64,000 bases of DNA. Origin: Streptomyces sp. CGMCC 4.7035 (GTDB taxonomy: Bacteria; Actinomycetota; Actinomycetes; Streptomycetales; Streptomycetaceae). This document shows, in pieces, positions 1-64,000 of the stretch; within the stretch, counting starts at the first letter, position 1, and each line of letters opens with the position of its first letter. The stretch lies in NCBI RefSeq assembly GCF_031583065.1, contig NZ_CP134053.1, forward strand, positions 4,898,001 to 4,962,000. Reading direction: 5' to 3'. Below the pieces are notes generated by a model. It ran no database searches, was not told the origin of the DNA, and was given only the letters and a program-made list of their open reading frames with translations. A program made the translations under genes and the position numbers.

Positions 1-1028
1 CGGCGCACCTAGCCAGCCCGTCCGGTACCACCGGCCGTATCGGCGTCCCGAAGTTCGGCGGCGGCAACGTCTCGGTGTCCGTGAACGGCACCGTCGTCTG
101 GAACAACGGATCCTTCACCCCCACCCCCGGCATCACCGGTGCGAGCCAGGACGACACCTACGTCTACCTCACCGGCGTCGCCCCGGGCAGCTACACCGTG
201 ACCGCCACCGGGCTGGGCAACCCGCCCGCACCTGCCGAACCCGGTACCGCTGCCCTGCGCGCGGGCTTCACCCGGTGCGCGGGCGAGGGCGGCACCTGCT
301 CCTTCAGCGGCACCCGCTCAGTGGCCTACGGGGCCGGGACGTACAGGTACAAAACAGTGACCGGCAGCACTGCCTGCACCAACGCCTCCTTCGGCGGCGA
401 CCCGGCGTCGAACCTCGTCAAGTCCTGCTACGTCGCCGACGTGGGCGGTCCGCCCGGATACACCGTCTGCGCGGCCGAGGGCGGCACCTGCTCCGTTCCC
501 GGCTACAACCGTGACGTGGTGTACGGCGCCAACGGCAACTTCGCCCACCAGGTCACCAACGGTTCCGTCGCCTGCACCAACGCCCACTTCGGCGATCCCA
601 TCGACGGTGTCGCCAAGTCCTGCTACCTGCCGCCTGACGGCGCCCCGCCCGGCGGCTGGACCAAGTGCGCCTCCCAGAACGGCACCTGCCCGGCCGCCGC
701 GGGACAGCCGGTGATGTACGGCGCCTTCGGCGCCTTCACCACCATCACGGCCACCGGCGACACCCCGTGCACCGACGCCACATTCGGCGACCCGATCTTC
801 GGTGAGTCGAAGGCCTGCTACACCGCCACCGCCGGCCCGCCCGGCTACGCCACCGCCTGCTCCGACGAAGACGGTACGTGCGCCTTCAGCGGACAGCAGA
901 CCGTCGCCTACGGCGCACGGGGCAGTTTCGCCTACAGGTCGTTCACCGGCGGCACGGTCTGCACCACGGCGGCATTCGGCACTGATCCGCTGCCCGGCGT
1001 GCGCAAGACCTGCTACCTCACGCCCTGA
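1..1028 (+). CDS. C-terminal part of a secreted glycoside hydrolase (probably GH78 alpha-L-rhamnosidase) with four Cys-rich modules
   Basis: The reading frame is open from the left edge (first full codon at base 3), so the catalytic part lies outside the window. The first ~80 residues, with VSVNGTVVW and GSYTVTATG, resemble the all-beta C-terminal domain that closes GH78 alpha-L-rhamnosidases; this family call is an inference from a short segment. The rest is four tandem ~60-residue modules, each with the pattern CA.EgGTC.fsGt..V.YGA...........CtNa.FGDP..GvaKSCY and four cysteines, likely two disulfides in a secreted protein. The same module ends the two leftward genes starting at 3897 and 5710, so the three probably target related extracellular polymers. 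Confidence 0.6.
   Translation, partial: AHLASPSGTTGRIGVPKFGGGNVSVSVNGTVVWNNGSFTPTPGITGASQDDTYVYLTGVAPGSYTVTATGLGNPPAPAEPGTAALRAGFTRCAGEGGTCSFSGTRSVAYGAGTYRYKTVTGSTACTNASFGGDPASNLVKSCYVADVGGPPGYTVCAAEGGTCSVPGYNRDVVYGANGNFAHQVTNGSVACTNAHFGDPIDGVAKSCYLPPDGAPPGGWTKCASQNGTCPAAAGQPVMYGAFGAFTTITATGDTPCTDATFGDPIFGESKACYTATAGPPGYATACSDEDGTCAFSGQQTVAYGARGSFAYRSFTGGTVCTTAAFGTDPLPGVRKTCYLTP
264..1022 (+). repeat. Four tandem ~60-residue Cys-rich modules (protein-level repeat)
   Basis: Four successive copies, each with CxxxxGTC near the start, a VxYGA centre, a FGDP or FGxDP turn, and a KxCY end. The copies differ from each other far more than the corresponding modules of the genes at 2860 and 4097 differ from one another. 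They therefore look like an older expansion. I do not recognise a named carbohydrate-binding family for this module. Confidence 0.8.
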
Positions 1029-1200
1029 GGGGAATGCGAGGGCGATTTCGGCCGGTCAGCGATACCGCGAGCGGGATGTCCTGGCCGTCGGCGAGGACGT
1101 GGTCCTTGCTGCCCGGCCGTGCACGGTCGACCGGGCGGGGGCGCTTGGCTGCCGGGGGCGCGATCAGTTGTTGCCCGGACGGAGCGGAAGGCACAGGGGT

Positions 1201-1497
1201 ATGGGCATCGCACTGTTCACGCTCGGCGGCACGATATCGATGGCAGGCCACACCCAGGGCATCGGAGGCGTCATCCGGTTGAACGGAGCCGACCTTGCCG
1301 CGGCCGTGCCCGGGCTCACCCAACTCGGAATGCCCCTGGACATCCACGACATGGATGCCGTCCCCAGTGCGAATCTGACCTTCGCGCATGTCCTGGCCCT
1401 GGCGGATTCTGCGTCATAGGCGGTGCAGGCCGGGGCCTGCGGGGTGGTGGTCCCCCAGGGGACCGACACCCTGGAAGAGACTGCCTTCCTGACGCCA
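1201..1497 (+). pseudogene. L-asparaginase N-terminal remnant with in-frame TAG
   Basis: The frame begins ATG at 1201 and gives LFTLGGTISMAG, the substrate-Thr loop typical of type I asparaginases. It continues through VPSANLTFAHVLAL, then meets TAG at 1417-1419, after which the same frame resumes with VVVPQGTDTLEETAFL, the second conserved Thr-Asp motif. Similarity stops near 1497, so about two thirds of the enzyme is missing. It is disabled by both a nonsense codon and a 3' truncation. The region 1029-1200 holds no other gene I can support. Confidence 0.75.
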
Positions 1498-1714
1498 CCG
1501 CGTCCCGTACCCGCGGCAGGGCCTCCTGGCTCTCGGTTTGGTTCGCACCCCCGAACTACCAAGAGGTCCTGCTGTCATGCGCCGGCCCTCGCGCGATCAC
1601 CCGATCAGGAACCCTGTTCGACCAGTCCGCCCCCGTGATGGGTTTTGAGCAGTTGGTGGGCGCCGTCGAGGAGGTGAATGGAGTCACTCTCGCCGAGCGA
1701 GCGGCGCTCGCCTT

Positions 1715-1925
1715 TGCGGCCGGACACCTTGACCCTCGGGGTGATGCCACGCCGGCCCCAGGCGCGGCCCTTGGGCGGACGGCCGGTCACGCCCGCTTCA
1801 TCTTCGAAGAAGATCCACGCCCCGGCCGCCGCCCGAAGGGTTTTAGCTCCTGCCAGGTCACCTCCCGCCACGTGGCGACGGCTTCCTCGTCACGCTCGGC
1901 GGCGGGTCTGTCCGGCATGTTTGGG
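1715..1925 (-). pseudogene. IS630-family transposase fragment
   Basis: On the minus strand, AERDEEAVATWREVTW is followed in another frame by WIFFEDEAGVTGRPPKGRAW, the DDE-domain stretch of IS630-type transposases, including the FEDEAG catalytic aspartate region. The frame change and the loss of both ends show a decayed fragment. No terminal repeats were seen. Bases 1498-1714 carry no recognisable gene. Confidence 0.65.
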
Positions 1926-1979
1926 CTCTCGCGACGCTCCTGAGACAGGGAGCACACCGGCAACCGACCTGGGGTAGTG

Positions 1980-2618
1980 ATGGCCTTGCGGCGTATTGCG
2001 GTCTCCGTGCACACCGACGACCCAGCCTGGCGGCCCATGCTGACCGACCGGCTGCGGACCTGCCCAGCGCTGCGGGTCACGGACAGCCGGCGGCAGGAGC
2101 GTGCGGCCGTCGCCCTAGTCGGGTCGGAGAGCCTTCACGAACGTTCCGTGACACTGTTACGGGACCTGCGGGACACCTCGCTCGCCCCGGTTGTGCTGGT
2201 GGCGTCGCAGATGGAAAGCACCGCGCTGGCCACGGCGATCGAGCACGGGGTGGTCGGACTGGTCCTGCTCACCCAGGCGACCCCGTCCAAGCTCTCCCAG
2301 GTGGTCCTGTCGGCGGCGCGCGGAGAGGCCAGCATGCCTGCCGTACTACTGGACGGCCTCGTCGGCCAGGTCCGCTGCCTCCGGCACACGACGGTGAGCG
2401 CTGTCGAGGCCGGCGGGGGCGCCGCACCACGCCTGGACGCCCGGGCGCTGAAGGTGCTCGCTATGGTGGCGGACGGCTACGACACCAGGGAGATCGCCAA
2501 GGAGCTGTCCTACTCCGAGCGCACGGTGAAGAGCATCCTGCACGACATCACCAGCCGGCTACACCTGCGCAACCGTGCGCATGCGGTCGCGTACGCCCTG
2601 CGCGAGGGGCTCATATGA
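1980..2618 (+). CDS. LuxR/NarL-type transcription regulator with degenerate receiver
   Basis: 212 residues. The C-terminal ~65 residues (from about LDARALKVLAMVADGYDTRE) form a LuxR-type helix-turn-helix, with the recognition-helix region SERTVKSILHDI. The N-terminal half has receiver-like alternation of beta strands and helices, but the usual phosphoacceptor aspartate after the third strand is absent: VALVGSES stands where VLLD is expected. Regulation by phosphorylation is therefore doubtful. I prefer ATG 1980 over GTG 1977 because of spacing from the GGGG run at 1971. It stands just upstream of convergent genes for secreted hydrolases; its target is unknown. Confidence 0.75.
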   Translation: MALRRIAVSVHTDDPAWRPMLTDRLRTCPALRVTDSRRQERAAVALVGSESLHERSVTLLRDLRDTSLAPVVLVASQMESTALATAIEHGVVGLVLLTQATPSKLSQVVLSAARGEASMPAVLLDGLVGQVRCLRHTTVSAVEAGGGAAPRLDARALKVLAMVADGYDTREIAKELSYSERTVKSILHDITSRLHLRNRAHAVAYALREGLI

Positions 2619-2733
2619 CAGTCGCAGCCCTGCGCGCCCTTCCCTCGCTCGGCCGGCACACAACTTCCGCTACTTGCAGCGGCCGGCCACGCGGCGGCAG
2701 CAGCGGGCGGCAGCGTCGCCCAGCGGCGGCCGT

Positions 2734-3455
2734 CGAGGGGCGCGGCTGCGCCGGACGCGGGTCGGCCCGCCCTGGTGGGGGCGGGCCGACTGACGGTGAG
2801 GCCCGGTGGTCGGCGGGGACGCGGGGCGGTGCCGGTCACCGGGCGGGATCGCCGGGTGGCTACTGCAGCACGTAGCAGTTCTTGGCGGTTCCGGGGATGG
2901 GGTCTGTGAAGGCGCTGTTGCTGCACGCATAGGAGCCGGTGCCGACGCGGTAGTAGTACTTGCCGTTCGCGCCGAAGGCCACCTCGTGCGTGCCGCTGAA
3001 GGAGCAGGTGCCGTTCTCGGACGCGCACTGCGTCCAGGTGCTGAAGGACGGCGGGGCCCCGATCAGGTAGCACTTCTTGGCGACGCCGCTGGCCGGGTCA
3101 TCGCCGCCGAAGGCGGTGGTGTTGCAGCCGAGGTTGCCCGGCACAGTGGCGTACTTGTACGAGCCGTTCGCGCCGTAGGCTACGGTCATCGTGCCCGCGT
3201 ACGAACAGGTGCCGTTCTCGTCGGCACACGGCACCCAAGCGTTCGTCGTGGTCGGTGCGGGTTCGGAGTAGCACGACTTGCTGACGCCGCTGATCGGGTC
3301 ACGGAAGACGGAGTTGCTGCAGGAGACCGAGCTGCTCACGGTTTGGTAGTTGAACCAGCCGTTGGCGCCGTACGCGACCGTGGTCGCCCCGCTGACCGCG
3401 CAGCTGCCGTTCTCCGACGCACACTGCGTCCATGTACCCGGCAGCGCCGCATAGG
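2734..3455. repeat. Copy 1 of a 722-bp near-identical duplication
   Basis: Matches 3971-4692 base for base, with a constant offset of 1237 and only a handful of differences, clustered near 2894-2920 and at the outer end. It covers the intergenic hairpin plus the stop end and all three Cys-rich modules of the leftward gene at 2860. Such identity in otherwise unrelated proteins indicates recent duplication or gene conversion. Confidence 0.9.
2761..2790. terminator. Strong hairpin terminator, copy 1
   Basis: Perfect 12-bp stem GTCGGCCCGCCC/GGGCGGGCCGAC with a 6-base loop. It lies between the rightward regulator ending at 2618 and the leftward gene ending at 2860, so it can end transcription from both sides. 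There is no T tract, as is usual in streptomycetes. Confidence 0.75.
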
Positions 3456-3897
3456 AAGCGTTGCCACCGCCGTTCGTGTACACGAACTGCCAGGTGATGC
3501 CCGAGACGTTGCCGATACCTGTGTCGGCGAGTTGCGCGAAGGCCGGTTGGCTGAGGTCGATGCGGGTCGAGTCGCAGCTGGGGCACTTGTCCACGACCGG
3601 CACGGTGATGGTCTTGCCGTTGTAGGTGACCTGGACGGAGATACCCTTGCACAGATCGTCGTTGTTGGGGTTCGCGGCCGTCCAGTAGGTGTAGGACACG
3701 GCCACGAAGGACTGCGACGTTGCATCGATGGCGGTGCCGCAGGAGCCGGTGCCGATGTCGTTGTAGTAGGTCATCGAGCCGGTTATGGCCTGGCCGATCG
3801 GGATGGCGGCGAACGCCGGCTGGCTGCCGAGAACCATCAGGGCCAAGCCTGTGAGCAGGGCGCAGGCCCACAGGCGTATGCGTTTGAGAACGCGCAC
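2860..3897 (-). CDS. Secreted double-psi beta-barrel (expansin/RlpA-like) protein with three Cys-rich modules
   Basis: 345 residues from GTG 3897, chosen because GGAG lies 7 bases upstream and the next residues form a Sec signal (KRIRLWACALLTGLAL, cleavage after AFA near residue 30). Residues ~35-145 are a DPBB fold: GSMTYYNDIGTGSCGTAID, then VVDKCPSCDSTRIDLSQPAF, as in RlpA, barwin and expansin domain 1. Such proteins loosen or bind cell-wall or plant polymers without known hydrolysis. Three ~60-residue Cys-rich modules follow from about residue 156 to the end. Those modules are almost identical to the ones on the GH18 protein upstream (4097-5710), which is transcribed in the same direction. 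Confidence 0.8.
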   Translation of the reverse strand: MRVLKRIRLWACALLTGLALMVLGSQPAFAAIPIGQAITGSMTYYNDIGTGSCGTAIDATSQSFVAVSYTYWTAANPNNDDLCKGISVQVTYNGKTITVPVVDKCPSCDSTRIDLSQPAFAQLADTGIGNVSGITWQFVYTNGGGNASYAALPGTWTQCASENGSCAVSGATTVAYGANGWFNYQTVSSSVSCSNSVFRDPISGVSKSCYSEPAPTTTNAWVPCADENGTCSYAGTMTVAYGANGSYKYATVPGNLGCNTTAFGGDDPASGVAKKCYLIGAPPSFSTWTQCASENGTCSFSGTHEVAFGANGKYYYRVGTGSYACSNSAFTDPIPGTAKNCYVLQ

Positions 3898-3970
3898 GGG
3901 TAGTCTCCAGGTGAGTGTGTGTGCATGCGGTGGGGCCGGCGGCCCCACCGGTCCGCACCTGGCGCAGGAG

Positions 3971-4692
3971 CGAGGGGCGCGGCTGCGCCGGACGCGGGTC
4001 GGCCCGCCCTGGTGGGGGCGGGCCGACTGACGGTGAGGCCCGGTGGTCGGCGGGGACGCGGGGCGGTGCCGGTCACCGGGCGGGATCGCCGGGTGGCTAC
4101 TGCAGCACGTAGCAGTTCTTGGCGGTCCCGGAGATGGGGTCATCGAAGGCGGTGTTGCTGCACGCGTAGGAGCCGGTGCCGACGCGGTAGTAGTACTTGC
4201 CGTTCGCGCCGAAGGCCACCTCGTGTGTGCCGCTGAAGGAGCAGGTGCCGTTCTCGGACGCGCACTGCGTCCAGGTGCTGAAGGACGGCGGGGCCCCGAT
4301 CAGGTAGCACTTCTTGGCGACGCCGCTGGCCGGGTCATCGCCGCCGAAGGCGGTGGTGTTGCAGCCGAGGTTGCCCGGCACAGTGGCGTACTTGTACGAG
4401 CCGTTCGCGCCGTAGGCTACGGTCATCGTGCCCGCGTACGAACAGGTGCCGTTCTCGTCGGCACACGGCACCCAAGCGTTCGTCGTGGTCGGTGCGGGTT
4501 CGGAGTAGCACGACTTGCTGACGCCGCTGATCGGGTCACGGAAGACGGAGTTGCTGCAGGAGACCGAGCTGCTCACGGTTTGGTAGTTGAACCAGCCGTT
4601 GGCGCCGTACGCGACCGTGGTCGCCCCGCTGACCGCGCAGCTGCCGTTCTCCGACGCACACTGCGTCCACGTACCCGGCAGCGCCGAATAGG
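3971..4692. repeat. Copy 2 of the 722-bp near-identical duplication
   Basis: Partner of 2734-3455 at offset 1237. It carries the second hairpin and the three Cys-rich modules of the GH18 gene. Homology ends abruptly inside the linker before the first module (near 4692), so the unit is a portable terminator-plus-module cassette. Confidence 0.9.
3998..4027. terminator. Strong hairpin terminator, copy 2
   Basis: Identical 12-bp stem and loop to the hairpin at 2761-2790. It follows the stop of the leftward GH18 gene (4097) and precedes the DPBB gene start (3897), so it should insulate the two leftward genes from each other. Confidence 0.75.
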
Positions 4693-5710
4693 AGCCGCTG
4701 GAGGTGAACTTGTTGAAGGCGACGGCGAAGTCGCCGGTGTTCTGGCTGATGCCGCTGCAGCTGGAATCTGCCGTGGTCCGGCCGGCGCAGTTGCCGTTGT
4801 CACGCCCCTCGGACCAGAAGGCGACCTCGGTGATGCCCATGGAAGAGGCATGGGAGACGACCGTGGACGCGTTGGAGAGGGTGAAGATCTCGCCGGGGCT
4901 GTCGTTCTGCCCGATCATCGGGGTGACTCCGAGCATCGCGTTCGCCTGCGCGGTGGACTTGCCGTAGATGGAGGCGAGCTGACTGGACGTGGCGTCCAGG
5001 GCCTGGTTGGCGGCAGTGCCCATGTCGGTGCCCGACGTGCCGTAGTCCATGGCCATGAGGTTGACCACGTCCGGCGTGAAGCCGTTGTTCCTACCGCTGT
5101 TGAGCACATACTGCCCGTCGGAGGTCAGCCCCGAGGGCAAGACCGGGATGGTGTACGTGATGGACAGCGGGCGTCCGTTGGTGGCAGCCCAGGAGCGCAC
5201 CAGGGCGAGCGCCTGGTTGGTGCGGTCGACGTCGGTGTGGTTGCTCAGCCCGTTGGACTCGATGTCGTAGTCGATGTGGCTGACGTTGAACGTGGTGATC
5301 ACGTTCTCGATCTGGGAGGCCGCGGCCGAGGCCGAGGAGCAGGTGTTGCCCAGATCGGTGCCGTTGGTGTCGCTGGTATAGCCGCCGAAGGCGATGCTGA
5401 CATCACCGCCGATGGCGCGGAGGTTGTCGATCTGCGTCTGCCAGCTTGCGGTGTTGTACATGGACCACTGGCAGTTCGCGCCGTCGACGAACCCCAGGGT
5501 GAAGTACTTGTTGCCGTAGTTGTTCGCCACGGTCGTCAGGGTGGTGTTGTACATCCCCGTGTCGACGTACGGGGCGGAGTAGTGCGCCGGCCACTGGTTC
5601 GGGCTGGACGCGGCGGCCGCAGTGGAGGTGAGGGCCGGAATCGAGGAGAGGCCTGCGGCCGCCAGGACAGTGGAACAGAGCAGGGACAGCAGACGAGAGA
5701 TACGGGACAT
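4097..5710 (-). CDS. Secreted GH18 chitinase-like protein with three Cys-rich modules
   Basis: 537 residues from ATG 5710, which follows GGAAAG by 9 bases. The in-frame upstream ATG at 5746 would add 12 Gly/Ser-rich residues ahead of the signal. The first ~35 residues are a Sec signal. The GH18 signature is HIDYDIES, with catalytic Glu at residue 151; later VVNLMAMDYG fits the GH18 beta-6 strand. The domain ends near residue 337. Residues ~348-537 are three Cys-rich modules nearly identical to those of the DPBB protein, a probable substrate-anchoring tail. The product is expected outside the cell, acting on chitin or a related beta-1,4-GlcNAc polymer; the exact substrate cannot be read from sequence. 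Confidence 0.85.
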   Translation of the reverse strand: MSRISRLLSLLCSTVLAAAGLSSIPALTSTAAAASSPNQWPAHYSAPYVDTGMYNTTLTTVANNYGNKYFTLGFVDGANCQWSMYNTASWQTQIDNLRAIGGDVSIAFGGYTSDTNGTDLGNTCSSASAAASQIENVITTFNVSHIDYDIESNGLSNHTDVDRTNQALALVRSWAATNGRPLSITYTIPVLPSGLTSDGQYVLNSGRNNGFTPDVVNLMAMDYGTSGTDMGTAANQALDATSSQLASIYGKSTAQANAMLGVTPMIGQNDSPGEIFTLSNASTVVSHASSMGITEVAFWSEGRDNGNCAGRTTADSSCSGISQNTGDFAVAFNKFTSSGSYSALPGTWTQCASENGSCAVSGATTVAYGANGWFNYQTVSSSVSCSNSVFRDPISGVSKSCYSEPAPTTTNAWVPCADENGTCSYAGTMTVAYGANGSYKYATVPGNLGCNTTAFGGDDPASGVAKKCYLIGAPPSFSTWTQCASENGTCSFSGTHEVAFGANGKYYYRVGTGSYACSNTAFDDPISGTAKNCYVLQ

Positions 5711-6291
5711 GCAGGATCGCTTTCCGCCGGAACCGCCGCCGGACACGTGTGTGTTGCCGGTGACGCCTGGAGCCTGTCTTCCGGCTGTGAAGGGAGCGTG
5801 AGCCGGGCAAGAGATTGGACTGGACCACGCGGCGAGTCAAGAGTCCGAATTCCCCCGAAGGATCCGCCTATTTCGGCCGCTTTCCATCGGGTGGAGCCGC
5901 CGCCACCTGTGGAAACCTTGGGTAAGCGAGCCAAGTACGGCCACCGTTGATGCTGCCCGTTCGGGCAGCCCTTGGTCACCGCTTCACGGGGCCTCTTGAC
6001 CGGTGATCAGCCACAGCCTCAGAATGCGTCTCACCCCGGCACCCCTCCAACGCCCTGCCGTCGCACGGCGGCCACGCGCCCCCCTTGCACAACCCGGACC
6101 TTCCAACGCCCTGTCGTCGCACGGCGGGCACGCGCACCCCCCTTGCACAACCCGGACTCCGGCACGCGTCCCGACCGCCTGAACCCACACCTTGGCCCTC
6201 TGTCGGTCCGGACCAGTTCCGCTCAACTCCCCTACCCGACGGGTCGGCACCGCAAAGGGCCGTCCGCTCTGGCTTTCTCCAGGAGCAGTAC
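5711..6291. promoter_or_regulatory. Divergent intergenic region between GH18 and GH64 genes
   Basis: About 580 bp separate the oppositely transcribed GH18 (start 5710) and GH64 (start 6292) genes, so both promoters should lie here. I see a two-copy direct repeat at 6047-6157 but no convincing -35/-10 pair and no intact gene. Confidence 0.5.
6047..6157. repeat. Two tandem ~54-bp direct repeats
   Basis: Copy 1 at 6047-6099 and copy 2 at 6103-6157 both start CCAACGCCCTG, contain GTCGCACGGCGG and end CTTGCACAACCCGGAC, with a few substitutions and a 2-base indel. They sit 135-245 bases upstream of the GH64 start codon, so a regulatory role is possible but unproven. Confidence 0.8.
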
Positions 6292-7941
6292 GTGCTTTCC
6301 AGGCGTTCCTTCCTGACCACGGCCGGTGTCACCGCCGCCGCGGTCTCACCTCTGCTGTCAGGCCTCACCGTCACCCCGGCTACGGCAGCGGCCCCGTGGC
6401 TGCCGATCTCCCTTCAGAACAACTCCGGCAACGCCACCGTCTACGCGTACATCAGCGGTGCCGACAGTACCGGCTGGCCCGGGTTCGTGGCCTCCGACGG
6501 GCGCTTCCACCGGTTGCCGAACCCCTCGGCGAACCTCACCCCGGCCCCCGACTACTCCTTCCAGCTCGGCCCCTCGGGGTCCGCGCCCACCACGTTGACT
6601 CTGCTCGACTACGTCATCGGCGGCCGGGTCTGGTTCTCCGTCGGCAAGAAGATCCAGTTCTTCGTCAACCCGGGCAGCGTGCCGGGCCTGGTGCAGCCCG
6701 GGCTCACCAGTTCCGACCCCAACTGGCAGACCAACTGGACGTTCTGCGAGTTCACGTACAACAGCGCCAACTTGTACGCGAACATCAGCTACGTCGACAT
6801 GGTCGCGCTGCCGGTCTCCATGCAGAGCACGGGCAGCGCCGGCAACCAGTCGGTGAGCCCACTGCCCACCGGCGCGCTCGGCTCCATCGCCTCCGGGCTA
6901 CGGGCCCAGCACACCGCCGACGGCGCCCCGTGGGACCAGCTCGTCGCCACGGACTCCTCGGGCGGCGTCCTACGGGTGCTGTCGCCCACCCATTCGCCGA
7001 CCGACTTCGGCTCCTACTGGAACTCCTACCTAAACTCGGTCTGGAACTACTACCAGACGCACACGCTGACCATCGACACCCAGAGCGGCTATGGGGAGTT
7101 CTCCGGCACTGTCGTCAACAACGTCCTCACCTTCGCCGGACTCAACACCAACGGCGTCCCGTTCACCAAGCCCAGTGCCGCCGACATCTTCGGCTGCGCC
7201 AGCGGTCCGCTCTACAACTCCGGCGGGGACGCGCGCGGCGCCGTCACCGCCCGCCTCGGCGCCGCTCTCAACCGCAGCACACTCCTGGCCGGCGGCGGCT
7301 CGTCCCAGCCGAACGGCGTCTCCCCCTCGCAGTACTACCAGACCGCGACGACCAACCACTACGCGCGGCTGGTGCACAAGTACGCCACCATCGGCTACGC
7401 CTTCCCCTACGACGACGTCGGCCCCACCGGCGCGGCGCCGGTGGACGGGCACCTCCAGGACGCCGCCCCGACCTCCTGGGCCATCTCCCTCGGCGCCGGA
7501 TCGGGCGGCACCCAGCCGCCCAGCGGCGGCGTCAGCGCCTACAGCACCATCCAGGCGGAGACCTTCAGCGCGCAGAGCGGCACCGCGACGGAGACGTGCT
7601 CTGACTCCGGGGCCGGTTCCGACGTGGGCTGGATTTCCGCCGGGGACTGGCTGAAGTACTCGGCCGTGGACTTCGGTTCAACCTCGGCGTTCCAGTTCGT
7701 TGCCCGGCTTGCCTCCGGAGCGGCCGGCGGTGTCAGCGGAGCGATCGAGGCCCGCCTGGACAGCACGACCGGAACGAAGATCGCGGAGATCGACATCGCC
7801 AGTACGGGCGGCTGGCAGAGCTGGCGGACGGTGCCCGCCAACATCGTCGCGTCGGCGACCGGCGTCCACGACCTCTACCTGGTGTTCGTCGGCAGCATGT
7901 CCGACTTCGTGAACGTCAACTGGTTCACCTTCACCAAATGA
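6292..7941 (+). CDS. Tat-exported GH64 beta-1,3-glucanase with C-terminal CBM6
   Basis: 549 residues from GTG 6292, set by AGGAG six bases upstream and an immediate twin-arginine signal, SRRSFLTT, followed by a hydrophobic stretch ending near TATAA. Residues ~35-405 match laminaripentaose-producing beta-1,3-glucanases (GH64, thaumatin-like fold): early ISLQNNSG, later VDMVALPVS, then YAFPYDDVGP. After a Gly/Pro linker, residues ~415-549 are CBM6-like (YSTIQAETFSAQSG, then VGWISAGDWLKYSAVDFG). It would release oligosaccharides from fungal or plant beta-1,3-glucan. It is divergent from the GH18 gene, so the pair looks like a cell-wall lytic set. Confidence 0.9.
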   Translation: MLSRRSFLTTAGVTAAAVSPLLSGLTVTPATAAAPWLPISLQNNSGNATVYAYISGADSTGWPGFVASDGRFHRLPNPSANLTPAPDYSFQLGPSGSAPTTLTLLDYVIGGRVWFSVGKKIQFFVNPGSVPGLVQPGLTSSDPNWQTNWTFCEFTYNSANLYANISYVDMVALPVSMQSTGSAGNQSVSPLPTGALGSIASGLRAQHTADGAPWDQLVATDSSGGVLRVLSPTHSPTDFGSYWNSYLNSVWNYYQTHTLTIDTQSGYGEFSGTVVNNVLTFAGLNTNGVPFTKPSAADIFGCASGPLYNSGGDARGAVTARLGAALNRSTLLAGGGSSQPNGVSPSQYYQTATTNHYARLVHKYATIGYAFPYDDVGPTGAAPVDGHLQDAAPTSWAISLGAGSGGTQPPSGGVSAYSTIQAETFSAQSGTATETCSDSGAGSDVGWISAGDWLKYSAVDFGSTSAFQFVARLASGAAGGVSGAIEARLDSTTGTKIAEIDIASTGGWQSWRTVPANIVASATGVHDLYLVFVGSMSDFVNVNWFTFTK

Positions 7942-8159
7942 GCGGAGCGGGCATTCCAACAGGCACGCCCATCCGCCACGGGGCAGCGGACGGACGGGGC
8001 CGTGCGGGCTGTCAGCCGGACCTGCGCTTTGGGCGTGGGGGCAACCGCCGCCGACCGGGTGCCGGACCTGACGAGAAAGCAGCCCAAGCTGTGACGGAGC
8101 GTTGTTTCTGTAGTGGTTGAGTGGTTGTGGGCTGGTGTTTTGTGGTTGTGGTGGGGATT

Positions 8160-8177
8160 TGAGTGGACGTTAAGTCC
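8160..8177 (+). repeat. Left terminal inverted repeat of the IS
   Basis: TGAGTGGACGTTAAGTCC, perfectly matched in reverse at 9507-9524; similarity continues a few bases inward with gaps (TGTCTTTC against GTTTCTGG). Confidence 0.9.
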
Positions 8178-8255
8178 TGTCTTTCTCGGTTTGTGATCGC
8201 TCGATCGTGGTACTGATCGTCGCGCAGGCCGCCTGCTGGGCATGTCCATGTTGAG

Positions 8256-9119
8256 ATGCGGGGCATGAAGCGAGAGCCGTACCCGAGCGACTTAGCGGAC
8301 GAGCAGTGGGCGTTGATCGAGCCGATGATCACGGCCTGGAAGCAGGAGAGGGTGGCGCGGTCAGCGACCGGAGATCCCGGGTCCTGCGATCTGCGGGAGG
8401 TAGTGAACGCGATCTTCTATCAGAACCGGACGGGCTGCCAGTGGCGCTATCTGCCCCATGACTTCCCGGCCTGGTCGGCGGTGTTCTACTACTTCGGCCT
8501 GTGGCGCGAGGACGGGCTCGACCAGCGGATCCAGGAACTCCTGCGCTGCCAGGTACGGGAGAGAGCCCGGCGATTAGAGGACCCGTCCCTGGTGATCATC
8601 GACACTTAGTCCGTCCGCGCGGCCGCGGGTGTCCCGAAGACCACGACGGGACTGGACGCCAACAAGAAGGTGTCGGGGCGCAAGCGGGGACTGGCCGTCG
8701 ACGTTCTGGGGCTGATCATCGGCGTCGTGGTGCTGGCCGCCTCCGCCCACGACAACGCCGCCGGCACCGCCCTGCTCGACCAGGCGGCCGAGCGGTGCGG
8801 GATGCGTCTGGAGAAGGCCCTGGTGGACCAGGGCTTCAAGGACGAGGTTCTCATCCACGGCGCCCTGATGGACATCGACGTCGAGGTCGTCCGCCGCAAC
8901 CCCGAAGACCAGGGCAAAGGCTTCGTCCCGCAACCGAAGAGGTGGATCGTGGAGCAGGTCAACGGCACGTTGATGCTGCACCGCCGCCTGGCCCGCGAGT
9001 ATGACCACCGCCCCGACACCTCCGCCTCGCGCGTCTACTGGGCTTCCATCGCGAACATGGCCCGCCGCCTCACCACAGCCGCCCCCACCTGGCGCGACAC
9101 CCTCGGGCTGGCCGCGTGA
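8256..9119 (+). pseudogene. IS5-family transposase interrupted by an in-frame TAG
   Basis: One continuous frame of 287 codons from ATG 8256, split only by TAG at 8607-8609. The N-terminal half (YPSDLADEQWALIEPMI, then NAIFYQNRTGCQWRYLPHDF) is the typical DUF4096-type start of actinobacterial IS5 transposases. The first catalytic Asp lies in VIIDT right before the stop; normally Gln follows, so a single C-to-T change (CAG to TAG) explains the break. The remainder runs from TGLDANKKVSGRKRG through ALVDQGFKDE to SASRVYWA. Its TGA stop overlaps the GTG of the next gene. Confidence 0.9.
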
Positions 9120-9514
9120 ACATCAGCGAGCTCCTGGCAGACCTCCAGGACCAGCACGACAAAACCACGGCCCGGGCCAGCGAACTACGCGACCAGATCG
9201 ACCACTTGACCGCCGCCCTGGCCGAGACCGAAGCGCGACTCGCAGACCTGGCCACCACCCGGAAGATCATCGCCGAACGCGTCCCGCCCGGGAACAAGCC
9301 CGATCCGCCCGAGACGAACACCGCCTACCAGGCCATCGTGAACGCCTTCAACCAGCACCCCGGCCGGGCATTCCGAGCCCGCGAGCTGCACGAACTCCTC
9401 GGCATGCCCACCGACGAGGCGACCGTCAACGTCACCCGCAGCCGCCTTGGACGCCTCGTCCGACAAGGCTTCCTCACCCAACCCGGACGAGGCCGCTACC
9501 AGAAACGGACTTAA
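9116..9514 (+). CDS. IS accessory protein: coiled coil plus winged-helix-like C-terminus
   Basis: 132 residues. GTG 9116 overlaps the transposase TGA (GTGA), suggesting translational coupling, and the stop codon lies inside the right inverted repeat, so the gene is part of the IS. Residues ~1-55 are heptad-rich and charged (LLADLQDQHDKTTARASELR). Residues ~70-130 resemble a winged helix, with RARELHELLG, then VTRSRLGRLVRQGFL. A homologue lies at 63067-63450, also directly after a transposase tail. The role is unknown; a DNA-binding accessory or regulator of transposition is my inference. Confidence 0.7.
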   Translation: MNISELLADLQDQHDKTTARASELRDQIDHLTAALAETEARLADLATTRKIIAERVPPGNKPDPPETNTAYQAIVNAFNQHPGRAFRARELHELLGMPTDEATVNVTRSRLGRLVRQGFLTQPGRGRYQKRT

Positions 9515-9524
9515 CGTCCACTCA
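9507..9524 (-). repeat. Right terminal inverted repeat of the IS
   Basis: Reverse complement of the left repeat. The TAA stop of the accessory gene (9512-9514) is inside it, as part of GGACTTAACG. Confidence 0.9.
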
Positions 9525-9827
9525 GATCCTCAGGATCCAGTGTCTCGTGTGTCCAGGATCAAGGGTCAAGGCCCGGTTTTGAGGAAGGCCACGGAAGGAT
9601 GGTCAGCCGGTTCTTCACGAATATCAAACCGAAGACGGGGTCAGTCGCCAAACGGATGTGGAACATGCTCTCCAAGTACCTGAACTTGCAGCCCTGGCCA
9701 TGGGGCAGGTCACCCTGACGCTGACTTTCGGACCATAAAGCCGACGACATGACTCTGTTGGTGATCAGGGGCCTGCCGATCAATAACTCTTCGGTTTTCG
9801 TGGGCTGTTGGGTCGTAGGATGCGGGG
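9525..9827. other. Gene-free stretch
   Basis: About 300 bases with no frame resembling a known family on either strand. The hairpin and IS-end searches I could do by eye gave nothing convincing. Confidence 0.5.
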
Positions 9828-10276
9828 GTGTCGGAGGGGACGAAGGCAGAGCTGGTGGATGCGTTCGGGCTGTTGCTGCCGCATCTCGATGAGCGCCAGC
9901 AGCGACTGACGCTTGGCGCCGCGGCCCGCGTTCTGGGCCACGGCGGGATCCGCATGGTGGCCGGAGCGGCCGGGGTGGCGGAGTCCACGGTGTCGCGCGG
10001 GAAGCGGGAGCTGGAGCACGCGGAGGAGCCCGCTGGCCGGGTCCGGGCACTGGGCGCGGGTCGGAAGCCCTTGCGGGAGGCCGATCCGGGGCTGATGCCC
10101 GCGTTGCTGGCTCTGGTCGAGCCGGACCAGCGCGGCGACCCGGAATCTCCGCTGCTGTGGACGGTGAAGTCCACCCGGAATCTGGCGGCCGAGCTGACGC
10201 GTCAGGGGCACCGGGTCGGTTCGGACACGGTGGCCGCGCTGTTGAAGGCGGAGGGCTTCTCTTTGCAGGGCACCTC
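9828..10276 (+). pseudogene. ISAzo13-family transposase, N-terminal fragment
   Basis: GTG 9828 opens a frame with LTLGAAARVLGHGGIRMVAG, then GVAESTVSRGKREL, RALGAGRKPL and LLWTVKSTRNLAAELTRQGH, the conserved order of ISAzo13-type transposases. Similarity ends at LLKAEGFSLQG near 10276, where the catalytic DDE domain should begin; unrelated codons then reach a stop at 10298. It is therefore a truncated copy of about 150 of the expected ~400 residues. Confidence 0.8.
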
Positions 10277-10545
10277 CAGCACTCCAGCGACGAGGTGATC
10301 CGCACCTCGACCTCGGCCAAGTCCTCCCACGGGCAGTCGAGGGATCCCGCGACGGCGACGGCGTTGCGCTGGAGGTCCTCGCGGAGCAGACCCAACGCAT
10401 GATGCACCAGGTCGGTCGCTTCCTTGTCGACGGGCACGTCCTCCGCGGGACGGAAAGTAATGTCCGCCGCTCCCAACTCGGTCACCCGCAGGGGCCCGAG
10501 GAGCGCCCTAAACTGTTCGAGTTCCGCGCCCGGCAGCCACACCCC
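10275..10545 (-). other. Possible remnant of an unidentified gene
   Basis: A minus-strand frame of ~90 codons (including LEQFRALLGPLRVTELGAAD and ALGLLREDLQRNAVAVAGSL) has protein-like composition and ordinary third-position GC, unlike the shadow frames around it. It has no start or stop of its own within the good stretch and I do not recognise it. It fills the space between a truncated transposase and a broken kinase gene, so it may be another fragment. Confidence 0.3.
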
Positions 10546-11369
10546 GCTCTGGACACCCTCAGCGGCGGAGTGTCGTCCGAACTGCGGCGCGTCGATCTGG
10601 CCGACAGCACGGTCTGCGTCAAGAGGGCCCTGGAGAAGCCCAGGGTCAAGGGTGAGTGGCACGCCCCGATCGGCAGGAACCGCTTGGAGCGGGGACTGGC
10701 TCAGGTTCGCCACCAGTTTCGTGCCCAGCCAGGTGCCCGACCCGCTGGCGCACGACGAGGATCGTGGTCTGTTCGCGATGGGCTGTCTGCCGGAGCAGAG
10801 CCATCCGGTGTGGAAGGCACTCCTGCCGGCGGGGGCCGTCCATGAGCGGGACGCCGCGGCAGTCGGTGACCTGATCGGCAGGTTGCACACCGACGACAAC
10901 TTCATGAGCATCCGCATCGAGCCCTATATGGCATCGACCGCGCGAAGGCACCCCGGTCTCGCGGACGCGTTCCGACGTGTGGCCCGGTCCACGACAACGA
11001 CCCATCTGGCGGTGGTCCTTGGCGACGTCAGCCCCAAGAACATGCGAATGCGCCTGGTACGGCGATCCGGCGTTCGACATCGCCTTCGTCGTCAACCACC
11101 TGGTGCTCAAGACACTCGTGGTCGCCCGCCGAAGGCATGCGCTCCTCCCATCGGCCCACGCCCTGGTCGACGCCTACGCCCGACACGTGACATGGGAAGC
11201 CGTGGACGACACCCTTGCGCGGGCGGCCAAGCTGCTGCCGACGCTGCTCCTCGCCCGGGTCGACGGCCTCTCTCCCGTGGAATACCTCGATACGACACAA
11301 CAGGGGCCGTACGAACGGTCGCCAGGAAACTTCTCGGTGCCCCGAGCCCGGATCTGCATTCCGTCATGA
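10530..11369 (+). pseudogene. Aminoglycoside-phosphotransferase-family kinase, frameshifted
   Basis: Three frames together spell an APH-type kinase. They run from GGVSSELRRVDLADSTVCVK in frame 1 (nucleotide-binding strands and Lys) to VPDPLAHDEDRGLFAM through VVLGDVSPKN in frame 2 (the catalytic loop, normally HGDxxxxN; here the His is replaced by Leu), then CAWYGDPAFDIAFVVNHL and LLARVDGLSPVEYL in frame 3. At least two indels (near 10700 and 11040) and the loss of the catalytic His indicate a dead gene. The IclR gene converges with it from the right. Confidence 0.75.
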
Positions 11370-11444
11370 CGAGACGCGGTCCACCTGTTGTTCAGCACAT
11401 CCGACTGAACCGGCCGGCCCGGTGACGTCTCCCCAGGACTGCGA

Positions 11445-12257
11445 TCAGTCCCCGGTCACCGCCAGCCGCTCGCTGATGTGCTCGGCGGCGCCGCGCACAG
11501 CCTGGACCACTTGGTCGAGCCGGCGGTCGGGGATGCGATGCTCCAAGGCGGCCACGCTCAACGCGGCCAGGACAGTCCCGGAGGCTCCCCGCACGGGCGC
11601 GGCGATTCCGAGAATGTCCGCGTCGAGTTCACCCCGACTGACGCAGTGTCCGTCACGGCGGATTTCCGCGAGCCGGGCCAGCAGCACGTCGACGTCCGTC
11701 ATGGTGCGCGCGGTGAACCGCTGCAGACGCTGCCCCTCCAGCAGCTCCCGGGACTCCTTCTCGGGCAGCCACGCGAGCAGCGCCAGGGCAGAGGCCCCGG
11801 CGTTGGCCGGCAGAACGCTGCCACGCTCGTAGGAGATCCGCACCGGATGCTCCGCCTCGCACCGCTCGACGCAGATGGCGGCTCCTCCGGCACGCCGGGT
11901 GAGCAGCACCGTCTCGCCGACCTCGGCGGACAGGTCCCGCATCACGGGCAGGGCCACCTCGGACAGGCCGTATCCGCGCCGGGCCAGACGCGCCAGCTCC
12001 AGGACCCGCAGCCCCAGACGGAACCCGCCGCCCGGATCCTCTTCCAGGAAACCGCTCCCCACGAGGCTCTGCAGATAGCGGTAAGCGGTCGAGCGCGCCG
12101 TCCCCAGCGCGGTGGCGACTTCCTGCCCGGAAATGGACAGCTTGCTCTCCGTGAACAGCCCGAGGATGTCGAGTGCGCGGTCCGCGGTCGAGTTGCGCTC
12201 CCGGTACTGGCTGACCGGGACTGCAGATTCTGACTTTCGTCCTGTCATGCAGGACAT
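11445..12257 (-). CDS. IclR-family transcription regulator
   Basis: Up to 270 residues. The N-terminal winged helix is seen in TADRALDILGLF and GTARSTAYRYLQSLVGSGFL, and the C-terminal effector domain in HPVRISYERGSVLPANAGAS and ILGIAAPVRG. Length is normal for the family. ATG 12257 and ATG 12245 are both possible; neither has a good ribosome site, and both lie in or next to an inverted repeat, suggesting autoregulation. It follows the VOC gene on the same strand (75 bases), probably as one transcript. It is not closely related to the two IclR genes at 22789 and 42253. Confidence 0.85.
   Translation of the reverse strand: MSCMTGRKSESAVPVSQYRERNSTADRALDILGLFTESKLSISGQEVATALGTARSTAYRYLQSLVGSGFLEEDPGGGFRLGLRVLELARLARRGYGLSEVALPVMRDLSAEVGETVLLTRRAGGAAICVERCEAEHPVRISYERGSVLPANAGASALALLAWLPEKESRELLEGQRLQRFTARTMTDVDVLLARLAEIRRDGHCVSRGELDADILGIAAPVRGASGTVLAALSVAALEHRIPDRRLDQVVQAVRGAAEHISERLAVTGD
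12239..12257. promoter_or_regulatory. Candidate operator at the IclR gene start
   Basis: Inverted repeat GTCCTG-TCATG-CAGGAC followed by AT. The string TGCAGGACAT at 12248-12257 recurs exactly at 12854-12863 in front of the neighbouring VOC gene, so both may bind the same IclR protein. Confidence 0.5.
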
Positions 12258-12332
12258 CGTAAGGGGCTGCCGCCCGCTGCACCTACAACACCGGAGCCAC
12301 CCCCACCGCGAGCGGGGACGGCTCCGCCGGAG

Positions 12333-12827
12333 CTACTGGACGGGCTGGTAGGCGGCGCCGCCGTCGCTGAGCAGCCGTTCGGCCTCCGCGCAGATCTCCT
12401 CGGGAGACAGCGCGAAGTCGATGGTCTTGCGGAAGGGCTGCCGTACATCCCGCTCGATGCGCAGATAGACCTCGTTGCGGTTGCTCTCGGGGTCGAAGAA
12501 GTAGATGCCGAGGGCGTTCCCGTGGGTCACCTCCTGCTGCACCTTCACCCCCTCCGCCTCGAACCGCCGGTGGAAGGCGCGCAGATCCTCCACGGACTCC
12601 ACCCGCCAGGAGATCTGGTGCTGCTGCTTGTCGCCGATGGGAGACGTCCGTCCGGTCTGGAGCACGAACTCGTGATGTTCCTCATCCGGCTTCGCGCTGA
12701 AGAACACGATCCCGAAGTCCGCGTCCTCGTCGGTAACGGTCAGCCCCATGACGCGCTCGTAGAAGTCCCGCATCTTCGGCAGGTCGTACACCCAGAGTCC
12801 GGTGTGGCCGAGTCCGGTGATAGCCAT
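12333..12827 (-). CDS. VOC-fold protein, extradiol-dioxygenase-like
   Basis: 164 residues from ATG 12827, chosen for the GGGTGG seven bases upstream and because MAITGLGHTGLWV is the usual start of the fold. Two beta-alpha-beta-beta-beta units are visible. Likely metal ligands are His in GHTGLWV, His in QQHQISWRV and Glu in NRNEVYLR, the His-His-Glu order of type I extradiol dioxygenases and glyoxalases. The substrate is unknown. The neighbours (IclR, a broken FAA hydrolase gene) suggest an aromatic or ketoacid pathway that has been partly lost. Confidence 0.75.
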   Translation of the reverse strand: MAITGLGHTGLWVYDLPKMRDFYERVMGLTVTDEDADFGIVFFSAKPDEEHHEFVLQTGRTSPIGDKQQHQISWRVESVEDLRAFHRRFEAEGVKVQQEVTHGNALGIYFFDPESNRNEVYLRIERDVRQPFRKTIDFALSPEEICAEAERLLSDGGAAYQPVQ

Positions 12828-12853
12828 GCTGCCACCCTTTGCTTGTCTCGTTT

Positions 12854-12872
12854 TGCAGGACATCAATCCTGC
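12854..12872. promoter_or_regulatory. Candidate operator upstream of the VOC gene
   Basis: GCAGGA-CATCAA-TCCTGC inverted repeat beginning with the same TGCAGGACAT found at 12248. It lies 27 bases before the VOC start codon, and also between the VOC gene and the divergent FAA-hydrolase remnant. Confidence 0.5.
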
Positions 12873-12922
12873 TATACGCAACTAGCGTACGATCGGTGTT
12901 CGCATTGGTCAATCAAGGAGAG

Positions 12923-13305
12923 GTGCGCCTCGCAAGCAACTTGCGACTCTGCGAGTGGGCGACGGGAGGCGGGCGGCTCGACGCGCGGGAGACTCCTATG
13001 CGCTGCTCCCGCACGCCGATCTCGGCGTGCTGCTCGGCTCCGGCGGCGACTGGGCCCAGGTGACGGAGAGCGCGAAAGGTGAGCGGGTCGCAGCCACCGA
13101 CACCGAGTTCGCACCCTTGGCGCCGCACCCGAACAAGATCATCTCCCTTGGCCTGAACTACGCCACGCACATCAAGGAGATGGGCCGGGACACGCCTCGG
13201 TACCCGACGCCGTTCGCAAAGTACGACGGCTCGCTCATCGGGGCCCATGCCCCGGTCACGCTTCCCGTGGTCAGCGACAGCGTGGACTGGGAGGTCGCGG
13301 TCTTC
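12923..13305 (+). pseudogene. Fumarylacetoacetate-hydrolase-family gene, 5' fragment with frameshift
   Basis: GTG 12923 follows AAGGAG closely. The beginning (VRLASNLRLCEWATG) is in one frame and DSYALLPHADLGVLLGSGGD onward is in another, so there is an early indel near 12960. Then KIISLGLNYATHIKEMGRD and TPFAKYDGSLIGAHAP are typical of the family. It breaks off at SVDWEVAV, exactly where the metal-binding Glu region (DWE.E.AVV.G) should follow, and runs into a reversed gene start. Confidence 0.8.
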
Positions 13306-13309
13306 GGAG

Positions 13310-13439
13310 CCCAGCGGTCGGCCAGCAGGACCACCCCGTCCCGCATGGGGACACGCAGGCCGCGCTCGACGGTCACGTTCCTGGTGAGGGGCGGAGGCAG
13401 GCGCAGGGTGCGCTGGGCGAGGTGGCTGTGCAGGTTCAT
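13310..13439 (-). pseudogene. CocE/NonD-family hydrolase, N-terminal fragment
   Basis: From ATG 13439 the minus strand reads MNLHSHLAQRTLRLPPPLTR, then VPMRDGVVLLADRWAP, the opening of X-Pro dipeptidyl-peptidase-like CocE hydrolases. It stops at 13310, where the rightward FAA-hydrolase fragment ends. Only about 43 of the usual >500 residues remain. Confidence 0.7.
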
Positions 13440-13475
13440 CGCGCTTCTCCAGTGGGCGCCGGGCACCGGACGGGG

Positions 13476-13922
13476 CTACTGCCCGGCTCCGGCTTCCAGG
13501 TTGTGGATCACTCGCGCGGTCAGGTCCAGATAGGTCGCGATCTCCGCGTCGGTGAGGCCCGCGGTGGCGGCTCCGTTCACCGCCAGGGCTGCAGAGAGCA
13601 GTTTCTGCTCGATCTCCCGGGCATGTTCGGTCAGATGCACTCGGGTGCGGCGTCGGTCGGAGGGGTCGGGAACGCGCCGGACGAGTCCGTCGCGCTCCAT
13701 GCGCTGCAAGGTGTTCGCCATGGTCGGCTGCTCTACGCGGACCCGGTCGCACAACTCGCGTTGCGACAGGCCGTCCTGCTCGAACAGGGCGAGGAGCTGG
13801 GCGAACTGGCCGCGGACAACTCCGTACGGCGCTATGCGGACAGCGAGCGCCTGAGCGAACAGGCGAGCCATATGGTTCACCTGGTAGCCGACCGAGCTCT
13901 CACGAGACAGTGCGTCCGCCAT
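13476..13922 (-). CDS. MarR-family transcription regulator (1)
   Basis: 148 residues from ATG 13922, preceded by GGGAGGAAA at good spacing. Winged helix: QRELCDRVRVEQPTMANTLQ, then MERDGLVRRVPDPSDRRRTR, the wing with the usual DPxDRR. Its promoter holds a 24-bp palindrome (13954-13977) that very probably is its own operator. It is divergent from the cupin/gentisate operon starting at 14082, whose own IclR-type element lies closer to that gene. Confidence 0.9.
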   Translation of the reverse strand: MADALSRESSVGYQVNHMARLFAQALAVRIAPYGVVRGQFAQLLALFEQDGLSQRELCDRVRVEQPTMANTLQRMERDGLVRRVPDPSDRRRTRVHLTEHAREIEQKLLSAALAVNGAATAGLTDAEIATYLDLTARVIHNLEAGAGQ

Positions 13923-13953
13923 ATCCGTTTCCTCCCATGGTTTCCATCCATAC

Positions 13954-13977
13954 ATTTACATAGCAAGCTATGTAAAT
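13954..13977. promoter_or_regulatory. MarR-type operator, 24-bp palindrome
   Basis: Perfect 11-base arms ATTTACATAGC and GCTATGTAAAT around AA, 31 bases upstream of the MarR start codon. The core ATAGCAAGCTATGTAA closely matches ATAGCATGCTATGTAT at 18642-18657 in front of the ferric-reductase-like gene. Confidence 0.75.
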
Positions 13978-14040
13978 CAAGAAGCACGCTTCACGCTTCG
14001 CAATGCTTGCCATTCTCGCGTATTCCACAATTGCGATCAC

Positions 14041-14060
14041 TGTTCTGCATCATGCGACAT
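14041..14060 (+). promoter_or_regulatory. IclR-regulon element, site A
   Basis: TGTTCTGCATCATGCGACAT, preceded by CAC, ending 21 bases before the GTG of the cupin gene at 14082. One of five matches to consensus TGTTCYGYATCRTGATACAT in this window. Position over the likely transcription start suggests repression. Confidence 0.65.
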
Positions 14061-14081
14061 CTCTCTCTACGAGGAGCCGTT

Positions 14082-14804
14082 GTGAGCGAGCACGTCGCCG
14101 AGCAGGTCGGCCTCCAAGAGACACGACGCATCCCGGCACCGGACCCGGATCGCGAACCGCTCAAGGCCAACGTCTTCGTATCCATGGCCAAGGCCGCCTC
14201 ACAGCTGACGCCCCTATTCCCCTACGACCACGCCGGCTCGATCGTCCCCTGCGGGGCCGTCCTGATCGGCGGCCCCGACAACGAGTACGGACACTTCTTC
14301 CACTGGAACGCGGTGAACGAGGTGGCCATCACCTACGGCTCCAACGAGGCGATGCTCGCCACGGGCCAGATCATGGCGACCCAGCACCTGCACGGGGTGA
14401 ACTCCTTCCTGCGAGACGAGAAGAATCCCCAGACCGAGGCGCTCATCGCCCGCTGCAGGAACTGCAAGGAAGAGCTGGTCCGTTACGACTACGACTCGAC
14501 GCCGTTCCCGCTCCCCCGTTACGACGCGGCCCGCTACGGCGAGTCCGACTCCCCGGTACGTCAGTTCCCCACCACGCTCGGCTCCATCGAGTTCGTCGAC
14601 CGACGCAACTCGGAGCAGGGCCGCACCTGTCGATCCTGCCGCCACGTCAACGACCCCTTCCCGGCGGAGATCTGGGGCTGGGCACGGACGGTGATCCAGA
14701 CCCATGCCGTGACCAGAGCCCACCACGCACTGCGCGAGGCCGCCTCCGCACAGCACGAGCAGGAGAAAGCGCGTGCCGACTCGGCGATTCGACGCACCCG
14801 GTGA
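14082..14804 (+). CDS. Cupin protein with two CxxC pairs, 3-hydroxyanthranilate-dioxygenase-like, copy A
   Basis: 240 residues from GTG 14082 (GAGGAG five bases upstream). Visible in order: PLFPYDHAGSIVPCG; FFHWNAVNEV, whose His and Glu six residues apart fit a cupin metal site; HLHGVN, a possible further His; then CRNCKEELVRYDYD and CRSCRHVNDPF, two CxxC pairs like the rubredoxin-type site of bacterial 3-hydroxyanthranilate 3,4-dioxygenase; and a final GWAR. Paralogues are at 34054 and 41288. Compared with both, copy A lacks about 18 residues between the HGVN motif and the first CxxC. It overlaps the next gene by 32 bases. Ring cleavage of an aminated or hydroxylated aromatic acid is an inference only. 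Confidence 0.65.
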   Translation: MSEHVAEQVGLQETRRIPAPDPDREPLKANVFVSMAKAASQLTPLFPYDHAGSIVPCGAVLIGGPDNEYGHFFHWNAVNEVAITYGSNEAMLATGQIMATQHLHGVNSFLRDEKNPQTEALIARCRNCKEELVRYDYDSTPFPLPRYDAARYGESDSPVRQFPTTLGSIEFVDRRNSEQGRTCRSCRHVNDPFPAEIWGWARTVIQTHAVTRAHHALREAASAQHEQEKARADSAIRRTR

Positions 14805-15867
14805 TCCGGCACTGAGCGACCTGCACGGGGACCTCGCGGAGAGAGACCTCCAGCCGCTGTGGGAGCTGAGCGGTCTGCTCACCCCCACCCCGAGGGCCAG
14901 GGCGGTGCCGTATCGCTGGCGCGGCAAGGAGCTGCGCGAACTGGGCGGACGTGCCGGGGACTTGGTACCGGTGGACCGAGGCGGTAACCGCCGGGTGCTG
15001 TCACTCAGCAATCCCGAGCTCGGGGGTGGTCCGTACGCATCCGCCCCTCTGTGGGGTGCGCTGCAGTACCTCGGGCCTCGGGAGGCGGCGCCCGCGCACC
15101 GGCACACTCCCGCCGCACTGCGCTTCGTCCTGGAGGGCGAGGGCGTGTGGACGATGGTGAACGGCGATCCGCTGCGCATGGCGGCCGGGGACCTCGTGCT
15201 CACCCCCAGTTGGACCTGGCACGAGCACCACAGCCCCGGCGACGCCCCGATGACCTGGTTCGACGCACTCGACCTGCCCTTGGTCGAGGCGTTGGAGGCG
15301 GTGTTCTTCGAACCGGGGCCCGAGCCCGCGGCGCAGTCCGCCGACCCTGCTCGTTCCGCCTCGGAGCGCCGTTTCGGAGCAGGCCCGGGCCTGCTCCCCG
15401 GTAAGCGGCCCACACGGCCGACTGCCCACTCCCCGCTCCTGCGTCACCGCTGGGCCGACACCGACCGCGCGCTGGCGAGCCAGTTCACCGTGCCGGATGC
15501 GGAGACCTCCGCCACGGGGCACGCACACGTCCGCTTCGCGGATCCGACGAGCGGCCGCGACGTCATGCCGACCATGCGATGCGAGATGCACCGCTACATG
15601 CCCGGCCACTCGGCTCCGGCCCTGCGGTGCACGGGCTCCTCACTCACCGCCGTCTTCCATGGTGCCGGTTTCGTGGTCCTCGACGGAACCCGGTACGACA
15701 TCGCCCCCGGTGACCTGATCGCCGTCCCTTCCTGGACGTCGGTGACCGTCGTCGCGGAGGAGTCGCTCGACCTGTTCACGGTCAGCGACGCCCCCGTTCT
15801 GGAGGCTCTTTCCCTGTATCGCGAGGAAGCAGCCACCGACTCCGTCGAGATCACTCCGGCCCGCTGA
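14773..15867 (+). CDS. Gentisate 1,2-dioxygenase-family bicupin, copy A
   Basis: 364 residues from GTG 14773, set by AGGAG seven bases upstream. Bicupin layout: the N-terminal cupin has PAHRHTPAALRFVLEGEGVW and LTPSWTWHEHHSPG with the metal-binding histidines (HRH, HEHH); the C-terminal cupin (MHRYMPGHSAP, then YDIAPGDLIAVPSW) is the usual degenerate second barrel. Gentisate dioxygenases are 340-370 residues, so it is full length. The reaction is O2-dependent cleavage between carboxylate and hydroxyl of gentisate or a related salicylate. It is clearly related to the gene at 27929 but diverged, so the two may differ in substrate. Confidence 0.8.
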   Translation: MPTRRFDAPGDPALSDLHGDLAERDLQPLWELSGLLTPTPRARAVPYRWRGKELRELGGRAGDLVPVDRGGNRRVLSLSNPELGGGPYASAPLWGALQYLGPREAAPAHRHTPAALRFVLEGEGVWTMVNGDPLRMAAGDLVLTPSWTWHEHHSPGDAPMTWFDALDLPLVEALEAVFFEPGPEPAAQSADPARSASERRFGAGPGLLPGKRPTRPTAHSPLLRHRWADTDRALASQFTVPDAETSATGHAHVRFADPTSGRDVMPTMRCEMHRYMPGHSAPALRCTGSSLTAVFHGAGFVVLDGTRYDIAPGDLIAVPSWTSVTVVAEESLDLFTVSDAPVLEALSLYREEAATDSVEITPAR

Positions 15868-15889
15868 AGCTCACATCTGGAGAGCCCGC

Positions 15890-16807
15890 ATGCGCATCGC
15901 CTGCTTCGACGACGACCGTATCGGTCTCGTACGGGACGGTCGTGTCCTGGACATCACCGACCGCCTCACCGCCCGCCTTGCCCCGGGTCCCGGCAGCCTC
16001 GCCCGCCGCATGGTCGCGCACTTCGCCCACATCCGTCCGCTGCTGGAGGAACTGGCCGCCGGGGCCGGCCCGTCGGCGGGACTGCCGTTGGACGAGGTAC
16101 GGCTGCGCTCCCCCATACCCGATCCCACGAAGATCGTGGCCGCTCCTGTCAACTACCGCGATCACCAAACCGAGATGAGCAAGGCCTTCCACATCAGCGC
16201 GCTCGGCTTCTGCCTCAAGTCCCCGTCCTCGCTCCTCGATCCGGGCGGCACGGTCCGCCTGCCGTACTGCGACCGTCGCTTCGACCACGAGGCCGAGTTC
16301 GCCCTCGTCGTCGGCCGCCGTGCCACTCATGTAACCCCCGAGGAGGCCTTGGACCACGTCTTCGGCTACACGGGCCTGATGGACATCACCATGCGGGGCG
16401 GCGAGGACCGGTCCACACGGAAGTCCTTCGACACCTTCACGCCGATGGGGCCCTGGCTCGTCACTCCGGACGAACTCGGCTCGCCCGACGACGTCGGCCT
16501 GGAGCTGACCGTCAACGGCGCGCCACGGCAGAAGGCCAACACCCGTGACCTCATCTGGTCGGCCGCCCACTTCCTCGCCTACGTCTCGACGGTCACCGTG
16601 CTGAAACCCGGCGACGTGATCACCACCGGCACACCGGCCGGCGTCGCCCCGATCCAGGACGGCGACGCCGTCGAGCTGATCGTGGACCGCGTCGGCCGAC
16701 TCACCGTCGGCGTCACGGCCGAAAGCGCGGTCCCCTGCCCGACCGGCGGCGCGGGGCGGGGCCCGGTACCTCCGGCGGCTCCGCGGACCGGTCTCTCGGA
16801 ACTCTAG
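15890..16807 (+). CDS. FAA-hydrolase-family protein (fumarylpyruvate hydrolase-like), copy A
   Basis: 305 residues, ATG 15890 with GGAGA upstream. Family motifs: KIVAAPVNYRDHQTEM, FDHEAEFALVVGRR (the metal-binding Glu pair of the FAH fold), GYTGLMDITMRGG, GPWLVTPDELG, then GDVITTGTPAGVAP. It follows the bicupin gene by 22 bases in the same operon, so the natural role is hydrolysis of the ring-cleavage product, with or without isomerisation. The last ~25 residues are Pro/Gly-rich and may be a drifted extension. The stop overlaps the convergent MarR gene by 4 bases. Confidence 0.85.
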   Translation: MRIACFDDDRIGLVRDGRVLDITDRLTARLAPGPGSLARRMVAHFAHIRPLLEELAAGAGPSAGLPLDEVRLRSPIPDPTKIVAAPVNYRDHQTEMSKAFHISALGFCLKSPSSLLDPGGTVRLPYCDRRFDHEAEFALVVGRRATHVTPEEALDHVFGYTGLMDITMRGGEDRSTRKSFDTFTPMGPWLVTPDELGSPDDVGLELTVNGAPRQKANTRDLIWSAAHFLAYVSTVTVLKPGDVITTGTPAGVAPIQDGDAVELIVDRVGRLTVGVTAESAVPCPTGGAGRGPVPPAAPRTGLSEL

Positions 16808-17250
16808 GCGAGGGCGTCGGGGTTCAGTTCCTCGATCAGGCGGTACAGCAGACGATGAATGGTGCTGCTGTCGTCGGGCGAGAGCGGCGCGGTCGTCTCC
16901 GATTCGATGCGCCGGGAAATCGCCGCCGCACGGGCGGCCGCGGCGCGCCCCTCGTCGGTGGCGAACAGACACATGCTGCGGCGGCTGGTCGGGTGCGGCT
17001 CACGACGCAGCAGCCCTCGCTGAATGAGCTGGTTCGCCGCGGCCCCCATCGACTGGGCCGTGATGTCGGACCGGCGCGCGATGTCCGCGGCGGAGAGTCC
17101 CGGCGTCCGCACGGTGTGGAGCAAGGCGTTGTGCTGAGCCAGGGTGAGGTCCTCGTCACGCAGGGCCCGCTCGAATCGTCCGGCGATGATTTGCGCAAAC
17201 TGCCAGGCGAGGTAGTTGGTGGTAGGAAACGCGTCGTCCTTCACGACCAC
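16804..17250 (-). CDS. MarR-family transcription regulator (2)
   Basis: 148 residues from GTG 17250 (another GTG two codons in). Winged helix: TLAQHNALLHTVRTPGLSAA, then SDITAQSMGAAANQLIQRGL; the wing is REPHPTSRRSM. The palindrome AAGGCACCTT lies 11 bases upstream of the start codon and recurs twice before the leftward membrane-protein gene at 18509. This regulator therefore most likely controls itself and that gene. The gene overlaps the FAH gene end by 4 bases. Confidence 0.9.
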   Translation of the reverse strand: MVVKDDAFPTTNYLAWQFAQIIAGRFERALRDEDLTLAQHNALLHTVRTPGLSAADIARRSDITAQSMGAAANQLIQRGLLRREPHPTSRRSMCLFATDEGRAAAARAAAISRRIESETTAPLSPDDSSTIHRLLYRLIEELNPDALA

Positions 17251-17260
17251 AGTCTACGAG

Positions 17261-17270
17261 AAGGCACCTT
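17261..17270. promoter_or_regulatory. Palindrome AAGGCACCTT, MarR(2) operator candidate
   Basis: Same 10-bp sequence type (AAGGYRCCTT) as the pair at 18538-18547 and 18568-18577. Location next to the MarR start codon suggests autorepression. Confidence 0.65.
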
Positions 17271-17325
17271 ACTGTTTGCGCGGAGACACCGGGCCGAGGC
17301 CGACCTGGAGTGCGCTGTCAACGGC

Positions 17326-17362
17326 AAGGCCCGGGACCACGGCAATCGTGGTCCCGGGCCTT
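17326..17362. terminator. 16-bp perfect hairpin terminator
   Basis: AAGGCCCGGGACCACG and its complement around loop GCAAT. It lies 98 bases beyond the stop of the leftward membrane-protein gene (17460) and before the MarR promoter. Confidence 0.85.
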
Positions 17363-17459
17363 GCAGCAGCGCCCCACCCGTCCCCACGGAGGGCGCAGCC
17401 ACCGGGCCGGCCACCCCATACGAACCGGACCGGCAGGTCTCCCGGCGACGAACAGGGCT

Positions 17460-18509
17460 TCAGCCGGCGACCGCGCGGCGGCGCGGGGCGTGCGAGTCGC
17501 GCCAGTAGAGCGTCGCGGCGGCGGCCAGGGTCCACGCCGTCAGAACGACGACGCCGATCACCAGGCCGTCGTTGTTGAAGTGAGACAGGCCCTGCAGGGC
17601 GCGCACGCCGACTCCCACCGGGAGGATCTCGGACAGTGGATGCAGCCAGTCCGGCAGATAGGCGGTGGGCATCGTGCCGCCACTGGTGCTGTTGCCGAAG
17701 GTCAGCAGGACCACCGAGGCCAGAGACATACCGGCTCGGCCGACCAGGCGCATGAACACCATGGTCGCGCCGCCGACGGCCGCTGCCATCAGCGCGGTGA
17801 CCCCCGCGATCCCCAGGAAGGAACCGGGCAGCGCGGCGAAACCGAGACTGCCGGTGATCAGCGCCACGATGACGCCCCCAAGGAGGCTGAACGCGGCCAG
17901 GCTGGCCATCCGCAAGCGGTACTGCAGGCGCGGCGCCATCTGGTACGTCATCATTCCGAAGAGGAAGCCGGCCAGAACGACGCCGAATCCGGCGTAGAAG
18001 ACCGACATCCCTCGAGTGTCACCGGCCGAAGCCGGGACGATGTCACGCTAACCGAGCTGGTCCCCGCTCGCCTGGGCGACCGCGGAGAACGCGCCGGTCA
18101 CGGTGGACGTCACGGACGGGCCGTTGGCTCCGGCGTACAGCAGCTCCGAGGACTTGCCCTCGCCCACCAGGTAGGCGGCGTAGACCTTTCGGTCCTCGAC
18201 CGCCCGCCGAGCCGAGCTCCCGTCGGCGTAGCGCTTCACCTCGAACCCGCCGGGCAGTCCGCGCTCCAGGCCTTCGTCGATCCGCTCCACCTGTGCGGTG
18301 GTGCCGACAACCGCGACCGGCAGGTCGTGCGGCTTCGGGGCATGAAAGGCGGACAGGAACACAGTGACGAAGATGGCGCCGATGGCCAGCACAATCGCGA
18401 CCGGGAGCAGGACACCCTTCACTCCGGTGGCACCTGGCTCCGCAGGTGCGGCATCCACCACGGGGGGATGGTGTGCGTGGCGCGGTTCGGCGGTCGTGGG
18501 TGTGGACAT
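17460..18509 (-). pseudogene. ABC-2/YhgE-like (DUF3533-type) membrane protein split by TAG
   Basis: A single frame of about 350 codons from ATG 18509. The first part has one transmembrane helix (GVLLPVAIVLAIGAIFVTVF) and an extracytoplasmic segment ending SAVAQASGDQLG. TAG follows at 18048-18050, then the same frame continues RDIVPASAGDTRGMSVFYAG with five or so hydrophobic helices. The junction reads as one protein of the Pip/YhgE/ABC-2 permease type, often linked to export or drug tolerance. GTG/ATG restarts could make two separate proteins, but one gene with a nonsense codon is the simpler reading. It is probably controlled by MarR(2) through two AAGGTGCCTT sites. Confidence 0.75.
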
Positions 18510-18537
18510 AAGAAGCGAGCCCTCGTTCCCTCGATGT

Positions 18538-18577
18538 AAGGTGCCTTCTAATTCTACATCAAAATATAAGGTGCCTT
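18538..18577. promoter_or_regulatory. Paired AAGGTGCCTT operators
   Basis: Two copies, 18538-18547 and 18568-18577 (the latter extended to TAAGGTGCCTTA), with centres 30 bases apart, about three helical turns. They lie between the leftward membrane-protein gene (start 18509) and the rightward ferric-reductase-like gene. A third copy is at 17261. Confidence 0.7.
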
Positions 18578-18641
18578 ATCATTGAGGGGTGCGTGCGACC
18601 CGAGGTCACCTCGCTCCCGTCGACAGGGCATGGCGATTCAT

Positions 18642-18653
18642 ATAGCATGCTAT
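18642..18653. promoter_or_regulatory. MarR-type operator at the ferric-reductase-like gene start
   Basis: Perfect 12-bp palindrome ATAGCATGCTAT immediately before ATG 18656. Extended to 18657 it matches the MarR(1) operator core at 13960-13975 at 14 of 16 positions. The MarR gene downstream in this operon (19997) is the likely ligand, and cross-talk with MarR(1) is possible. Confidence 0.6.
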
Positions 18654-18655
18654 GT

Positions 18656-19972
18656 ATGTTTCGAAGGCCACGCTGGGGCATCTGGATTCTCGGCTGCGTA
18701 TTCATCGGCTTGACGGCGAGCGTGCTGCGCCTCGGCCCCACATCGGGATGGCTGACCAGCCTGGCCGTCCTCCCAGGCACACTCGCGTACGCGATGATGG
18801 CGACGAATCTGCTGCTCGCGACCCGACAGCCGGTGCTGGAGAGGCTGTTCGGGCCGCTCGATCGGGTCTACGTCGCCCACCGTCTGATCGGGACGATCAT
18901 CGTCGGAGTGCTGGGGCTGCATCTGGTGCTCATCCCCATCGCGTCGACCGTCGACCGCAGGACGAGCATCCTGGACGACCTCAGCATGGCGCTTCCGCTC
19001 GGGGCCGCGGGGACTCTGCTTCTCGTCGGGTCGATCGCCCTCGCGATGAACACCAAGGTGCCCTACGACAAGTGGCAGCGGGTTCACATGGCCACGGGAC
19101 TCGCTTTTCTCGTGTTGACGGCGCACATGCTCAGCGCTGCGAGCCTGTGGTTCTCCTTGACCGGCCCGCTGGGGGGAGTGCTCGGCTTCTTCGCCCTCCT
19201 GGGTATCGCGAGCCTGATCGTCCGCGTGGTGGACAAAGCCCGTGGCGGGGTCCGCTACGCCATCGTCGAGACTGTCCAACGAGAGCGTGGGCTCGAGGTC
19301 GTCATGCAGCCGGAAGGGGCACGGCGGATCGCCCCGCAGCGGCCAGGTCAGTTCGTGTTCCTGACGGCAACCGCCGCCGGGGCGCGGGAAACTCACCCCT
19401 TCACGTTGACGAGCGCGGAAGGAGACGGCCGGATCAGCGTCCTGATCCGCCCGTCCGGGAACTGGACGGGCGCGGCCCAGACCGGCCTGTCGGTCACCGA
19501 TCAGGTGCGCGTGGAGGGCCCGCTCGGAGCGTTCACGCCATCGGCGGGAGCCGACGCCCCTCAGCACCAGGTCTGGATCGCGGGAGGAGCCGGCATCACG
19601 CCGTTCCTGTCGGTCCTGCGGACGGCGCAGCGCGCGTCGGACGCGGACCAGCCGTCGCACGGGAAGGTCGAACTCGTCGTCGCGGCACGGGATGCCTGCG
19701 ATGTGCCGTGCTGGGAAGACCTGTCCAAGTACGCCCGCAAGCTGCCGTGGCTGACACTCACTCCGGCGTTCAGCGCGCTGGGCGGAAGGCTCGACGAGGG
19801 CGCTGTCGACCGTCTCGCGGCCAGCAGGCCTGAAGGCACCGTATGGTATCTCTGCGGTCCGGCGGGCCTTACGTCTATGATCCAGCACAGGCTGAAGCAG
19901 GATTCGAGCGCCCACCGGCAGGTGCACCGTGAACTGTACGAATGGCGGGCGGTGGCACGGGGGCGCCAGTGA
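18656..19972 (+). CDS. Ferric-reductase-like flavocytochrome (NOX/FRE type)
   Basis: 438 residues if started at ATG 18656; GTG 18593 (weak GAGGGG) would add 21 residues and place the operator inside the gene. Residues ~5-190 are a six-helix ferric-reductase-like membrane domain with paired histidines (YVAHRLIG, VLGLHLVLI, VHMATGLAF, VLTAHML) suited to bind two haems. Residues ~200-438 are an FAD/NAD(P) reductase: PGQFVFLTATAAG and HPFTLTSAEGD bind FAD, while WIAGGAGITPFLSVL and VWYLCGPAGLTSMI bind the nicotinamide nucleotide. It would move electrons from NADPH across the membrane. The MarR gene follows 24 bases on. Confidence 0.8.
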   Translation: MFRRPRWGIWILGCVFIGLTASVLRLGPTSGWLTSLAVLPGTLAYAMMATNLLLATRQPVLERLFGPLDRVYVAHRLIGTIIVGVLGLHLVLIPIASTVDRRTSILDDLSMALPLGAAGTLLLVGSIALAMNTKVPYDKWQRVHMATGLAFLVLTAHMLSAASLWFSLTGPLGGVLGFFALLGIASLIVRVVDKARGGVRYAIVETVQRERGLEVVMQPEGARRIAPQRPGQFVFLTATAAGARETHPFTLTSAEGDGRISVLIRPSGNWTGAAQTGLSVTDQVRVEGPLGAFTPSAGADAPQHQVWIAGGAGITPFLSVLRTAQRASDADQPSHGKVELVVAARDACDVPCWEDLSKYARKLPWLTLTPAFSALGGRLDEGAVDRLAASRPEGTVWYLCGPAGLTSMIQHRLKQDSSAHRQVHRELYEWRAVARGRQ

Positions 19973-19996
19973 GCGCACACCGTTGAAAAGAGGCAG

Positions 19997-20422
19997 ATGG
20001 ACTTCAATCGCTTCGAATCTGCCGGATTCACGGTCAACTGGTGCGCTCGGTTGTTCGAGCGTCGAATGGCCGAAGTGCTCCGCCCCCTCGGGCTCACCCC
20101 GGCATACCTTCCCGCGCTTTTTACGCTGTCCGCCGTCGGCGGGGCGACACAGGGTGAGCTCACGAAGGTCTCGGCGATCCAGCAGCCGACGATGGCCCTC
20201 ACCCTGCGCCGGATGGAACGCGACGGGTTGATCACCCGGGTTCAGGACGAGGAGGACCGCCGCCGAGCGATCATTCGGCTCACTCCTCGGGCCGAGGAAC
20301 TCATGCCACAGGTGGAAGAGCTCGCGCGAGGCATCAACGAGGCGGCATTCGCCGGTCTCCCCACCGAAGCACCGGCACAGCTGCTCGCACTGCTGCTGCA
20401 GACCGCACGCAATCTCGAATAG
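19997..20422 (+). CDS. MarR-family transcription regulator (3)
   Basis: 141 residues, ATG 19997 with AGAGG upstream. Winged helix: TQGELTKVSAIQQPTMALTL; the wing is VQDEEDRRRAIIRLTPR. Co-transcribed with the reductase gene and followed by a strong hairpin (20440). It probably represses its own operon through the palindrome at 18642. Its sequence is related to MarR(1), which would fit the near-identical operators. Confidence 0.9.
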   Translation: MDFNRFESAGFTVNWCARLFERRMAEVLRPLGLTPAYLPALFTLSAVGGATQGELTKVSAIQQPTMALTLRRMERDGLITRVQDEEDRRRAIIRLTPRAEELMPQVEELARGINEAAFAGLPTEAPAQLLALLLQTARNLE

Positions 20423-20439
20423 GCAGCGGACAGAGGGCA

Positions 20440-20472
20440 GGGCGTCGGGTGGATCGAAGCCACCCGACGCCC
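20440..20472. terminator. 13-bp perfect hairpin, bidirectional
   Basis: GGGCGTCGGGTGG and its complement around a 7-base loop, placed between the convergent MarR (ends 20422) and efflux-pump (ends 20497) genes. Confidence 0.85.
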
Positions 20473-20496
20473 TCACCTTGGTGTTCTGTCTGCCGG

Positions 20497-22538
20497 TCAG
20501 ACGCCCGAGCGCCCCCAGCGGGTCTGTTCTTCGTCGAGCAGCCGGGTGGCTATGTTGTCCAGGGCCTGTTCCAGGAAGGCACGGTCGTCCGGGTCGGTGA
20601 CCGACCAGTCGTCCAGCCGGGTGTCGAGCCAGCGGCGCCACGCCGCTCGGAGGAGCTGGAGTTCGCCTTCGCCGGCCGGGGTGAGCTGGACACGGCCGTC
20701 GTCGATCTGAACGTATCCGGCACGCGCGACGCCGGAGAAGACGGGTTCGACGACGTCGCCGGGCACCCGGTGGGCACGGGCTATCGCGTGGATCGTCGCT
20801 CCCCCTCCCCAGATACGGGAACGTACGTACGTCTGCCCCAGGACCCAGGCCTGTCCGGGCGTCAGCCGGCTGCCGGAGTCGGCGAGGATCCGCTGGGGAG
20901 TGCCGTCGTCCTCGCGCCGCGGTTTCCTCATCACGGCGGCGACAGAGCGTTCCAGCTGGGCGACGCGGTCGGCTGAGTCCGGGGCCGCGAAGCCCTCCCC
21001 CAGGTCGGTGGCCCCGGCGCGGGCGCTGTCACGCAAAGGCATCTCCTTGAGGAACCAGGCGGCGGCGAAGCCGACGAGCGCGACGGGGACGACCCAAAGG
21101 AAGACGTGGTTGATGGCATCCGCGTAGGCGTCGATGATCGGAGCGGCCTGCGCGGCACGCAGCGCCTTGACGCCTGCCGGACTCTGCACCGCCTCGGCCG
21201 GCACTCCGGGGACGGCGGCCAGGGCCTCTTTCAGAGTGGGTCCGAGATCGCTGTTGTAGAGGGTGCCGAAGACGGCCGCGCCGAAGGTGCTGCCCAGGGT
21301 CCGGAAGAACGTGACACCCGAGGTGGCGGTACCCAGTTGGGCGTACGGGACGGTGTTCTGCACGACGATCGTCAACACCTGCATGCACAGGCCGATACCG
21401 AGTCCCAGAACGAACATGTAGAGGGATTCCAACGGGACACCGGTGTCCCGCCCATATCGTCGACATCAGGAACAGGGCGAGCGCCATGACAGCCGTGCCG
21501 GCGAGGGGGAACACCTTTTGTATCGGCCCGTACGGCTGACGACAGTGCCGGAGAGGATCGACGTGCCCAGCAGTCCGACGACCATGGGCAGGGTGCGTAC
21601 ACCGGACGCGGTCGCGGAGACCCCGTCCACATACTGAAGGTAGGTGGGCAAATAGGTCATCGCGCCCAGCATCGCGAAGCCGACGATGAAACTGAGCACG
21701 GAACAGACGAGGAAGACAGGACTGCGGAAGAGGCCCATCGGCAGCATGGGCTCCTTGGCCCGGGTCTCGACGAACACGAAGGCCGCGAGCAGGACGAGCG
21801 ATGCCGCTATCAGCCCGAGGATGGTCGCCGAACTCCAGGCGTACTCGGTGCCGCCCCATTCCAGTGCGAGGACCAGACCGCACGTGCCGAGAGCGACCAG
21901 GGCGATGCCGACGTAGTCGATGACGGGTCGCGTCGCGGCCCGCACGGCCGGGATGGTCGGGCCGCCATCGTCACCATGACGACGGCGACGGGCACATTGA
22001 CGTAGAAGCACCAGCGCCAGCTGACGTGGTCCGTGAGCAGGCCGCCGAGTGTCGGTCCCACGACCGTGGTGACGCCGAAGACGGCGCCGAGCGCTCCTTG
22101 ATACCTACCGCGTTCGCGGAGCGGGATCACGTCCGCGATCAGGGCCATCGCTGTGACCATCAACCCGCCACCGCCGATGCCCTGGACAGCGCGGGCGGCA
22201 ATCAGCATCACCATGCTGTTGGCGGCTCCGGCAATCACCGATCCCGCCACGAAGACGACCGCGCTCGCCTGGAAGACCCGCTTCCGTCCGAACAGGTCGC
22301 CGAACTTGCCCACCAGAACTGTCGATACCGCTTCGGCCAGCATGTACGCGCTGACCACCCACGCCATGTGACCCGTACCGCCGAGGTCGGCGACGATCGT
22401 CGGCAGCGCCGTGGACACGATCGTCTGGTCGATCGCCGCGAGGAGCACGCCTAGCAGGATGGTGACGAAGACGATGTTCGTCTGCCGTCTACTCAGCCTC
22501 GGAGACGCAATGGTGGAAGTGGGGGTCGTGACAGCCAT
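20497..22538 (-). pseudogene. DHA2 (EmrB/QacA-type) efflux pump with three frameshifts
   Basis: ATG 22538 starts a 14-helix MFS drug exporter: LGVLLAAIDQTIVSTALPTI, the motif A loop KFGDLFGRKRVF, AARAVQGIGGGGLM and GPTLGGLLTDHVSWRWCFYV. The frame then shifts near 21975, again near 21520 and back near 21450; the last two compensate. The end carries a ~150-residue cytoplasmic tail (ADRVAQLERSVAAVMRK, then IHAIARAHRVPGD), common in streptomycete EmrB-like pumps. Each break is a single-base indel in a GC-rich run, so assembly error is a real alternative to decay. It is on the same strand as and 250 bases after the IclR gene at 22789. Confidence 0.8.
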
Positions 22539-22788
22539 TTGCCGGGCCTTCTCTGGTGTGCCGTTCGGACTGGGGAAAGTCGAGTCGGTCTGCGTCAGCG
22601 CCGGCTGCGGAGCACGGAGGCGCCTCGGCCCCGCGATCGGAGACGGGGTCAGCTGATTCCGTCGAAGGCGTTCGGGTTTCCCGACTCGGGAAGCGGTCGC
22701 AGCTTCCGCTCCCCTCTCCACGGAAGAGGTCGGGAGCCCTCCGAGGGGCGACAGTCACGCCCGGTCGTCCGCCCGTGTCGGTGGCGCG

Positions 22789-23595
22789 TCAGCCGATGCG
22801 CTCGCGCAGTTCCCCGGAGATGCGCATCACGGACGCCGTAGCCATCTCGACCCACGCCTCGTCCACGCGGGAGCGGGGCGCCGACACCGCGATCGCGGCA
22901 CGGGCACGGCCATGCCTGTCCCGCACAACCGCGCCCACCCCATAGACGTCGGCCTCGCTCTCGCCGTCACTGGTCGCATAACCGCGCTGCCGGATCGCCG
23001 CCAGCTCGGGACGGAGCACCTCGAGCGTGTCGAATGTCCGCGGGGTGAGCGCCTCGAGGTCGCCGGTCGGGTAGAGCGCTGCCAGGTCCGCCTCCGGCAG
23101 CTCGGCGAGCAGGACCTTGCCGATCGCCGTCGCGTGCGCGGGGAGGATCCAGCCGACGCCGCTTCTCGTACGCACGGCCCGCGTGCCCTCGACGCTGTCC
23201 AGGTACACCACGTCGGCCCCTCGCAAGGTGGCGAGGTGAGCCGTCTCCCCCGTCTCGTCCCGCAGTCGCACCAGCGCCTCTCGGGAGATCGCGCGGATGT
23301 CGATGTTCACGACGACGGATAGACCGATGTCGACCAAGGCCGGCCCGGGCCGGTAGCCACGGGACTCGGGGTCCCGCTCCACGAACTGGTGGTGCCCGAG
23401 AGTCGCCAGCATCCGGTGAACCGTGGAACGCGACATGCCCAGGTCGCGTGCCACCTGGTTGACGCGGATCACTTCGTGATCTTCGAACATGCGCAGCACG
23501 TGCAGCACGTTGACGACAGCCCCGATGAGCCCCGAGGAGGGCTCCACCTGAGCCGACTCGTCAAGGGCGTCGTTTTCTCCAGCCACGCAGAGCAC
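22789..23595 (-). CDS. IclR-family regulator, catabolic regulon copy 1
   Basis: 268 residues from GTG 23595, chosen by alignment with its paralogue at 43062. Winged helix: LRMFEDHEVIRVNQVARDLG, then SRSTVHRMLATLGHHQFVER. Effector domain: HLATLRGADVVYLDSVEG, WILPAHATAIGKVLLAELPE. It is strikingly similar along its whole length to the IclR at 42253. Both genes are divergent from a TAXI-like gene, with the 20-bp element 61-62 bases from the regulator start and 24 bases from the other gene. This regulator is the best candidate to bind that element. Confidence 0.9.
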   Translation of the reverse strand: MLCVAGENDALDESAQVEPSSGLIGAVVNVLHVLRMFEDHEVIRVNQVARDLGMSRSTVHRMLATLGHHQFVERDPESRGYRPGPALVDIGLSVVVNIDIRAISREALVRLRDETGETAHLATLRGADVVYLDSVEGTRAVRTRSGVGWILPAHATAIGKVLLAELPEADLAALYPTGDLEALTPRTFDTLEVLRPELAAIRQRGYATSDGESEADVYGVGAVVRDRHGRARAAIAVSAPRSRVDEAWVEMATASVMRISGELRERIG

Positions 23596-23655
23596 GTTAT
23601 CCCAGGATTTTCCAGCCTTGCTCAGGCTTCCAAAAAGGGCCACTCTCCGAAACAC

Positions 23656-23675
23656 TGTTCCGCATGATGCGTCAT
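23656..23675 (+). promoter_or_regulatory. IclR-regulon element, site B
   Basis: TGTTCCGCATGATGCGTCAT preceded by ACAC. It lies 61 bases from the IclR start (23595) and 24 bases from the leader ATG (23700), the same geometry as site E. Confidence 0.7.
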
Positions 23676-23699
23676 CGCTGATGTTCTGGAGGAGCCGCT

Positions 23700-23792
23700 A
23701 TGTTTCAGCGTCTGGACTTGCCCACTGCGTCATCACCACCGCTTCTTCTCCGTCCGGACCTGCCCAGGCCTGTTCGCAGGACTCCCTCATGA
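23700..23792 (+). CDS. Possible 30-residue leader peptide
   Basis: ATG 23700 is preceded by GGAGGAG with 5-base spacing, the best ribosome site nearby. The frame encodes 30 residues (MFQRLDLPTASSPPLLLRPD...), rich in Pro, Leu and Arg, and ends TGA at 23790 overlapping ATG 23789 of the next gene. It may only serve to couple translation. In the paralogous operon at 43167 the equivalent place is taken by a DUF4242 gene. Confidence 0.4.
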   Translation: MFQRLDLPTASSPPLLLRPDLPRPVRRTPS

Positions 23793-24661
23793 CCGGCGAG
23801 CTCGAGCGGCCGGAGGGCTGGGGCGACTTGCACCAGATCCGTGGTCTGTTCGATCAGGGGCTGCGCCGGCTCGTGTCGAAAGACGTGCGGTACACGATCC
23901 GGGCGGGGCGCGGAGGTCTGGACGAGACCGCCGCACTCTTCACCGGGGAAGCAGATATCGCCGTCGTCACGCCGGCTGCGGCGCTGCGCCTCCTCTATCG
24001 TTTCGGGGACCTCAAGGGCTTGTTCGCTCTGGGGGTGATCCCACGCCGCGGCAGTCTTGTCGTCGCGGCCGACGCCACTCTGGGGCTCGACGCCGTCGCC
24101 GATCTCGCGACGCACTCTGCTCGCATCACCGTCGCGACGTGCGCCGACGACGGCGTCAGCCTCGTGGGATTCGCCGTGCACAGAGCGTTGCGCATGGCCG
24201 GGGTGGGTGGCGGTGACGTGGACTTCGTCTACGACGAGCATCCTGCCGCCCGCTACGCCTCAGGCGCGGCAGACGTCGTGATCCACGACCCGATGGCCAC
24301 GCCCGATTGGCGGGCAGTCGTGGCCGAGCGGCAGGTGAGGTACCTGCCCTGGGGCGATCGGGTGCTGCACGGCTTCGCCGCGCAGGGCTGGCTCCCCCGA
24401 ATCGCGCGAGCGGGTCAACTCCCCCCGCTGATAGACGACTTGCCCGCACTCGACTGCTCCGACTTCGCGGTGCTGTGCCGCGCGGACCTGGACGAGGGAC
24501 TCGCCCGCCTGACTGCCCGATACCTGGCCCGGGGCTGCTGTCCTGCCGAAGCCGCCGCAGTGGCACGCACCCCGCTTCCGCTGCATCCGGGGGCCGCCCG
24601 TGCCTACGCCGAACTCGTCGCCGACGAAGCCGTCGCCGACGTATCTCTGGGGAGCCGATGA
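23789..24661 (+). CDS. TAXI-like solute-binding-fold protein without signal peptide, copy B
   Basis: 290 residues from ATG 23789, coupled to the leader by ATGA. The fold signature is that of TAXI/TRAP receptors: YTIRAGRGGLDETAALFTGE, ADIAVVTPAAALRLLY, then VATCADDGVSLVGFAVHRAL. No signal peptide, lipobox or TRAP membrane gene is present, so the protein should be cytoplasmic. The C-terminal part contains VRYLPWGDRVLHGFAAQGW and SDFAVLCRADLDEGLARL, shared with the copy at 43441. I infer intracellular binding of a pathway acid, perhaps as sensor, carrier or enzyme. An NMT1-type enzyme-like role is an alternative. Confidence 0.65.
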   Translation: MTGELERPEGWGDLHQIRGLFDQGLRRLVSKDVRYTIRAGRGGLDETAALFTGEADIAVVTPAAALRLLYRFGDLKGLFALGVIPRRGSLVVAADATLGLDAVADLATHSARITVATCADDGVSLVGFAVHRALRMAGVGGGDVDFVYDEHPAARYASGAADVVIHDPMATPDWRAVVAERQVRYLPWGDRVLHGFAAQGWLPRIARAGQLPPLIDDLPALDCSDFAVLCRADLDEGLARLTARYLARGCCPAEAAAVARTPLPLHPGAARAYAELVADEAVADVSLGSR

Positions 24662-25686
24662 TGTCCGATTCCGTCCAGCGGCCGGGGCCGCCTGCCTCGT
24701 GCGAGACCGAACTCCTCGTCGTGGGCGCCGGCCCCGCCGGTCTCTTCGCCTGCTATTACGCGGGGATGAGGGGGCTCGAAGTGACCCTCCTGGACAGCCT
24801 GCCCCACCTCGGCGGCCAGGTGGCCGCCCTCTACCCGGACAAGGAGATCTTCGACGTCGCCGGGTTCCCGGCCGTCACCGGTCGTGAACTGGTCGACCGG
24901 CTGACTCGACAGGCTGAGAGCGCCGCACCGTCCGTCGTGCTCGGGGAAGGCGCCGTAGACCTGCGCCGGGACGACGCGGACGCGGTCACCGTCACCACCG
25001 ACGCGGGACGCGTCATCCGCGCGGGTGCTGTGCTGATCACCGCCGGCATCGGCCGCTTCACCCCGCGACCCCTGCCCGCCCTGGACGGGTTCACCGGCGA
25101 CGGCGTCCACCACCTGGTCGCTCCTCCCCACGAATACGCCGAGCGCCAGGTTGTGATCGTCGGCGGCGGCGACAGTGCCGTCGACTGGGCCAACGCCCTT
25201 GCCCCGCACGCGCGTCAGGTGACACTCGTGCACCGCCGGGTCAGGTTCCGCGCCCACGAGCATTCGGTGAGCCGACTCATGGACTCCCCGGTGCGGGTCC
25301 TCACCAACAGCGAGATCGCCGACGTACACGGTGCCGAGTCGCTCAAGGCCGTGACCGTACGCGACTGCGGAACCCAGGGGCTGGAGACGGTCGAGGCGGA
25401 CGTCCTGATCCCCGCCCTGGGCCACATCGCCTCGCTCGGCCCCCTCACCACGTGGGGACTCACGCTCGACAAGCAGCAGATCCAGGTGGACACCGACATG
25501 CGCACCGGTGTGGACCGCGTCTACGCCGCCGGTGACATCACCACCTACCCAGGCAAGGTCCGGCTGATGGTCGTGGGCTTCGGCGAGGCCGCCACCGCGG
25601 TCAACAACATCGCCGTACGCCTGCGGCCCGACGAGGACCTCTTCCCCGGCCACTCAAGCGAACGCCCACCGATCCCGACCCCCTGA
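24658..25686 (+). CDS. Thioredoxin-reductase-like ferredoxin-NADP+ reductase
   Basis: 342 residues, ATG 24658 (or 24661) overlapping the preceding stop, GGGGAG upstream. FAD site: LLVVGAGPAGLFACYYAG, then LLDSLPHLGGQVAALYPDKE. NADP site: VVIVGGGDSAVDWANALAP, then VHRRVRFRAHE. FAD closing motif: VYAAGDITTYPGK. It lacks the CxxC of true thioredoxin reductases, which matches the YumC-type ferredoxin reductase family. It is followed by a ferredoxin gene, so the pair should supply electrons to an oxygenase; no such terminal oxygenase is evident in this operon. Confidence 0.85.
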   Translation: MMSDSVQRPGPPASCETELLVVGAGPAGLFACYYAGMRGLEVTLLDSLPHLGGQVAALYPDKEIFDVAGFPAVTGRELVDRLTRQAESAAPSVVLGEGAVDLRRDDADAVTVTTDAGRVIRAGAVLITAGIGRFTPRPLPALDGFTGDGVHHLVAPPHEYAERQVVIVGGGDSAVDWANALAPHARQVTLVHRRVRFRAHEHSVSRLMDSPVRVLTNSEIADVHGAESLKAVTVRDCGTQGLETVEADVLIPALGHIASLGPLTTWGLTLDKQQIQVDTDMRTGVDRVYAAGDITTYPGKVRLMVVGFGEAATAVNNIAVRLRPDEDLFPGHSSERPPIPTP

Positions 25687-25699
25687 AGGAGGACGCCTC

Positions 25700-26029
25700 A
25701 TGGGTTACGTGATCAACGACAAGTGCATCAACGAACTCGACGGCTCCTGCGTCGACGTGTGCCCCGTGGACAGCATCTACGAGGGACTCACCAAGCGCTA
25801 CATCAATCCCACCGAATGCATCGACTGCGGGGCCTGCCTGCCCGAGTGCCCGGTCGACGCCATCGCCACGCCCAAGAAGGCCGACCCCACCTGGGCCCAG
25901 GACAACGCCGAGTTCTTCTCGGTGACCCTGCCCGGGAAGGACGCCCCGCTGGAGAGCCCCGGCGGCGCGTACGGAACCGGCCCCATCGGAGTGGACACCC
26001 CACTCGTCGCCAACTGGAACAAGGAGTGA
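25700..26029 (+). CDS. Seven-iron-type ferredoxin
   Basis: 109 residues, ATG 25700 with AAGGAGG 8 bases before. The first cluster has Cys 9, 17 and 21 (CINELDGSCVDVCP); the second is the classical CIDCGACLPECP. The long spacing in the first set fits the [3Fe-4S]+[4Fe-4S] ferredoxins of actinobacteria. The ~50-residue C-terminal tail is Gly/Pro-rich. It is placed between its likely reductase and an FAD monooxygenase, although class A flavin hydroxylases take electrons directly from NAD(P)H and would not need it. Confidence 0.9.
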   Translation: MGYVINDKCINELDGSCVDVCPVDSIYEGLTKRYINPTECIDCGACLPECPVDAIATPKKADPTWAQDNAEFFSVTLPGKDAPLESPGGAYGTGPIGVDTPLVANWNKE

Positions 26030-26031
26030 CC

Positions 26032-27216
26032 GTGCGACACGTCCCACTGCTCATCATCGGAGGCGGCATAGGTGGCATGGCCACCGGCCTGGCCCTCGCG
26101 CAGGCCGGCTTCGAAGTTCATATCGTCGAGCAGGCACCTGAGTTCGCCGAGATCGGCGCGGGCATCCAGCTCGCCCCGAACGCCATGCGGATCCTCGACT
26201 CCCTCGGCGTCCTCGACGCCATCGACGAGGTGGCCGTACGCCCGCGCAATCTGGTGTTCATGCACGCCGACACCGGCAAGCACCTGACGACGATCGACTT
26301 CGGTGCCGCCTTCCGCGAGCGCTACGGGCAGTCGTACAGCGTGCTGCACCGCGGCGACCTGCTCGACGTCCTGCTTGCCGCCTGCCGCGAGCACCCCAAG
26401 GTCACCCTGGAGAACAACCGCCAGGTCGTCGACATCGAGGACCACACCACCACCGCCGTCGTCCACTTCTCCGACGGTGAGAGCTACCGCACCGACGCCC
26501 TGATCGGCGCCGACGGCCTGAAGTCCCGCACCCGGCAGCTCCTCTCCGACGACCGTCCCATCACGGACGCGTACGTCGCCTACCGCGGTGCGCTGCCCAT
26601 GAACCAGATCGCCTTGCCCGTCGAGCAGGACGACGAGATCATCTGGATCGGCCCCAACAGGCACCTGGTCCAGTACCCGATCCGGCGCGGCGAGCTCTAC
26701 AACCAGGTCGCCGTCTTCCGCAGCTCCCAGTACACGCCGGAGATCGAACACACCGACCAGTGGGGCGGGCCGGACGAACTCGAGCAGGCCTTCGCCACGT
26801 CATGCGAGCAGGTCCGCGCATCAGTGAAGATGTTCAACACGTCCAGGCGCTGGCCGATGTACGACCGAGAGCCCCTGGACAACTGGACCCGCGGGCGCAT
26901 CACCCTGCTCGGCGACGCCGCACACCCCATGTTCCAGTACCTGGCCCAGGGGGCCTGCCAGGCCATCGAGGACGCCGAATGCCTGGCCCGGCAGCTGACC
27001 AAGCACAGCGGCGACATCGATGAGGCCTTCGCCGCCTACCAGGCGGAACGGATCCCCCGCACCGCGCTCGTGCAGCGCGTCGCCCGCGGCTGGGGCCAGG
27101 TCTGGCACGCCGAGAACGGCTCCACGATCTCGGCCTTGCGCGACCGCGTCTTCGGACGCCGCAGCGCCGACGACTACACCGACCTGGACTGGCTGTACCA
27201 GGCGTTCGCCGCCTGA
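26032..27216 (+). CDS. FAD-dependent aromatic hydroxylase (3-hydroxybenzoate 6-hydroxylase/salicylate hydroxylase type)
   Basis: 394 residues from GTG 26032, AAGGAG five bases upstream. Class A flavoprotein hydroxylase: LLIIGGGIGGMATGLALAQA (dinucleotide fold), VLHRGDLLDVLLAAC, DALIGADGLKSRTR (DG motif), LLGDAAHPMFQYLAQGACQA (GD motif, FAD ribityl contact). The length and the FQYLAQGACQAIED stretch resemble 3-hydroxybenzoate 6-hydroxylase, which makes gentisate. This suits the dioxygenase, isomerase and hydrolase genes that follow. The exact substrate cannot be fixed from sequence; salicylate is the main alternative. Confidence 0.85.
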   Translation: MRHVPLLIIGGGIGGMATGLALAQAGFEVHIVEQAPEFAEIGAGIQLAPNAMRILDSLGVLDAIDEVAVRPRNLVFMHADTGKHLTTIDFGAAFRERYGQSYSVLHRGDLLDVLLAACREHPKVTLENNRQVVDIEDHTTTAVVHFSDGESYRTDALIGADGLKSRTRQLLSDDRPITDAYVAYRGALPMNQIALPVEQDDEIIWIGPNRHLVQYPIRRGELYNQVAVFRSSQYTPEIEHTDQWGGPDELEQAFATSCEQVRASVKMFNTSRRWPMYDREPLDNWTRGRITLLGDAAHPMFQYLAQGACQAIEDAECLARQLTKHSGDIDEAFAAYQAERIPRTALVQRVARGWGQVWHAENGSTISALRDRVFGRRSADDYTDLDWLYQAFAA

Positions 27217-27236
27217 CCCGACCTACGAGGACCGTG

Positions 27237-27932
27237 ATGAAAGAAGAGATCGACGAGACCGTACGGGCCAGCCGCGCCCTGGCCGCCGCCGGCCTGACCG
27301 ACATGGTGTGGGGACACGCCGCCGTTCGCGACCCGGAGAGCGACGGCGTCTGGATGAAGGCCTCCGGCTGGGGGTTCGAGGAGATCGGCGCCGAGCGGGT
27401 GCTGCTGGTCAGCCGCGCGGGCGAGGTCCTCCACGGAGAGGGCAAGCGGCACATCGAGTACCCGATCCACACCGAGATCATGGCGCGGCGCCCGGAGGTC
27501 GGCTGTGTCGTGCACCTGCACGCACCAGCCCTGAGCGCCTTCGCCTCGCTCGACGTACCGCTGCGGCCCATCTCCCACGACGGCACCGTGTTCTGCGACC
27601 CGCAGGTGCCGCGCTTCACCAGGACCGGCGCGCTCATCGCCACCGCGGAACTCGGCAAGGCGCTCGCCGACGCGCTCGGCGACGCGCCCGCGTGCCTCAT
27701 GCCGCAGCACGGCGCCGTCACGGTCGGCCCCGACGCCGGGACCGCCGTGATGTACGCCGTCCTGCTGGAGCGGGCGTGTCGTACGCAGCTCATGGCCATG
27801 GCCGCCGGTGGGCCGAAGGTGTGGTCCGACGACGAGGAGGCGGCCTTCAAGCGCGAGCAGATCTGGAATCCCACTCAGCTCGGCGCCGGCTGGAACTATC
27901 TGGGACGCCTCTCGAAAAGGACCTTCTCGTGA
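27237..27932 (+). CDS. Class II aldolase/adducin-family protein, possible aromatic decarboxylase
   Basis: 231 residues, ATG 27237 (GTG 27234 also possible), GAGGA upstream. Zinc-site histidines: VVHLHAPALSAFAS, CLMPQHGAV; the oxyanion region is GVWMKASGWGFEEIG. Members act as L-fuculose-phosphate-type aldolases or, in aromatic pathways, as 3,4-dihydroxyphthalate-type decarboxylases. An aldol step is not needed in gentisate breakdown, so a decarboxylase acting on a carboxylated hydroxybenzoate is my preferred guess. The TGA overlaps the GTG of the next gene (GTGA). Confidence 0.75.
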   Translation: MKEEIDETVRASRALAAAGLTDMVWGHAAVRDPESDGVWMKASGWGFEEIGAERVLLVSRAGEVLHGEGKRHIEYPIHTEIMARRPEVGCVVHLHAPALSAFASLDVPLRPISHDGTVFCDPQVPRFTRTGALIATAELGKALADALGDAPACLMPQHGAVTVGPDAGTAVMYAVLLERACRTQLMAMAAGGPKVWSDDEEAAFKREQIWNPTQLGAGWNYLGRLSKRTFS

Positions 27933-29023
27933 CCGAAGCGCAGGCACCCGCGGCGTCTGCCGGACAGGCCGAAGTCTCCGCCGCGGAGAAGCAGTTGTAC
28001 GAGGACTTCAACCGGCTCGGGCTGATCCCGCTGTGGACCGAGCGCGAGGACCTCATGCCGATGACGCCTGCGCCGCAGGCCACCGCGCACATCTGGCATT
28101 GGGACGACCTGTACCCGGTGGCCGCCCGCGCGGGCGATCTCATCCCCGTGGGACGCGGCGGGGAGCGGCGCGCCATCGCCGTGTCCAACCCGGGCCTGCC
28201 CGGGCTCCCGTACGCGACTCCCACTCTGTGGGCGGCCATCCAGTACCTCGGCCCGAACGAGGTCGCGCCGGCCCACCGGCACAGTCAGAACGCGTTCCGG
28301 TTCGTCCTCGAGGGCGAAGGTGTGTGGACGGTCGTCGACGGTGATCCCGTGGCCATGCGCAGGGGCGATCTTCTGCTCACGCCGGGATGGCAGTTCCACG
28401 GGCACCACAATCCGCACCCTCAGCCGATGGCCTGGCTGGACGGTCTGGACATCCCGTTCGTGTCCGGCACCGACACCGGTTTCTTCGAGTTCGGCGAGGA
28501 CGGGGTGACCGATCGGTCGACCCCGCGCCGTTCCCGCTCCGAGCGCGTGTGGGGGCACCCGGGCCTGCGTCCGCTCTCCGCGATGGCGAAGGACACGCCC
28601 AACTCACCATTGGCCGCCTATCGTTGGGAACACACCGACGCGGCGCTGACGGCTCAGCTCGAAGTCGCCGCCGAAGGACACCCCTCGGTCCTGGCGGAAC
28701 CCGGCCATGCCGCCGTGCGCTTCAGCAACCCCACCACGGGGGCCGACGCACTGACCACACTGCGCACCGAGATGCACCGCGTCGCCGCCGGGCACCGCAC
28801 CGCGGCCGTCCGCGAGACCGGGTCGAGCGTGTGGCAGGTCTTCGACGGGTCCGGCGCCATCACCCTCGACGGAAAGCGCACCGACGTCGTACGCGGCGAC
28901 ATCATCGCCGTGCCGTCGTGGTGCGAGGTCGCCATCGAGGCCCGCACCGACCTGGACCTCTTCCGGTTCAGCGACGCCCCCATCTTCGAACGTCTCAACC
29001 TCGCCCGCAGGGAGTGCTCATGA
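27929..29023 (+). CDS. Gentisate 1,2-dioxygenase, copy B
   Basis: 364 residues from GTG 27929. Cupin 1: PAHRHSQNAFRFVLEGEGVW, then LTPGWQFHGHHNPH, with the HRH and HGHH metal ligands. Cupin 2: MHRVAAGHRTAAVRETGSSV, then GDIIAVPSWCEV. It has full family length and the same exon-like layout as copy A at 14773, but the surrounding operon here is the complete gentisate route. This copy is therefore the more certain gentisate dioxygenase (gentisate + O2 to maleylpyruvate, Fe(II)-dependent, cytoplasmic). Confidence 0.88.
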   Translation: MTEAQAPAASAGQAEVSAAEKQLYEDFNRLGLIPLWTEREDLMPMTPAPQATAHIWHWDDLYPVAARAGDLIPVGRGGERRAIAVSNPGLPGLPYATPTLWAAIQYLGPNEVAPAHRHSQNAFRFVLEGEGVWTVVDGDPVAMRRGDLLLTPGWQFHGHHNPHPQPMAWLDGLDIPFVSGTDTGFFEFGEDGVTDRSTPRRSRSERVWGHPGLRPLSAMAKDTPNSPLAAYRWEHTDAALTAQLEVAAEGHPSVLAEPGHAAVRFSNPTTGADALTTLRTEMHRVAAGHRTAAVRETGSSVWQVFDGSGAITLDGKRTDVVRGDIIAVPSWCEVAIEARTDLDLFRFSDAPIFERLNLARRECS

Positions 29024-29856
29024 AGCTCGCCACCATCCGCACCGGCACCGGCACGGCCGCCGTCCGTATCGACGAGACGGAAGCGGTCGAGACCGGTCAC
29101 CCGGACGTCGGCGCGCTGCTCGCCGAGGACGGCTGGCGTGAGCTGGCCGCGACCGCCGACGGTGCCCGGCACGCCCTGGACGGGCTCGACTACGCGCCGG
29201 TCGTGCCTCGCCCTCAGAAGATCTTCTGCGTGGGCCTCAACTACCGGTCCCACATCCTCGAGATGGGCCGAGAGCTGCCCCAGTACCCCACGCTCTTCGC
29301 CAAGTTCCCCGCCGTCCTGATCGGCGCCTACGACGACATCGTGCTGCCGGCGGCGTCGCAGGCCATGGACTGGGAGGGCGAGATGGCGGTCGTCATCGGA
29401 GCGCGGGCCCGCAACGTCACCGAGGAGCAGGCCGACGGGCACATCGCGGGATACGCCGTCCTCAACGACGTCACGGCCCGGGACTGGCAGTACCGCACCA
29501 AGGAGTGGCTGCAGGGCAAGAACTTCGAGGCCACCACACCGTTCGGACCCGTCCTGGTGACCTCCGACGAGGCAGGCTCCGGCTCCCGCACCCTCACCAC
29601 CGAGGTCGACGGGGAGACCAAGCAGCAGGCCGACACCGGCGACCTGGTCTTCGAGGCCGCGGCCCTGGTGTCCTACCTGTCGACGATCATCACGCTGGAG
29701 CCCGGGGACGTCATCGCCACCGGCACTCCCGGCGGTGTCGGCCAGGCCCGTGCGCCCAAGGAGTACCTCGGCGACGGCACCGTACTCACCACCCGGATCG
29801 AAGGCCTCGGCGAGTGCCGCAACCACTGCGTCCAGGAGAAGCCCCATGACGCGTGA
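29020..29856 (+). CDS. Fumarylpyruvate hydrolase (FAH family), copy B
   Basis: 278 residues, ATG 29020 in the ATGA overlap with the dioxygenase stop. Motifs: KIFCVGLNYRSHILEMGREL, MDWEGEMAVVIGARARNV (metal Glu residues), GYAVLNDVTARDWQYRTKEW, then GDVIATGTPGGVG. It cleaves fumarylpyruvate to fumarate and pyruvate in the gentisate pathway. It differs from copy A (15890) in the catalytic helix and is closer in type to the broken gene at 12923, which shares NYATHIKEMGRD. Confidence 0.88.
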   Translation: MKLATIRTGTGTAAVRIDETEAVETGHPDVGALLAEDGWRELAATADGARHALDGLDYAPVVPRPQKIFCVGLNYRSHILEMGRELPQYPTLFAKFPAVLIGAYDDIVLPAASQAMDWEGEMAVVIGARARNVTEEQADGHIAGYAVLNDVTARDWQYRTKEWLQGKNFEATTPFGPVLVTSDEAGSGSRTLTTEVDGETKQQADTGDLVFEAAALVSYLSTIITLEPGDVIATGTPGGVGQARAPKEYLGDGTVLTTRIEGLGECRNHCVQEKPHDA

Positions 29857-30583
29857 GGCCGCCTCTCGTCCTCTTCTGTTCAAGTGGCTGGACGAGGGGA
29901 CGAGTGTGCTGCGCGGCCAAATCGACGGGGCCGACGAGGCATGGGTGACCGCCCCGTCCACGCTGCCCGGCTGGACCATTGCTCACCTGCTCACTCACCT
30001 GGCACGCAACGCCGACGCTCTCAACAACCTGGTCACCTGGGCCGCCACGGGCGTGGAGACGCTCATGTATCCCCACGGCGCGGCGGGGCGTCTGCGTGAC
30101 ATCGAGGAAGGCGCTCACCGGGCCCCGCAGGTGATCCTCAAGGACGTCCGCGACAGCGCCGTCCGGCTCCAGCAGTCCCTCGACGAGATGCCGGACGCCG
30201 CCTGGACCCGTACAGTGCGCACCGCCCAGGGACGCCTCGTGGATGCGGCCCTCATCCCCTGGTTGCGGATCCGGGAGGTGTGGATCCATCTCGTCGATCT
30301 GGGCACCGGCATCACGTTCGCCGCACTGCCCGAGGATCTGGCCACAGCCCTGCTACCGGACGTCGTCGCCACACTGGTCCGGCACGATGACTGCCCGGCC
30401 ATGATCGTCCGTGCCGAGCCGGGCGGACTCTCGTTGACGACAAGGCCCAACGAGCCCCTCGCCACCACGACCGACGTGAAGGGATCCACCGCGGAGTTGC
30501 TTGGCTGGCTCACCGGCCGCACCACCGGCAACGGCCTGACCGCCTCGCCACCCGCCCTGCCGACACTGCCCGCGTGGCTGTAA
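29846..30583 (+). CDS. Mycothiol-dependent maleylpyruvate isomerase
   Basis: 245 residues, ATG 29846, overlapping the hydrolase gene by 11 bases. DinB-fold N-terminus: STLPGWTIAHLLTHLARNAD, with the His that helps hold the divalent metal. The C-terminal MDMPI-type domain is RIREVWIHLVDLGTG, then LLGWLTGRTTGNGL. It converts maleylpyruvate to fumarylpyruvate with mycothiol, the actinobacterial thiol. Size and position, directly after the hydrolase, make this assignment strong. Confidence 0.9.
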   Translation: MTREAASRPLLFKWLDEGTSVLRGQIDGADEAWVTAPSTLPGWTIAHLLTHLARNADALNNLVTWAATGVETLMYPHGAAGRLRDIEEGAHRAPQVILKDVRDSAVRLQQSLDEMPDAAWTRTVRTAQGRLVDAALIPWLRIREVWIHLVDLGTGITFAALPEDLATALLPDVVATLVRHDDCPAMIVRAEPGGLSLTTRPNEPLATTTDVKGSTAELLGWLTGRTTGNGLTASPPALPTLPAWL

Positions 30584-30617
30584 TGCCGACGATTCCCCCT
30601 GCCCACCGGAGTACCCG

Positions 30618-31268
30618 ATGAAGATCACACATTTCGGACACGCCTGCGTACTGGTCGAGATCCAGCGCAACGGCAGTACCGCCCGGCTGCTGTTCGATCC
30701 GGGCACCTACTCGAACGGCTTCGAGGACGTACGCGACCTCGAAGCCGTATTGATCACGCACGAGCACCCTGACCATGTCGACGTCGAGCGCCTGGGACCG
30801 CTGCTCGGTGCGAACCCCGCGGCCCGGCTGATCGCAGACCCGGGCAGCAGCACGCTGCTGCGGGAAGCCGGTCTGCAGCACGAGATCGTCGGCAAGGACG
30901 ACACCGTCACCGTCGCCGAAGTGCCGATCCAGGTGCTGGCCGGCGATCACGCGGTCATTCATCCCCAACTGCCCTGCACCCACAACAACGGCTACCTGGT
31001 CGACGGCCGGCTCCTCCACCCCGGAGACGCCTTCGCTCTCCCGCCGCAGCCGGTGGACGTACTGCTGCTGCCGACCGGCGGGCCGTGGATGAAGGTGAGC
31101 GAGGCGATCGACTACCTGCGTGCCGTGGCCCCTCGCATCGCGATCCCCATCCACCAGGCAGGACTTGCACCCGTCCATCAGCAGCTGCACCAGCAGCTGT
31201 TCCGCAATCTGGGCCCCGCGCAGTGCAGCGTCCAGGTTCTGGAGCAGGGTACGGCGACCGCTGTGTGA
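30618..31268 (+). CDS. Metallo-beta-lactamase-fold hydrolase
   Basis: 216 residues, ATG 30618 with CCGGAG-type site upstream. The signature ITHEHPDHVDVERL is the HxHxDH metal motif; KITHFGHACVLVE at the start and the DGRLLHPGD Asp region match the UlaG/YcjW-like MBL subgroup. The substrate is unknown. As the last gene of the gentisate operon it may open a lactone or thioester side product. Confidence 0.8.
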   Translation: MKITHFGHACVLVEIQRNGSTARLLFDPGTYSNGFEDVRDLEAVLITHEHPDHVDVERLGPLLGANPAARLIADPGSSTLLREAGLQHEIVGKDDTVTVAEVPIQVLAGDHAVIHPQLPCTHNNGYLVDGRLLHPGDAFALPPQPVDVLLLPTGGPWMKVSEAIDYLRAVAPRIAIPIHQAGLAPVHQQLHQQLFRNLGPAQCSVQVLEQGTATAV

Positions 31269-31286
31269 CTCCCAGGCCGCGGACGA

Positions 31287-31319
31287 GGTCCCGTCCGATC
31301 GCAAGGATCGGACGGGACC
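31287..31319. terminator. 14-bp perfect hairpin terminator
   Basis: GGTCCCGTCCGATC and its complement around GCAAG, 18 bases beyond the gentisate operon's last stop and before the convergent transporter remnant. Confidence 0.9.
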
Positions 31320-31367
31320 TCCGTCGCGCTGCGGCCGCTCCGATCGCCTCACCAACACCGAGCAGGG

Positions 31368-32476
31368 TCAGGTGACTTCGCGGAGCGGCTCGAGGCCGGC
31401 CAGCGTGACGGCGCTCCCGGTGGCATGGTCACGGCTGCGGGAAAGGAGGAGGACGGCGAGCGCTCCGAGCCCAGCAGGGACAGCGAAGGCGTAGAAGCCG
31501 GCCCTCGGCGATGTGAACAGCGCGACGGCGGATGCCAGATACGAGGGGCCGACGATGGCCCCCGCGCGGCCCAGCCCGAGCGTGAACCCCATCCCGGTGC
31601 CGTGCAGCGCGGGCGGATGGTGCGCTGCCATGCAAGCAACCACGAGGCTCTGTGTGCCCATCGAGCCTACTCCCGCCACCGCGGAAAGCAGGAGGAGCAG
31701 CGGCCTCGGCTGATGGGTGCTCAGGGCCAGGAGAGCTGCTGCTCCGACCAGGAATCCGCCGATGGTGACGGCGCGCAGATGCCCCCTGTCGCCGAGCACG
31801 GACAGGCCGATGCTGCCGATTGGCACCGACGGTGAACGCGATGAAGAACTCCATCGCCGAGTCGAGGTCGTACCCGGAGCGCATCAGCACTGTCGGCAGC
31901 CAGGTGCTGGTGCTGTAGATGAGAGCGAAGGACATGAAGGTGGCCAGCCACAGGACCAGCGTGGTCCGGCGCTGTCCCGGCGCGAGGAGTTCGAGAGGTC
32001 GGGGGCGCTCGGCACGTGGCGTCCGGCCCGCTTCCGCGGATGCGGACAACACCCGCCGGACGACGGGCACCAGCAGAAGGGGCAGCGCGCCCACCGCGAA
32101 GATCCACCGGAACGGGGTCTGCGGCAACAGCAGCCTGCCCATCAGGGCCGAGACCGTGCCTCCTACTCCTACGGCGGCCATGACGACCGCGATGCACAGG
32201 ACCCGCCTTCGAGTGGGGGCGTGAGCGGCGACGAGCGCGCCGACGAGCGGTGCCAACGCCCCCACACCGACACCGGTGAGAATCCTGGCGACGGCGAAGG
32301 CACCGAGGTTAGGGGCCAGTGCCGCGAGCAGCATGGCGGCCGAGATCAGGGTGAGGAACAGCGTCAGCGGGCGGCGTCGGCCGTACCGGTCGCCCATCCA
32401 TCCGGCGAGCATCGAGCCGATGGGCATGCCCAGGGCCGTGGTGCTGCCCAGCGGCCTACGGCTTCGAGTCGGTCAT
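31368..32476 (-). pseudogene. MFS aromatic-acid:H+ symporter, deleted and frameshifted
   Basis: The best start is ATG 32476 (MTDSKP then TAG). The conserved frame resumes at PLGSTTALGMPIGSMLAGW, so about 45-50 residues including helix 1 are missing. Then GWMGDRYGRRRPLTLFLTL (motif A) and LTGVGVGALAPLVGALVAAH follow. A second break near 31825 moves the frame to GLSVLGDRGHLRAVTIGGF. The overall type is the AAHS (benzoate/4-hydroxybenzoate) transporter family, fitting the neighbouring catabolic genes. It is likely nonfunctional. Confidence 0.75.
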
Positions 32477-32670
32477 GCCACCGACCCACCAGTGGCACGG
32501 GGTCCGTTCGGGCCGTGTCCGCGGGGGCCGGGACTTCGGCGTTCAACAGGCCCGCGCGCACGTCCGTGGCCGCGCCGGTCGTCCCGCCAGTGCGCACAGG
32601 GAGTCGAGCGGTTTTGCGGGCGAAACCCTCAGCCCGGCGCACGCCCCGGTGAGAGGACCGTCCGTCCTGG

Positions 32671-33054
32671 TCAGTCGTCCAGCACTGCCAGGGCATCGAT
32701 CTCCACGAGCAGTCCCGGCGGAAGCTGCATGTAGACGGTGGTGCGGGCGGGGAAGGGCTCGCCGACGGCCGCCGCGTACGCCTCGTTCATCTCGGCCAGG
32801 TGGGCGGGATCGGTGAGGTACACGCGGAGCATCACGACGTCCTCCAGGCCCGCGCCGCCCGCCTTGAGTACGGCGGTGAGGTTGCGCAGGGTCTGCGCGG
32901 TCTGCTCGGCGACCGTGGTGCCGACGACCTCGCCGGTGTCCGGGTCGAAGGGGAGCTGCCCGGAGACCTGCAGGACGGGGCCCTTGCGGATGCCCTGGGA
33001 CAGCGGGGCGGGCAGGGAGGGTGCGTTGTCGGTGGTGATGACGGTTCTGGTCAT
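32671..33054 (-). CDS. RidA/YjgF-family deaminase
   Basis: 127 residues from ATG 33054; the ribosome site is weak. Typical order: GPVLQVSGQLPFDPDTGEVV, TLRNLTAVLKAGGAGLEDVV, LRVYLTDPAHLAEMNEAYAA, then PARTTVYMQLPPGLLVEIDA with the Arg that binds the carboxylate. Members deaminate 2-aminoacrylate-type enamines or, in aminoaromatic pathways, 2-aminomuconate. The latter would fit the 3-hydroxyanthranilate-dioxygenase-like proteins nearby. Its upstream region is occupied by an IS256 remnant, which separates it from IclR-regulon site C. Confidence 0.85.
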   Translation of the reverse strand: MTRTVITTDNAPSLPAPLSQGIRKGPVLQVSGQLPFDPDTGEVVGTTVAEQTAQTLRNLTAVLKAGGAGLEDVVMLRVYLTDPAHLAEMNEAYAAAVGEPFPARTTVYMQLPPGLLVEIDALAVLDD

Positions 33055-33087
33055 GGTGTTTCTTGAAGGGGGTGTGCAGGCGAAGCA

Positions 33088-33216
33088 CATGTGTGGGGTC
33101 AGCTCCAGTGTGTCGGCGAACGTTTTGACCATCGCGCGCAGCAGATCGGGACTCGCCGCGGCGAGGTTGTCTTCGGCGAGGGCATGCAAGGGCACACCCG
33201 TGCCTCTTGTGGCCAA
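33088..33216 (-). pseudogene. IS256-family transposase N-terminal remnant
   Basis: Reads ALAEDNLAAASPDLLRAMVK, matching LLEENLASASPDMLRAMVK at the start of the IS256 transposase at 62024. About 40 residues remain, starting near 33216, directly in front of RidA. Confidence 0.75.
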
Positions 33217-33293
33217 GGAGCGCTCGCTCCTGATCGGCCCTCAGCGCGTCCCATACCCCGGGCGGCACCCCGCGGCTCGGACCACCAGCATAA

Positions 33294-33313
33294 ATGTTTC
33301 ATGATACGGAACA
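33294..33313 (-). promoter_or_regulatory. IclR-regulon element, site C
   Basis: Read leftward: TGTTCCGTATCATGAAACAT. It points toward RidA (start 33054), but 240 bases away instead of the 19-24 seen at the other sites, the gap being filled by the IS256 remnant. The divergent PPOX operon starts at 33491. Confidence 0.65.
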
Positions 33314-33490
33314 TTGACCCGTTCCACGAAACGCTAGCAGTTGATTTTCCGCTCAGGCAAGCATCCGGAACGCAGCCGAGATTCCCATGCCGACCTCTTG
33401 CCGATACACCAAGCATGGTGTCACCCTGACGGCCACTGTTCCGGACAGTGCGACATGCGCGGGACCACGAGCAGACATCGAAGGAGCCGG

Positions 33491-34054
33491 ATGGCCGTCA
33501 AAGAGCCGACGCTGGAAGAGGTCGAGAAGTCGGTGTGCGAACTGCTACAGAACGAACCCGTCTGCACGCTCGCGACTCTCGCTGCCGACGGCTACCCGTC
33601 CACGGCGGCGATGCACTTCGCGCCCGACGGGCTGATCATCTACATGCACACGTTCGTCTACACCCGAAAACTCGCGCACATCCGGCGCGACCCGCGCGTC
33701 AGCTATTCGGTCCACTACGACCCGCCGGGCGGATACGACGAGCGCACCGAAAGTCGCTCGATCCAGGTGCAGGGCCGCGGATACGTGGTCACCGACCCGG
33801 AGGAGATCGCCCGAGCCGTCGACGTCAGCATGCGCAAGTCCCGGCACGAGGCGCAGGACACCTTGCTGAACAACGTGAAACCGCCCGAGGCGCAAGGTCA
33901 ACAGGTGTTGCTGCGCGTCGAAGCCGTACAGGCCCTGTGGGCGGACTTCCGGGTACGCCTGTTGTGGCGCCAGATGCTGGAGTTCGGCTCGGACGGGCGA
34001 AGCCTCACCGGAATGCAGCCATACGACACCGTCATCGGACGAAGGACCAAGTGA
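33491..34054 (+). CDS. Pyridoxamine-phosphate-oxidase-fold (PPOX) flavin protein
   Basis: 187 residues, ATG 33491 with AAGGAG four bases upstream. The split-barrel pattern is CTLATLAADGYPSTAAMHFA, KLAHIRRDPRVSYSVHYDPP, then IQVQGRGYVVTDPEEIARAV. Members bind FMN, F420 or haem. Its TGA overlaps the ATG of the cupin gene by one base (TGATG), so the two should be made together. I infer a redox partner or cofactor-binding role for the cupin protein, without direct evidence. Confidence 0.75.
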   Translation: MAVKEPTLEEVEKSVCELLQNEPVCTLATLAADGYPSTAAMHFAPDGLIIYMHTFVYTRKLAHIRRDPRVSYSVHYDPPGGYDERTESRSIQVQGRGYVVTDPEEIARAVDVSMRKSRHEAQDTLLNNVKPPEAQGQQVLLRVEAVQALWADFRVRLLWRQMLEFGSDGRSLTGMQPYDTVIGRRTK

Positions 34055-34740
34055 TGAGCATCCCCGACCTCTCGACAACGCGGCGTATCGCACCGCCCGA
34101 GCCCGACGTCGAGCCGTTGAAGGTGAACGTGTACGAGCAGATGGCCAAGGCCGCCTCGCAGCTCGCGCCGCTGTTCCCGTACGATCACGCCGGCGCGATC
34201 GTGCCGTGCGGCAACGTACTGGTCGGCGGGCCCGGACAGTCCTACGGGCAGTTCTTCCACTGGAACACCGTCTCCGAGGTCGTCGTCTGCTACGGCTCCC
34301 GCCACTCGCCGCTGGCTCCGGGGCAGATCATCGCCACCCAGAACCTCCACGGTGTCAACTCCCGTCTGTCCGACGAGACCGACAGCGACGCCGCCGCCGT
34401 CCTCGTCGTCACCCAGCACCAAGCAGAAAAGGGCGACCAGACCGAGGCCATGATCGCCAAGTGCACCGGATGCCATGCGGAACTGCTGCGGCACGAGTAC
34501 GACGCGAGTCCGCCGTCCGCACCCCACAATGACGTGCGCCAGTTTCCCACCACCGTCGGGTCGGCCCGCTTCGCCGAGCTGCGCAACACCGACGAGGTCC
34601 GCACCTGCCGGGAGTGCGGGCTCGTCAACGACCCGTTCTCCGTCGTTACTTGGGGCTGGGCCCGGCAGGTCGCCCAGACCACCGCCGTTCAAGCCGCCCA
34701 ATCGGCACTGCGCCAGGCGGCATCGGTCCCCTCCACATAG
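34054..34740 (+). CDS. Cupin protein with two CxxC pairs, copy C
   Basis: 228 residues from ATG 34054. It aligns with copies A and D over its full length: PLFPYDHAGAIVPCGNVLVG, FFHWNTVSEVVVCYG (His and Glu six apart), QNLHGVN, then VVTQHQAEKGDQTEAMIAKC leading into CTGCHAELLRHEYD, CRECGLVNDPF and WGWARQVAQTTAV. The two CxxC pairs probably hold a structural iron or zinc, as in bacterial 3-hydroxyanthranilate dioxygenase. Upstream PPOX overlap and downstream DHA2 transporter (34902) suggest one operon. Confidence 0.65.
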   Translation: MSIPDLSTTRRIAPPEPDVEPLKVNVYEQMAKAASQLAPLFPYDHAGAIVPCGNVLVGGPGQSYGQFFHWNTVSEVVVCYGSRHSPLAPGQIIATQNLHGVNSRLSDETDSDAAAVLVVTQHQAEKGDQTEAMIAKCTGCHAELLRHEYDASPPSAPHNDVRQFPTTVGSARFAELRNTDEVRTCRECGLVNDPFSVVTWGWARQVAQTTAVQAAQSALRQAASVPST

Positions 34741-34793
34741 TCGGTTCGACGCGTCAGACCGACTGAAAGCCCACCCACCCCCCGCACCGCTCA

Positions 34794-34848
34794 GCGGCAG
34801 TCGAGCGACCACGGGCCGATCCCCAGGTCCATACCGCTCGACTGCCGC
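34794..34848. repeat. 14-bp inverted repeat with 27-base loop
   Basis: GCGGCAGTCGAGCG at 34794-34807 pairs with 34835-34848, between copy C and the transporter. It could be an attenuator or weak terminator, or an operator pair. Confidence 0.6.
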
Positions 34849-34901
34849 GCCACCCTGCCCGCACCGGGCTGAATCCCCATCGTCCCCTGGGAGTTAGCAC
34901 T

Positions 34902-36356
34902 GTGTCTCACACGACTCCGCCCGCCGCGTCCCGCGAGCTTGTCGAGAAGCCGGAACGCGTCCTCCGAAGACCGCTGCTGATCACCTTGGCGCTGATCTGG
35001 CCTGCTCAACTGCTCGCCGTCGTGGGCTCGCTCAGCGGCAACGCCCAACCCCAAATCGCCCAGCACTTCCACACCACGAACATCGAATGGTTCACCCAGA
35101 CCTTCGTGCTGGTCTCGATCGCAGCCGTGCCCTTCGCGATGCGGTGCGGCGAGATCTTCGGGAAACGCCGCGTCATGCTCATTCTGGCCACCGCCGGGAT
35201 CACCGGTGACGCCATCACGGTGCTCGCGCCGAACTACCCGATCATGCTGGTCGGACGCAGCATCGCCGGCCTGTACGGCCCTGTGGTCGCCCTGGTCATG
35301 GCGTCGGTACGGGACCTCTTCCCGCCGAAGCGCGTCGCGGCCGCGTACGGCACCATCACCGGTTCGATCGGCGTCGCCCACATTCTCAGCCCGCTTCTGG
35401 CCGGCCAACTCCTGGACCGCTACGGCTGGCAGTCCGCGCTCTGGGCTCTGACCATATCGACCGCTTTGGCGGCCGCCTGCGTCGCGCTGGTCCCCGAAAC
35501 GCCCCGCACCGCGACGACAGCGAAGTTCGACTGGCTCGGCGGGCTGCTGCTCGGCGGGGGCGTGGGCGTCATCGTCTGGGGGGTCGGCAAGGGCGACGCG
35601 TGGGGATGGAGCGACCTACGCACGCTCGGCTGCATCGGCGGCGGGCTGCTGGCGCTGGTGTTGTTCATCCTCGTCGAGCTGCGGGCTGAGCACCCCGTCG
35701 TGAACGTACGCATGTTCAAGCGGCGTTCGGTTGCCGCCGTGCTCGCCGGCCCGTCGCTCGTGCAGGGCGTGTTCTTCGTGTCCCCGGTGGTGCTGACCTT
35801 CCTCGCGTTGTATCCCGCCATCCCGCACGCGTCCGACGGACTGGGCTGGACGATGACGCACACCGCTGTCGTGGGTATCCCCGCCGGCGTCATCACCACC
35901 GCGGCAGGCGTGGCCGCGGGCCTGCTGCTGCGCCGAGTCGGGGTGCGCGCACTGTGGTTCTCCAGCGCCGCGGTTCTCGCGACGGGCTTCGTCCTTGCGG
36001 GGCTGTTCCACGGCAGCGCCGGAGAGATCATCGGCACCGGTACCCTGATCGGCGTCGGCGGCGGCATGATGGTCGCCGCGGTCGGCTCGATGATCGTTTC
36101 CGTGGTCACGGCAGAAGAACAGGCCGCGGCCAACGGCTTGGGCGCACTGCTTTACCAGGCGACCGGCGTGATCACCTACCAGATCCTGTTCGTCGTCCTC
36201 GACCGCCACTCGACGGTCATGCGGGGTACCGCGTTCTACCTCGACGAGGGCTACCGCAACGCGTACTTCGTTCTCGCGGTGCTCGTCGGTATCGGGATGC
36301 TGCTGGCCTTGGCCATGCCCAGGATCGAGCGACCGGACCAGGCTCTCTCCGGCTGA
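34902..36356 (+). CDS. DHA2-family MFS transporter
   Basis: 484 residues from GTG 34902, GGGAG eight bases upstream. Fourteen hydrophobic segments are expected from length and pattern. Landmarks are TFVLVSIAAVPFAMRCGEIF with the motif A variant GEIFGKRRVM, IAGLYGPVVALVMASVRDLF, and PLLAGQLLDRYGWQSALWAL (motif C region). Unlike the pump at 20497 this gene is intact. In this setting it may import an aromatic acid or export a toxic intermediate; the DHA2 family is mostly exporters. Confidence 0.85.
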   Translation: MSHTTPPAASRELVEKPERVLRRPLLITLALIWPAQLLAVVGSLSGNAQPQIAQHFHTTNIEWFTQTFVLVSIAAVPFAMRCGEIFGKRRVMLILATAGITGDAITVLAPNYPIMLVGRSIAGLYGPVVALVMASVRDLFPPKRVAAAYGTITGSIGVAHILSPLLAGQLLDRYGWQSALWALTISTALAAACVALVPETPRTATTAKFDWLGGLLLGGGVGVIVWGVGKGDAWGWSDLRTLGCIGGGLLALVLFILVELRAEHPVVNVRMFKRRSVAAVLAGPSLVQGVFFVSPVVLTFLALYPAIPHASDGLGWTMTHTAVVGIPAGVITTAAGVAAGLLLRRVGVRALWFSSAAVLATGFVLAGLFHGSAGEIIGTGTLIGVGGGMMVAAVGSMIVSVVTAEEQAAANGLGALLYQATGVITYQILFVVLDRHSTVMRGTAFYLDEGYRNAYFVLAVLVGIGMLLALAMPRIERPDQALSG

Positions 36357-36386
36357 ACGGGAAGAGCCCCTTCCTCCGCCGGTGCC

Positions 36387-37397
36387 TCACATCGCGTCGA
36401 GGTAGTCGCTCAACCGATGGCGCCGCGAGGGATGCTGCAGTTTGGACATCGTCTTGGCCTCGATCTGACGGATGCGCTCGCGCGTGACTCCAAACACCTG
36501 GCCGATCTCCTCCAGGGTCTGCGGAGGGGTGCCGTCGAGCCCGTAATGGCGAACGAGGACCCCGGCCTCCCTGGCGGTCAGATCGGCCAGGGCGCTGCTC
36601 AGTGCTTCTCGCAGCTGGAAGTACACGACGGTCTCCCAAGGGGTGACGCTGTCCACGTCCTCGATGACGTCACCGATCTCGGCGCAGCTGTCGTCACCGA
36701 GGGGGGTGTGCAGGGACGCCGGCTCCTTGTTGTACCGCTCGATCGCGGCGAGTTTCTCCACCGGTACGTTCGCCCTTTCGGCCAGCACTTCGGGGAGCGG
36801 TTCGATCCCGAGCTCCTGGATAAGCTCGCGCCGTACCTTCGTCACCCGGTTGATGACCTCCACCATGTGGACCGGGATCCGGATGGTCCGGCCCTGGTCG
36901 GCCAGAGCCCGGGTGACGGACTGACGGATCCACCAGGTCGCGTGGGTTGAGAACTTGAAGCCCTTTGCGTAGTCGAACTTCTCGACGGCTCTGATCAGGC
37001 CCGTGTTGCCCTCCTGGATCAGGTCCAGGAACAGCATTCCGCGACCGGTGCACCGCTTGACGATGGAGACAACCAGCCGGAGGTTCGCCTCGACGAGGTG
37101 GCCCTTCGCCCGGCACCCGTCTTCGGCGAGAATCCGCAGTTCGCGCCGGAACTCCGGCGGGAGGTCGGGCTCCTCCGCGAGCTTGTGTTCGGCGTACAGA
37201 CCGGCTTCGATGCCCTTCCCGAGTTCAACCTCCTGCTCGGCGGTGAGAAGGCGGACCCTGCCGATGATCCGCAGATAGTCGCGCACCTGGTCGATGCCGG
37301 GGCCCGGGGAGGTGAGGCGAGGTGCGGGAGCGTCGGTGTCGTCCTCCGTCAGGAGGAACCCGTCCTGCGCGTTACCTTCGGTGTCGGACACTCCCAC
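36387..37397 (-). CDS. RNA polymerase sigma factor, Hrd/RpoD-like group
   Basis: 336 residues from GTG 37397, GGAGG nine bases upstream. Region 1.2: [20 protein letters not shown]. Region 2: [20 protein letters not shown], then [20 protein letters not shown] and [17 protein letters not shown]. Region 3: [20 protein letters not shown]. Region 4: [20 protein letters not shown], then [20 protein letters not shown]. The short N-terminus is typical of the non-essential HrdA/C/D paralogues of Streptomyces rather than HrdB. It converges on the transporter gene, 30 bases away. Confidence 0.92.
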
Positions 37398-37435
37398 GTC
37401 ACTTCACCTCCAGACTGTCACAGAGAACCTCCGGT

Positions 37436-37924
37436 CTACGAGTCCTGCCGTGCCGCCACGTCTTCGGGCGCGCCCTGGGCGATCCCCCTGTCGCCGCGTC
37501 GGCCACCCTCCGGCAGTTTGCGGACGTCGCCGGAGTGCAGGCCCGTGGTCGGCTCGTCGAGCACGTAGAGCGTGTGCCCCCGGGTGCGGCGTCGCAGTTC
37601 GGCCGCGAGTCTGACGCGCTGTGCCCGGCGGCCGGACAAGGTGGTGGCCGGTTGCCCGAGGCTGACATGGCCGAGTCCGACGTCGCGCAGGACGTGCGGA
37701 TACCGGGAGCCGAGCTCGTCCCCCTGGTCGTAGACCTCGGTGAGGGTACCCACCGTCGACCGTGGACTTCTGCCGGAGGATTTCTGGTCGATGGCAAACG
37801 CCAGGCTTGACTTCCCTGATCCGGAAAATCCGGTGACAACGATGAGTGCACCCCTCGGCAACTCTACGAATATGCCACGGAGGTTGTACCGGCGAGCACC
37901 CTTGATGACGATATGGTCGTTCAC
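37436..37924 (-). pseudogene. UvrA-like ATPase, internally deleted
   Basis: The frame starts with VIKGARRYNLRGIFVELPRG and VVTGFSGSGKSSLAFAID, a good Walker A. It jumps at once to SSGRSPRSTVGTLTEVYD, normally hundreds of residues later, then VGLGHVSLGQPATTLSGRRA (signature LSGGEAQR altered) and LYVLDEPTTGLHSGDVRKL. About 160 codons remain of a ~750-950-residue UvrA or drug-resistance UvrA relative; the zinc-finger and insertion domains are gone. Confidence 0.75.
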
Positions 37925-38068
37925 TGGCTCGACCCTAAAACAGGTGTAGGCACAGCACTGCGGAATCGTTATGGAAATTCCTGGGAGCCCTTTTCGTGCT
38001 CACGGACCGGCCTATTTATCAAGACCGGTTCGCGTGCGCGGTAATTCATGAAAGCACGCGTGCGTTCG

Positions 38069-39502
38069 TCACACACTGTGCACCACGTGCTTGATCTCCT
38101 GGAACTCCGCCAGCGCCCGGGGCCCGTTCAGGCGCCCGACCCCGCTCTGTTTGAAGCCGCCCTCCTCCATCTGGTCCCGGATGACGCCCCAGCCGTTGGT
38201 CCACACGGTTCCCGCGTCGATCTCGCGGGCGACCCGCAGCGGCCGGTCCACGTCGCGCGTCCAGACCGAGGCCGCGAGGCCGTACTCCGTCGCGTTGGCG
38301 CGGGCGATCGCCTCTGCCTCGTCCGTGAAGACCTCGAAGGTGGCCACTGGACCGAAGACTTCGCGCTGGACGAGGGGCGCCGACACATCGTCGACCTCGA
38401 CAAGGCTCGGGCGCAGGAACGCGTCCGCGCCCTTCGCGCTGGCGAGTCCGCCGCGTACCAGGATCTTCCCGTACGACGCCGCGTCGGCGACCAACGCGTC
38501 GATACGCCGGGCCTGTTCGCGGTCGATGACGGGTCCCATACCGGTGTCCGGGTCGTCACCGGCGCCGACGACGACCTCCTTCAGCGCTGCCGTCATGCGG
38601 TCCCTGAGCTCGTCCGCGATGCCCTCCTGGGCGAGGATGCGGCTTCCCGCCATGCAGAACTGCCCGGCGAAGGTGGTGACCGCCGCCGTGAGTACGGGAA
38701 CCACGGCATCGAGGTCCGCGTCGTCGAACACGATCATCGGGGACTTGCCGCCGAGTTCGAGCGAGCAGGGCTTGAGGTGGCGGGCGGCCTCCGCCATGAT
38801 CAGCCGACCGACGGCGGTGGAGCCGGTGTAGCTGATCACGTCCGTGCCAGGGTCCGACACCAGCAGCGGCGCACCCGAGTTCCCGGACTCGGTGAAGGCG
38901 TTCAGCACCCCGGGTGGCAGCGACGCGGTCTCCGCGATGATCTCGTAGAGCAGCCCGTTGGTGAGCGCGGTCTGCGCGGGCATCTTCATGGCCACGGTGC
39001 AGCCGGCCGCGAGCGCCGGAGCGAACGAGCGCACGGCCAGGATCACCGGGGAGTTCCACGGCACGATCACCGCCGCCACGCCGACGGGCTGATGGAGCGT
39101 CATGGAGTAGGAGCCGGGGGCGAGTTCGGCCGCGCGGCCGGTATCCGTGAGGGCGAGCGCGGCGTTGTAGCGCAGTTTGGGAATGGTCGAGTCGATCTCC
39201 ATGGCGGCGTCGGCGAGCTTCTTGCCGTTCTCGCGGGAGAGCAGAGCCACCAGTTCGCCGCGGCGCTGGTCCATCCGGTCCGCCATCTCCAGCAGCGCCC
39301 GGGCCCGCAGCCGACGGTCGCGCGCCCAGCCGGTGTCCGTGAAGGCCCGGCGCGCCGCGTCGATCGCCGCCCGCGCGGTCACCTCGCCCGCGTCGGCGAA
39401 CGTACCGATGACCCGGCCGGTCGCGGGATTGCGTGACTCGCCGATCGCATGGCCGTCGCGCCATGCGCCGTCGACGAGATTGCGTGCGTACGGGAGAGTC
39501 AT
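38069..39502 (-). CDS. NAD(P)-dependent aldehyde dehydrogenase (benzaldehyde type)
   Basis: 477 residues, ATG 39502 in an ATGA overlap with the alcohol dehydrogenase stop. Landmarks: VAAVIVPWNSPVILAVRSFA, SYTGSTAVGRLIM, CSLELGGKSPMIVFDDADLD with the general-base Glu, FAGQFCMAGSRIL with the catalytic Cys, and EVFGPVATFEVFTDEAEAIA. Last gene of the leftward operon cupin D, small cupin, ADH, ALDH. Its natural role is oxidation of an aromatic aldehyde to the acid feeding the hydroxylase at 26032; 2-aminomuconate semialdehyde is the main alternative if the cupins open an aminated ring. Confidence 0.9.
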   Translation of the reverse strand: MTLPYARNLVDGAWRDGHAIGESRNPATGRVIGTFADAGEVTARAAIDAARRAFTDTGWARDRRLRARALLEMADRMDQRRGELVALLSRENGKKLADAAMEIDSTIPKLRYNAALALTDTGRAAELAPGSYSMTLHQPVGVAAVIVPWNSPVILAVRSFAPALAAGCTVAMKMPAQTALTNGLLYEIIAETASLPPGVLNAFTESGNSGAPLLVSDPGTDVISYTGSTAVGRLIMAEAARHLKPCSLELGGKSPMIVFDDADLDAVVPVLTAAVTTFAGQFCMAGSRILAQEGIADELRDRMTAALKEVVVGAGDDPDTGMGPVIDREQARRIDALVADAASYGKILVRGGLASAKGADAFLRPSLVEVDDVSAPLVQREVFGPVATFEVFTDEAEAIARANATEYGLAASVWTRDVDRPLRVAREIDAGTVWTNGWGVIRDQMEEGGFKQSGVGRLNGPRALAEFQEIKHVVHSV

Positions 39503-40638
39503 GAACTCGCGCCCTTCGGTACGTCGCCGAAGCGGATCACCGGCTTGATCGTGCGGCCGGAGCGGGCGTCCGCCACGGCTTTGTCGAGCTCCTCCGGCGC
39601 GTAGAACCGCACGAACTTCTCGTACGGAAGCCTGCCTTGGCGTGCGAGGCGGACCAGCGCGGGGATGAAGGTGATGCGGTCGCTGGCGCCCTCGGCCACT
39701 CCGCGGATCGTACGGCCGTCGATGAGGGAGTTGATGTCGAACGAGGCGCGGCTGCCGGCCGCCGGGGCGCCGATCACGGCGACGGTTCCGTATGTCTTGA
39801 CGGCGGTGGCCGCCAACTCCAGGAGCGACGGTACGCCGGTCGTCTCGACGACGTAGTCGACTCCCGCACCACCGGAGATCTCGGCGAGGCGCTTGCCGAG
39901 GTCCTCGCTGCCGCTGTCGATGGTGTGGGTGGCGCCCAGTTCGGTGGCCAGGGCGAGGCGGGAGGGGACGAGATCGGCGACGACGATGTCCCAGGCGCCG
40001 CTCAGCCGCGCGGCCATGACGGCGGACAGACCGACGGCGCCGGCGCCGAACACCGCGACCGTCTCACCGGGGCCGGGCCGAAGCAGGTTCAGGACGGCGC
40101 CGGCTCCGGTCTGGATGCCACAGCCGACCGGCGCGAGCAGAGCCAGTTCCTCATCGTCGGCGGCATCGACGCGCACGACGCTCTGCGCCGACACGAGCGC
40201 GTGCCGCGCCATGGACGACTGGCCGAAGAACAGGCCGCCGAGCGGCATCCCGTCCTCGGTGTGGACGGGCGTGGACCCGTCCGCCCGTGCGGCGCCGAAG
40301 TTCAGCGGGAAGTACGTCCCGCACCGCGTCGGTGCGCCGGTTCGGCAACTGTCGCACCGGCCACACGAGTTGAACGAGAGAACGACCTTGTCTCCGGGGC
40401 TGACGCCGACGACGTCGGCGCCGACGGCCTCCACCACACCGGCTCCCTCGTGACCGAGGACCGCAGGCAGCGGGGTGGGCAGGCGCCCGGCGAGAACGGA
40501 GAGGTCGGTGTGGCACAGCCCGGTGGCGACGAGTCGCACCAGGACCTCGTCGGCGCGGGGGTCGTCGAGCACGACATGTTCCCAGTGGAACGTGTCCTCT
40601 CCGGCCCGTGCCACGGCGGCTGTTGTCGGTGTGGGCAA
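39499..40638 (-). CDS. Zinc-dependent aryl-alcohol dehydrogenase
   Basis: 379 residues if started at TTG 40638; GTG 40614 is an alternative and neither has a strong ribosome site. Catalytic zinc: GLCHTDLSV and GHEGAGVVEAVG. Structural zinc: CGRCDSCRTGAPTRC. Cofactor fold: VAVFGAGAVGLSAVMAARLS. The long class III-like form with NFGAARADGSTPVHTED resembles benzyl and aryl alcohol dehydrogenases. With the next gene it would turn a benzylic alcohol into the acid. Confidence 0.85.
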   Translation of the reverse strand: MPTPTTAAVARAGEDTFHWEHVVLDDPRADEVLVRLVATGLCHTDLSVLAGRLPTPLPAVLGHEGAGVVEAVGADVVGVSPGDKVVLSFNSCGRCDSCRTGAPTRCGTYFPLNFGAARADGSTPVHTEDGMPLGGLFFGQSSMARHALVSAQSVVRVDAADDEELALLAPVGCGIQTGAGAVLNLLRPGPGETVAVFGAGAVGLSAVMAARLSGAWDIVVADLVPSRLALATELGATHTIDSGSEDLGKRLAEISGGAGVDYVVETTGVPSLLELAATAVKTYGTVAVIGAPAAGSRASFDINSLIDGRTIRGVAEGASDRITFIPALVRLARQGRLPYEKFVRFYAPEELDKAVADARSGRTIKPVIRFGDVPKGASS

Positions 40639-40748
40639 GGGGGCTCTTCTCTCTGTACGGAACCGAAGGGTGAGGGCGGAGTGCGGGTCCGGGGGGCGCC
40701 GCTCCCCTGCGGCGACCCACACACGTCGGCGCCCGCCGGCACGGGCCC

Positions 40749-41291
40749 TCAGGCAGGGACCGGGCTCGACCAGCCGAACGCGGCGAGGTCGATCTGCGGA
40801 TGCACGGCCTTGCACGAACCGCAGGTACGGACGGCCTCGTCGGCCGAGAAGCGCGCGCACGCGGCGGCGTAGAACTGTGAGGGCGACACCTCGTTGTCGT
40901 GCTCCCACTCGTAGCGGTGCAGCTCGGTGCGGCACTCCGGGCAGTACCAGACCGCGCCCTGGCGCCCGGCCTGCAGCGCCATGTAACGGATCACTGCTCC
41001 CGCCTCGACGGGGACGATCTGGTGCGGGGTGCCGGCGGGGATGTAGACGTGATCGCCGATGGACATCCGGAACCGGTTCACCGAACTGTCCCGGAGATGC
41101 ACGTCGCTGCTGCCGGACAGCTGGCTCAGGACGGTGTCCTTCTCGCAGATGAGATGGAACGGCTGAGGCAACTCGTTGTGCGACAAGTAGAGTTGGGGGT
41201 CCGTGTCCGCCGGAAGCACAGCCGCGTCGGCATAACTGCCCAGCTCCGAAGCGACCTTGAGCGCGTGGAGCATCCGTCGTCGGTTTGTCAT
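40749..41291 (-). CDS. 3-hydroxyanthranilate 3,4-dioxygenase-like cupin
   Basis: 180 residues from ATG 41291, GGAGG upstream, overlapping the copy D stop (ATGA). Cupin part: FHLICEKDTVLSQLSG, then MSIGDHVYIPAGTPHQIVPV. C-terminal metal part: WYCPECRTELHRYEWEHD and VRTCGSCKAVHPQIDLAAFG, the two CxxC pairs that hold the second iron in bacterial 3-hydroxyanthranilate dioxygenase. The length is that of the bacterial enzyme (about 175). The usual HxxxxxE metal motif of cupin 1 is not evident, so activity is uncertain. It may be a partner of copy D. Confidence 0.65.
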   Translation of the reverse strand: MTNRRRMLHALKVASELGSYADAAVLPADTDPQLYLSHNELPQPFHLICEKDTVLSQLSGSSDVHLRDSSVNRFRMSIGDHVYIPAGTPHQIVPVEAGAVIRYMALQAGRQGAVWYCPECRTELHRYEWEHDNEVSPSQFYAAACARFSADEAVRTCGSCKAVHPQIDLAAFGWSSPVPA

Positions 41292-42031
41292 CGGCCGACC
41301 TCCTCGAGTGCGGGCTGCGCGGATTCCCGCAGCGAGTGGTAGGCGGCGTTCACCGCGGTGGTCTGGGCGACCTGGCGGGCCCAGCCCCACCGTGCGCCCG
41401 GGAACGGCGTGTTGACGTGGCCGCACTCCTTGCAGGTGCGCCCTTCGTCGGTGTTGCGGATGTCGGCGAACGTCGCCGAGCCGACCGTCGTGGCGAACTG
41501 GTGGACCGGGTCGTCGGCGCTGCCGTACCGGGCGGCGTCGTAGCCGGGCAGCCCGAACGGTGTGGCGTCGTACTCGTGCCGCACGATCTCCGCCTTGCAG
41601 TTCTGACAGCGGGCGATCAGCGCCTCGGACTGGTCGCCCTCCTCCGACTGGTGCTGGGTGACCACGATGACGGCGTAGGCGCCCGCTTCCTTCTGGTCAC
41701 GGAGGTAGGAGTTGACGCCGTGCAGGTTCTGGGTCGCCATGATCTGCCCGGTCGCCAGCATGGACTGGTGGGCTCCGTAGACGACGACGACTTCGTTGAC
41801 GGTGTTCCAATGGAAGAAGTGCCCGTACTCCGCCTCAGGGCCGCCGATGAGGACGTTGCCGCACGGCACGATGGCGCCGGCATGGTCGTAGGGGAACAGC
41901 GGCACCAGCTGCGCCGCGGCCTGAGCCATGCGCTGGTACACGTTGACCTTGAGTGGTTCGCGGTCGGGGTTCGGCGGAGGGATCTGACTCGTCTCCTCCA
42001 GCAGCACCGTCTCGGTATTGGGCTCGCTCAT
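41288..42031 (-). CDS. Cupin protein with two CxxC pairs, copy D
   Basis: 247 residues from ATG 42031, GAGGGG five bases upstream. Motifs as in copies A and C: PLFPYDHAGAIVPCGNVLIG, FFHWNTVNEVVVVYG, QNLHGVNSYLRD, YAVIVVTQHQSEEGDQSEAL, CQNCKAEIVRHEYD, CKECGHVNTPF, WGWARQVAQTTAV. IclR-regulon site D lies 19 bases before the start codon. First gene of the operon with the small cupin, ADH and ALDH. The shared C-terminal layout with the small cupin suggests an old duplication of a dioxygenase ancestor. Confidence 0.65.
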   Translation of the reverse strand: MSEPNTETVLLEETSQIPPPNPDREPLKVNVYQRMAQAAAQLVPLFPYDHAGAIVPCGNVLIGGPEAEYGHFFHWNTVNEVVVVYGAHQSMLATGQIMATQNLHGVNSYLRDQKEAGAYAVIVVTQHQSEEGDQSEALIARCQNCKAEIVRHEYDATPFGLPGYDAARYGSADDPVHQFATTVGSATFADIRNTDEGRTCKECGHVNTPFPGARWGWARQVAQTTAVNAAYHSLRESAQPALEEVGR

Positions 42032-42050
42032 GGCAGCCCCTCTCATAAGG

Positions 42051-42070
42051 GTGTATCACGATACGGGACA
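42051..42070 (-). promoter_or_regulatory. IclR-regulon element, site D
   Basis: Read leftward: TGTCCCGTATCGTGATACAC, preceded by CAC. Nineteen bases separate it from the copy D start codon. Confidence 0.7.
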
Positions 42071-42202
42071 GTGATCGCCATTCTGATACCAAAATCGGCA
42101 GCATGGCAAGCGTCGAGCGACAGGAAATATGGCCGCCCGAAAGGTCTACCCCTGGCGCGGCGAGATCCAAAAGCACAGGTCACACAGGGTGCACAGACGG
42201 CA

Positions 42203-42234
42203 ACGGCCGCCCCGGAAATCTCCGGGGCGGCCGT
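42203..42234. terminator. 14-bp perfect hairpin terminator
   Basis: ACGGCCGCCCCGGA and its complement around AATC, 19 bases beyond the stop of the leftward IclR gene. Confidence 0.9.
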
Positions 42235-42252
42235 CGGTCGACGCGAGGGACG

Positions 42253-43062
42253 TCAGTCGATACGCTCGCCGAGCTCCTGCGCGATGCGCGCGGTGGCAGC
42301 CGCCGCGACGGCGATCCACTCGTCGTCGACCCGGGACTGGGGCGCCGTGGTGGCTATGGCCGCGCGGGCGCGCCCGCGCTTGTCACGGATGACCACGGCA
42401 ACCGCGCTCACATCGGCCTCGCTCTCGGCGTTGTTGATCGCGTAGCCGCGGCGCCGGACCTCGGTGAGCTGCTTACGGAGTTCGTCGCGGGTCTGGGGCG
42501 CACGCGACGAGGGGGCCTGCAGGCCCTCGGAGGGGTAACGGACCACGAACTCCTCCTCACTCAGCTCGGCGAGGAGGGCCTTCCCGGCCGCGGTCGCGTG
42601 GGCGGGCAGCGTCCAGCCGGTACGACTGCCGGTGCGTACGACCTGATTACTCTCGACGCTGTCGACGTAGAGCACCTCCGCCCCGCGGAGAGTCGCGAGG
42701 TGCACGGTCTCGTCGGTCTCATCGCGCAGTCGAACGAGCGCACCGTGGGCGAGCGCCCGGATGTCCATGTTCGCCACGACCGACAGACCGATATCGACGA
42801 GCGCGGGCCCGGGCTTGTAGGCGCGGGAGAACTCGTCCTGCGCCACGAAGTGATGATGGCTGAGCGTGGCCAGCATGCGGTGGACCGTCGAGCGCGACAG
42901 CCCCATGTCGCGAGCCACCTGATTGACCCGGATCATCTCGTGGTCCTCGAACATGCGCAGGAGCCGCAACACGTTGTCGACAGCCCCGATCAAGCCGGCC
43001 GGACGGTCGACGGAACTGGGCTCTTCGCTGTTGGTCCCCGGTTTCTGATCCACGCGGAGCAC
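42253..43062 (-). CDS. IclR-family regulator, catabolic regulon copy 2
   Basis: 269 residues from GTG 43062, aligned with the start of the paralogue at 23595; both have GGA(A)AATCC and a CTCCGCG/CTCTGCG-type context there. Winged helix: LRMFEDHEMIRVNQVARDMG, then SRSTVHRMLATLSHHHFVAQ. Effector domain: HLATLRGAEVLYVDSVESNQ and WTLPAHATAAGKALLAELSE. Divergent from DUF4242/TAXI genes, with site E between. Having two such regulators for one operator type raises the question of different ligands or of heteromers. Confidence 0.9.
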   Translation of the reverse strand: MLRVDQKPGTNSEEPSSVDRPAGLIGAVDNVLRLLRMFEDHEMIRVNQVARDMGLSRSTVHRMLATLSHHHFVAQDEFSRAYKPGPALVDIGLSVVANMDIRALAHGALVRLRDETDETVHLATLRGAEVLYVDSVESNQVVRTGSRTGWTLPAHATAAGKALLAELSEEEFVVRYPSEGLQAPSSRAPQTRDELRKQLTEVRRRGYAINNAESEADVSAVAVVIRDKRGRARAAIATTAPQSRVDDEWIAVAAAATARIAQELGERID

Positions 43063-43123
43063 AGTAGCGCAGGGATTTCCAGTCTCTGCACCCCTTGCGA
43101 TTACGTTCCAATGAACGGGACAG

Positions 43124-43143
43124 TGTTCTGTATCGTGATACAT
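43124..43143 (+). promoter_or_regulatory. IclR-regulon element, site E
   Basis: TGTTCTGTATCGTGATACAT, the closest match to consensus. It lies 62 bases from the IclR start and 24 from the DUF4242 ATG, matching site B geometry. Confidence 0.75.
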
Positions 43144-43166
43144 AGCAACGACGAGGGAGTCTTGCC

Positions 43167-43448
43167 ATGCCTCTGTACCTGAGCCTTCACCAGGCCCCGG
43201 GCCTCTCGGTGGAAGAGATCGCGGGGAACGCACCGGAAGTCGCCCAGCAGGTGCACGCGTCCTTCCGGCAGCTGTACGTGAACACCGAGACCGGGTTCAT
43301 CGTCTCTGTCTACGAGGCGGACGGCGCCAAGGCCGTCGAGGAGGAGTTCGAACGCATCGGCTTCCCCTTCGACGCCATCCACGAGATCGACTTCACCCAG
43401 AACTCCGCGGAGCTGGCCGAGATGGTTGCGCAGGCCGACCGTGTCTGA
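43167..43448 (+). CDS. DUF4242 (SCO4226-like) small protein
   Basis: 93 residues, ATG 43167, GAGGGAG eight bases upstream. Ferredoxin-like alpha-beta pattern with PLYLSLHQAPGLSVEEIAGN, FRQLYVNTETGFIVSVYEAD and EEEFERIGFPFDAIHEID. A family member from Streptomyces (SCO4226) is a nickel-binding protein. The stop lies 8 bases inside the TAXI gene, so the two are co-translated. Confidence 0.75.
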   Translation: MPLYLSLHQAPGLSVEEIAGNAPEVAQQVHASFRQLYVNTETGFIVSVYEADGAKAVEEEFERIGFPFDAIHEIDFTQNSAELAEMVAQADRV

Positions 43449-44403
43449 AGCACCTGTTCTGGGACGGCCGATCACACTCCACTTCCGGGGGGACTGGGGG
43501 CAGGCCAACATCCACCGGATGTGCGGCTGGATCGCTCAGGAGATCGGCGATCGCGCACCTGAGGGCTCCCGGTTCGCCATCTGGTCCGGCCGTGGAGGCC
43601 TCGACCAGATCGAGGCGCTGCGCGGCGGCGCGGTCGACATCGCCATCGCCACTCCGACCGCCGCGATGCGGATGCTGCACCGCGCGGGGAACGCGAAGGG
43701 GATCGCCTCGCTGGGTGTGGTCGGCCAGCGCGACCGTCTGGTCGTCGCGGTCGACGCGGCCCTGCCGGTGAACACGGTGGCCGATCTCGGGGCCATTGCG
43801 GACCAGTTGACGGTGGCGACCTCGCCGGACGACGGCGTCAACCTCATCGGTTTCGCCGCTCACAAGGCGCTGCGCCTGGCCGGCGTCGACCCCGACAAGC
43901 TCACCTTCCGCTACGACGAGCGACCGTTCCCGGCGGTGGCCCGCTTCGCGGCGGGCGAGGCGAACGTCCTCATCCACGAGGCAGTGATGACTCCCGCGTG
44001 GCAGCGCATCGACCGCGTTCGACCCGTCAACTACCTGCCCTGGGGAGACGAGGTCCTGCGCTCCTTCGCGGCCCAGGGATGGCCGGACGCCGTGGTGGAA
44101 GCCGGATACCTTCCCGGACTGCACGACGATCTGCGAACGCTCGACTTCTCCGACTTCGCGGTGCTGTGCCGGGAGGACCTGGAGGACGACGTGGCCGCCC
44201 TGGCCACCTGGTGCATGGTGATGACGCGCCGTGCCCTGGAGGCGCAGTACGCGCATCTGCCGGCCGACCACTCACCGGTCACGTACCCGCTCGTTCCCGC
44301 CGACATGGCGCGAACCCCGCTGCCGCTGCATCCGGCTTCGGCACGCATGTACGAGGCACTGGGGAACAACGAGCTGGTCGACGGCGCCCCGATCTGGAAG
44401 TGA
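43441..44403 (+). CDS. TAXI-like solute-binding-fold protein without signal peptide, copy D
   Basis: 320 residues from GTG 43441. Landmarks: ITLHFRGDWGQANIHRMCGW, FAIWSGRGGLDQIEALRGGA, VDIAIATPTAAMRMLH, VATSPDDGVNLIGFAAHKAL, VNYLPWGDEVLRSFAAQGWP and SDFAVLCREDLEDDVAALAT. It is the full-length relative of copy B at 23789. No export signal and no TRAP permease genes are near, so the usual transport role is unlikely. Both copies are first-line genes of the IclR regulon. Confidence 0.65.
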   Translation: MSEAPVLGRPITLHFRGDWGQANIHRMCGWIAQEIGDRAPEGSRFAIWSGRGGLDQIEALRGGAVDIAIATPTAAMRMLHRAGNAKGIASLGVVGQRDRLVVAVDAALPVNTVADLGAIADQLTVATSPDDGVNLIGFAAHKALRLAGVDPDKLTFRYDERPFPAVARFAAGEANVLIHEAVMTPAWQRIDRVRPVNYLPWGDEVLRSFAAQGWPDAVVEAGYLPGLHDDLRTLDFSDFAVLCREDLEDDVAALATWCMVMTRRALEAQYAHLPADHSPVTYPLVPADMARTPLPLHPASARMYEALGNNELVDGAPIWK

Positions 44404-44418
44404 CGAGGAGCAGAGAAC

Positions 44419-44787
44419 ATGATCCAGCTCGCCCATCTCGACGAGTCCATTCCCTACCGACAGCAGCTCCAGGGAGAGGAAGGCCCCATCGTCCTGATCA
44501 ACACCTTCACGGCCCCCGACGGAAAGGTCGACGAGGTCGTGGAGGCATGGAAGTGGGATGCCCAGTACTTCCAGAAGCAGCCCGGATACATATCCGCCCA
44601 GCTGCACCGCGGTACCGCCGGAAGCCGGGTACTGGTGAACGTCGCCGTCTGGGAATCGGTCGCGCAGCTCCGGGCGGCTTTCTCCACTGAAGAGTTTCAG
44701 AAGGCCCGCTCCCACTATCCCGACGGATCGTTCTCATACCCCCACATCTTCCAGAAGGTCGCTGTGGAGGGCGTCTGCGTCGCGTGA
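44419..44787 (+). CDS. Antibiotic-biosynthesis-monooxygenase (ABM) domain protein
   Basis: 122 residues, ATG 44419, GAGGAG upstream. The dimeric alpha-beta barrel pattern is IVLINTFTAPDGKVDEVVEA, GYISAQLHRGTAGSRVLVNV, then AVWESVAQLRAAFSTEEFQK. Members include cofactor-free monooxygenases and haem-degrading proteins. It closes the operon with DUF4242 and TAXI copy D and is followed by a strong hairpin at 44829. Confidence 0.8.
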   Translation: MIQLAHLDESIPYRQQLQGEEGPIVLINTFTAPDGKVDEVVEAWKWDAQYFQKQPGYISAQLHRGTAGSRVLVNVAVWESVAQLRAAFSTEEFQKARSHYPDGSFSYPHIFQKVAVEGVCVA

Positions 44788-44828
44788 ACAACCCGACGCG
44801 GGCGAGGTGACGTCCGTCGTACGACAAG

Positions 44829-44858
44829 GGGCGCAGAGCCGACGGCGGCTCTGCGCCC
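44829..44858. terminator. 13-bp perfect hairpin terminator
   Basis: GGGCGCAGAGCCG and its complement around ACGG, 41 bases after the ABM gene stop. Confidence 0.88.
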
Positions 44859-44869
44859 GCGGCGCGTCA

Positions 44870-45380
44870 GAACACCCCCTTGCCATGCCCCCCGCGACCA
44901 CATCGTCCGGCAGCCTGGCATAACGCCAGTGCACGGCATCCAGGGAATGGGCGGTCCGCCGAGCCATCTCGGCGGTGTCGACGCCGACGAGCGCGCCCGC
45001 GCGCTCACGGAACTCGCCGTCGATGAGCACGGTGTCCACGTCCCCGGTCCGGTGTAGAAGACCAGCGTCGCCACCGGGACGGGCCCGGACCGGATCCGGG
45101 GAGACCGCGACGATGTCGGCGCGCTTCCCGAGCGTCAGCGTGCCCACTTCGTCCTGGAGCCCGACCGCCCGCGCCCCGCTGCTGGTCGCCAGTTCAAGCG
45201 CGGCGCGTGCGGGCAGCAGGTCCTACGGGTAGCCCCCCGCCTCGCCGGCGGCCCGCCGCTTTTCGGTCAGCAGCAAGCGTGCCTCGCCGAGAATGTCGGC
45301 CTGCGCGGAACAGGTCGTGTCCATACCGACGCCCGCCGCTCCGCCTCGCTCGACGAGCCTGCACGCGACCAACGACCCGA
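44870..45380 (-). pseudogene. Amidohydrolase (chlorohydrolase/cytosine-deaminase type), C-terminal remnant
   Basis: The minus strand reads GMDTTCSAQADILGEARLLL (metal-site Asp region), then GYP, TAG at 45223-45225, then in the same frame DLLPARAALELATSSGARAV and GTLTLGKRADIVAVSPDPVR. A pair of compensating shifts near 45050-45090 places VATLVFYTGPG in another frame before DVDTVLIDGEF. The N-terminal metal-binding half is absent. Dead gene with truncation, nonsense codon and frameshifts. Confidence 0.75.
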
Positions 45381-45419
45381 GGCCCATCCCGCCGAAGCGG
45401 CGGCGAAGGGAGCAACCCG

Positions 45420-46101
45420 ATGAGCGACGCGATCGACATCCTGGTCGTCGACGACGACTTCATGGTGGCCCGGCTGCACCAGACCTTCGTCGACCGAGTG
45501 CCGCCTTGCCGGGTGGTCGGCACGGCGGGCACCGGCGAGCAGGCCGTCACCGCGGTCGACCAGCTGCTTCCCGACTTGGTCCTCCGCGACCCGTACCTGC
45601 CCGACCTCTTCGGTCTGGACGTCATCCAAATTGCGCACCGCGGGACACGACTGCGACATCGTGGTCATCAGCGCCGCCCGTGAGGCCGACACCATGCGCC
45701 GCGCCGTCCGCCACGGTGTGGTCGACTACCTGCTCAAACCCTTCGACCACGAAGATCTGCGACCCCGTCTGGAGCGGAACGCCGCCCGACGTGGCCGTCT
45801 TCTCACGACGGTGGTGCGCGGGCAGGCCGACATCGACCGGGTGCTGTCCGCCGAGCCCCTGCCCCGGGCCGGTGCCACGCTCCCAAAGGGGCTTAGCGTG
45901 GAGACCTCCGACCTCGTCGAGCACGCTCTTCGCGAAGCCGACAGAACGTTGTCGGCCGCCGAGTGGGCGGCCGTCACCGGCATCTCGCGAGTCAGCGCCC
46001 GCCGCTATCTGGAGCACTTCCACACCACCGGCACCGCCGACGTCTCGCTGCGCTACGGGGGCGTCGGCCGACCGGAGCGGCGCTACGGCCGGCGCGGGTG
46101 A
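45420..46101 (+). pseudogene. CitB/DcuR-type response regulator with frameshift
   Basis: ATG 45420 gives ILVVDDDFMVARLHQTFVDR, an intact acidic pocket, and LVLRDPYLPDLFGLDVIQ with the phosphoacceptor Asp. The frame then shifts near 45633 to LRTAGHDCDIVVISAAREAD, VVDYLLKPFDHEDLRP (with the conserved Lys) and a C-terminal helix-turn-helix, AAEWAAVTGISRVSARRYLE. A single indel separates the halves. No cognate sensor kinase is adjacent; the next gene is a phosphatase on the other strand. Confidence 0.75.
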
Positions 46102-46203
46102 GCGAAGAGGACGAAGTCCGACCACATGCGGAGATCGGTTACGTCGCAAGCGCTCCCGCCGACCATTGCGGTGCCCGGACTCAGCGGTTCCGGCGCGGAC
46201 CGC

Positions 46204-48531
46204 TCAGGAACCAGTCTGGTGGAGTGTCTGTTCCGCCCAGATCGTCTTGCCGTCTCCGGTGTAGCGGGTGCCCCAGCGCTGAGTGAGCTGGGCCACGAGG
46301 AAGAGGCCGCGACCGCCCTCGTCGAAGTCCCGGGCACGGCGCAGATGGGGAGCGGTGCTGCTTTCGTCGGACACCTCGCACACCAGTCTGCGTTCGCGGA
46401 TAAGCCGTAGCCGAATGGGCCCGGCGGCGTACCTGATCGCATTGGTCACCAGCTCGCTGACCACCAGCTCGGTCACGAACCCGTCCTCCTCCAGACCCCA
46501 CGCGGCGAGCCGGTCCGCCACCTTTCGGCGGACCTCTGCCACAGCTGCGGGTTCGCACGCCACTTCCCAGTCGGCGACCTGGTTCTCGTCGAGCATGCGG
46601 GGCCGCACGAGGAGGAGAGCCACGTCGTCGGTGCGGCGCCCGGAGGACATGGACTCCAGAACGCTGTCGCTCAGCCTTTCGAGGGATGGGGAGGGACGGG
46701 CCAGGGCGCGGCGCAACTCGACGAGGCCATGATCAAGGTCCCGGTCCCGCGACGTGATGAGTCCGTCCGTGAACAGTGCCAGCAGGCTCCCGGGAGGTGT
46801 GGCGAATTCCGCAGCTTCGAAGGGCAGACTGCCGAGGCCCAGGGGCGGTCCGAGAGGCAGGTCCACGGCCCGGTTGCTGCCGTCGGCGAGGATCAGCACC
46901 GGTGGCGGGTGTCCCGCCCGGGCCGCGCAGCAGGTCCCGGAGACCGGGTCGTAGACGGCGTACAGGCAGGTGGCGCAGAAGTCTCCCAAGGTCTCGCCGG
47001 CGGGGTCGCCTTCGAACTCGCCCACCCCGTGGGTCACGATGTCGTCCAGGTGGGTGAGGAGCTCGTCCGGCGGCAGATCGATGTCGGCTAGGGTGCGCAC
47101 CGCTGTTCGGAGCCGTCCCATCGTCGCCGCGGCGTGGATGCCGTGCCCCACGACGTCGCCGACCACGAGGCCGAGCCGTGCCCCGGGCAAGGGGATCACG
47201 TCGAACCAGTCCCCGCCCACTTCCGAGCCGCTGTCGGCGGGCAGGTAGCGAGTGGCCGTTTCGGCCGCCAGATGGCCCGGCGCCCCCGGAGGCAGCATGG
47301 CGCGCTGCAGGGTGAGCGCCACACTTCGCTCCCGGGTGTACCGGCGTGCGTTGTCGAGGCAGATCGCGGCACGGGCGACAAAATCCTCGGCAACGACCAG
47401 GTCGTCCGGTCCGAAGGGCGCGCGTGACGCCGTACATCTGACGAACAGGGCGGCACCCAGCGATACACCCCGGGCACGAATGGGGACGGCCACGAGCGTG
47501 TGTCCGGTCTCGCCGCTGCCGCTCTCGCGGAACACGGGCTGCCCGTCGGCAAGGCACTGTTCCACAACCGACGACCACGCGAGAGGCGTCCGTGCCCCGG
47601 TGCCGTCGAGTGCGGGCTGGAGCGGCAACTGCGGGGCCCATTCGGATGCCGCTTCTATGAGGGCCCCGGGACCTGCGCAACGCGGCGGCGGCACCTCTCC
47701 TCGGAACACCGGCTCCAGGAGTTCCACGCCCGCGTAGTCGGCGTAGCGCGGGACGGCGACCGCGACGAGTTCCTCGGCGGTTCCCGTGACGTCCAGGCTG
47801 CCGCCGATGCGCGCCCTGGCCTCGCCGAGAAGAGCGAGCCGCTCCCGGGCGCCGTACTGCTCCGAGTAATCGGCGGCGGCGAACCCCACAGCCCGGGTAC
47901 GGCCGGTCTCGTCCGTGAGCGGGAAGAGATCGTCCACCCAGGCGTGTGCGCGTAGCTCGCCGGGAAGCCTGACGAAGTTCTCCAGGGACTCCGGCGTGCC
48001 GGTCCGGGCGACCCGCAGGACACGGCAGTCGATCTCGTCGAAGGCGGGGCCCTGAAAGACCTCGGTCGTGCGCTGACCGCGCATGTGAGCGATATCGGCG
48101 CGCCCGGCCATCCTGAGCGCCCGCTCGTTGACATCGAGAATGCGGCCCTCAAGGTCGAAGATCACGAGGACGGTGGGCTGCTGATCGAACAATCGCCGCA
48201 CGAAGAGATGGTCCGCCGAAGTGGCCGACTCCGCCGGTTCCTGGACAGTGAACAAGAACTCCGTCTCTTCCCCGTTGTCGTCCAACTGGCACAACCGAAA
48301 CGCCAGGTCCATGACATGACCGTCACGATGCCTCAGCGTCTGGTGGCCGACGACCAGATCAGCAAGCGGTCTGCCGACGATCTCCCCCGGGGTGTATCCG
48401 AGCAGTGCCTCCGCGCCGCGACTCCAGGACCTGAGGCGTCCTTCACAGTCCACCACCGCGACAGCGAGAGACTCGTCCATGGCACCGGCCAGTTCGGAGA
48501 GGAGGCCAGCCTGCCGACCGTGTCTGTCCAT
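46204..48531 (-). CDS. PAS-GAF-SpoIIE phosphatase with anti-sigma-type kinase domain
   Basis: 775 residues from the codon at 48531. Two PAS domains (~1-120, with GRLRSWSRGAEALLGYTPGE, and ~125-240, with VIFDLEGRILDVNERALRMA), a GAF-like domain (~240-400, ending DFVARAAICLDNARRYTRE), a PP2C/SpoIIE phosphatase (~415-625, with EVGGDWFDVIPLPG, GDVVGHGIHAA and FTDGLITSRDRD), then a HATPase_c domain (~640-770, with ELVVSELVTNAIRYA and FDEGGRGLFLV). The phosphatase-plus-RsbW-like layout is common in Streptomyces and controls anti-sigma-factor antagonists. Soluble, no membrane helices. Confidence 0.9.
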   Translation of the reverse strand: MDRHGRQAGLLSELAGAMDESLAVAVVDCEGRLRSWSRGAEALLGYTPGEIVGRPLADLVVGHQTLRHRDGHVMDLAFRLCQLDDNGEETEFLFTVQEPAESATSADHLFVRRLFDQQPTVLVIFDLEGRILDVNERALRMAGRADIAHMRGQRTTEVFQGPAFDEIDCRVLRVARTGTPESLENFVRLPGELRAHAWVDDLFPLTDETGRTRAVGFAAADYSEQYGARERLALLGEARARIGGSLDVTGTAEELVAVAVPRYADYAGVELLEPVFRGEVPPPRCAGPGALIEAASEWAPQLPLQPALDGTGARTPLAWSSVVEQCLADGQPVFRESGSGETGHTLVAVPIRARGVSLGAALFVRCTASRAPFGPDDLVVAEDFVARAAICLDNARRYTRERSVALTLQRAMLPPGAPGHLAAETATRYLPADSGSEVGGDWFDVIPLPGARLGLVVGDVVGHGIHAAATMGRLRTAVRTLADIDLPPDELLTHLDDIVTHGVGEFEGDPAGETLGDFCATCLYAVYDPVSGTCCAARAGHPPPVLILADGSNRAVDLPLGPPLGLGSLPFEAAEFATPPGSLLALFTDGLITSRDRDLDHGLVELRRALARPSPSLERLSDSVLESMSSGRRTDDVALLLVRPRMLDENQVADWEVACEPAAVAEVRRKVADRLAAWGLEEDGFVTELVVSELVTNAIRYAAGPIRLRLIRERRLVCEVSDESSTAPHLRRARDFDEGGRGLFLVAQLTQRWGTRYTGDGKTIWAEQTLHQTGS

Positions 48532-48618
48532 TTCCGTTCCTGCTCACTTCGCGAAGACTGGAGCACAGTTCAGAATTGCCGTAATTGGATCGGAAGGCAA
48601 CAAATCCGGAGTGCGGCG

Positions 48619-48975
48619 CTACCGCACCTGGTCCGCTCCGAAGACGCGCATCAGCAACGCGAGAAGCCCGCAGCACCGGAGCAGCGCGGTGAGCTCGAAC
48701 AGCTTGGCGGGCCCCAGGGCCGCGATCGCTTCGGAGTACTCGGCGTCGGTCAGTGTGCTGTGGTCGAGCAGAAGGCGCGTGGCCGTGGCCACCGCAGACT
48801 CCTCCGGGGCCGCGAGGTCGCGAGGGACACGCGTGCCAGATCGCGGGCGTGTGGGCTTCCACGAGACTTAAGGGGCCGGACCCCGTGCAGCACGCGGAGC
48901 CATGCATCGGTGATGCCTGCGTGCGACGCCTCGGCCGTGATCGGCGCCGTCGCCTGATCGTCCTCACCGACCAGC
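48619..48975 (-). pseudogene. Carboxymuconolactone-decarboxylase-family remnant
   Basis: The minus strand ends with RLLLDHSTLTDAEYSEAIAA, LGPAKLFELTALLRCCGLLA and LLMRVFGADQVR, the C-terminal helices of CMD-like proteins. The preceding part lies in other frames (HAGITDAWLRVLHGV), so the gene is frameshifted and lacks the CxxC peroxidase-type centre. Confidence 0.55.
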
Positions 48976-49059
48976 ACCAGGGCCGTGATCTAGCCCACGC
49001 TTGTGGAGTAGTCGTAGGCGCTCAGTGCCCGGCAGCCCGCGGCATGTGCCGATGAGTCG

Positions 49060-49175
49060 GCCCTGGTGGAGATCCGGGCGATCCGCGCGCCCGAGCCGAC
49101 CGGTCTCGACTGGGAGAAGGCCGCCGCGCTGCCCGTGGCAGCCGAGACCGCCGACCGCGTCATGCGGGCCGTCGC
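49060..49175 (+). pseudogene. Zinc-type quinone oxidoreductase fragment
   Basis: Only about 38 codons: PEPTGLDWEKAAALPVAAET, then ADRVMRAVAA, a stretch conserved in medium-chain NADPH:quinone reductases. Nothing of the family remains on either side. Confidence 0.5.
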
Positions 49176-49265
49176 CGCTGTCCCTGAGCGATGCCCCCGT
49201 CCATGCATGGCTTCCCGCACCGAGCGCGGCAGGGACCTCCCGGAACTCCCCCGCCTTGCGATGCT

Positions 49266-49847
49266 TCAGCTTTGCCGACTTGTGCTGGTCGAGTGGATCT
49301 GCTTGTGCACCCGGCATACGTCGTCCGCCACAACGCTGTTGATGTTCACCGCCCGGGCTTCCCCCTTTCGCCAGCCGCAGCCCGCCATCATCACGATCTC
49401 AAGCGCGAGATCTTCGTCAGCGACAGTCAGCACCTTCTTCACATAGCTGAGAGACGGGATGACCACGATCGGCGTAACGGCGTTCACCTTTCTTGATGCG
49501 AGGTGGGCGATGATGTGCACGTTGATGGAGCTGTCCACGTGCCAGCCCGTGGAGTACTCCGTCATCCTCCGCTGCCGGGGCCGCCACTGCTTCGCCCATT
49601 CCGCGACCGCCTGCTGACCGAGCTCGCGGCGAACCTCGGCAACGGACAGTGCCGTTTTCTTCTTCTCCGCGGAGATCTGCGTAAGGCGCTCGATCGCGTC
49701 GTCCTGTGTGCCGTAACCGGCCTCTTCGCGCTGTTTACCGAGAGCGTCCCGGAACCGAATCGTGTACGGGTGCAGGCAACGGGTCGGCCTTGAACAACCG
49801 CATTCCTTGAAGTGCGACCCCATCCCACTGGCGAACTGTCGAGCCAC
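49266..49847 (-). pseudogene. Tyrosine-recombinase (phage/plasmid integrase) N-terminal fragment
   Basis: About 193 codons. The N-terminal SAM-like DNA-binding part is PYTIRFRDALGKQREEAGYG, then QWRPRQRRMTEYSTGWHVDS. The start of the catalytic domain is VADEDLALEIVMMAGCGWRK with the first catalytic Arg in GWRKGEARAV. It ends in unrelated codons before the HxxR and Tyr boxes. Probably what is left of an integrative element; no attachment site or tRNA gene was found nearby. Confidence 0.7.
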
Positions 49848-49906
49848 GCATCAAGCCTTCCGAGCAGGGCGCCGGGCGGCACAGCAGGCCCTGCCACGGG
49901 TGCAGG

Positions 49907-50356
49907 TCAGCAGCCGGGACACCGTCCGGCCTCATGCTGACCATTTGCTGACCCGGACGTGGCGATCAGCATGAGGCCGAAGACTGACTGAACCACCATG
50001 CCGAAGCGCGAGCTGAATGAGGAGAGGTAGTCCTTGCTTTCAACGTTCGAGGGCTTGCGCGGGTCGAACACGACAGGGAACTCGACTCCCTCGAACGGCG
50101 CCGGCTTCGGGGCGGTGACGTGGGCCCAGATCTCCTGACCATCGGCTGTGTGGAAAGAACAGTTCAATAGCTCCACCCTCGTCCCGCCCCGGCGAATGCG
50201 CTCCTCGCAGACGGCGGTGGTTTCCACGCCCCGAGTTCTGAGCCGCCGCTCACGCACTTGTTTCGGAACGAACAGGAGTGACGTGATACCGATGGGCACG
50301 GAGATGATCAGGAACGGCACGCCGTAGTTCGTTGCGCTTGCGAGCATGATGGACAC
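49907..50356 (-). CDS. DUF3592-like membrane protein
   Basis: 149 residues from GTG 50356, AGGGGGAA upstream. One helix at the start (YGVPFLIISVPIGITSLLFV) and one near the end (FGMVVQSVFGLMLIATSG) flank a soluble beta-rich part with RRGGTRVELLNCSFHTADGQ and EFPVVFDPRKPSNVESKDYL. The function of the family is unknown. It is placed next to an integrase fragment and an IS256 copy, so it may be cargo of a lost element. Confidence 0.6.
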   Translation of the reverse strand: MSIMLASATNYGVPFLIISVPIGITSLLFVPKQVRERRLRTRGVETTAVCEERIRRGGTRVELLNCSFHTADGQEIWAHVTAPKPAPFEGVEFPVVFDPRKPSNVESKDYLSSFSSRFGMVVQSVFGLMLIATSGSANGQHEAGRCPGC

Positions 50357-50508
50357 GTCCGTTCCCCCTGGTAAGTCGCGATGCGCGATGTCGCAGCATA
50401 CAACCGGTAGTTCGAGATCAGGCATGGGAGAGAACCATCGGCGCCGGCTGCAGCGCATGGCGGACTGGCAACAGTTGATCTACTTGTTTCCGCAGGCCAC
50501 TCCGGCTG

Positions 50509-51892
50509 TGTGGATCTGTTGGGCTGGCTCAGGCTGCACTGAGTTCGGGACGCTCGACGAGCTGGCCGCGTTCGAAGCGGGCTCCGGCGCGGACGAGGGC
50601 GACGAGGTGGGGTGCGTTCACGGCTCGCCACCGCTGCTGGGCGGACTCGACGAGCTTGAAGACCATGGCCAGGGCAGCGGTGCGGGAGCCGGCGCCGCGG
50701 GTGACCTTGGTCCGCAGCCGGACGGTGGAGAACGTGGACTCGATCGGGTTGGTTGTCCGCAGGTGGATCCAGTGCTCGGCGGGGAAGTCGAAGAACGCCA
50801 GCAGCTCGACCTCATCGTCGGTGATCTTCTTGACGGCCTTGGGGAACTTCGCACCGTAGAGCTGGGCGAACGTCTTGATCGCCGCCTGGGCGTGCTGCTT
50901 GTCCTCGGCGTTGTAGATGTCCTGGATGGCCTTCTTCGCGCCAGGCTGCGCGGACTTTGGCATGGAGTCGAGAACGTTGGCCGTTTTGTGAACCCAGCAC
51001 CGCTGCTCGCGGGTGGCGGGGAACACCTCAGCCAGCGCCTTCCAGAAGCCCAGGGCACCGTCGCCGACTGCCAGGACCGGGGCGCGCATGCCCCGGCGGG
51101 CGCAGTCCCGCAGCAGGTCCGCCCAGGATTCGGCCGATTCGCGGTAGCCGTCCTTGAGCGCGACCAGTTCCTTGGAGCCGTCGGCACGCACGCCGACCAG
51201 GACGAGGACGCAGGCTTTGGCTTCCTCCAGTCGGACGTTGAGGTGGATACCGTCGGCCCACACGTAGACGTAGTCGACCTCTGCGAGGTCTCGATCCATG
51301 AACGCGGCGTGGTCGGCCTGCCACTGTTGCGTGAGCCGGGTGACCGTGGCCGGGGAGAGCCCGGCCGAGCTGCCCAGGAACTGTTCGAGTGCGGGCACGA
51401 AGTCGCCGGAGGAGAGGCCGTGTAGGTAGAGCAGCGGCAGCACCTCGCTGATCTTGGGGGACTTGCGGCACCACGGCGGCAGGATCGCGGAGGAGAACCG
51501 TTTGCGCTCGCCCGTGCTCTCGTCGATGCGTTTGTCATTCACCCGTGGGGCCTTGACCTCGACCACACCGGCCGCGGTGGTGACCTTCCGGGGCTGGTGG
51601 TAGCCGTTGCGGACCACGAGCCGATGCCCGCGCTCGTCGCGCTGATCGGCCAACTCGGCTATGTAGGCGTTGACTTCGGCCTCCAGCGCGGCAGCCAGCA
51701 TCCTTCGGGCGCCCTCCCGGACAATCTCGTCGATCAGGGAGGAGCCGTTGGCGGTGGTGCCGTCGTCGTTCACTACGCTGAGCACGGGCGTGCCTTCCCG
51801 ACCCGCGCGACAACGCGGGCCTACTCGATACCAGTCAATCGATCACTCGGGAAGGTACGCCCTTCGCGTGTGCCCTCACGAGCCGATCCACA
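50509..51892 (-). mobile_element. IS256-family element, approximate limits
   Basis: Encloses one intact transposase gene. TGTGGATC at 50509-50516 and its reverse complement at 51885-51892 are a short candidate terminal repeat, with GGCTC shortly inside both. No matching 8-bp target duplication was seen, so the ends are tentative. Confidence 0.5.
50529..51785 (-). CDS. IS256-family transposase, intact
   Basis: 418 residues. N-terminus: LIDEIVREGARRMLAAALEA and ERGHRLVVRNGYHQPRKVTT. DDE core: DYVYVWADGIHLNVRLEEAK with the first Asp, VLAVGDGALGFWKALAEVFP with the second, QRCWVHKTANVLDSMPKSAQ, and TTNPIESTFSTVRLRT with the Glu. All conserved blocks of the mutator-type family are present in order and length is normal, so this is the best candidate in the window for an active transposase. 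Confidence 0.92.
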   Translation of the reverse strand: MLSVVNDDGTTANGSSLIDEIVREGARRMLAAALEAEVNAYIAELADQRDERGHRLVVRNGYHQPRKVTTAAGVVEVKAPRVNDKRIDESTGERKRFSSAILPPWCRKSPKISEVLPLLYLHGLSSGDFVPALEQFLGSSAGLSPATVTRLTQQWQADHAAFMDRDLAEVDYVYVWADGIHLNVRLEEAKACVLVLVGVRADGSKELVALKDGYRESAESWADLLRDCARRGMRAPVLAVGDGALGFWKALAEVFPATREQRCWVHKTANVLDSMPKSAQPGAKKAIQDIYNAEDKQHAQAAIKTFAQLYGAKFPKAVKKITDDEVELLAFFDFPAEHWIHLRTTNPIESTFSTVRLRTKVTRGAGSRTAALAMVFKLVESAQQRWRAVNAPHLVALVRAGARFERGQLVERPELSAA

Positions 51893-51906
51893 GGTAATGA
51901 GCATTG

Positions 51907-52065
51907 CTCGATCACCGAACACCCCGCCCACTACTACCAGGAGCTGTGGATCGACGGTGTCGATCTGCAGCGGCCCACCGACGACCTGACCGCCGGTGCC
52001 TTGGACTGCGGCACCACGCTGTGCGTCGCCGGATACGCCGCCCACCTGAGCGGCTACACCATCGC
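51907..52065 (+). pseudogene. Fragment of an unidentified plasmid- or phage-type protein
   Basis: Open frame with HYYQELWIDGVDLQRPTDDL and GALDCGTTLCVAGYAAHLSG, clearly protein-like, ending in unrelated sequence near 52065. I do not recognise the family. No start codon remains on the left, where the IS256 copy ends. Confidence 0.45.
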
Positions 52066-52337
52066 CCAATATCCAGCTCCACGCCGACACCGAGGGCCAG
52101 CGCGAGCCTGCGTGCCGTTCGAGCAGTGCGCGTTGCCGTTCATTCGGGTCAGACCGTCGATCCACGATCACCAACCCACAGCGCACTCGCATGCCCTGAA
52201 CAGAGCCGAAAGAGTGGCTCCTGCCCGTGGGAGTTCTCTGGGACTTTCCTGGGACTTCCGGCTGCATCAGCCAGTACGAGCGTGACACAACCGAAAGGCC
52301 ATTCATGCAGGTCAACGACCTGCGACGCCCAGACATC

Positions 52338-52758
52338 GCAGGTCATGGCGTTGGCTGGTCTCTTCCGGAACATGTGGGGCATCGCCGGATCCCACCAGAT
52401 CCAGTTCCTCGACGCCCTGCACCGCGACCACGCAGAGGTCGAAGACCACGTCCGCACCAACAAGGCCATGGGGCTGGCGAACCTGCCCTCACAGTCGTGG
52501 CAGATCAACACAGCCTGGATGCTCGCCGCGAACCTCGCCGCCGACCTCGACACCTGGCTGCGGCTGCTCACCCTGCACGACCAAGACGGCCTCGAAGACG
52601 CCGAGCCGGACACGATGCGCCTGCGCCTTTACCACCTTCCGGCCCGCCTGGCCCGCCACGCCCGCCGTCGCATCCTGCGCATTGAGCGGACCTGGCCCTG
52701 GGCGGCGGCGTTCACCACCAGCTGGAACAGGCTCACCCGACTTCCAGTCGCCACCTGA
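52338..52758 (+). pseudogene. IS1380-family transposase, C-terminal fragment
   Basis: Carries LHRDHAEVEDHVRTNKAMGL, LPSQSWQINTAWMLAANLAA, DLDTWLRLLTLHDQDGLEDA, TMRLRLYHLPARLARHARRR and an Arg/Trp-rich end, matching the terminal ~130 residues of IS1380-type transposases. The catalytic N-terminal two thirds are missing. Confidence 0.7.
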
Positions 52759-53313
52759 CAGCCGGCTCACGCCCCGACGAGGACCAGGAAGGAGGACCCG
52801 CAGTCTCCGGGCCGGTGGAACCCGGCGCACCCCGCGGCGTCACGCGACGGCCTGCCCTCCAACGGCAGAGGACATTACGGGCGAACAGCCGCACCGATCA
52901 GCGATCGGAACCCACTGACGAATCGAGGTCAAACAAGCACGAGCCGATCCCACCGGGGTGGCGTGTTCAGGCGATGTCCCTCATATCGTCGTCACTGGCG
53001 ACGCGTGGATGACGGGACCTCGGGCGCCCGCGGGAAGCGGCTTAAGGTCGGACCATTCGCCTTCGCGAACGGTTTGCATCCTGGCCCAGCGGGCTCCGGG
53101 CCAACCGTCCCCAGGGACCTGTAGCAGTCGCATCCGACAGCACCGGCGTCTCACACGCCTCTCACGCACGTGACGTTGCGAGAACAACCAAGGTGCCTCT
53201 GACCTGTACGTTCCTACATCACGTGGACGGTTCAGAACCTGTATGGACGGCCGGTAAACTCTGGACCTGTTCTACCTTCCACACCATCTTTGCAGGTCAG
53301 ATGCCACGGAAGG
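52759..53313. other. Gene-free stretch
   Basis: About 550 bases between the IS1380 fragment and the MerR gene stop. No frame on either strand resembles a known family; I see no strong hairpin or repeat. Confidence 0.5.
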
Positions 53314-54291
53314 TTAGGTCGCGCGGGTGGCGGCGAGCCATTCCCGGTCCGCTGCGGCGCTCTCCGGGTCGCCTTGGGGTGTCCCGTTGATCGTGGCCAC
53401 AAGCGAGTTGTACCTGCCGAGCAGACCGTTGAACCGGGACAGGCTCTGGCCGGCATGCTGGCTTTCCGCGACGGGGGCGTCGGTGCGGATACGGCCTGCC
53501 AGCCCGGCGGTGTCCAGGTGTTCGGTGAACTCGGCGGCCGAGGCCGCGATACGGTCCGCGATCTCGCGGGCCTGTGCGGAGTCGGCGGGCAGCCCGGCTC
53601 GGCGCGCCGCCCGGGCCTCAAGGAGAAGCTGTCGGTGCCTCTCGACCCGCTCCATCACCGGCGGCGCGGTCACCTGGAGTGCCCGGGAAGAGGAGAAGGC
53701 TCGCTGGAAGGCATCGCGAAGCGACTGGCGGAAGTGGTTGTCCTGTACCAGGTCTGCCAACTTGATCCAGGCTTCGAGTTGTTCGGTGGTCGGCTCGGTC
53801 GGCAGGTGCGGGCGCATGTGGCGAAACCGCTCGACGAAGGTCGGGTGAATGCTGAGGCCGTCGGTCACTTCGTCCCAGAACCGGTCGAAGAGCCGGTCGC
53901 GGTCGTCGTCGGACATGGACACGAGCTTGTGCATGAGGCTCACCTGTTCCGTTGCGCTGTCTTGTCTCACGATGGTCCGCAGGACGGCCCGCCGGGCTCG
54001 CAGGCGGCGCATCTGGCCCTCGACGAGCTCCAGATGCGCCGTGGCCAGATCGCGTAGTGACGCCTCGTCGGTCAGCACCTGGCGGATGTCGTCCAAGCTC
54101 GCCCCCAGTTCGCGGAGAGTGCGTACGAGTTCCAGCCTGGCGATCGTCTGGACGTCGTAGAGCCGATACCGGCTTCCCGTACGGCCGGTCGGCGCGACGA
54201 GACCGGCGTCGGCGTAGAACCTGATGGCGCTGACGCTCAGGCCGGTGCGGCGCGCGACATCGCCGATGGGATAGAGCTCGTTGTCGTCCAC
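53314..54291 (-). CDS. MerR-family regulator with large effector domain
   Basis: 325 residues from GTG 54291; the longer TTG start at 54312 would overlap the inverted repeat in its promoter. DNA-binding part: YPIGDVARRTGLSVSAIRFY, then GSRYRLYDVQTIARLELVRT. A coiled-coil dimer helix (LVEGQMRRLRARRAVLRTIV) follows, then a ~200-residue helical domain of the TipAS/antibiotic-sensing kind (DRDRLFDRFWDEVTDGLSIH). It is likely a drug- or stress-responsive activator of itself and of unknown targets. Confidence 0.85.
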   Translation of the reverse strand: MDDNELYPIGDVARRTGLSVSAIRFYADAGLVAPTGRTGSRYRLYDVQTIARLELVRTLRELGASLDDIRQVLTDEASLRDLATAHLELVEGQMRRLRARRAVLRTIVRQDSATEQVSLMHKLVSMSDDDRDRLFDRFWDEVTDGLSIHPTFVERFRHMRPHLPTEPTTEQLEAWIKLADLVQDNHFRQSLRDAFQRAFSSSRALQVTAPPVMERVERHRQLLLEARAARRAGLPADSAQAREIADRIAASAAEFTEHLDTAGLAGRIRTDAPVAESQHAGQSLSRFNGLLGRYNSLVATINGTPQGDPESAAADREWLAATRAT

Positions 54292-54305
54292 AGCGCCACT
54301 ATGGG

Positions 54306-54324
54306 GTCTCAAGTAGGTTGAGAC
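54306..54324. promoter_or_regulatory. MerR-type operator
   Basis: GTCTCAA-GTAGG-TTGAGAC, a 7-bp inverted repeat with 5-base spacer, 15 bases upstream of the MerR GTG; the form and place suit autoregulation. Confidence 0.6.
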
Positions 54325-54904
54325 TCAAGCCCGTGCCGGCTCCTCCCGGCGGTTGCGCCGCCGGCTCGCCCCGGGGCGCGGAGCTGTGAGGGGGGAAGAG
54401 TTCACGGAGTGCTCTCATGACGTGGGTGCCGCACGCGGTGCAGTGGGCGGCATGGTCGGCGAGCTCGGGGACGAGCCTACGGCGTGTCAGGTGCTGCTGC
54501 GCGAGGCGATCCTCAAGCGGCCATGAAGCGCGGGCACGGGAGGCATTACGCCTACTCGCGTGCGCTTACGGACGCGCCGTGCACCGGCAACAGGACGAGC
54601 CTTGCTGAGCGCGGCTGGTGCCCGTCCTCGAACGTTGTCATCGAAGCGTGTCCCCCAAGCGAGCTACCTGAGCTGTCCACTGTGCGGTGATGTGTGCCAT
54701 CGGCCCTCCGGTGTTGACTCGGTATCCGTCAAACACGGCGGCAACGAGCCGTTCGACCATGCCCGGCAACCGGTGCTCGAGAACCACACCGCTGACGCCG
54801 GCATGTATGGAGCAGCTGTCTGCCGCAGGAATGGGCGCAAGGTCACCGGGTGCCCGGGCTATCGGCACCGGATTCAAGGTCTCTCGCAGAAACTATGGGA
54901 TGAG
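54325..54904. other. Stretch without a recognisable gene
   Basis: About 580 bases between the MerR promoter and the MprF-like gene. A minus-strand frame at 54638-54877 (79 codons, with CSIHAGVSGVVLEHRLPGMV) has protein-like composition but no family I know. The promoter of the next gene should also lie here. Confidence 0.35.
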
Positions 54905-56701
54905 ATGTCTGTCAGGACAGATCGAGAAACGTCGGGCCGGTGCCCGAGGCGATCAAGTGCCATGTGGCGCATGCTCCACGGCCCGCATCCGGAGGCCGTC
55001 CCCGCTCTGCTCGCCAGGGCGTGCACCCTCGTGGGAGTCCTGGACATCGCCGCAGGCGTGTTCCCGCGCTTCCGGCACAGCCGTCTACACCACATGGCAG
55101 AGGTACTGCCCGGCTCGTTCGGGTCCTTCGCCGCAGCCCTGTCGCTGAGTGCGGGCATCCTGCTGCTGCTCCTGGCGCACGGGTTGCGTCGGCGCAAGCG
55201 CCGGGCCTGGCACGGCGCGGCGCTGCTCCTGCCGACGGGAGCCGTGTCGGAGTACGTCCACCGCCACTCGATCGTCGGTGTGCTGATCGCGGTGGCGTTG
55301 CTGGTGCCGCTGCTGCGCCACCGTGGCGAGTTCACGGCCCTGCCCGACCCGCTCAGCCGCTGGTGGGCACTGGCCAACCTCGTCCTCACGGGGGTCGGTT
55401 CCGTGGCTCTTGGCCTGGTCATCGTGAGCGTCCACACACACCACATGGTCGGCAACCCGAGCTGGTCCGACCGCCTCGAGCACGTCCTCTACGGCCTCTT
55501 CGGCTTCGAGGGGCCGGTCCACTACACCGGCAACGCCTCCTGGGCGGTCGGTTTCTCGCTCGGCGCGCTCGGCCTGATCACCGCCATCACCACGGTCTAC
55601 CTGGCGTTCCGGGCCGGTCAGCCGGCCGCCCGGCTGACCGGGGAGGACGAGGCACAGCTGCGCGCCCTGCTGGAGAAGCACGGTGCCCGTGACTCCCTCG
55701 GTCGGTTCGCGCTCCGCCGCGACAAGGCGGTCGTCTTCTCACCGAGCGGCAAGGCGGCGGTGACCTACCGCGTCGTGGCGGGCGTGATGCTCGCGAGTGG
55801 CGACCCGATCGGCGACGTGGAAGCCTGGCCCGGTGCGATCGAGCGCTTCATGGGCGAGGCCAAGGCACACTCCTGGACTCCTGCGGTCGTGGGCTGTTCA
55901 GAGACGGGCGGCGAGGTGTGGAGCCGCGAGACGGGCCTCGAGGTTCTCGAGTTGGGCGATGAGGCGGTTGTGGACGTCAAGGATTTCTCCCTCTCCGGTC
56001 GGGCGATGCGCAACGTGCGCCAGATGGTGAAGCGGATCGAGCGCGCGGGCTACGAAACCCGAGTACGGCGCATCCGTGACCTCTCCGACAACGAGCTGGA
56101 GCGCATACGACGGGCCGCGGAGGACTGGCGTGGCACGGACACCGAGCGCGGTTTCTCCATGGCACTCGGCCGCATCGGAGACCCGACGGACGGCGACTGC
56201 CTGGTCGCTACCGCTCACAGGCAGGACGACGAGCCCGGCCCCTACGGCGACCTGAAGGCGATCCTGCACTTCGTCCCCTGGGGCACCGACGGTTTGTCCC
56301 TCGACCTCATGCGCCGTGACCGCTCGGCCGACCCCGGCATGAACGAACTGCTGATCGTGGCCGCGCTGCAGGCCGCGCCGGAGTTGGGCATCGAGCGGAT
56401 CTCGCTGAACTTCGCGATGTTCCGCTCGGTGCTGGCGCGCGGCGAGAAGATCGGCGCCGGGCCGGTGCTGCGGGCGTGGCGGGGGCTGTTGATCTTCCTC
56501 TCCCGCTGGTTTCAGATCGAGTCGCTGTACAAGTTCAACGCCAAGTTCCAGCCCCGCTGGGAACCGCGCTTCGTGGTGTACGCCGACGCCTGGGACCTGC
56601 CGCGCATCGGCATCGCGGCCATGCAGGCGGAGGGCTTCGTGAACCTGGCCCTTCCCCGCTTCCTGCACCAGCGTGGAGCAGAACTGGCGCCCACTGGATG
56701 A
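54905..56701 (+). CDS. MprF-like (DUF2156) phosphatidylglycerol lysyltransferase-type protein
   Basis: 598 residues from ATG 54905, GGGATGAG upstream; longer in-frame starts exist. Residues ~20-240 hold about six membrane helices (AALSLSAGILLLLLAHGL, VGVLIAVALLVPLL, LVLTGVGSVALGLVIVSVH). Residues ~260-590 are the soluble DUF2156 GNAT-like domain: FSPSGKAAVTYRVVAGVMLA, SGDPIGDVEAWPGAIERFMG, NVRQMVKRIERAGY and SLYKFNAKFQPRWEPRFVVY. Such proteins transfer Lys or another amino acid to membrane lipid, raising resistance to cationic peptides. A 15-16 bp hairpin follows directly. Confidence 0.82.
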   Translation: MSVRTDRETSGRCPRRSSAMWRMLHGPHPEAVPALLARACTLVGVLDIAAGVFPRFRHSRLHHMAEVLPGSFGSFAAALSLSAGILLLLLAHGLRRRKRRAWHGAALLLPTGAVSEYVHRHSIVGVLIAVALLVPLLRHRGEFTALPDPLSRWWALANLVLTGVGSVALGLVIVSVHTHHMVGNPSWSDRLEHVLYGLFGFEGPVHYTGNASWAVGFSLGALGLITAITTVYLAFRAGQPAARLTGEDEAQLRALLEKHGARDSLGRFALRRDKAVVFSPSGKAAVTYRVVAGVMLASGDPIGDVEAWPGAIERFMGEAKAHSWTPAVVGCSETGGEVWSRETGLEVLELGDEAVVDVKDFSLSGRAMRNVRQMVKRIERAGYETRVRRIRDLSDNELERIRRAAEDWRGTDTERGFSMALGRIGDPTDGDCLVATAHRQDDEPGPYGDLKAILHFVPWGTDGLSLDLMRRDRSADPGMNELLIVAALQAAPELGIERISLNFAMFRSVLARGEKIGAGPVLRAWRGLLIFLSRWFQIESLYKFNAKFQPRWEPRFVVYADAWDLPRIGIAAMQAEGFVNLALPRFLHQRGAELAPTG

Positions 56702-56705
56702 CTCC

Positions 56706-56740
56706 GAACCGCCCCGGTTCAGAGTGAACCGGGGCGGTTC
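56706..56740. terminator. 16-bp perfect hairpin terminator
   Basis: GAACCGCCCCGGTTCA and its complement around GAG, starting five bases after the MprF-like stop. Confidence 0.9.
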
Positions 56741-56744
56741 AGGC

Positions 56745-57101
56745 CCTGTTTTTGGGGGCAATCACCAACAGCCGAAGCCTCGCAGCCGCATACGGATCAC
56801 GGCCGTCACGGGCCTGGCCGGAGCGGCGTCGCTGATCCTGCTGACCGCCGTGCATGTCGATCCCAAGCCGACGATCGACCAGGTCAAGGCCCAGATCCCA
56901 ACTGAACGCGTAGGCCGAGTCCTCCACGGAGAAGTACGACAAGGCCGTGGACGACCAGAAGCAGCTCCAGCAGGACGCCGCCGCGGTCCAGGACCGGATC
57001 GCCCGTCAGCAGACCAAGGTCGCCGACATGCAGACTACGCTCGGCGCGATGGCGGCCGAACAGTACCGCGACGGAGGCATCGACCCGTCGGTGCAGCTTA
57101 G
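56745..57101 (+). pseudogene. NlpC/P60 peptidoglycan hydrolase, N-terminal fragment with frameshift
   Basis: RITAVTGLAGAASLILLTAV is a signal peptide, followed by KPTIDQVKAQ. The frame then shifts near 56900 to a coiled coil of the RipA-like type (DDQKQLQQDAAAVQDRIARQ, QTKVADMQTTLGAMAAEQYR) and GGIDPSVQL. It stops at 57101, where IS5-end sequence begins. The catalytic NlpC/P60 domain is absent. Confidence 0.7.
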
Positions 57102-57200
57102 AGCCCGCGCAGATAGGCGGCGTGGAAAGTAGGTGGGCACAGGCCCCAGTGATCATGTAGTTGCGACGCTCTGTAACCACTGGCGAGACCTGTGCCAGTC
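57102..57200 (+). mobile_element. IS5-family end remnant
   Basis: Begins AGCCCGCGCAGATAGGCGGC, contains GTTGCGACGCTCTGTAACCA and codes LRRSVTTG. This matches, with gaps, the right end of the complete IS at 58918-59883 read in reverse. About 100 bases remain, and they truncate the NlpC/P60 gene. Confidence 0.75.
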
Positions 57201-57207
57201 CTATGTT

Positions 57208-58023
57208 TCAGGTCGCCTGCCTGGCCAGCCTGTGCAGGGTCCGCGCGGCAGGTGATCCGGGGTCGGCCGTGATCAGGACGACTTCCTGGTCATCCTCGGG
57301 CACGAGCAGGACGTCACAGTGCAACCGCAGCGTGCCGGTCTCCGGGTGATCGAGGATCTTGGTGCGGTGCCTGGGGGCGTGGACCGGACGCGTTTGCCAT
57401 ATCTGTCGGAACTCCTCGCTGCCGGTGTGCAGTTCGGCCAGCAGAGCGGTCAGCTGCGGGTCATGCGGGTAGCGGTCGGCGGCCCGTCGCAGCCGCGCCA
57501 CCACAACGTGCCCGAACTCCTCATCGCTGGAGCTCTCGTACATCCGCCCCTGGCCAAGGAAGCGGCGCCGGGCCAGGTTCGTCCTCCCGCCTCCGAGATC
57601 GCCGCCGAGCAGTGCCTGGGCCAGGGGGTTCCAGGCGACGACGCCGTACGCCGCGTCAGTGACGATGGCACCGGTCTCCGGCAACCGCTCCAGCATCCGG
57701 GCCACATGCGGGCGTACCCACCGCACGGCGCTGATGCCGGGCGGCGCGCTCGATCCCGCCAGACGGAACAGGTGGCTGCGCTCGGCCGGCGTGAGCCGTA
57801 GTGCCTGGGACAACGCGTCCAGGATCCGAGTGGACGGCCGCGGGCCCCGGGCCTGCTCCAGCCGCGTGTAGTAGTCGACCGACATGTGGGCGAGTTCCGC
57901 CACCTCTTCGCGGCGCAGGCCCGGTGTCCGGCGATCGGTGCCCGTCGCCGTCAGGCCGATCTCGTGTGGACGCAGGCCCGCCCTGCGGTCCCGCAGGAAG
58001 CGGGCCAGCTCCTGCCGTGCCAT
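57208..58023 (-). CDS. XRE-type regulator with MmyB-like ligand domain
   Basis: 271 residues from ATG 58023, GGGAGGAAG upstream. Helix-turn-helix: LARFLRDRRAGLRPHEIGLT, then LRREEVAELAHMSVDYYTRL. The MmyB-like domain carries VAWNPLAQALLGGDLGGGRT, YPHDPQLTALLAELHTGSEE, VHAPRHRTKILDHPETGTLR and LHCDVLLVPEDDQEVVLITA. In Streptomyces this type usually sits divergent from an SDR and represses it. That is exactly the arrangement here (SDR start 58095, 71 bases away). Confidence 0.9.
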   Translation of the reverse strand: MARQELARFLRDRRAGLRPHEIGLTATGTDRRTPGLRREEVAELAHMSVDYYTRLEQARGPRPSTRILDALSQALRLTPAERSHLFRLAGSSAPPGISAVRWVRPHVARMLERLPETGAIVTDAAYGVVAWNPLAQALLGGDLGGGRTNLARRRFLGQGRMYESSSDEEFGHVVVARLRRAADRYPHDPQLTALLAELHTGSEEFRQIWQTRPVHAPRHRTKILDHPETGTLRLHCDVLLVPEDDQEVVLITADPGSPAARTLHRLARQAT

Positions 58024-58094
58024 GCCGCTTCCTCCCACTGCCTGGTACAGGTTGTCCCTGGCAGGGCGCCCACAGCCAGGGAACGGTAGTTGCC

Positions 58095-58811
58095 ATGAAC
58101 GATCGCACAGCTCTTGTCACCGGTGCCAACAAGGGCATCGGCAAGCACATCGCCCGGCTCCTCGCCGCCGAGGGCCTCACCGTGTACGTGGGCTCTCGCG
58201 ACCGCGGGCTCGGACAGCGAGCCGTCGAGGAGATCGGCGCAGGCGCCCGCCTGCTGGTCCTCGACGTGACAGATCTTGACGGCATCGCACGGGCCGCGAC
58301 CCAGGTGGACCGTCTGGACGTGCTGGTCAACAACGCCGGGATCTCACCGTCACTCGCCCCGCCGGCCGACACGAGCGTTGAGGAGTTCCGGCGCACATAC
58401 GAGACCAACGTCTTCGGGGTGGTGGCGGTGACCAATGCCTTCCTGCCCGCCCTGCGCCGGTCCCCGCATCCGCGCATCGTCAACATCTCCAGCGGCACCG
58501 CATCGCTGACCTGGAGCACGAACCCCAACCCCCAGTTCACCCCGGGAAGCGGTGGCGCCGCCGCCTACCGGTCGTCCAAGGCCGCCCTCAACGCCCTCAC
58601 CGTCCTTTACGCCCAGACGCTGGCCGAGGACGGCTTCAAGGTCAACGCGCTCGCCCCCGGCATGCGGGCCACCGACCTCAACCCCCTGGCCGCCGCTGCC
58701 GGCGACGACCCGGCCGAGGCCGCCCAGGGAGCCGCCCGCCTGGCCCTGCTGCCAGACGACGGCCCCACCGGTGGCTTCTTCTCCTGGGACGGAACGCCCG
58801 TGCCCTGGTGA
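58095..58811 (+). CDS. Short-chain dehydrogenase/reductase
   Basis: 238 residues, ATG 58095. Classical SDR: ALVTGANKGIGKHIARLLAA (cofactor), VLVNNAGISPSLAPPAD, IVNISSGTASLTW (active Ser), AAYRSSKAALNALTVLYAQ (Tyr-x-x-x-Lys) and VNALAPGMRATDLNPL. Substrate unknown. It is probably regulated by the divergent MmyB-type protein. Confidence 0.9.
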   Translation: MNDRTALVTGANKGIGKHIARLLAAEGLTVYVGSRDRGLGQRAVEEIGAGARLLVLDVTDLDGIARAATQVDRLDVLVNNAGISPSLAPPADTSVEEFRRTYETNVFGVVAVTNAFLPALRRSPHPRIVNISSGTASLTWSTNPNPQFTPGSGGAAAYRSSKAALNALTVLYAQTLAEDGFKVNALAPGMRATDLNPLAAAAGDDPAEAAQGAARLALLPDDGPTGGFFSWDGTPVPW

Positions 58812-58917
58812 GCGGCGCTGAGATCCCAGGCGACGGCACTGACTCGCACGCCCCAAAAAGCGTATTCCCAGAGCGGCGGTCCTCCTCGGGCCGAAGCGTG
58901 CTTGGCAGCAGCGCAAG

Positions 58918-59883
58918 GAGGCTGCGCAGACAGGTGCGCGCTCATGGGCAGCGGTTCGGGCGGTCGTCCCACCGGTGGGTCGTCCAGGCCCGGCGGATCA
59001 GGCTACGGACGGCGATGACGGTGTCGGCGAGGTCGAAGAAGGCGTGGATGACGGTCGCGCGGCGCTCGTGGCAGCGGGCGAGGCGGTGGAAGGCGTTCTG
59101 CCAGGCGTGGGTGCGTTCGACGTGCCACCGCTGGCTCGCCTGGATCGGTGCCTTCTCGCCCTTGTGCGCGATGCGGCCATGCAGGCCGCGGGTGGTGAGT
59201 TCGGTGCGGGTCTTGTCCGAGTCGTAGCCGGCATCCAGGTGCACGGTGATGTCGTCGGGCAGCGGTCCCAGGTCCGCCAGCCGGTCCAGGGTCGGAGCCA
59301 ATAGCGGGGAGTCGTGGCGGTTCGCTCCGGCGAGAACCCTGCCGAGCGGGATCCCGTAACCATCCGTCATACCGGAGCGTTTCAGGCCCTGTTTGCCGCG
59401 GTCGACGGGTGAGCGCCCGGCCACCTCACCGCCGCCGGGGGCCTTGGTGATGGCGCCATCGACAGCGATCTGGTCGAGCACGAGCCCGACAATCCGGTCG
59501 TAGGACTCAAGCGCGATCCGTTTGAGCCGGGCGAAGACGCCGAGTCGTATCCACTCATCGCGGCGGTTGCGGATGGTGGTCGCCGAGCAGGTCGTGTCGG
59601 AGATCGCCTGGTAGGAGCAGCCGAACCGCAGGAGCTGCAGCAACTTGTCGAACACGATCCGGTCGCTGATACGGCGGCGGTGGCAACCCAACGGATGGGA
59701 CGGATCGATCGTAGGGTGCTTGGGCAACAACGCCGCGAATTGGTCCCACAGCGGGTCGGTCAGCCATGAAGGAAGAACGGGCACAGGTCTCCCAGTGGTC
59801 ACAGAGCGTCGCAACTCCGTGATCACCGGGACCTGGCCTGCCTCGACGCCGGGGCTCCCCATGCCGCCTATCTGCGCGAGCTC
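58918..59883 (-). mobile_element. IS5-family insertion sequence, 966 bp
   Basis: Imperfect terminal repeats: GAGGCTGCGCAGACAGG from 58918 and, in reverse, GAGCTCGCGCAGATAGG from 59883. It contains one intact transposase. No target duplication was recognisable. A ~100-base end of a second copy is at 57102. Confidence 0.75.
58942..59784 (-). CDS. IS5-family transposase, intact
   Basis: 280 residues from GTG 59784 (longer starts possible up to 59862). Conserved: VLPSWLTDPLWDQFAALLPK, HPLGCHRRRISDRIVFDKLL, LLRFGCSYQAISDTTCSATT, LDQIAVDGAITKAPGGGEVA with the first Asp, ITVHLDAGYDSDKTRTELTT with the second, and WHVERTHAWQNAFHRLARCH with the Glu of the DDE triad. Full length and uninterrupted. Confidence 0.9.
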   Translation of the reverse strand: MPVLPSWLTDPLWDQFAALLPKHPTIDPSHPLGCHRRRISDRIVFDKLLQLLRFGCSYQAISDTTCSATTIRNRRDEWIRLGVFARLKRIALESYDRIVGLVLDQIAVDGAITKAPGGGEVAGRSPVDRGKQGLKRSGMTDGYGIPLGRVLAGANRHDSPLLAPTLDRLADLGPLPDDITVHLDAGYDSDKTRTELTTRGLHGRIAHKGEKAPIQASQRWHVERTHAWQNAFHRLARCHERRATVIHAFFDLADTVIAVRSLIRRAWTTHRWDDRPNRCP

Positions 59884-60017
59884 TTATGTTCTCCAGCAAC
59901 CCGGGCGACTACCTCCGCCTGACGTCGTCGGCCGAACTCTGCTTTCCGGCCCGGGCCGAAACGACGGTGATGGCGGGGCGTTGCTGGTCTGTCAGGAGAG
60001 CGGCGGCGTAGCTCTCT

Positions 60018-60735
60018 TCACTGGTTCCCGTAGCGATGTAGTTCCCAGTCGGTCACGGCGGCGGCGAATGCCGCGGCCTCCCATCGTCGGGTGGCGGCGT
60101 AGTGCCGTACGAGTGCGTCTTCGAGGTAGTGGCGCAGGGGTTCGCTGGACTCGAGCAGGGCCGTCGCCGTGAGGAGATCGGTCGGCAGGGGTTGGCCGGT
60201 GAGGTAGGCGTCGCCATCGACCGGCGGGGGCAGAGGGGGCCGGTGGTCGATGCCGTGCAGGATGCCGGTGAGGGCGGCAGCGACGGCCAGGTAAGGGTTG
60301 GCGTCGCCTGCGGCGGTCCGCAGTTCCATGCGGGAATTCTCGCCACGCTGGAGATAGCGCACTCCGCTGGTGCGGTTGTCCGCGCCCCAGGTAGCGGTCG
60401 TCCCGGCGGTGGTGTGCGGCGCGAGGCGTTTGTAGCCGTTGACGGTCGGGGTGACCAGAGCCGTGGCGGCGGGCATGGTATCCAGAATGCCTGCCAGCGC
60501 AGCGGGCCCGGGCTCGGTCGGCCGCTGGGTTCTTGCCGTTCTTGTCGTGCAGGGAGATGTGCAGGTGCAGTCCATTGCCATAGCCGGGTCCGGGTTTGGC
60601 CATGAACCACGCGCGGCCGTTGTGGCGCTGCGCCGCCTGCCGGATGGCGGCGGCCGCGACCATCGAGCAGAGCACCACCTGGCTCGCAAAATCCCGCGTG
60701 CCCGTCCACTCCTGGTACGCCGAAGGCGGTGCCGG
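60018..60735 (-). pseudogene. Glutamine-synthetase-like (GlnA-type) ligase, C-terminal half, frameshifted
   Basis: The minus strand gives [40 protein letters not shown] (the ammonium/glutamate loop), then after a shift near 60510, ILDTMPAATALVTPTVNGYK and RLAPHTTAGTTATWGADNRT. It finishes with NSRMELRTAAGDANPYLAVA and an ordinary C-terminus. The N-terminal beta-grasp half is missing. The type resembles gamma-glutamyl-polyamine or ethanolamine ligases. Confidence 0.75.
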
Positions 60736-60778
60736 CCAGCACGAAGTCATCTCCCGCACAGCACTATTTCCAGAAGCT

Positions 60779-60941
60779 GACCTACAACCAACTCCCTTTC
60801 ATATTCAGGACACAACGCAAGAAGAAGGGCAGCCGGGGCGGCCGTCCCGTCACTTTCGACGCCGAGCTTTACCGTGACCGCAACACCGTCGAGCGGCTGA
60901 TCAACCGGCTGAAGGACTGGCGCGGCATCGCGACACGCTGA
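60779..60941 (+). pseudogene. IS5-like transposase, C-terminal fragment
   Basis: Reads [20 protein letters not shown] and [20 protein letters not shown], the conserved C-terminal block with the catalytic Glu of a common streptomycete IS5 group. Both sides are cut, on the right by the IS256 relic. Confidence 0.75.
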
Positions 60942-60949
60942 TCGAGGCC

Positions 60950-62024
60950 CGGTCCGGGAAGATGCCCACGACGTCGGTGCGGCGGCGGATCTCCTTGTTC
61001 AGCCGCTCCTGCGGGTTGTTCGACCAGATCGACTTCCACACGGTCCGGGGAAAGGCGGTGAAGGCCAGCAGGACCTCACGGGCCGCCTCCAGGCGCTCGG
61101 CGGCCTTGGGGAACTTCTCGTCCAGCGCGGCGATCACAGTCGCCATCTGCTGGCGCACGGCCTTCGCGTCAGGCTGCTCGAAGACGGTCCGCAGGAGGGT
61201 GGCGACCCACGGCTGGGCAGACTTCGGCACCTGGCCCAGGAGCGCACGGGCGTAGTGGGTGCGGCATCGCTGCCAGGACGCACCGGCCTGGGTGGCGCCG
61301 ATCGCGTTGACCAGGCCGGCGTGGGCGTCGGAGACCACCAGCTTGACCCCGCCCAGGCCGCGGGCGAGCAGGGAGCGCAGGAAGGCGAGCCAGCCGGCAC
61401 CGTCCTCGCTGGTGGCGACGTCCAGGCCCAGCACCTCACGCTGGCCCTCGTTGTTGATGCCGACCGCAACCAGGCAGTGGACGTTCACGACCCGGCCGCC
61501 CTCGCGGACCTTCTGGGTCAGGGCGTCCGCCCAGACAAATGTGTAGGGGCCATGGTCGAGCGGACGGTTGCGGAACTCGGCCACCCTCTCGTCCAAATGC
61601 TTAGCCATCTCGAGACTTGGGACTTGGACAGCTGCGTCACCCCGAGGCTCTCGGCGAGCTTCTCCACTCTCCTGGTGGAGACGCCGAGTAGGTAGCAGGT
61701 GGCGACCACCGAGATCAGGGCTTGCTCGGCTCGGCGCCGGCGCTCCAGCAACCACGATGGGAAGTAGCTACCGGAACGGACTCGCGGGATCGCCAGGTCG
61801 GCGGTTCCGACGCGGGTGTCCCAGTCCCGATGCCGGTAGCCATTACGGGAGTTGACCCGGTCCTCACTCGGCCGGCCGTACTCGCCGCCACAGGCGTGGT
61901 CGACGTCGGCGGACATCATCGCCTCGGCGAAGGTCTTCACCATCGCCCGCAACATGTCGGGACTCGCCGAGGCCAGGTTCTCCTCCAGCAGGGCGGCGAA
62001 CGGCAGACTGTCAGGTGCGGTCAT
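60950..62024 (-). pseudogene. IS256-family transposase, frameshifted and truncated
   Basis: The N-terminal part from 62024 (ALLEENLASASPDMLRAMVK, GYRHRDWDTRVGTADLAIPR, SLGVTQLSKSQVS) shifts frame near 61615 into EMAKHLDERVAEFRNRPLDH, YTFVWADALTQKVREGGRVV, LVVSDAHAGLVNAIGATQAG, SIWSNNPQERLNKEIRRRTD and ends at VGIFPDRAS. About 40 C-terminal residues are lost. The relic in front of RidA (33088-33216) comes from a related element. Confidence 0.85.
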
Positions 62025-62275
62025 CGTGTTGGTCTCCTCTTCGTGACGTCAGACCTTTCGAAGGATCAACCGGTGGCCGCCTTACGTTTTCAGGCGACAC
62101 CCTTCCCCGGGACGAAAACCCCCGGAACGGGTGGAACCCGTACACCACTTCCCAGGACGCAACCCGCGACGACCCTACCTGTGAGTGGGCGGTGGGGTGG
62201 CAGTGGGTTGGTGGCAGTCACTGCGATCAGCGTGTCGGGGGGTCGTTGCTGCTCAGGGTCTTGGATGTGTGCGAG

Positions 62276-63015
62276 TCACACGATTTGGATGACGTGCTTT
62301 CCGCGGACGCCGCCGGCCTCCAGGGCGCGGTGGGCGGCGGCAATGGAAGCGAGGGGGTGAACAGTGTCCACGACCGGACGGATATCGCCGTTCTGTGCGT
62401 ACCGGGTCAGTTCGGCGAACAGCTCGTGCCCTGGGTTGCCACTGAAGAAACGCACCCGTCGGGAGCCGTGGACGCTGGAGCCGAGCAGATAGGAGACGCT
62501 TGTGAGGAGGTTCTCGAGATCGAAGGCGATGGCTACCATGCGTCCGCCCGGGGCCAGTAGCCGGCGGTAGGCGGGGTGCTGTGTGCCGACGGTGTCCATG
62601 ATGACGTCGAATGCGCCAAGTTCTTGCGGGCGGGTCGTCGTGTAGTCGAGTACCTCGTCCGCGCCCAAGCCGCGAACGAAGTCGAGGTTCTTCGGGCTCG
62701 CGAGGGCGGTGACGTGAGCGCCGAAGACCTTGCCGATCTGGACTGCGACGCTGCCGACACCGCCACTGGCCCCGCGCACCAGGAGGCGTTCGCCGGGCCT
62801 GAGACGCGCCTTGTCACGCAGGGCGGTGATCGAGGTCGTTCCTCCTCCGAGCAGGGAGACAGCCTGCACCGGAGTGGGATTGCCCGGGGCCAGAGCTATC
62901 TGCTGGGGGCGGACGGCCACGTACTGCGCCGCGCTGCCGGACTTCGTCCGCCCCAGGAAGCCCCACACCCGCTCCCCCTCCCGGATACCGGGCACCGAGG
63001 GGCCGACCTGGTCCG
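62276..63015 (-). pseudogene. NAD(P)H:quinone-oxidoreductase/alcohol-dehydrogenase-like gene, 5' end lost
   Basis: Reads from VGPSVPGIREGERVWGFLGR through YVAVRPQQIALAPGNPTPVQ, LLVRGASGGVGSVAVQIGKV (Rossmann fold), GADEVLDYTTTRPQELGAFD and a normal C-terminus ending KHVIQIV. About 65 N-terminal residues are missing. The break at ~63015 coincides with the start of an IS-derived segment on the other strand, so insertion or deletion by that IS removed the start. Confidence 0.75.
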
Positions 63016-63510
63016 CGACTACGAGCACCGCCCCTCCTCCTCCGCCTCCCGCGTTTACTGGGCGATGACCCACGTCTCCTGGACCTCCGGGGAGACGCCG
63101 CCCGGGCCCTGGCCGACGACCTCCGCGCACAGATCGACGACCTGCAGACCCGGTTGCGGGAGGCCGAGATGCACCTGGAGCACCTCGCGATCACCCGCAA
63201 GACCGTCACCGGCCTCGCCGACCGGCTCCCGGCCGTCGCGCCGGAGCTGCCCGAGCACCCGGACTATCCCCGCATCCTCGCCGCCTTCAACCACGCGACC
63301 GGGCCGCTACGAGCCAAGGACGTCTGCGCAGCCCTCGGCCACGAACTGCTGCCGAAAAACGTCGAAGGCACCCGCGCCAAGTTGAAACGCCTGGTCAAAC
63401 TCGGGATCCTCACCGAGGCCGACACCGGCAACTTCGCCAGGAGGCAATAGCCGACAGAACCTCCACCAGCGTCCTTGCTCCCACCTCAGCCAGAAACGGA
63501 CACCACCTTA
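63013..63510 (+). mobile_element. Remnant of a two-gene IS related to the one at 8160
   Basis: Begins within a transposase tail (RDYEHRPSSSASRVYWA; compare REYDHRPDTSASRVYWA at the 8160 element) and continues into a homologue of the accessory gene. Near its right edge it shows CAGAAACGGACACC, resembling CAGAAACGGACTTAA at the other right repeat. The left two thirds are deleted. Confidence 0.7.
63067..63450 (+). pseudogene. IS accessory protein homologue (coiled coil plus winged helix), 5' end unclear
   Basis: About 127 codons: ALADDLRAQIDDLQTRLREA and EMHLEHLAITRKTVTGLADR are coiled-coil-like; PEHPDYPRILAAFNHATGPL, LRAKDVCAALGHELLPKNVE and GTRAKLKRLVKLGILTEADT form the winged-helix-like part. 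It aligns with the protein at 9116 including ITRKxV/TTRKII, the RAKD/RARE turn and the RxxLxRLV..G.L helix. A good start codon is lacking in frame, though internal starts exist. It shows that this gene pair is a recurring IS design. Confidence 0.6.
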
Positions 63511-63539
63511 CGAACCGCCCACTAAGGGCGCGCAGATAA

Positions 63540-63851
63540 TCAACACGCATTCTTGATCTTGCTTTGGGTGGGGTTGGGAGCGAGGAACGTCGCGACGTCG
63601 GATGGTGTGCGGAAGCGGGCGGTGGAGGCGTTGATGTGGTGGCCGTGCACTTGCACGAGCGGGTGGACTTCCTGTTTTGCGCGGCTGATGGTCATGGCGG
63701 TGACGCCGAAGAGCTGGCCGAGGAGGTCCATGGTGGCGAGCTTGCGCAGGTAGAGCACGGTGACCAGGATTCGGTCAGCTGGGGAATGTCCGCGCATCTG
63801 GGGACTGTACGGTGTCAATGACACTCCCTCGACCGATTCCGCCGGGGACAC
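63540..63851 (-). pseudogene. Transposase helix-turn-helix (HTH_Tnp_4-like) fragment
   Basis: 103 codons with RILVTVLYLRKLATMDLLGQ, LFGVTAMTISRAKQEVHPLV and TARFRTPSDVATFLAPNPTQ, the DNA-binding front part of a DDE endonuclease-type transposase. No catalytic domain follows. Confidence 0.6.
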
Positions 63852-63866
63852 CGAGAGTCTCCTGCC

Positions 63867-64000
63867 GTGACGATCAAACTCGCGTCACCGGGTGGATCCC
63901 AGGGTCGGATGTTCGATGGTCTGGATGAGCTCCGGCTGACGGTCGCGAACCTGGCGCGCGACATCGACGAATTGTCCAACGAGCGGCGATGCGTCGCCGG
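63867..64000 (+). CDS. Start of an unidentified gene, cut by the window edge
   Basis: From GTG 63867 the frame stays open to the edge (44 codons): TIKLASPGGSQGRMFDGLDE, then LTVANLARDIDELSNER. Composition is protein-like and partly helical. The upstream site is weak, and the family is unknown. Confidence 0.35.
   Translation, partial: MTIKLASPGGSQGRMFDGLDELRLTVANLARDIDELSNERRCVA

Follow-up and report, generated by a model that had tools for sequence, protein, structure and literature searches.

What connects the scattered, partly duplicated operons of this part of the Streptomyces sp. CGMCC 4.7035 chromosome, and which proteins would read the short element that recurs in front of them? An earlier note on the window (the whole stretch of 64,000 nucleotides analysed here) had described five copies of this element and attributed them to a pair of IclR-family regulators. 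The element is genuine and well above chance, and several details of that account were corrected in the present analysis. Its sites, genome specificity, conservation, geometry and linkage to IclR genes were established computationally, and we consider it highly probable that it represents the operator of a small IclR subfamily, whose four diverged paralogues in this genome would repress aromatic-catabolic genes until induced. This kind of gene control is already known; what is new is this example of it. In the window, the element (core GTTCYGY-ATS-RTGMKAC) occupies the following positions:

14038..14060, plus strand: element A, 21 bases before GTG 14082 of ORF252 copy A, with CACAAT 6 bases upstream
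23653..23675, plus strand: element B, preceding a leader ORF (ATG 23700), NMT1/TAXI-like gene B and the catabolic operon
33294..33316, minus strand: element C-minus, without a gene start at the usual distance
33434..33456, plus strand: element C-plus, 34 bases before ATG 33491 of a PNPOx-family gene, which is followed by ORF252 copy C
42051..42073, minus strand: element D-minus, 19 bases before ATG 42031 of ORF252 copy D, with CAGAAT exactly 6 bases upstream
43121..43143, plus strand: element D-plus, 23 bases before ATG 43167 of a SCO4226-like (DUF4242) gene, with IclR D on the other side

All five of the sites described previously were present, with 0 (43124), 1 (33294, minus strand), 2 (14041 and 42051, the latter on the minus strand) and 4 (23656) mismatches to the earlier consensus, the last site being unmatched when up to three are allowed, contrary to the statement that every one of the five fits it. 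The total rose to ten, i.e. a sixth site in the window (33434–33456, plus strand) and four upstream, outside of it, the set extending to 36 kb upstream of the window. The spacing of 19–24 bases claimed between element and start codon at four of the sites was borne out (21, 24, 19 and 23 bases), these distances presupposing the short leader ORF for 23656 and ATG 42031 for 42051. The gaps to the IclR genes, given as 61–62 bases, measured 60 and 61 from the GTG codons probably meant, and start codons lying 9 bases deeper in these genes are no less likely. Downstream of element C-minus, the ORF that opens at an ATG 2 bases on has only 16 codons, and the closest plausible gene is that of a RidA/L-PSP family protein (inferred start 33054, minus strand), approximately 240 bases off. 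The 54 residues preceding the RidA start were compared with both Mutator transposases encoded in the window, which gave no support for the guess that they are what remains of a transposase. No match emerged when the window was scanned for Rfam families and tRNAs.

The earlier consensus had no match in 100 dinucleotide shuffles. With up to three mismatches, it detected five places in the whole genome (four of the earlier sites and one 22 kb upstream of the window), and its reversed control none. An improved consensus, a relaxed pattern derived from the sites themselves, gave 10 genome matches with up to one mismatch, all inside 80 kb of the 8.09-Mb chromosome (reversed control: 1), and 17 versus 7 for the reversed control with up to two. 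Among 294 other genomes of the genus the maximum was 2 matches per genome, and 79 genomes had one or two. The many equally good matches elsewhere that the earlier note had named as a possible objection did not appear in these whole-genome tests, which were pattern scans.

Two regulator genes adjoin elements B and D-plus:

22789..23586, minus strand: IclR-family regulator B (start inferred, ORF open to 23655), with N-terminal HTH_IclR (1.2e-13) and C-terminal IclR_C (1.5e-42)
42253..43053, minus strand: IclR-family regulator D (start inferred, ORF open to 43233), with N-terminal HTH_IclR (2.8e-13) and C-terminal IclR_C (1.3e-39)

The supposed pair proved to be part of a set of four paralogous IclR genes in the chromosome, with B' and D' located upstream of the window. 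In a tree from which IclR matches shorter than 190 residues had been dropped (2 of 27 rows; two rows represent one protein), all 11 IclR proteins encoded at motif loci formed one clade (support 100/100), separate from 14 other rows (13 different) of the same genome. The segment SRSTVHRML was present in each of these 11 proteins and in none of the 16 other matches.

Nine loci of foreign genomes were available from a separate scan of genome contigs, in which they had been found through a gene in common, ORF252; in the whole-genome samples, this gene was detected in its own genome only (1/295 in the genus, 1/396 in the phylum). A weight matrix built from the ten sites identified 17 sites of at least 20 bits in 179,719 bases of the foreign loci, all of them at promoters, although L046 and L047 are near-identical and the sites there, like those in duplicated segments, are not independent. 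At this threshold the element was present at 8 of the 9 loci, including those of Pseudofrankia, Embleya, Nocardia and Streptosporangiaceae. Every foreign locus with a linked relative of these IclR proteins carried it (7/7). Locus L048 is without the element and also without such an IclR gene in the fetched DNA, and L051 has the element and no linked IclR gene. Genome specificity, linkage at the foreign loci and the single clade support the idea of an IclR regulon put forward in the earlier note, from which we infer IclR binding. The element was assigned as a putative IclR operator because of its presence at 7/7 IclR-carrying foreign loci, the single IclR clade and the published operator architecture (see below). 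To judge from sequence, the sister IclR proteins encoded in the region most likely bind it as repressors.

The genes behind the elements are as follows:

14773..16807, plus strand: gentisate 1,2-dioxygenase-like cupin and FAA hydrolase, behind ORF252 copy A
23789..31268, plus strand: catabolic operon B (single transcript inferred from gene order), encoding NMT1/TAXI-like protein, FAD/NAD oxidoreductase, ferredoxin, 3-hydroxybenzoate 6-monooxygenase-like protein, class II aldolase family protein, gentisate dioxygenase-like cupin, FAA hydrolase, maleylpyruvate isomerase-like protein and metallo-beta-lactamase fold protein
33491..34054, plus strand: pyridoxamine 5'-phosphate oxidase-family (PNPOx) gene, first behind element C-plus (PNPOx_N 2.5e-15)
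38069..40935, minus strand: aldehyde dehydrogenase and zinc alcohol dehydrogenase, behind ORF252 copy D
43167..44787, plus strand: SCO4226-like gene, NMT1/TAXI-like gene D and ABM-domain gene

The dioxygenase-like ORF of operon B (within 27020–29023) was assigned by its 48–49% identity to the cupin at 14773. Gene order alone suggests that the two dehydrogenase genes are possibly co-transcribed behind ORF252 copy D. The TAXI genes showed an NMT1_3 match below the cut-off and no signal peptide obvious by eye, and a Pfam scan of 50 ORF entries of the window revealed no TRAP permease family. With their gentisate/3-hydroxybenzoate-type enzymes and ORF252, the targets look like genes of aromatic-acid degradation.

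Four copies of ORF252, an unannotated protein, are among the targets, three of them in the window:

14082..14804, plus strand: ORF252 copy A, 66% identical to copy D in alignment
34051..34740, plus strand: ORF252 copy C (start inferred), which overlaps the PNPOx-family gene at the latter's end and shares 67% identity with copy D
41288..42031, minus strand: ORF252 copy D, whose model is closest to 3-hydroxyanthranilate dioxygenase

The protein had no Pfam or NCBIfam match above the cut-off (a weak TFIIS zinc-ribbon match reached E 0.014) and no profile match to solved chains of 3-hydroxyanthranilate 3,4-dioxygenase. Its predicted model has the fold of that family. Residues H74, E80, H104, C142, C145, C200 and C203 are invariant across 52 aligned sequences (the window protein and 51 of 108 listed relatives), and may correspond to the metal-site residues and two CxxC pairs of 3-hydroxyanthranilate 3,4-dioxygenase. 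We propose tentatively, as something possible rather than probable, that this is an unrecognised actinobacterial aromatic-degradation regulon, with ten operators of up to four boxes at the transcription start, four cross-acting IclR paralogues, and, as its core target, ORF252, a cupin ring-cleavage dioxygenase of a new class whose fold resembles that of 3-hydroxyanthranilate dioxygenase.

The direction of control is indicated by promoter geometry. A -10-like hexamer, CANAAT, was found at one fixed offset, 6 bases upstream of the element, in all 12 promoters compared (10 full matches, one 5/6 and one 4/6, N scored as match), and its sum of 69/72 contrasts with a mean of 23.6 and a maximum of 36 over 5000 random draws for a pattern that was picked after inspection. 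In this count, row L051 is the gene divergent from ORF252 (L051 9374–9904, minus strand), row C is the PNPOx-ORF252 pair, and L048, which has no element, was excluded. In 11 of the 12 promoters CTTG occurs 24–25 bases before the hexamer, and no comparably clear -10 was seen at the DUF4242/TAXI promoters. By the position of the hexamer, transcription is predicted to start at the element, an arrangement suggestive of repression. It is rather unlikely, in our judgement, that the regulators are instead activators or dual regulators acting on the same element, like GenR of Corynebacterium, PcaU and PobR. The IclR family includes such proteins, some of them in aromatic pathways (PMC8222616). The three-box arrangement, too, recalls PcaU, but at four sites of the window the elements end 19–24 bases ahead of the start codon, and at the 12 promoters they begin 6 bases after the -10-like hexamer. 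A classical activator site lies upstream of -35.

The fixed orientation and gene distance of the element, together with a sigma-70 family gene (36387–37397, minus strand) present in two copies in the region, could also indicate a promoter motif of an alternative sigma factor, e.g. the product of that gene. We rejected this very improbable reading: distinct -35/-10-like boxes are found immediately before the element, no match to the sigma-70 gene is listed in the 9 foreign loci, the best NCBIfam matches of that gene are RpoD/SigB-type factors, and the element has a structure that fits IclR operators.

In published IclR operators, the group-1 consensus is the palindrome GKTYCRYW3-4RYGRAMC, and tandem or three-box operators carry a second palindrome 18–22 nt away or a central TGRAACAN1-2TGTTYCA pair (group 2) (PMC8222616). 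The ten elements match the group-1 palindrome at 13–16 of 17 positions, this consensus being so degenerate that 13/17 is common by chance (152 places on one strand of the 124-kb region). Near regulator genes an inverted second copy is often present, with a CASTG centre in common. Such a partner, 20 bp away, scores at least 20 bits at B', L046, L047 and L049, and 12–15 bits at B (23635–23657, minus strand; 13.6 bits by the weight matrix), D (43103–43125, minus strand, beside D-plus; 13.2 bits), D', L044 and the ORF252 sites of L046/L047; elsewhere it is weaker, and 9 of the 11 ORF252-type promoters have a weak partner or none (-5.5 to 8.8 bits). The half-sites, the W3 spacer, the position near the gene start and, at sites with an inverted partner, the 20-bp spacing of centres and the central group-2 pair resemble the operators of Suvorova and Gelfand (2021, PMC8222616), whereas the strong second inverted site of several elements, which makes four boxes, and the use of one operator type in common by four paralogues of one genome do not.

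Among individual systems, the operator of NpdR, an IclR-family protein of Rhodococcus opacus (2,4,6-trinitrophenol), is GTTCMRYATMRTGAWS (Table 1, PMC8222616). It is matched by the ten elements at 11–15 of 16 positions, of which 11–12 are frequent by chance (502 and 91 places on one strand of the 124-kb region at 11/16 and 12/16); the comparison concerns the operators alone, and the pathway differs. GenR of Corynebacterium glutamicum, also of the IclR family, has a similar pathway (3-hydroxybenzoate, gentisate; PMC8222616), but a GenR regulon was rejected, as neither ATTCC nor GGAAT of its operator ATTCC-N7(5)-GGAAT was seen by eye in the ten elements. GylR of Streptomyces clavuligerus (PMC9732521) is an IclR-family repressor with one binding region directly after a -10 region; its targets are glycerol genes, and the likeness noted here is one of site position. 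No paper was recognised as describing the present regulon among those listed from the literature searched, which took in a minority of subscription journals.

Taken as repressors, IclR B, B', D and D' would bind the group-1 palindrome of the core. Beside the regulator genes, wherever two palindromes stand 20 bp apart and their central boxes correspond to the IclR group-2 motif, the natural occupant would be a dimer of dimers. At ORF252-type promoters, where the element starts 6 bases past the -10-like hexamer, i.e. at about +1, the regulators would, without inducer, block the transcription start or early elongation. The repressed set would comprise the gentisate/3-hydroxybenzoate-type catabolic genes, ORF252 and probably the regulators' own genes, and an aromatic acid or pathway intermediate would release the regulators. 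We infer binding, repression, inducer and the overlapping use of the element by the four paralogues. One control code would tie together scattered, duplicated operons and place an unannotated family, predicted to be ring-cleavage dioxygenase-like, in an apparent aromatic-acid pathway. Whether duplication of IclR regulators leads to cross-talk or to a division of labour could be studied conveniently in a genome like this, whose four paralogues have an identical recognition-helix segment and closely similar operators, and the same system would lend itself to tests of the three-box/tetramer model of IclR binding.

The region is a diverged duplication with B/B' and D/D' copies, in which some sites are not independent and the element of the ORF252 D/D' pair is conserved no better (18/23) than bases -41 to -19 (likewise 18/23), but passive relics, alike merely through segment copying, are scarcely credible, since the element outlasts its flank in B/B' and in D/D' before DUF4242 (21/23 identical versus 13/23 and 12/23 for bases -41 to -19) and recurs in the four foreign groups named above. 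In the latter two pairs, the 19 bases downstream of the element are also well conserved (17/19 and 15/19). The off-cluster match at 5695342 (2 mismatches, 21.2 bits, equal to the weaker foreign sites) was treated as probably due to chance; no IclR gene was seen in the 501 bases read, and the match adjoins no HTH_IclR match listed in a family search that scored 150 of 500 candidates. This match sits directly after an apparent terminator hairpin.

The five sites at which the earlier note placed a shared promoter element (14041, 23656, 33294(-), 42051(-) and 43124) were all present, but they fitted the consensus proposed there only loosely, with no mismatch at 43124, one at 33294(-), two each at 14041 and 42051(-), and four at 23656. 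A consensus derived from the sites themselves, CANTGTYCYGNANNRTGMNNCAY, revealed a sixth element in the window at 33434(+), as well as four outside it (negative coordinates lie upstream):

-36211, minus strand, element outside the window
-36193, plus strand, element outside the window
-23003, minus strand, element outside the window
-21930, plus strand, element outside the window

Since this consensus was drawn from sites of the region itself, part of its fit to them is built in, and the informative part of the genome scan is the scarcity of other matches. With at most one mismatch, 10 matches were detected in 8.09 Mb, all inside 80 kb (reversed control, 1). Allowing two mismatches gave 17 matches, 7 of them outside the region (reversed control, 7), and allowing three gave 170 versus 125 for the reversed control; these near-control counts indicate that the weaker matches are background. 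The consensus of the earlier note gave 5 genomic matches with up to three mismatches, every one within the region (reversed control, 0). One solitary off-cluster match (genome position 5695342-5695364; 21.2 bits against a weight matrix built from the ten local sites), located directly after a terminator-like hairpin, is probably due to chance. Of 294 further genomes from the genus, 79 carried one or two matches with at most one mismatch, and none carried more than two.

Sequence comparison identifies the region (window GC content, 68%) as a diverged duplication. The copy of operon B (22.8-31.3 kb), B', spans roughly -36 to -28 kb, and that of module D (40.7-44.8 kb), termed D', spans roughly -24.3 to -20.6 kb; matching genes share 62-93% protein identity. 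Paralogous IclR genes do adjoin the element, as previously proposed, but there are four in the region rather than a pair, one per copy (pairwise identity 56-84%). The encoded enzymes (a 3-hydroxybenzoate 6-monooxygenase-like protein, gentisate dioxygenase-like cupins, FAA hydrolases and a mycothiol-type maleylpyruvate isomerase-like protein) point to a pathway of the gentisate/3-hydroxybenzoate kind. Its substrate is assigned tentatively, as NCBIfam equivalog cut-offs are not reached by either the monooxygenase-like protein or cupin A.

The element also precedes genes of the unannotated ORF252 family, which has four copies in the genome, one outside the window and three within it:

14082-14804, plus strand, ORF252 family member
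34051-34740, plus strand, ORF252 family member
41288-42031, minus strand, ORF252 family member

In the sampled genomes ORF252 was found in 1 of 295 of the genus and 1 of 396 of the phylum, each time the strain's own; the closest foreign relative (96%) comes from a Streptomyces. The structural model is closest to 3-hydroxyanthranilate 3,4-dioxygenase, and ORF252 is an uncharacterised target family that may be ring-cleaving.

Nine foreign loci encoding ORF252 relatives, taken from one scan, were searched with the local matrix. Seventeen sites of at least 20 bits were detected in 179,719 bases, in 8 of the 9 loci, each directly upstream of ORF252, the divergent gene of locus L051, DUF4242, a TAXI-like gene, an oxidoreductase or IclR. 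The next-best site, in L049, precedes a TAXI-like gene and scored 17.3 bits; all others were below 15 bits. L046 and L047 are near-identical and were counted as a single line of evidence. Neither an element nor a linked IclR gene was found in L048, and L051 carries the element without a linked IclR gene. In the latter locus, from Nocardia, ORF252 diverges from a second ORF (9374-9904(-)) with two CxxC pairs, HAO-like by eye, which a strong element faces. The 11 IclR proteins encoded at loci with the motif, 4 from this genome and 7 foreign, group as a single clade (support 100/100), and all contain SRSTVHRML, which is absent from the 16 other IclR matches. HTH_IclR matches above the cut-off numbered 56 among the candidates scored in the genome (19 at E 3.6e-12 or better), and four of the genome's matches adjoin the element. 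The comparison gives good support to the prediction that the elements are a set of IclR operators, a regulatory element of ordinary type whose setting here is unusually duplicated.

In Suvorova and Gelfand (PMC8222616), the definition of the IclR group-1 palindrome corresponds to element positions 5-21, tandem sites are spaced 18-22 nt apart, and the most similar operator in the table is that of NpdR. The second site expected 20 bp away on mirroring about the CASTG centre was strong at B' (24.4 bits), L046/L047 (26.4) and L049 (20.5) and moderate (12-15 bits) at B, D, D', L044 and the ORF252 sites of L046/L047, with weaker scores (-5.5 to 8.8 bits) at the remaining 9 of 11 ORF252-type promoters; random flanks joined to CASTG gave 6.1 bits at the 99th percentile and 12.1 at the 99.9th.

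In all 12 promoters analysed (11 of ORF252/PNPOx type and that of the L051 divergent gene) the end of a CANAAT-like hexamer lies exactly 6 bases ahead of the element (10 full matches, one of 5/6 and one of 4/6), and CTTG is found 24-25 bases upstream of the hexamer in 11. The pattern, picked after inspection of the promoters, scored 69/72 at this offset and below 40/72 at all others. No comparably clear -10 was found in the DUF4242/TAXI promoters. CTTG and the hexamer would represent -35 and -10 boxes spaced by 17-18 bp. This would place the start of transcription within the element's first bases, and a protein bound there would block initiation or early elongation. Repression is the preferred inference for the mode of control, given this predicted position and the precedent of GylR of Streptomyces clavuligerus, a repressor with a binding region that immediately follows a -10 region (PMC9732521).

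The gaps of 61-62 bases previously given between element and IclR genes come to 60 and 61 from the GTG codons at 23595 and 43062. Alternative start codons 9 bases further in align across the four paralogues (ATG in B', GTG in the other three; 23586 and 43053 in the window, both on the minus strand), each 7 bases past a TANNGT box, so that the real distance is perhaps close to 70 and the IclR genes may be transcribed without a leader. In operon B, a 30-codon ORF beginning MFQ (23700-23792(+); equal-length counterpart in B' at -36146), whose stop overlaps an ATG of the TAXI-like gene, is possibly a coupled leader peptide. Inspection by eye revealed no obvious export signal in the TAXI-like genes (23789-24661(+) and 43426-44403(+)), and the ORFs scanned with Pfam included no TRAP permease; the TAXI-like proteins may be cytoplasmic, with the fold of a binding protein.

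No gene begins at the usual distance from the strong element at 33294-33316(-). A RidA-family gene has its predicted start about 240 bases further on, at 33054(-), and is followed by an aromatic-acid MFS transporter gene (31368-32427(-)) apparently broken across frames. Another MFS transporter gene (20497-22721(-)) is apparently split across several frames, either as a pseudogene or through errors in sequencing. A gene for an RpoD/SigB-type sigma factor (36387-37397(-)) recurs, with 77% identity, at -27226 to -26207(+). The neighbouring ORFs 2806-3903(+) and 4043-5950(+) share about 97% identity across 218 residues, which identifies them as a recent local duplication. Downstream of the duplicated modules, at 50529-61755, lie two Mutator-family transposase genes and one of IS4/5 type.
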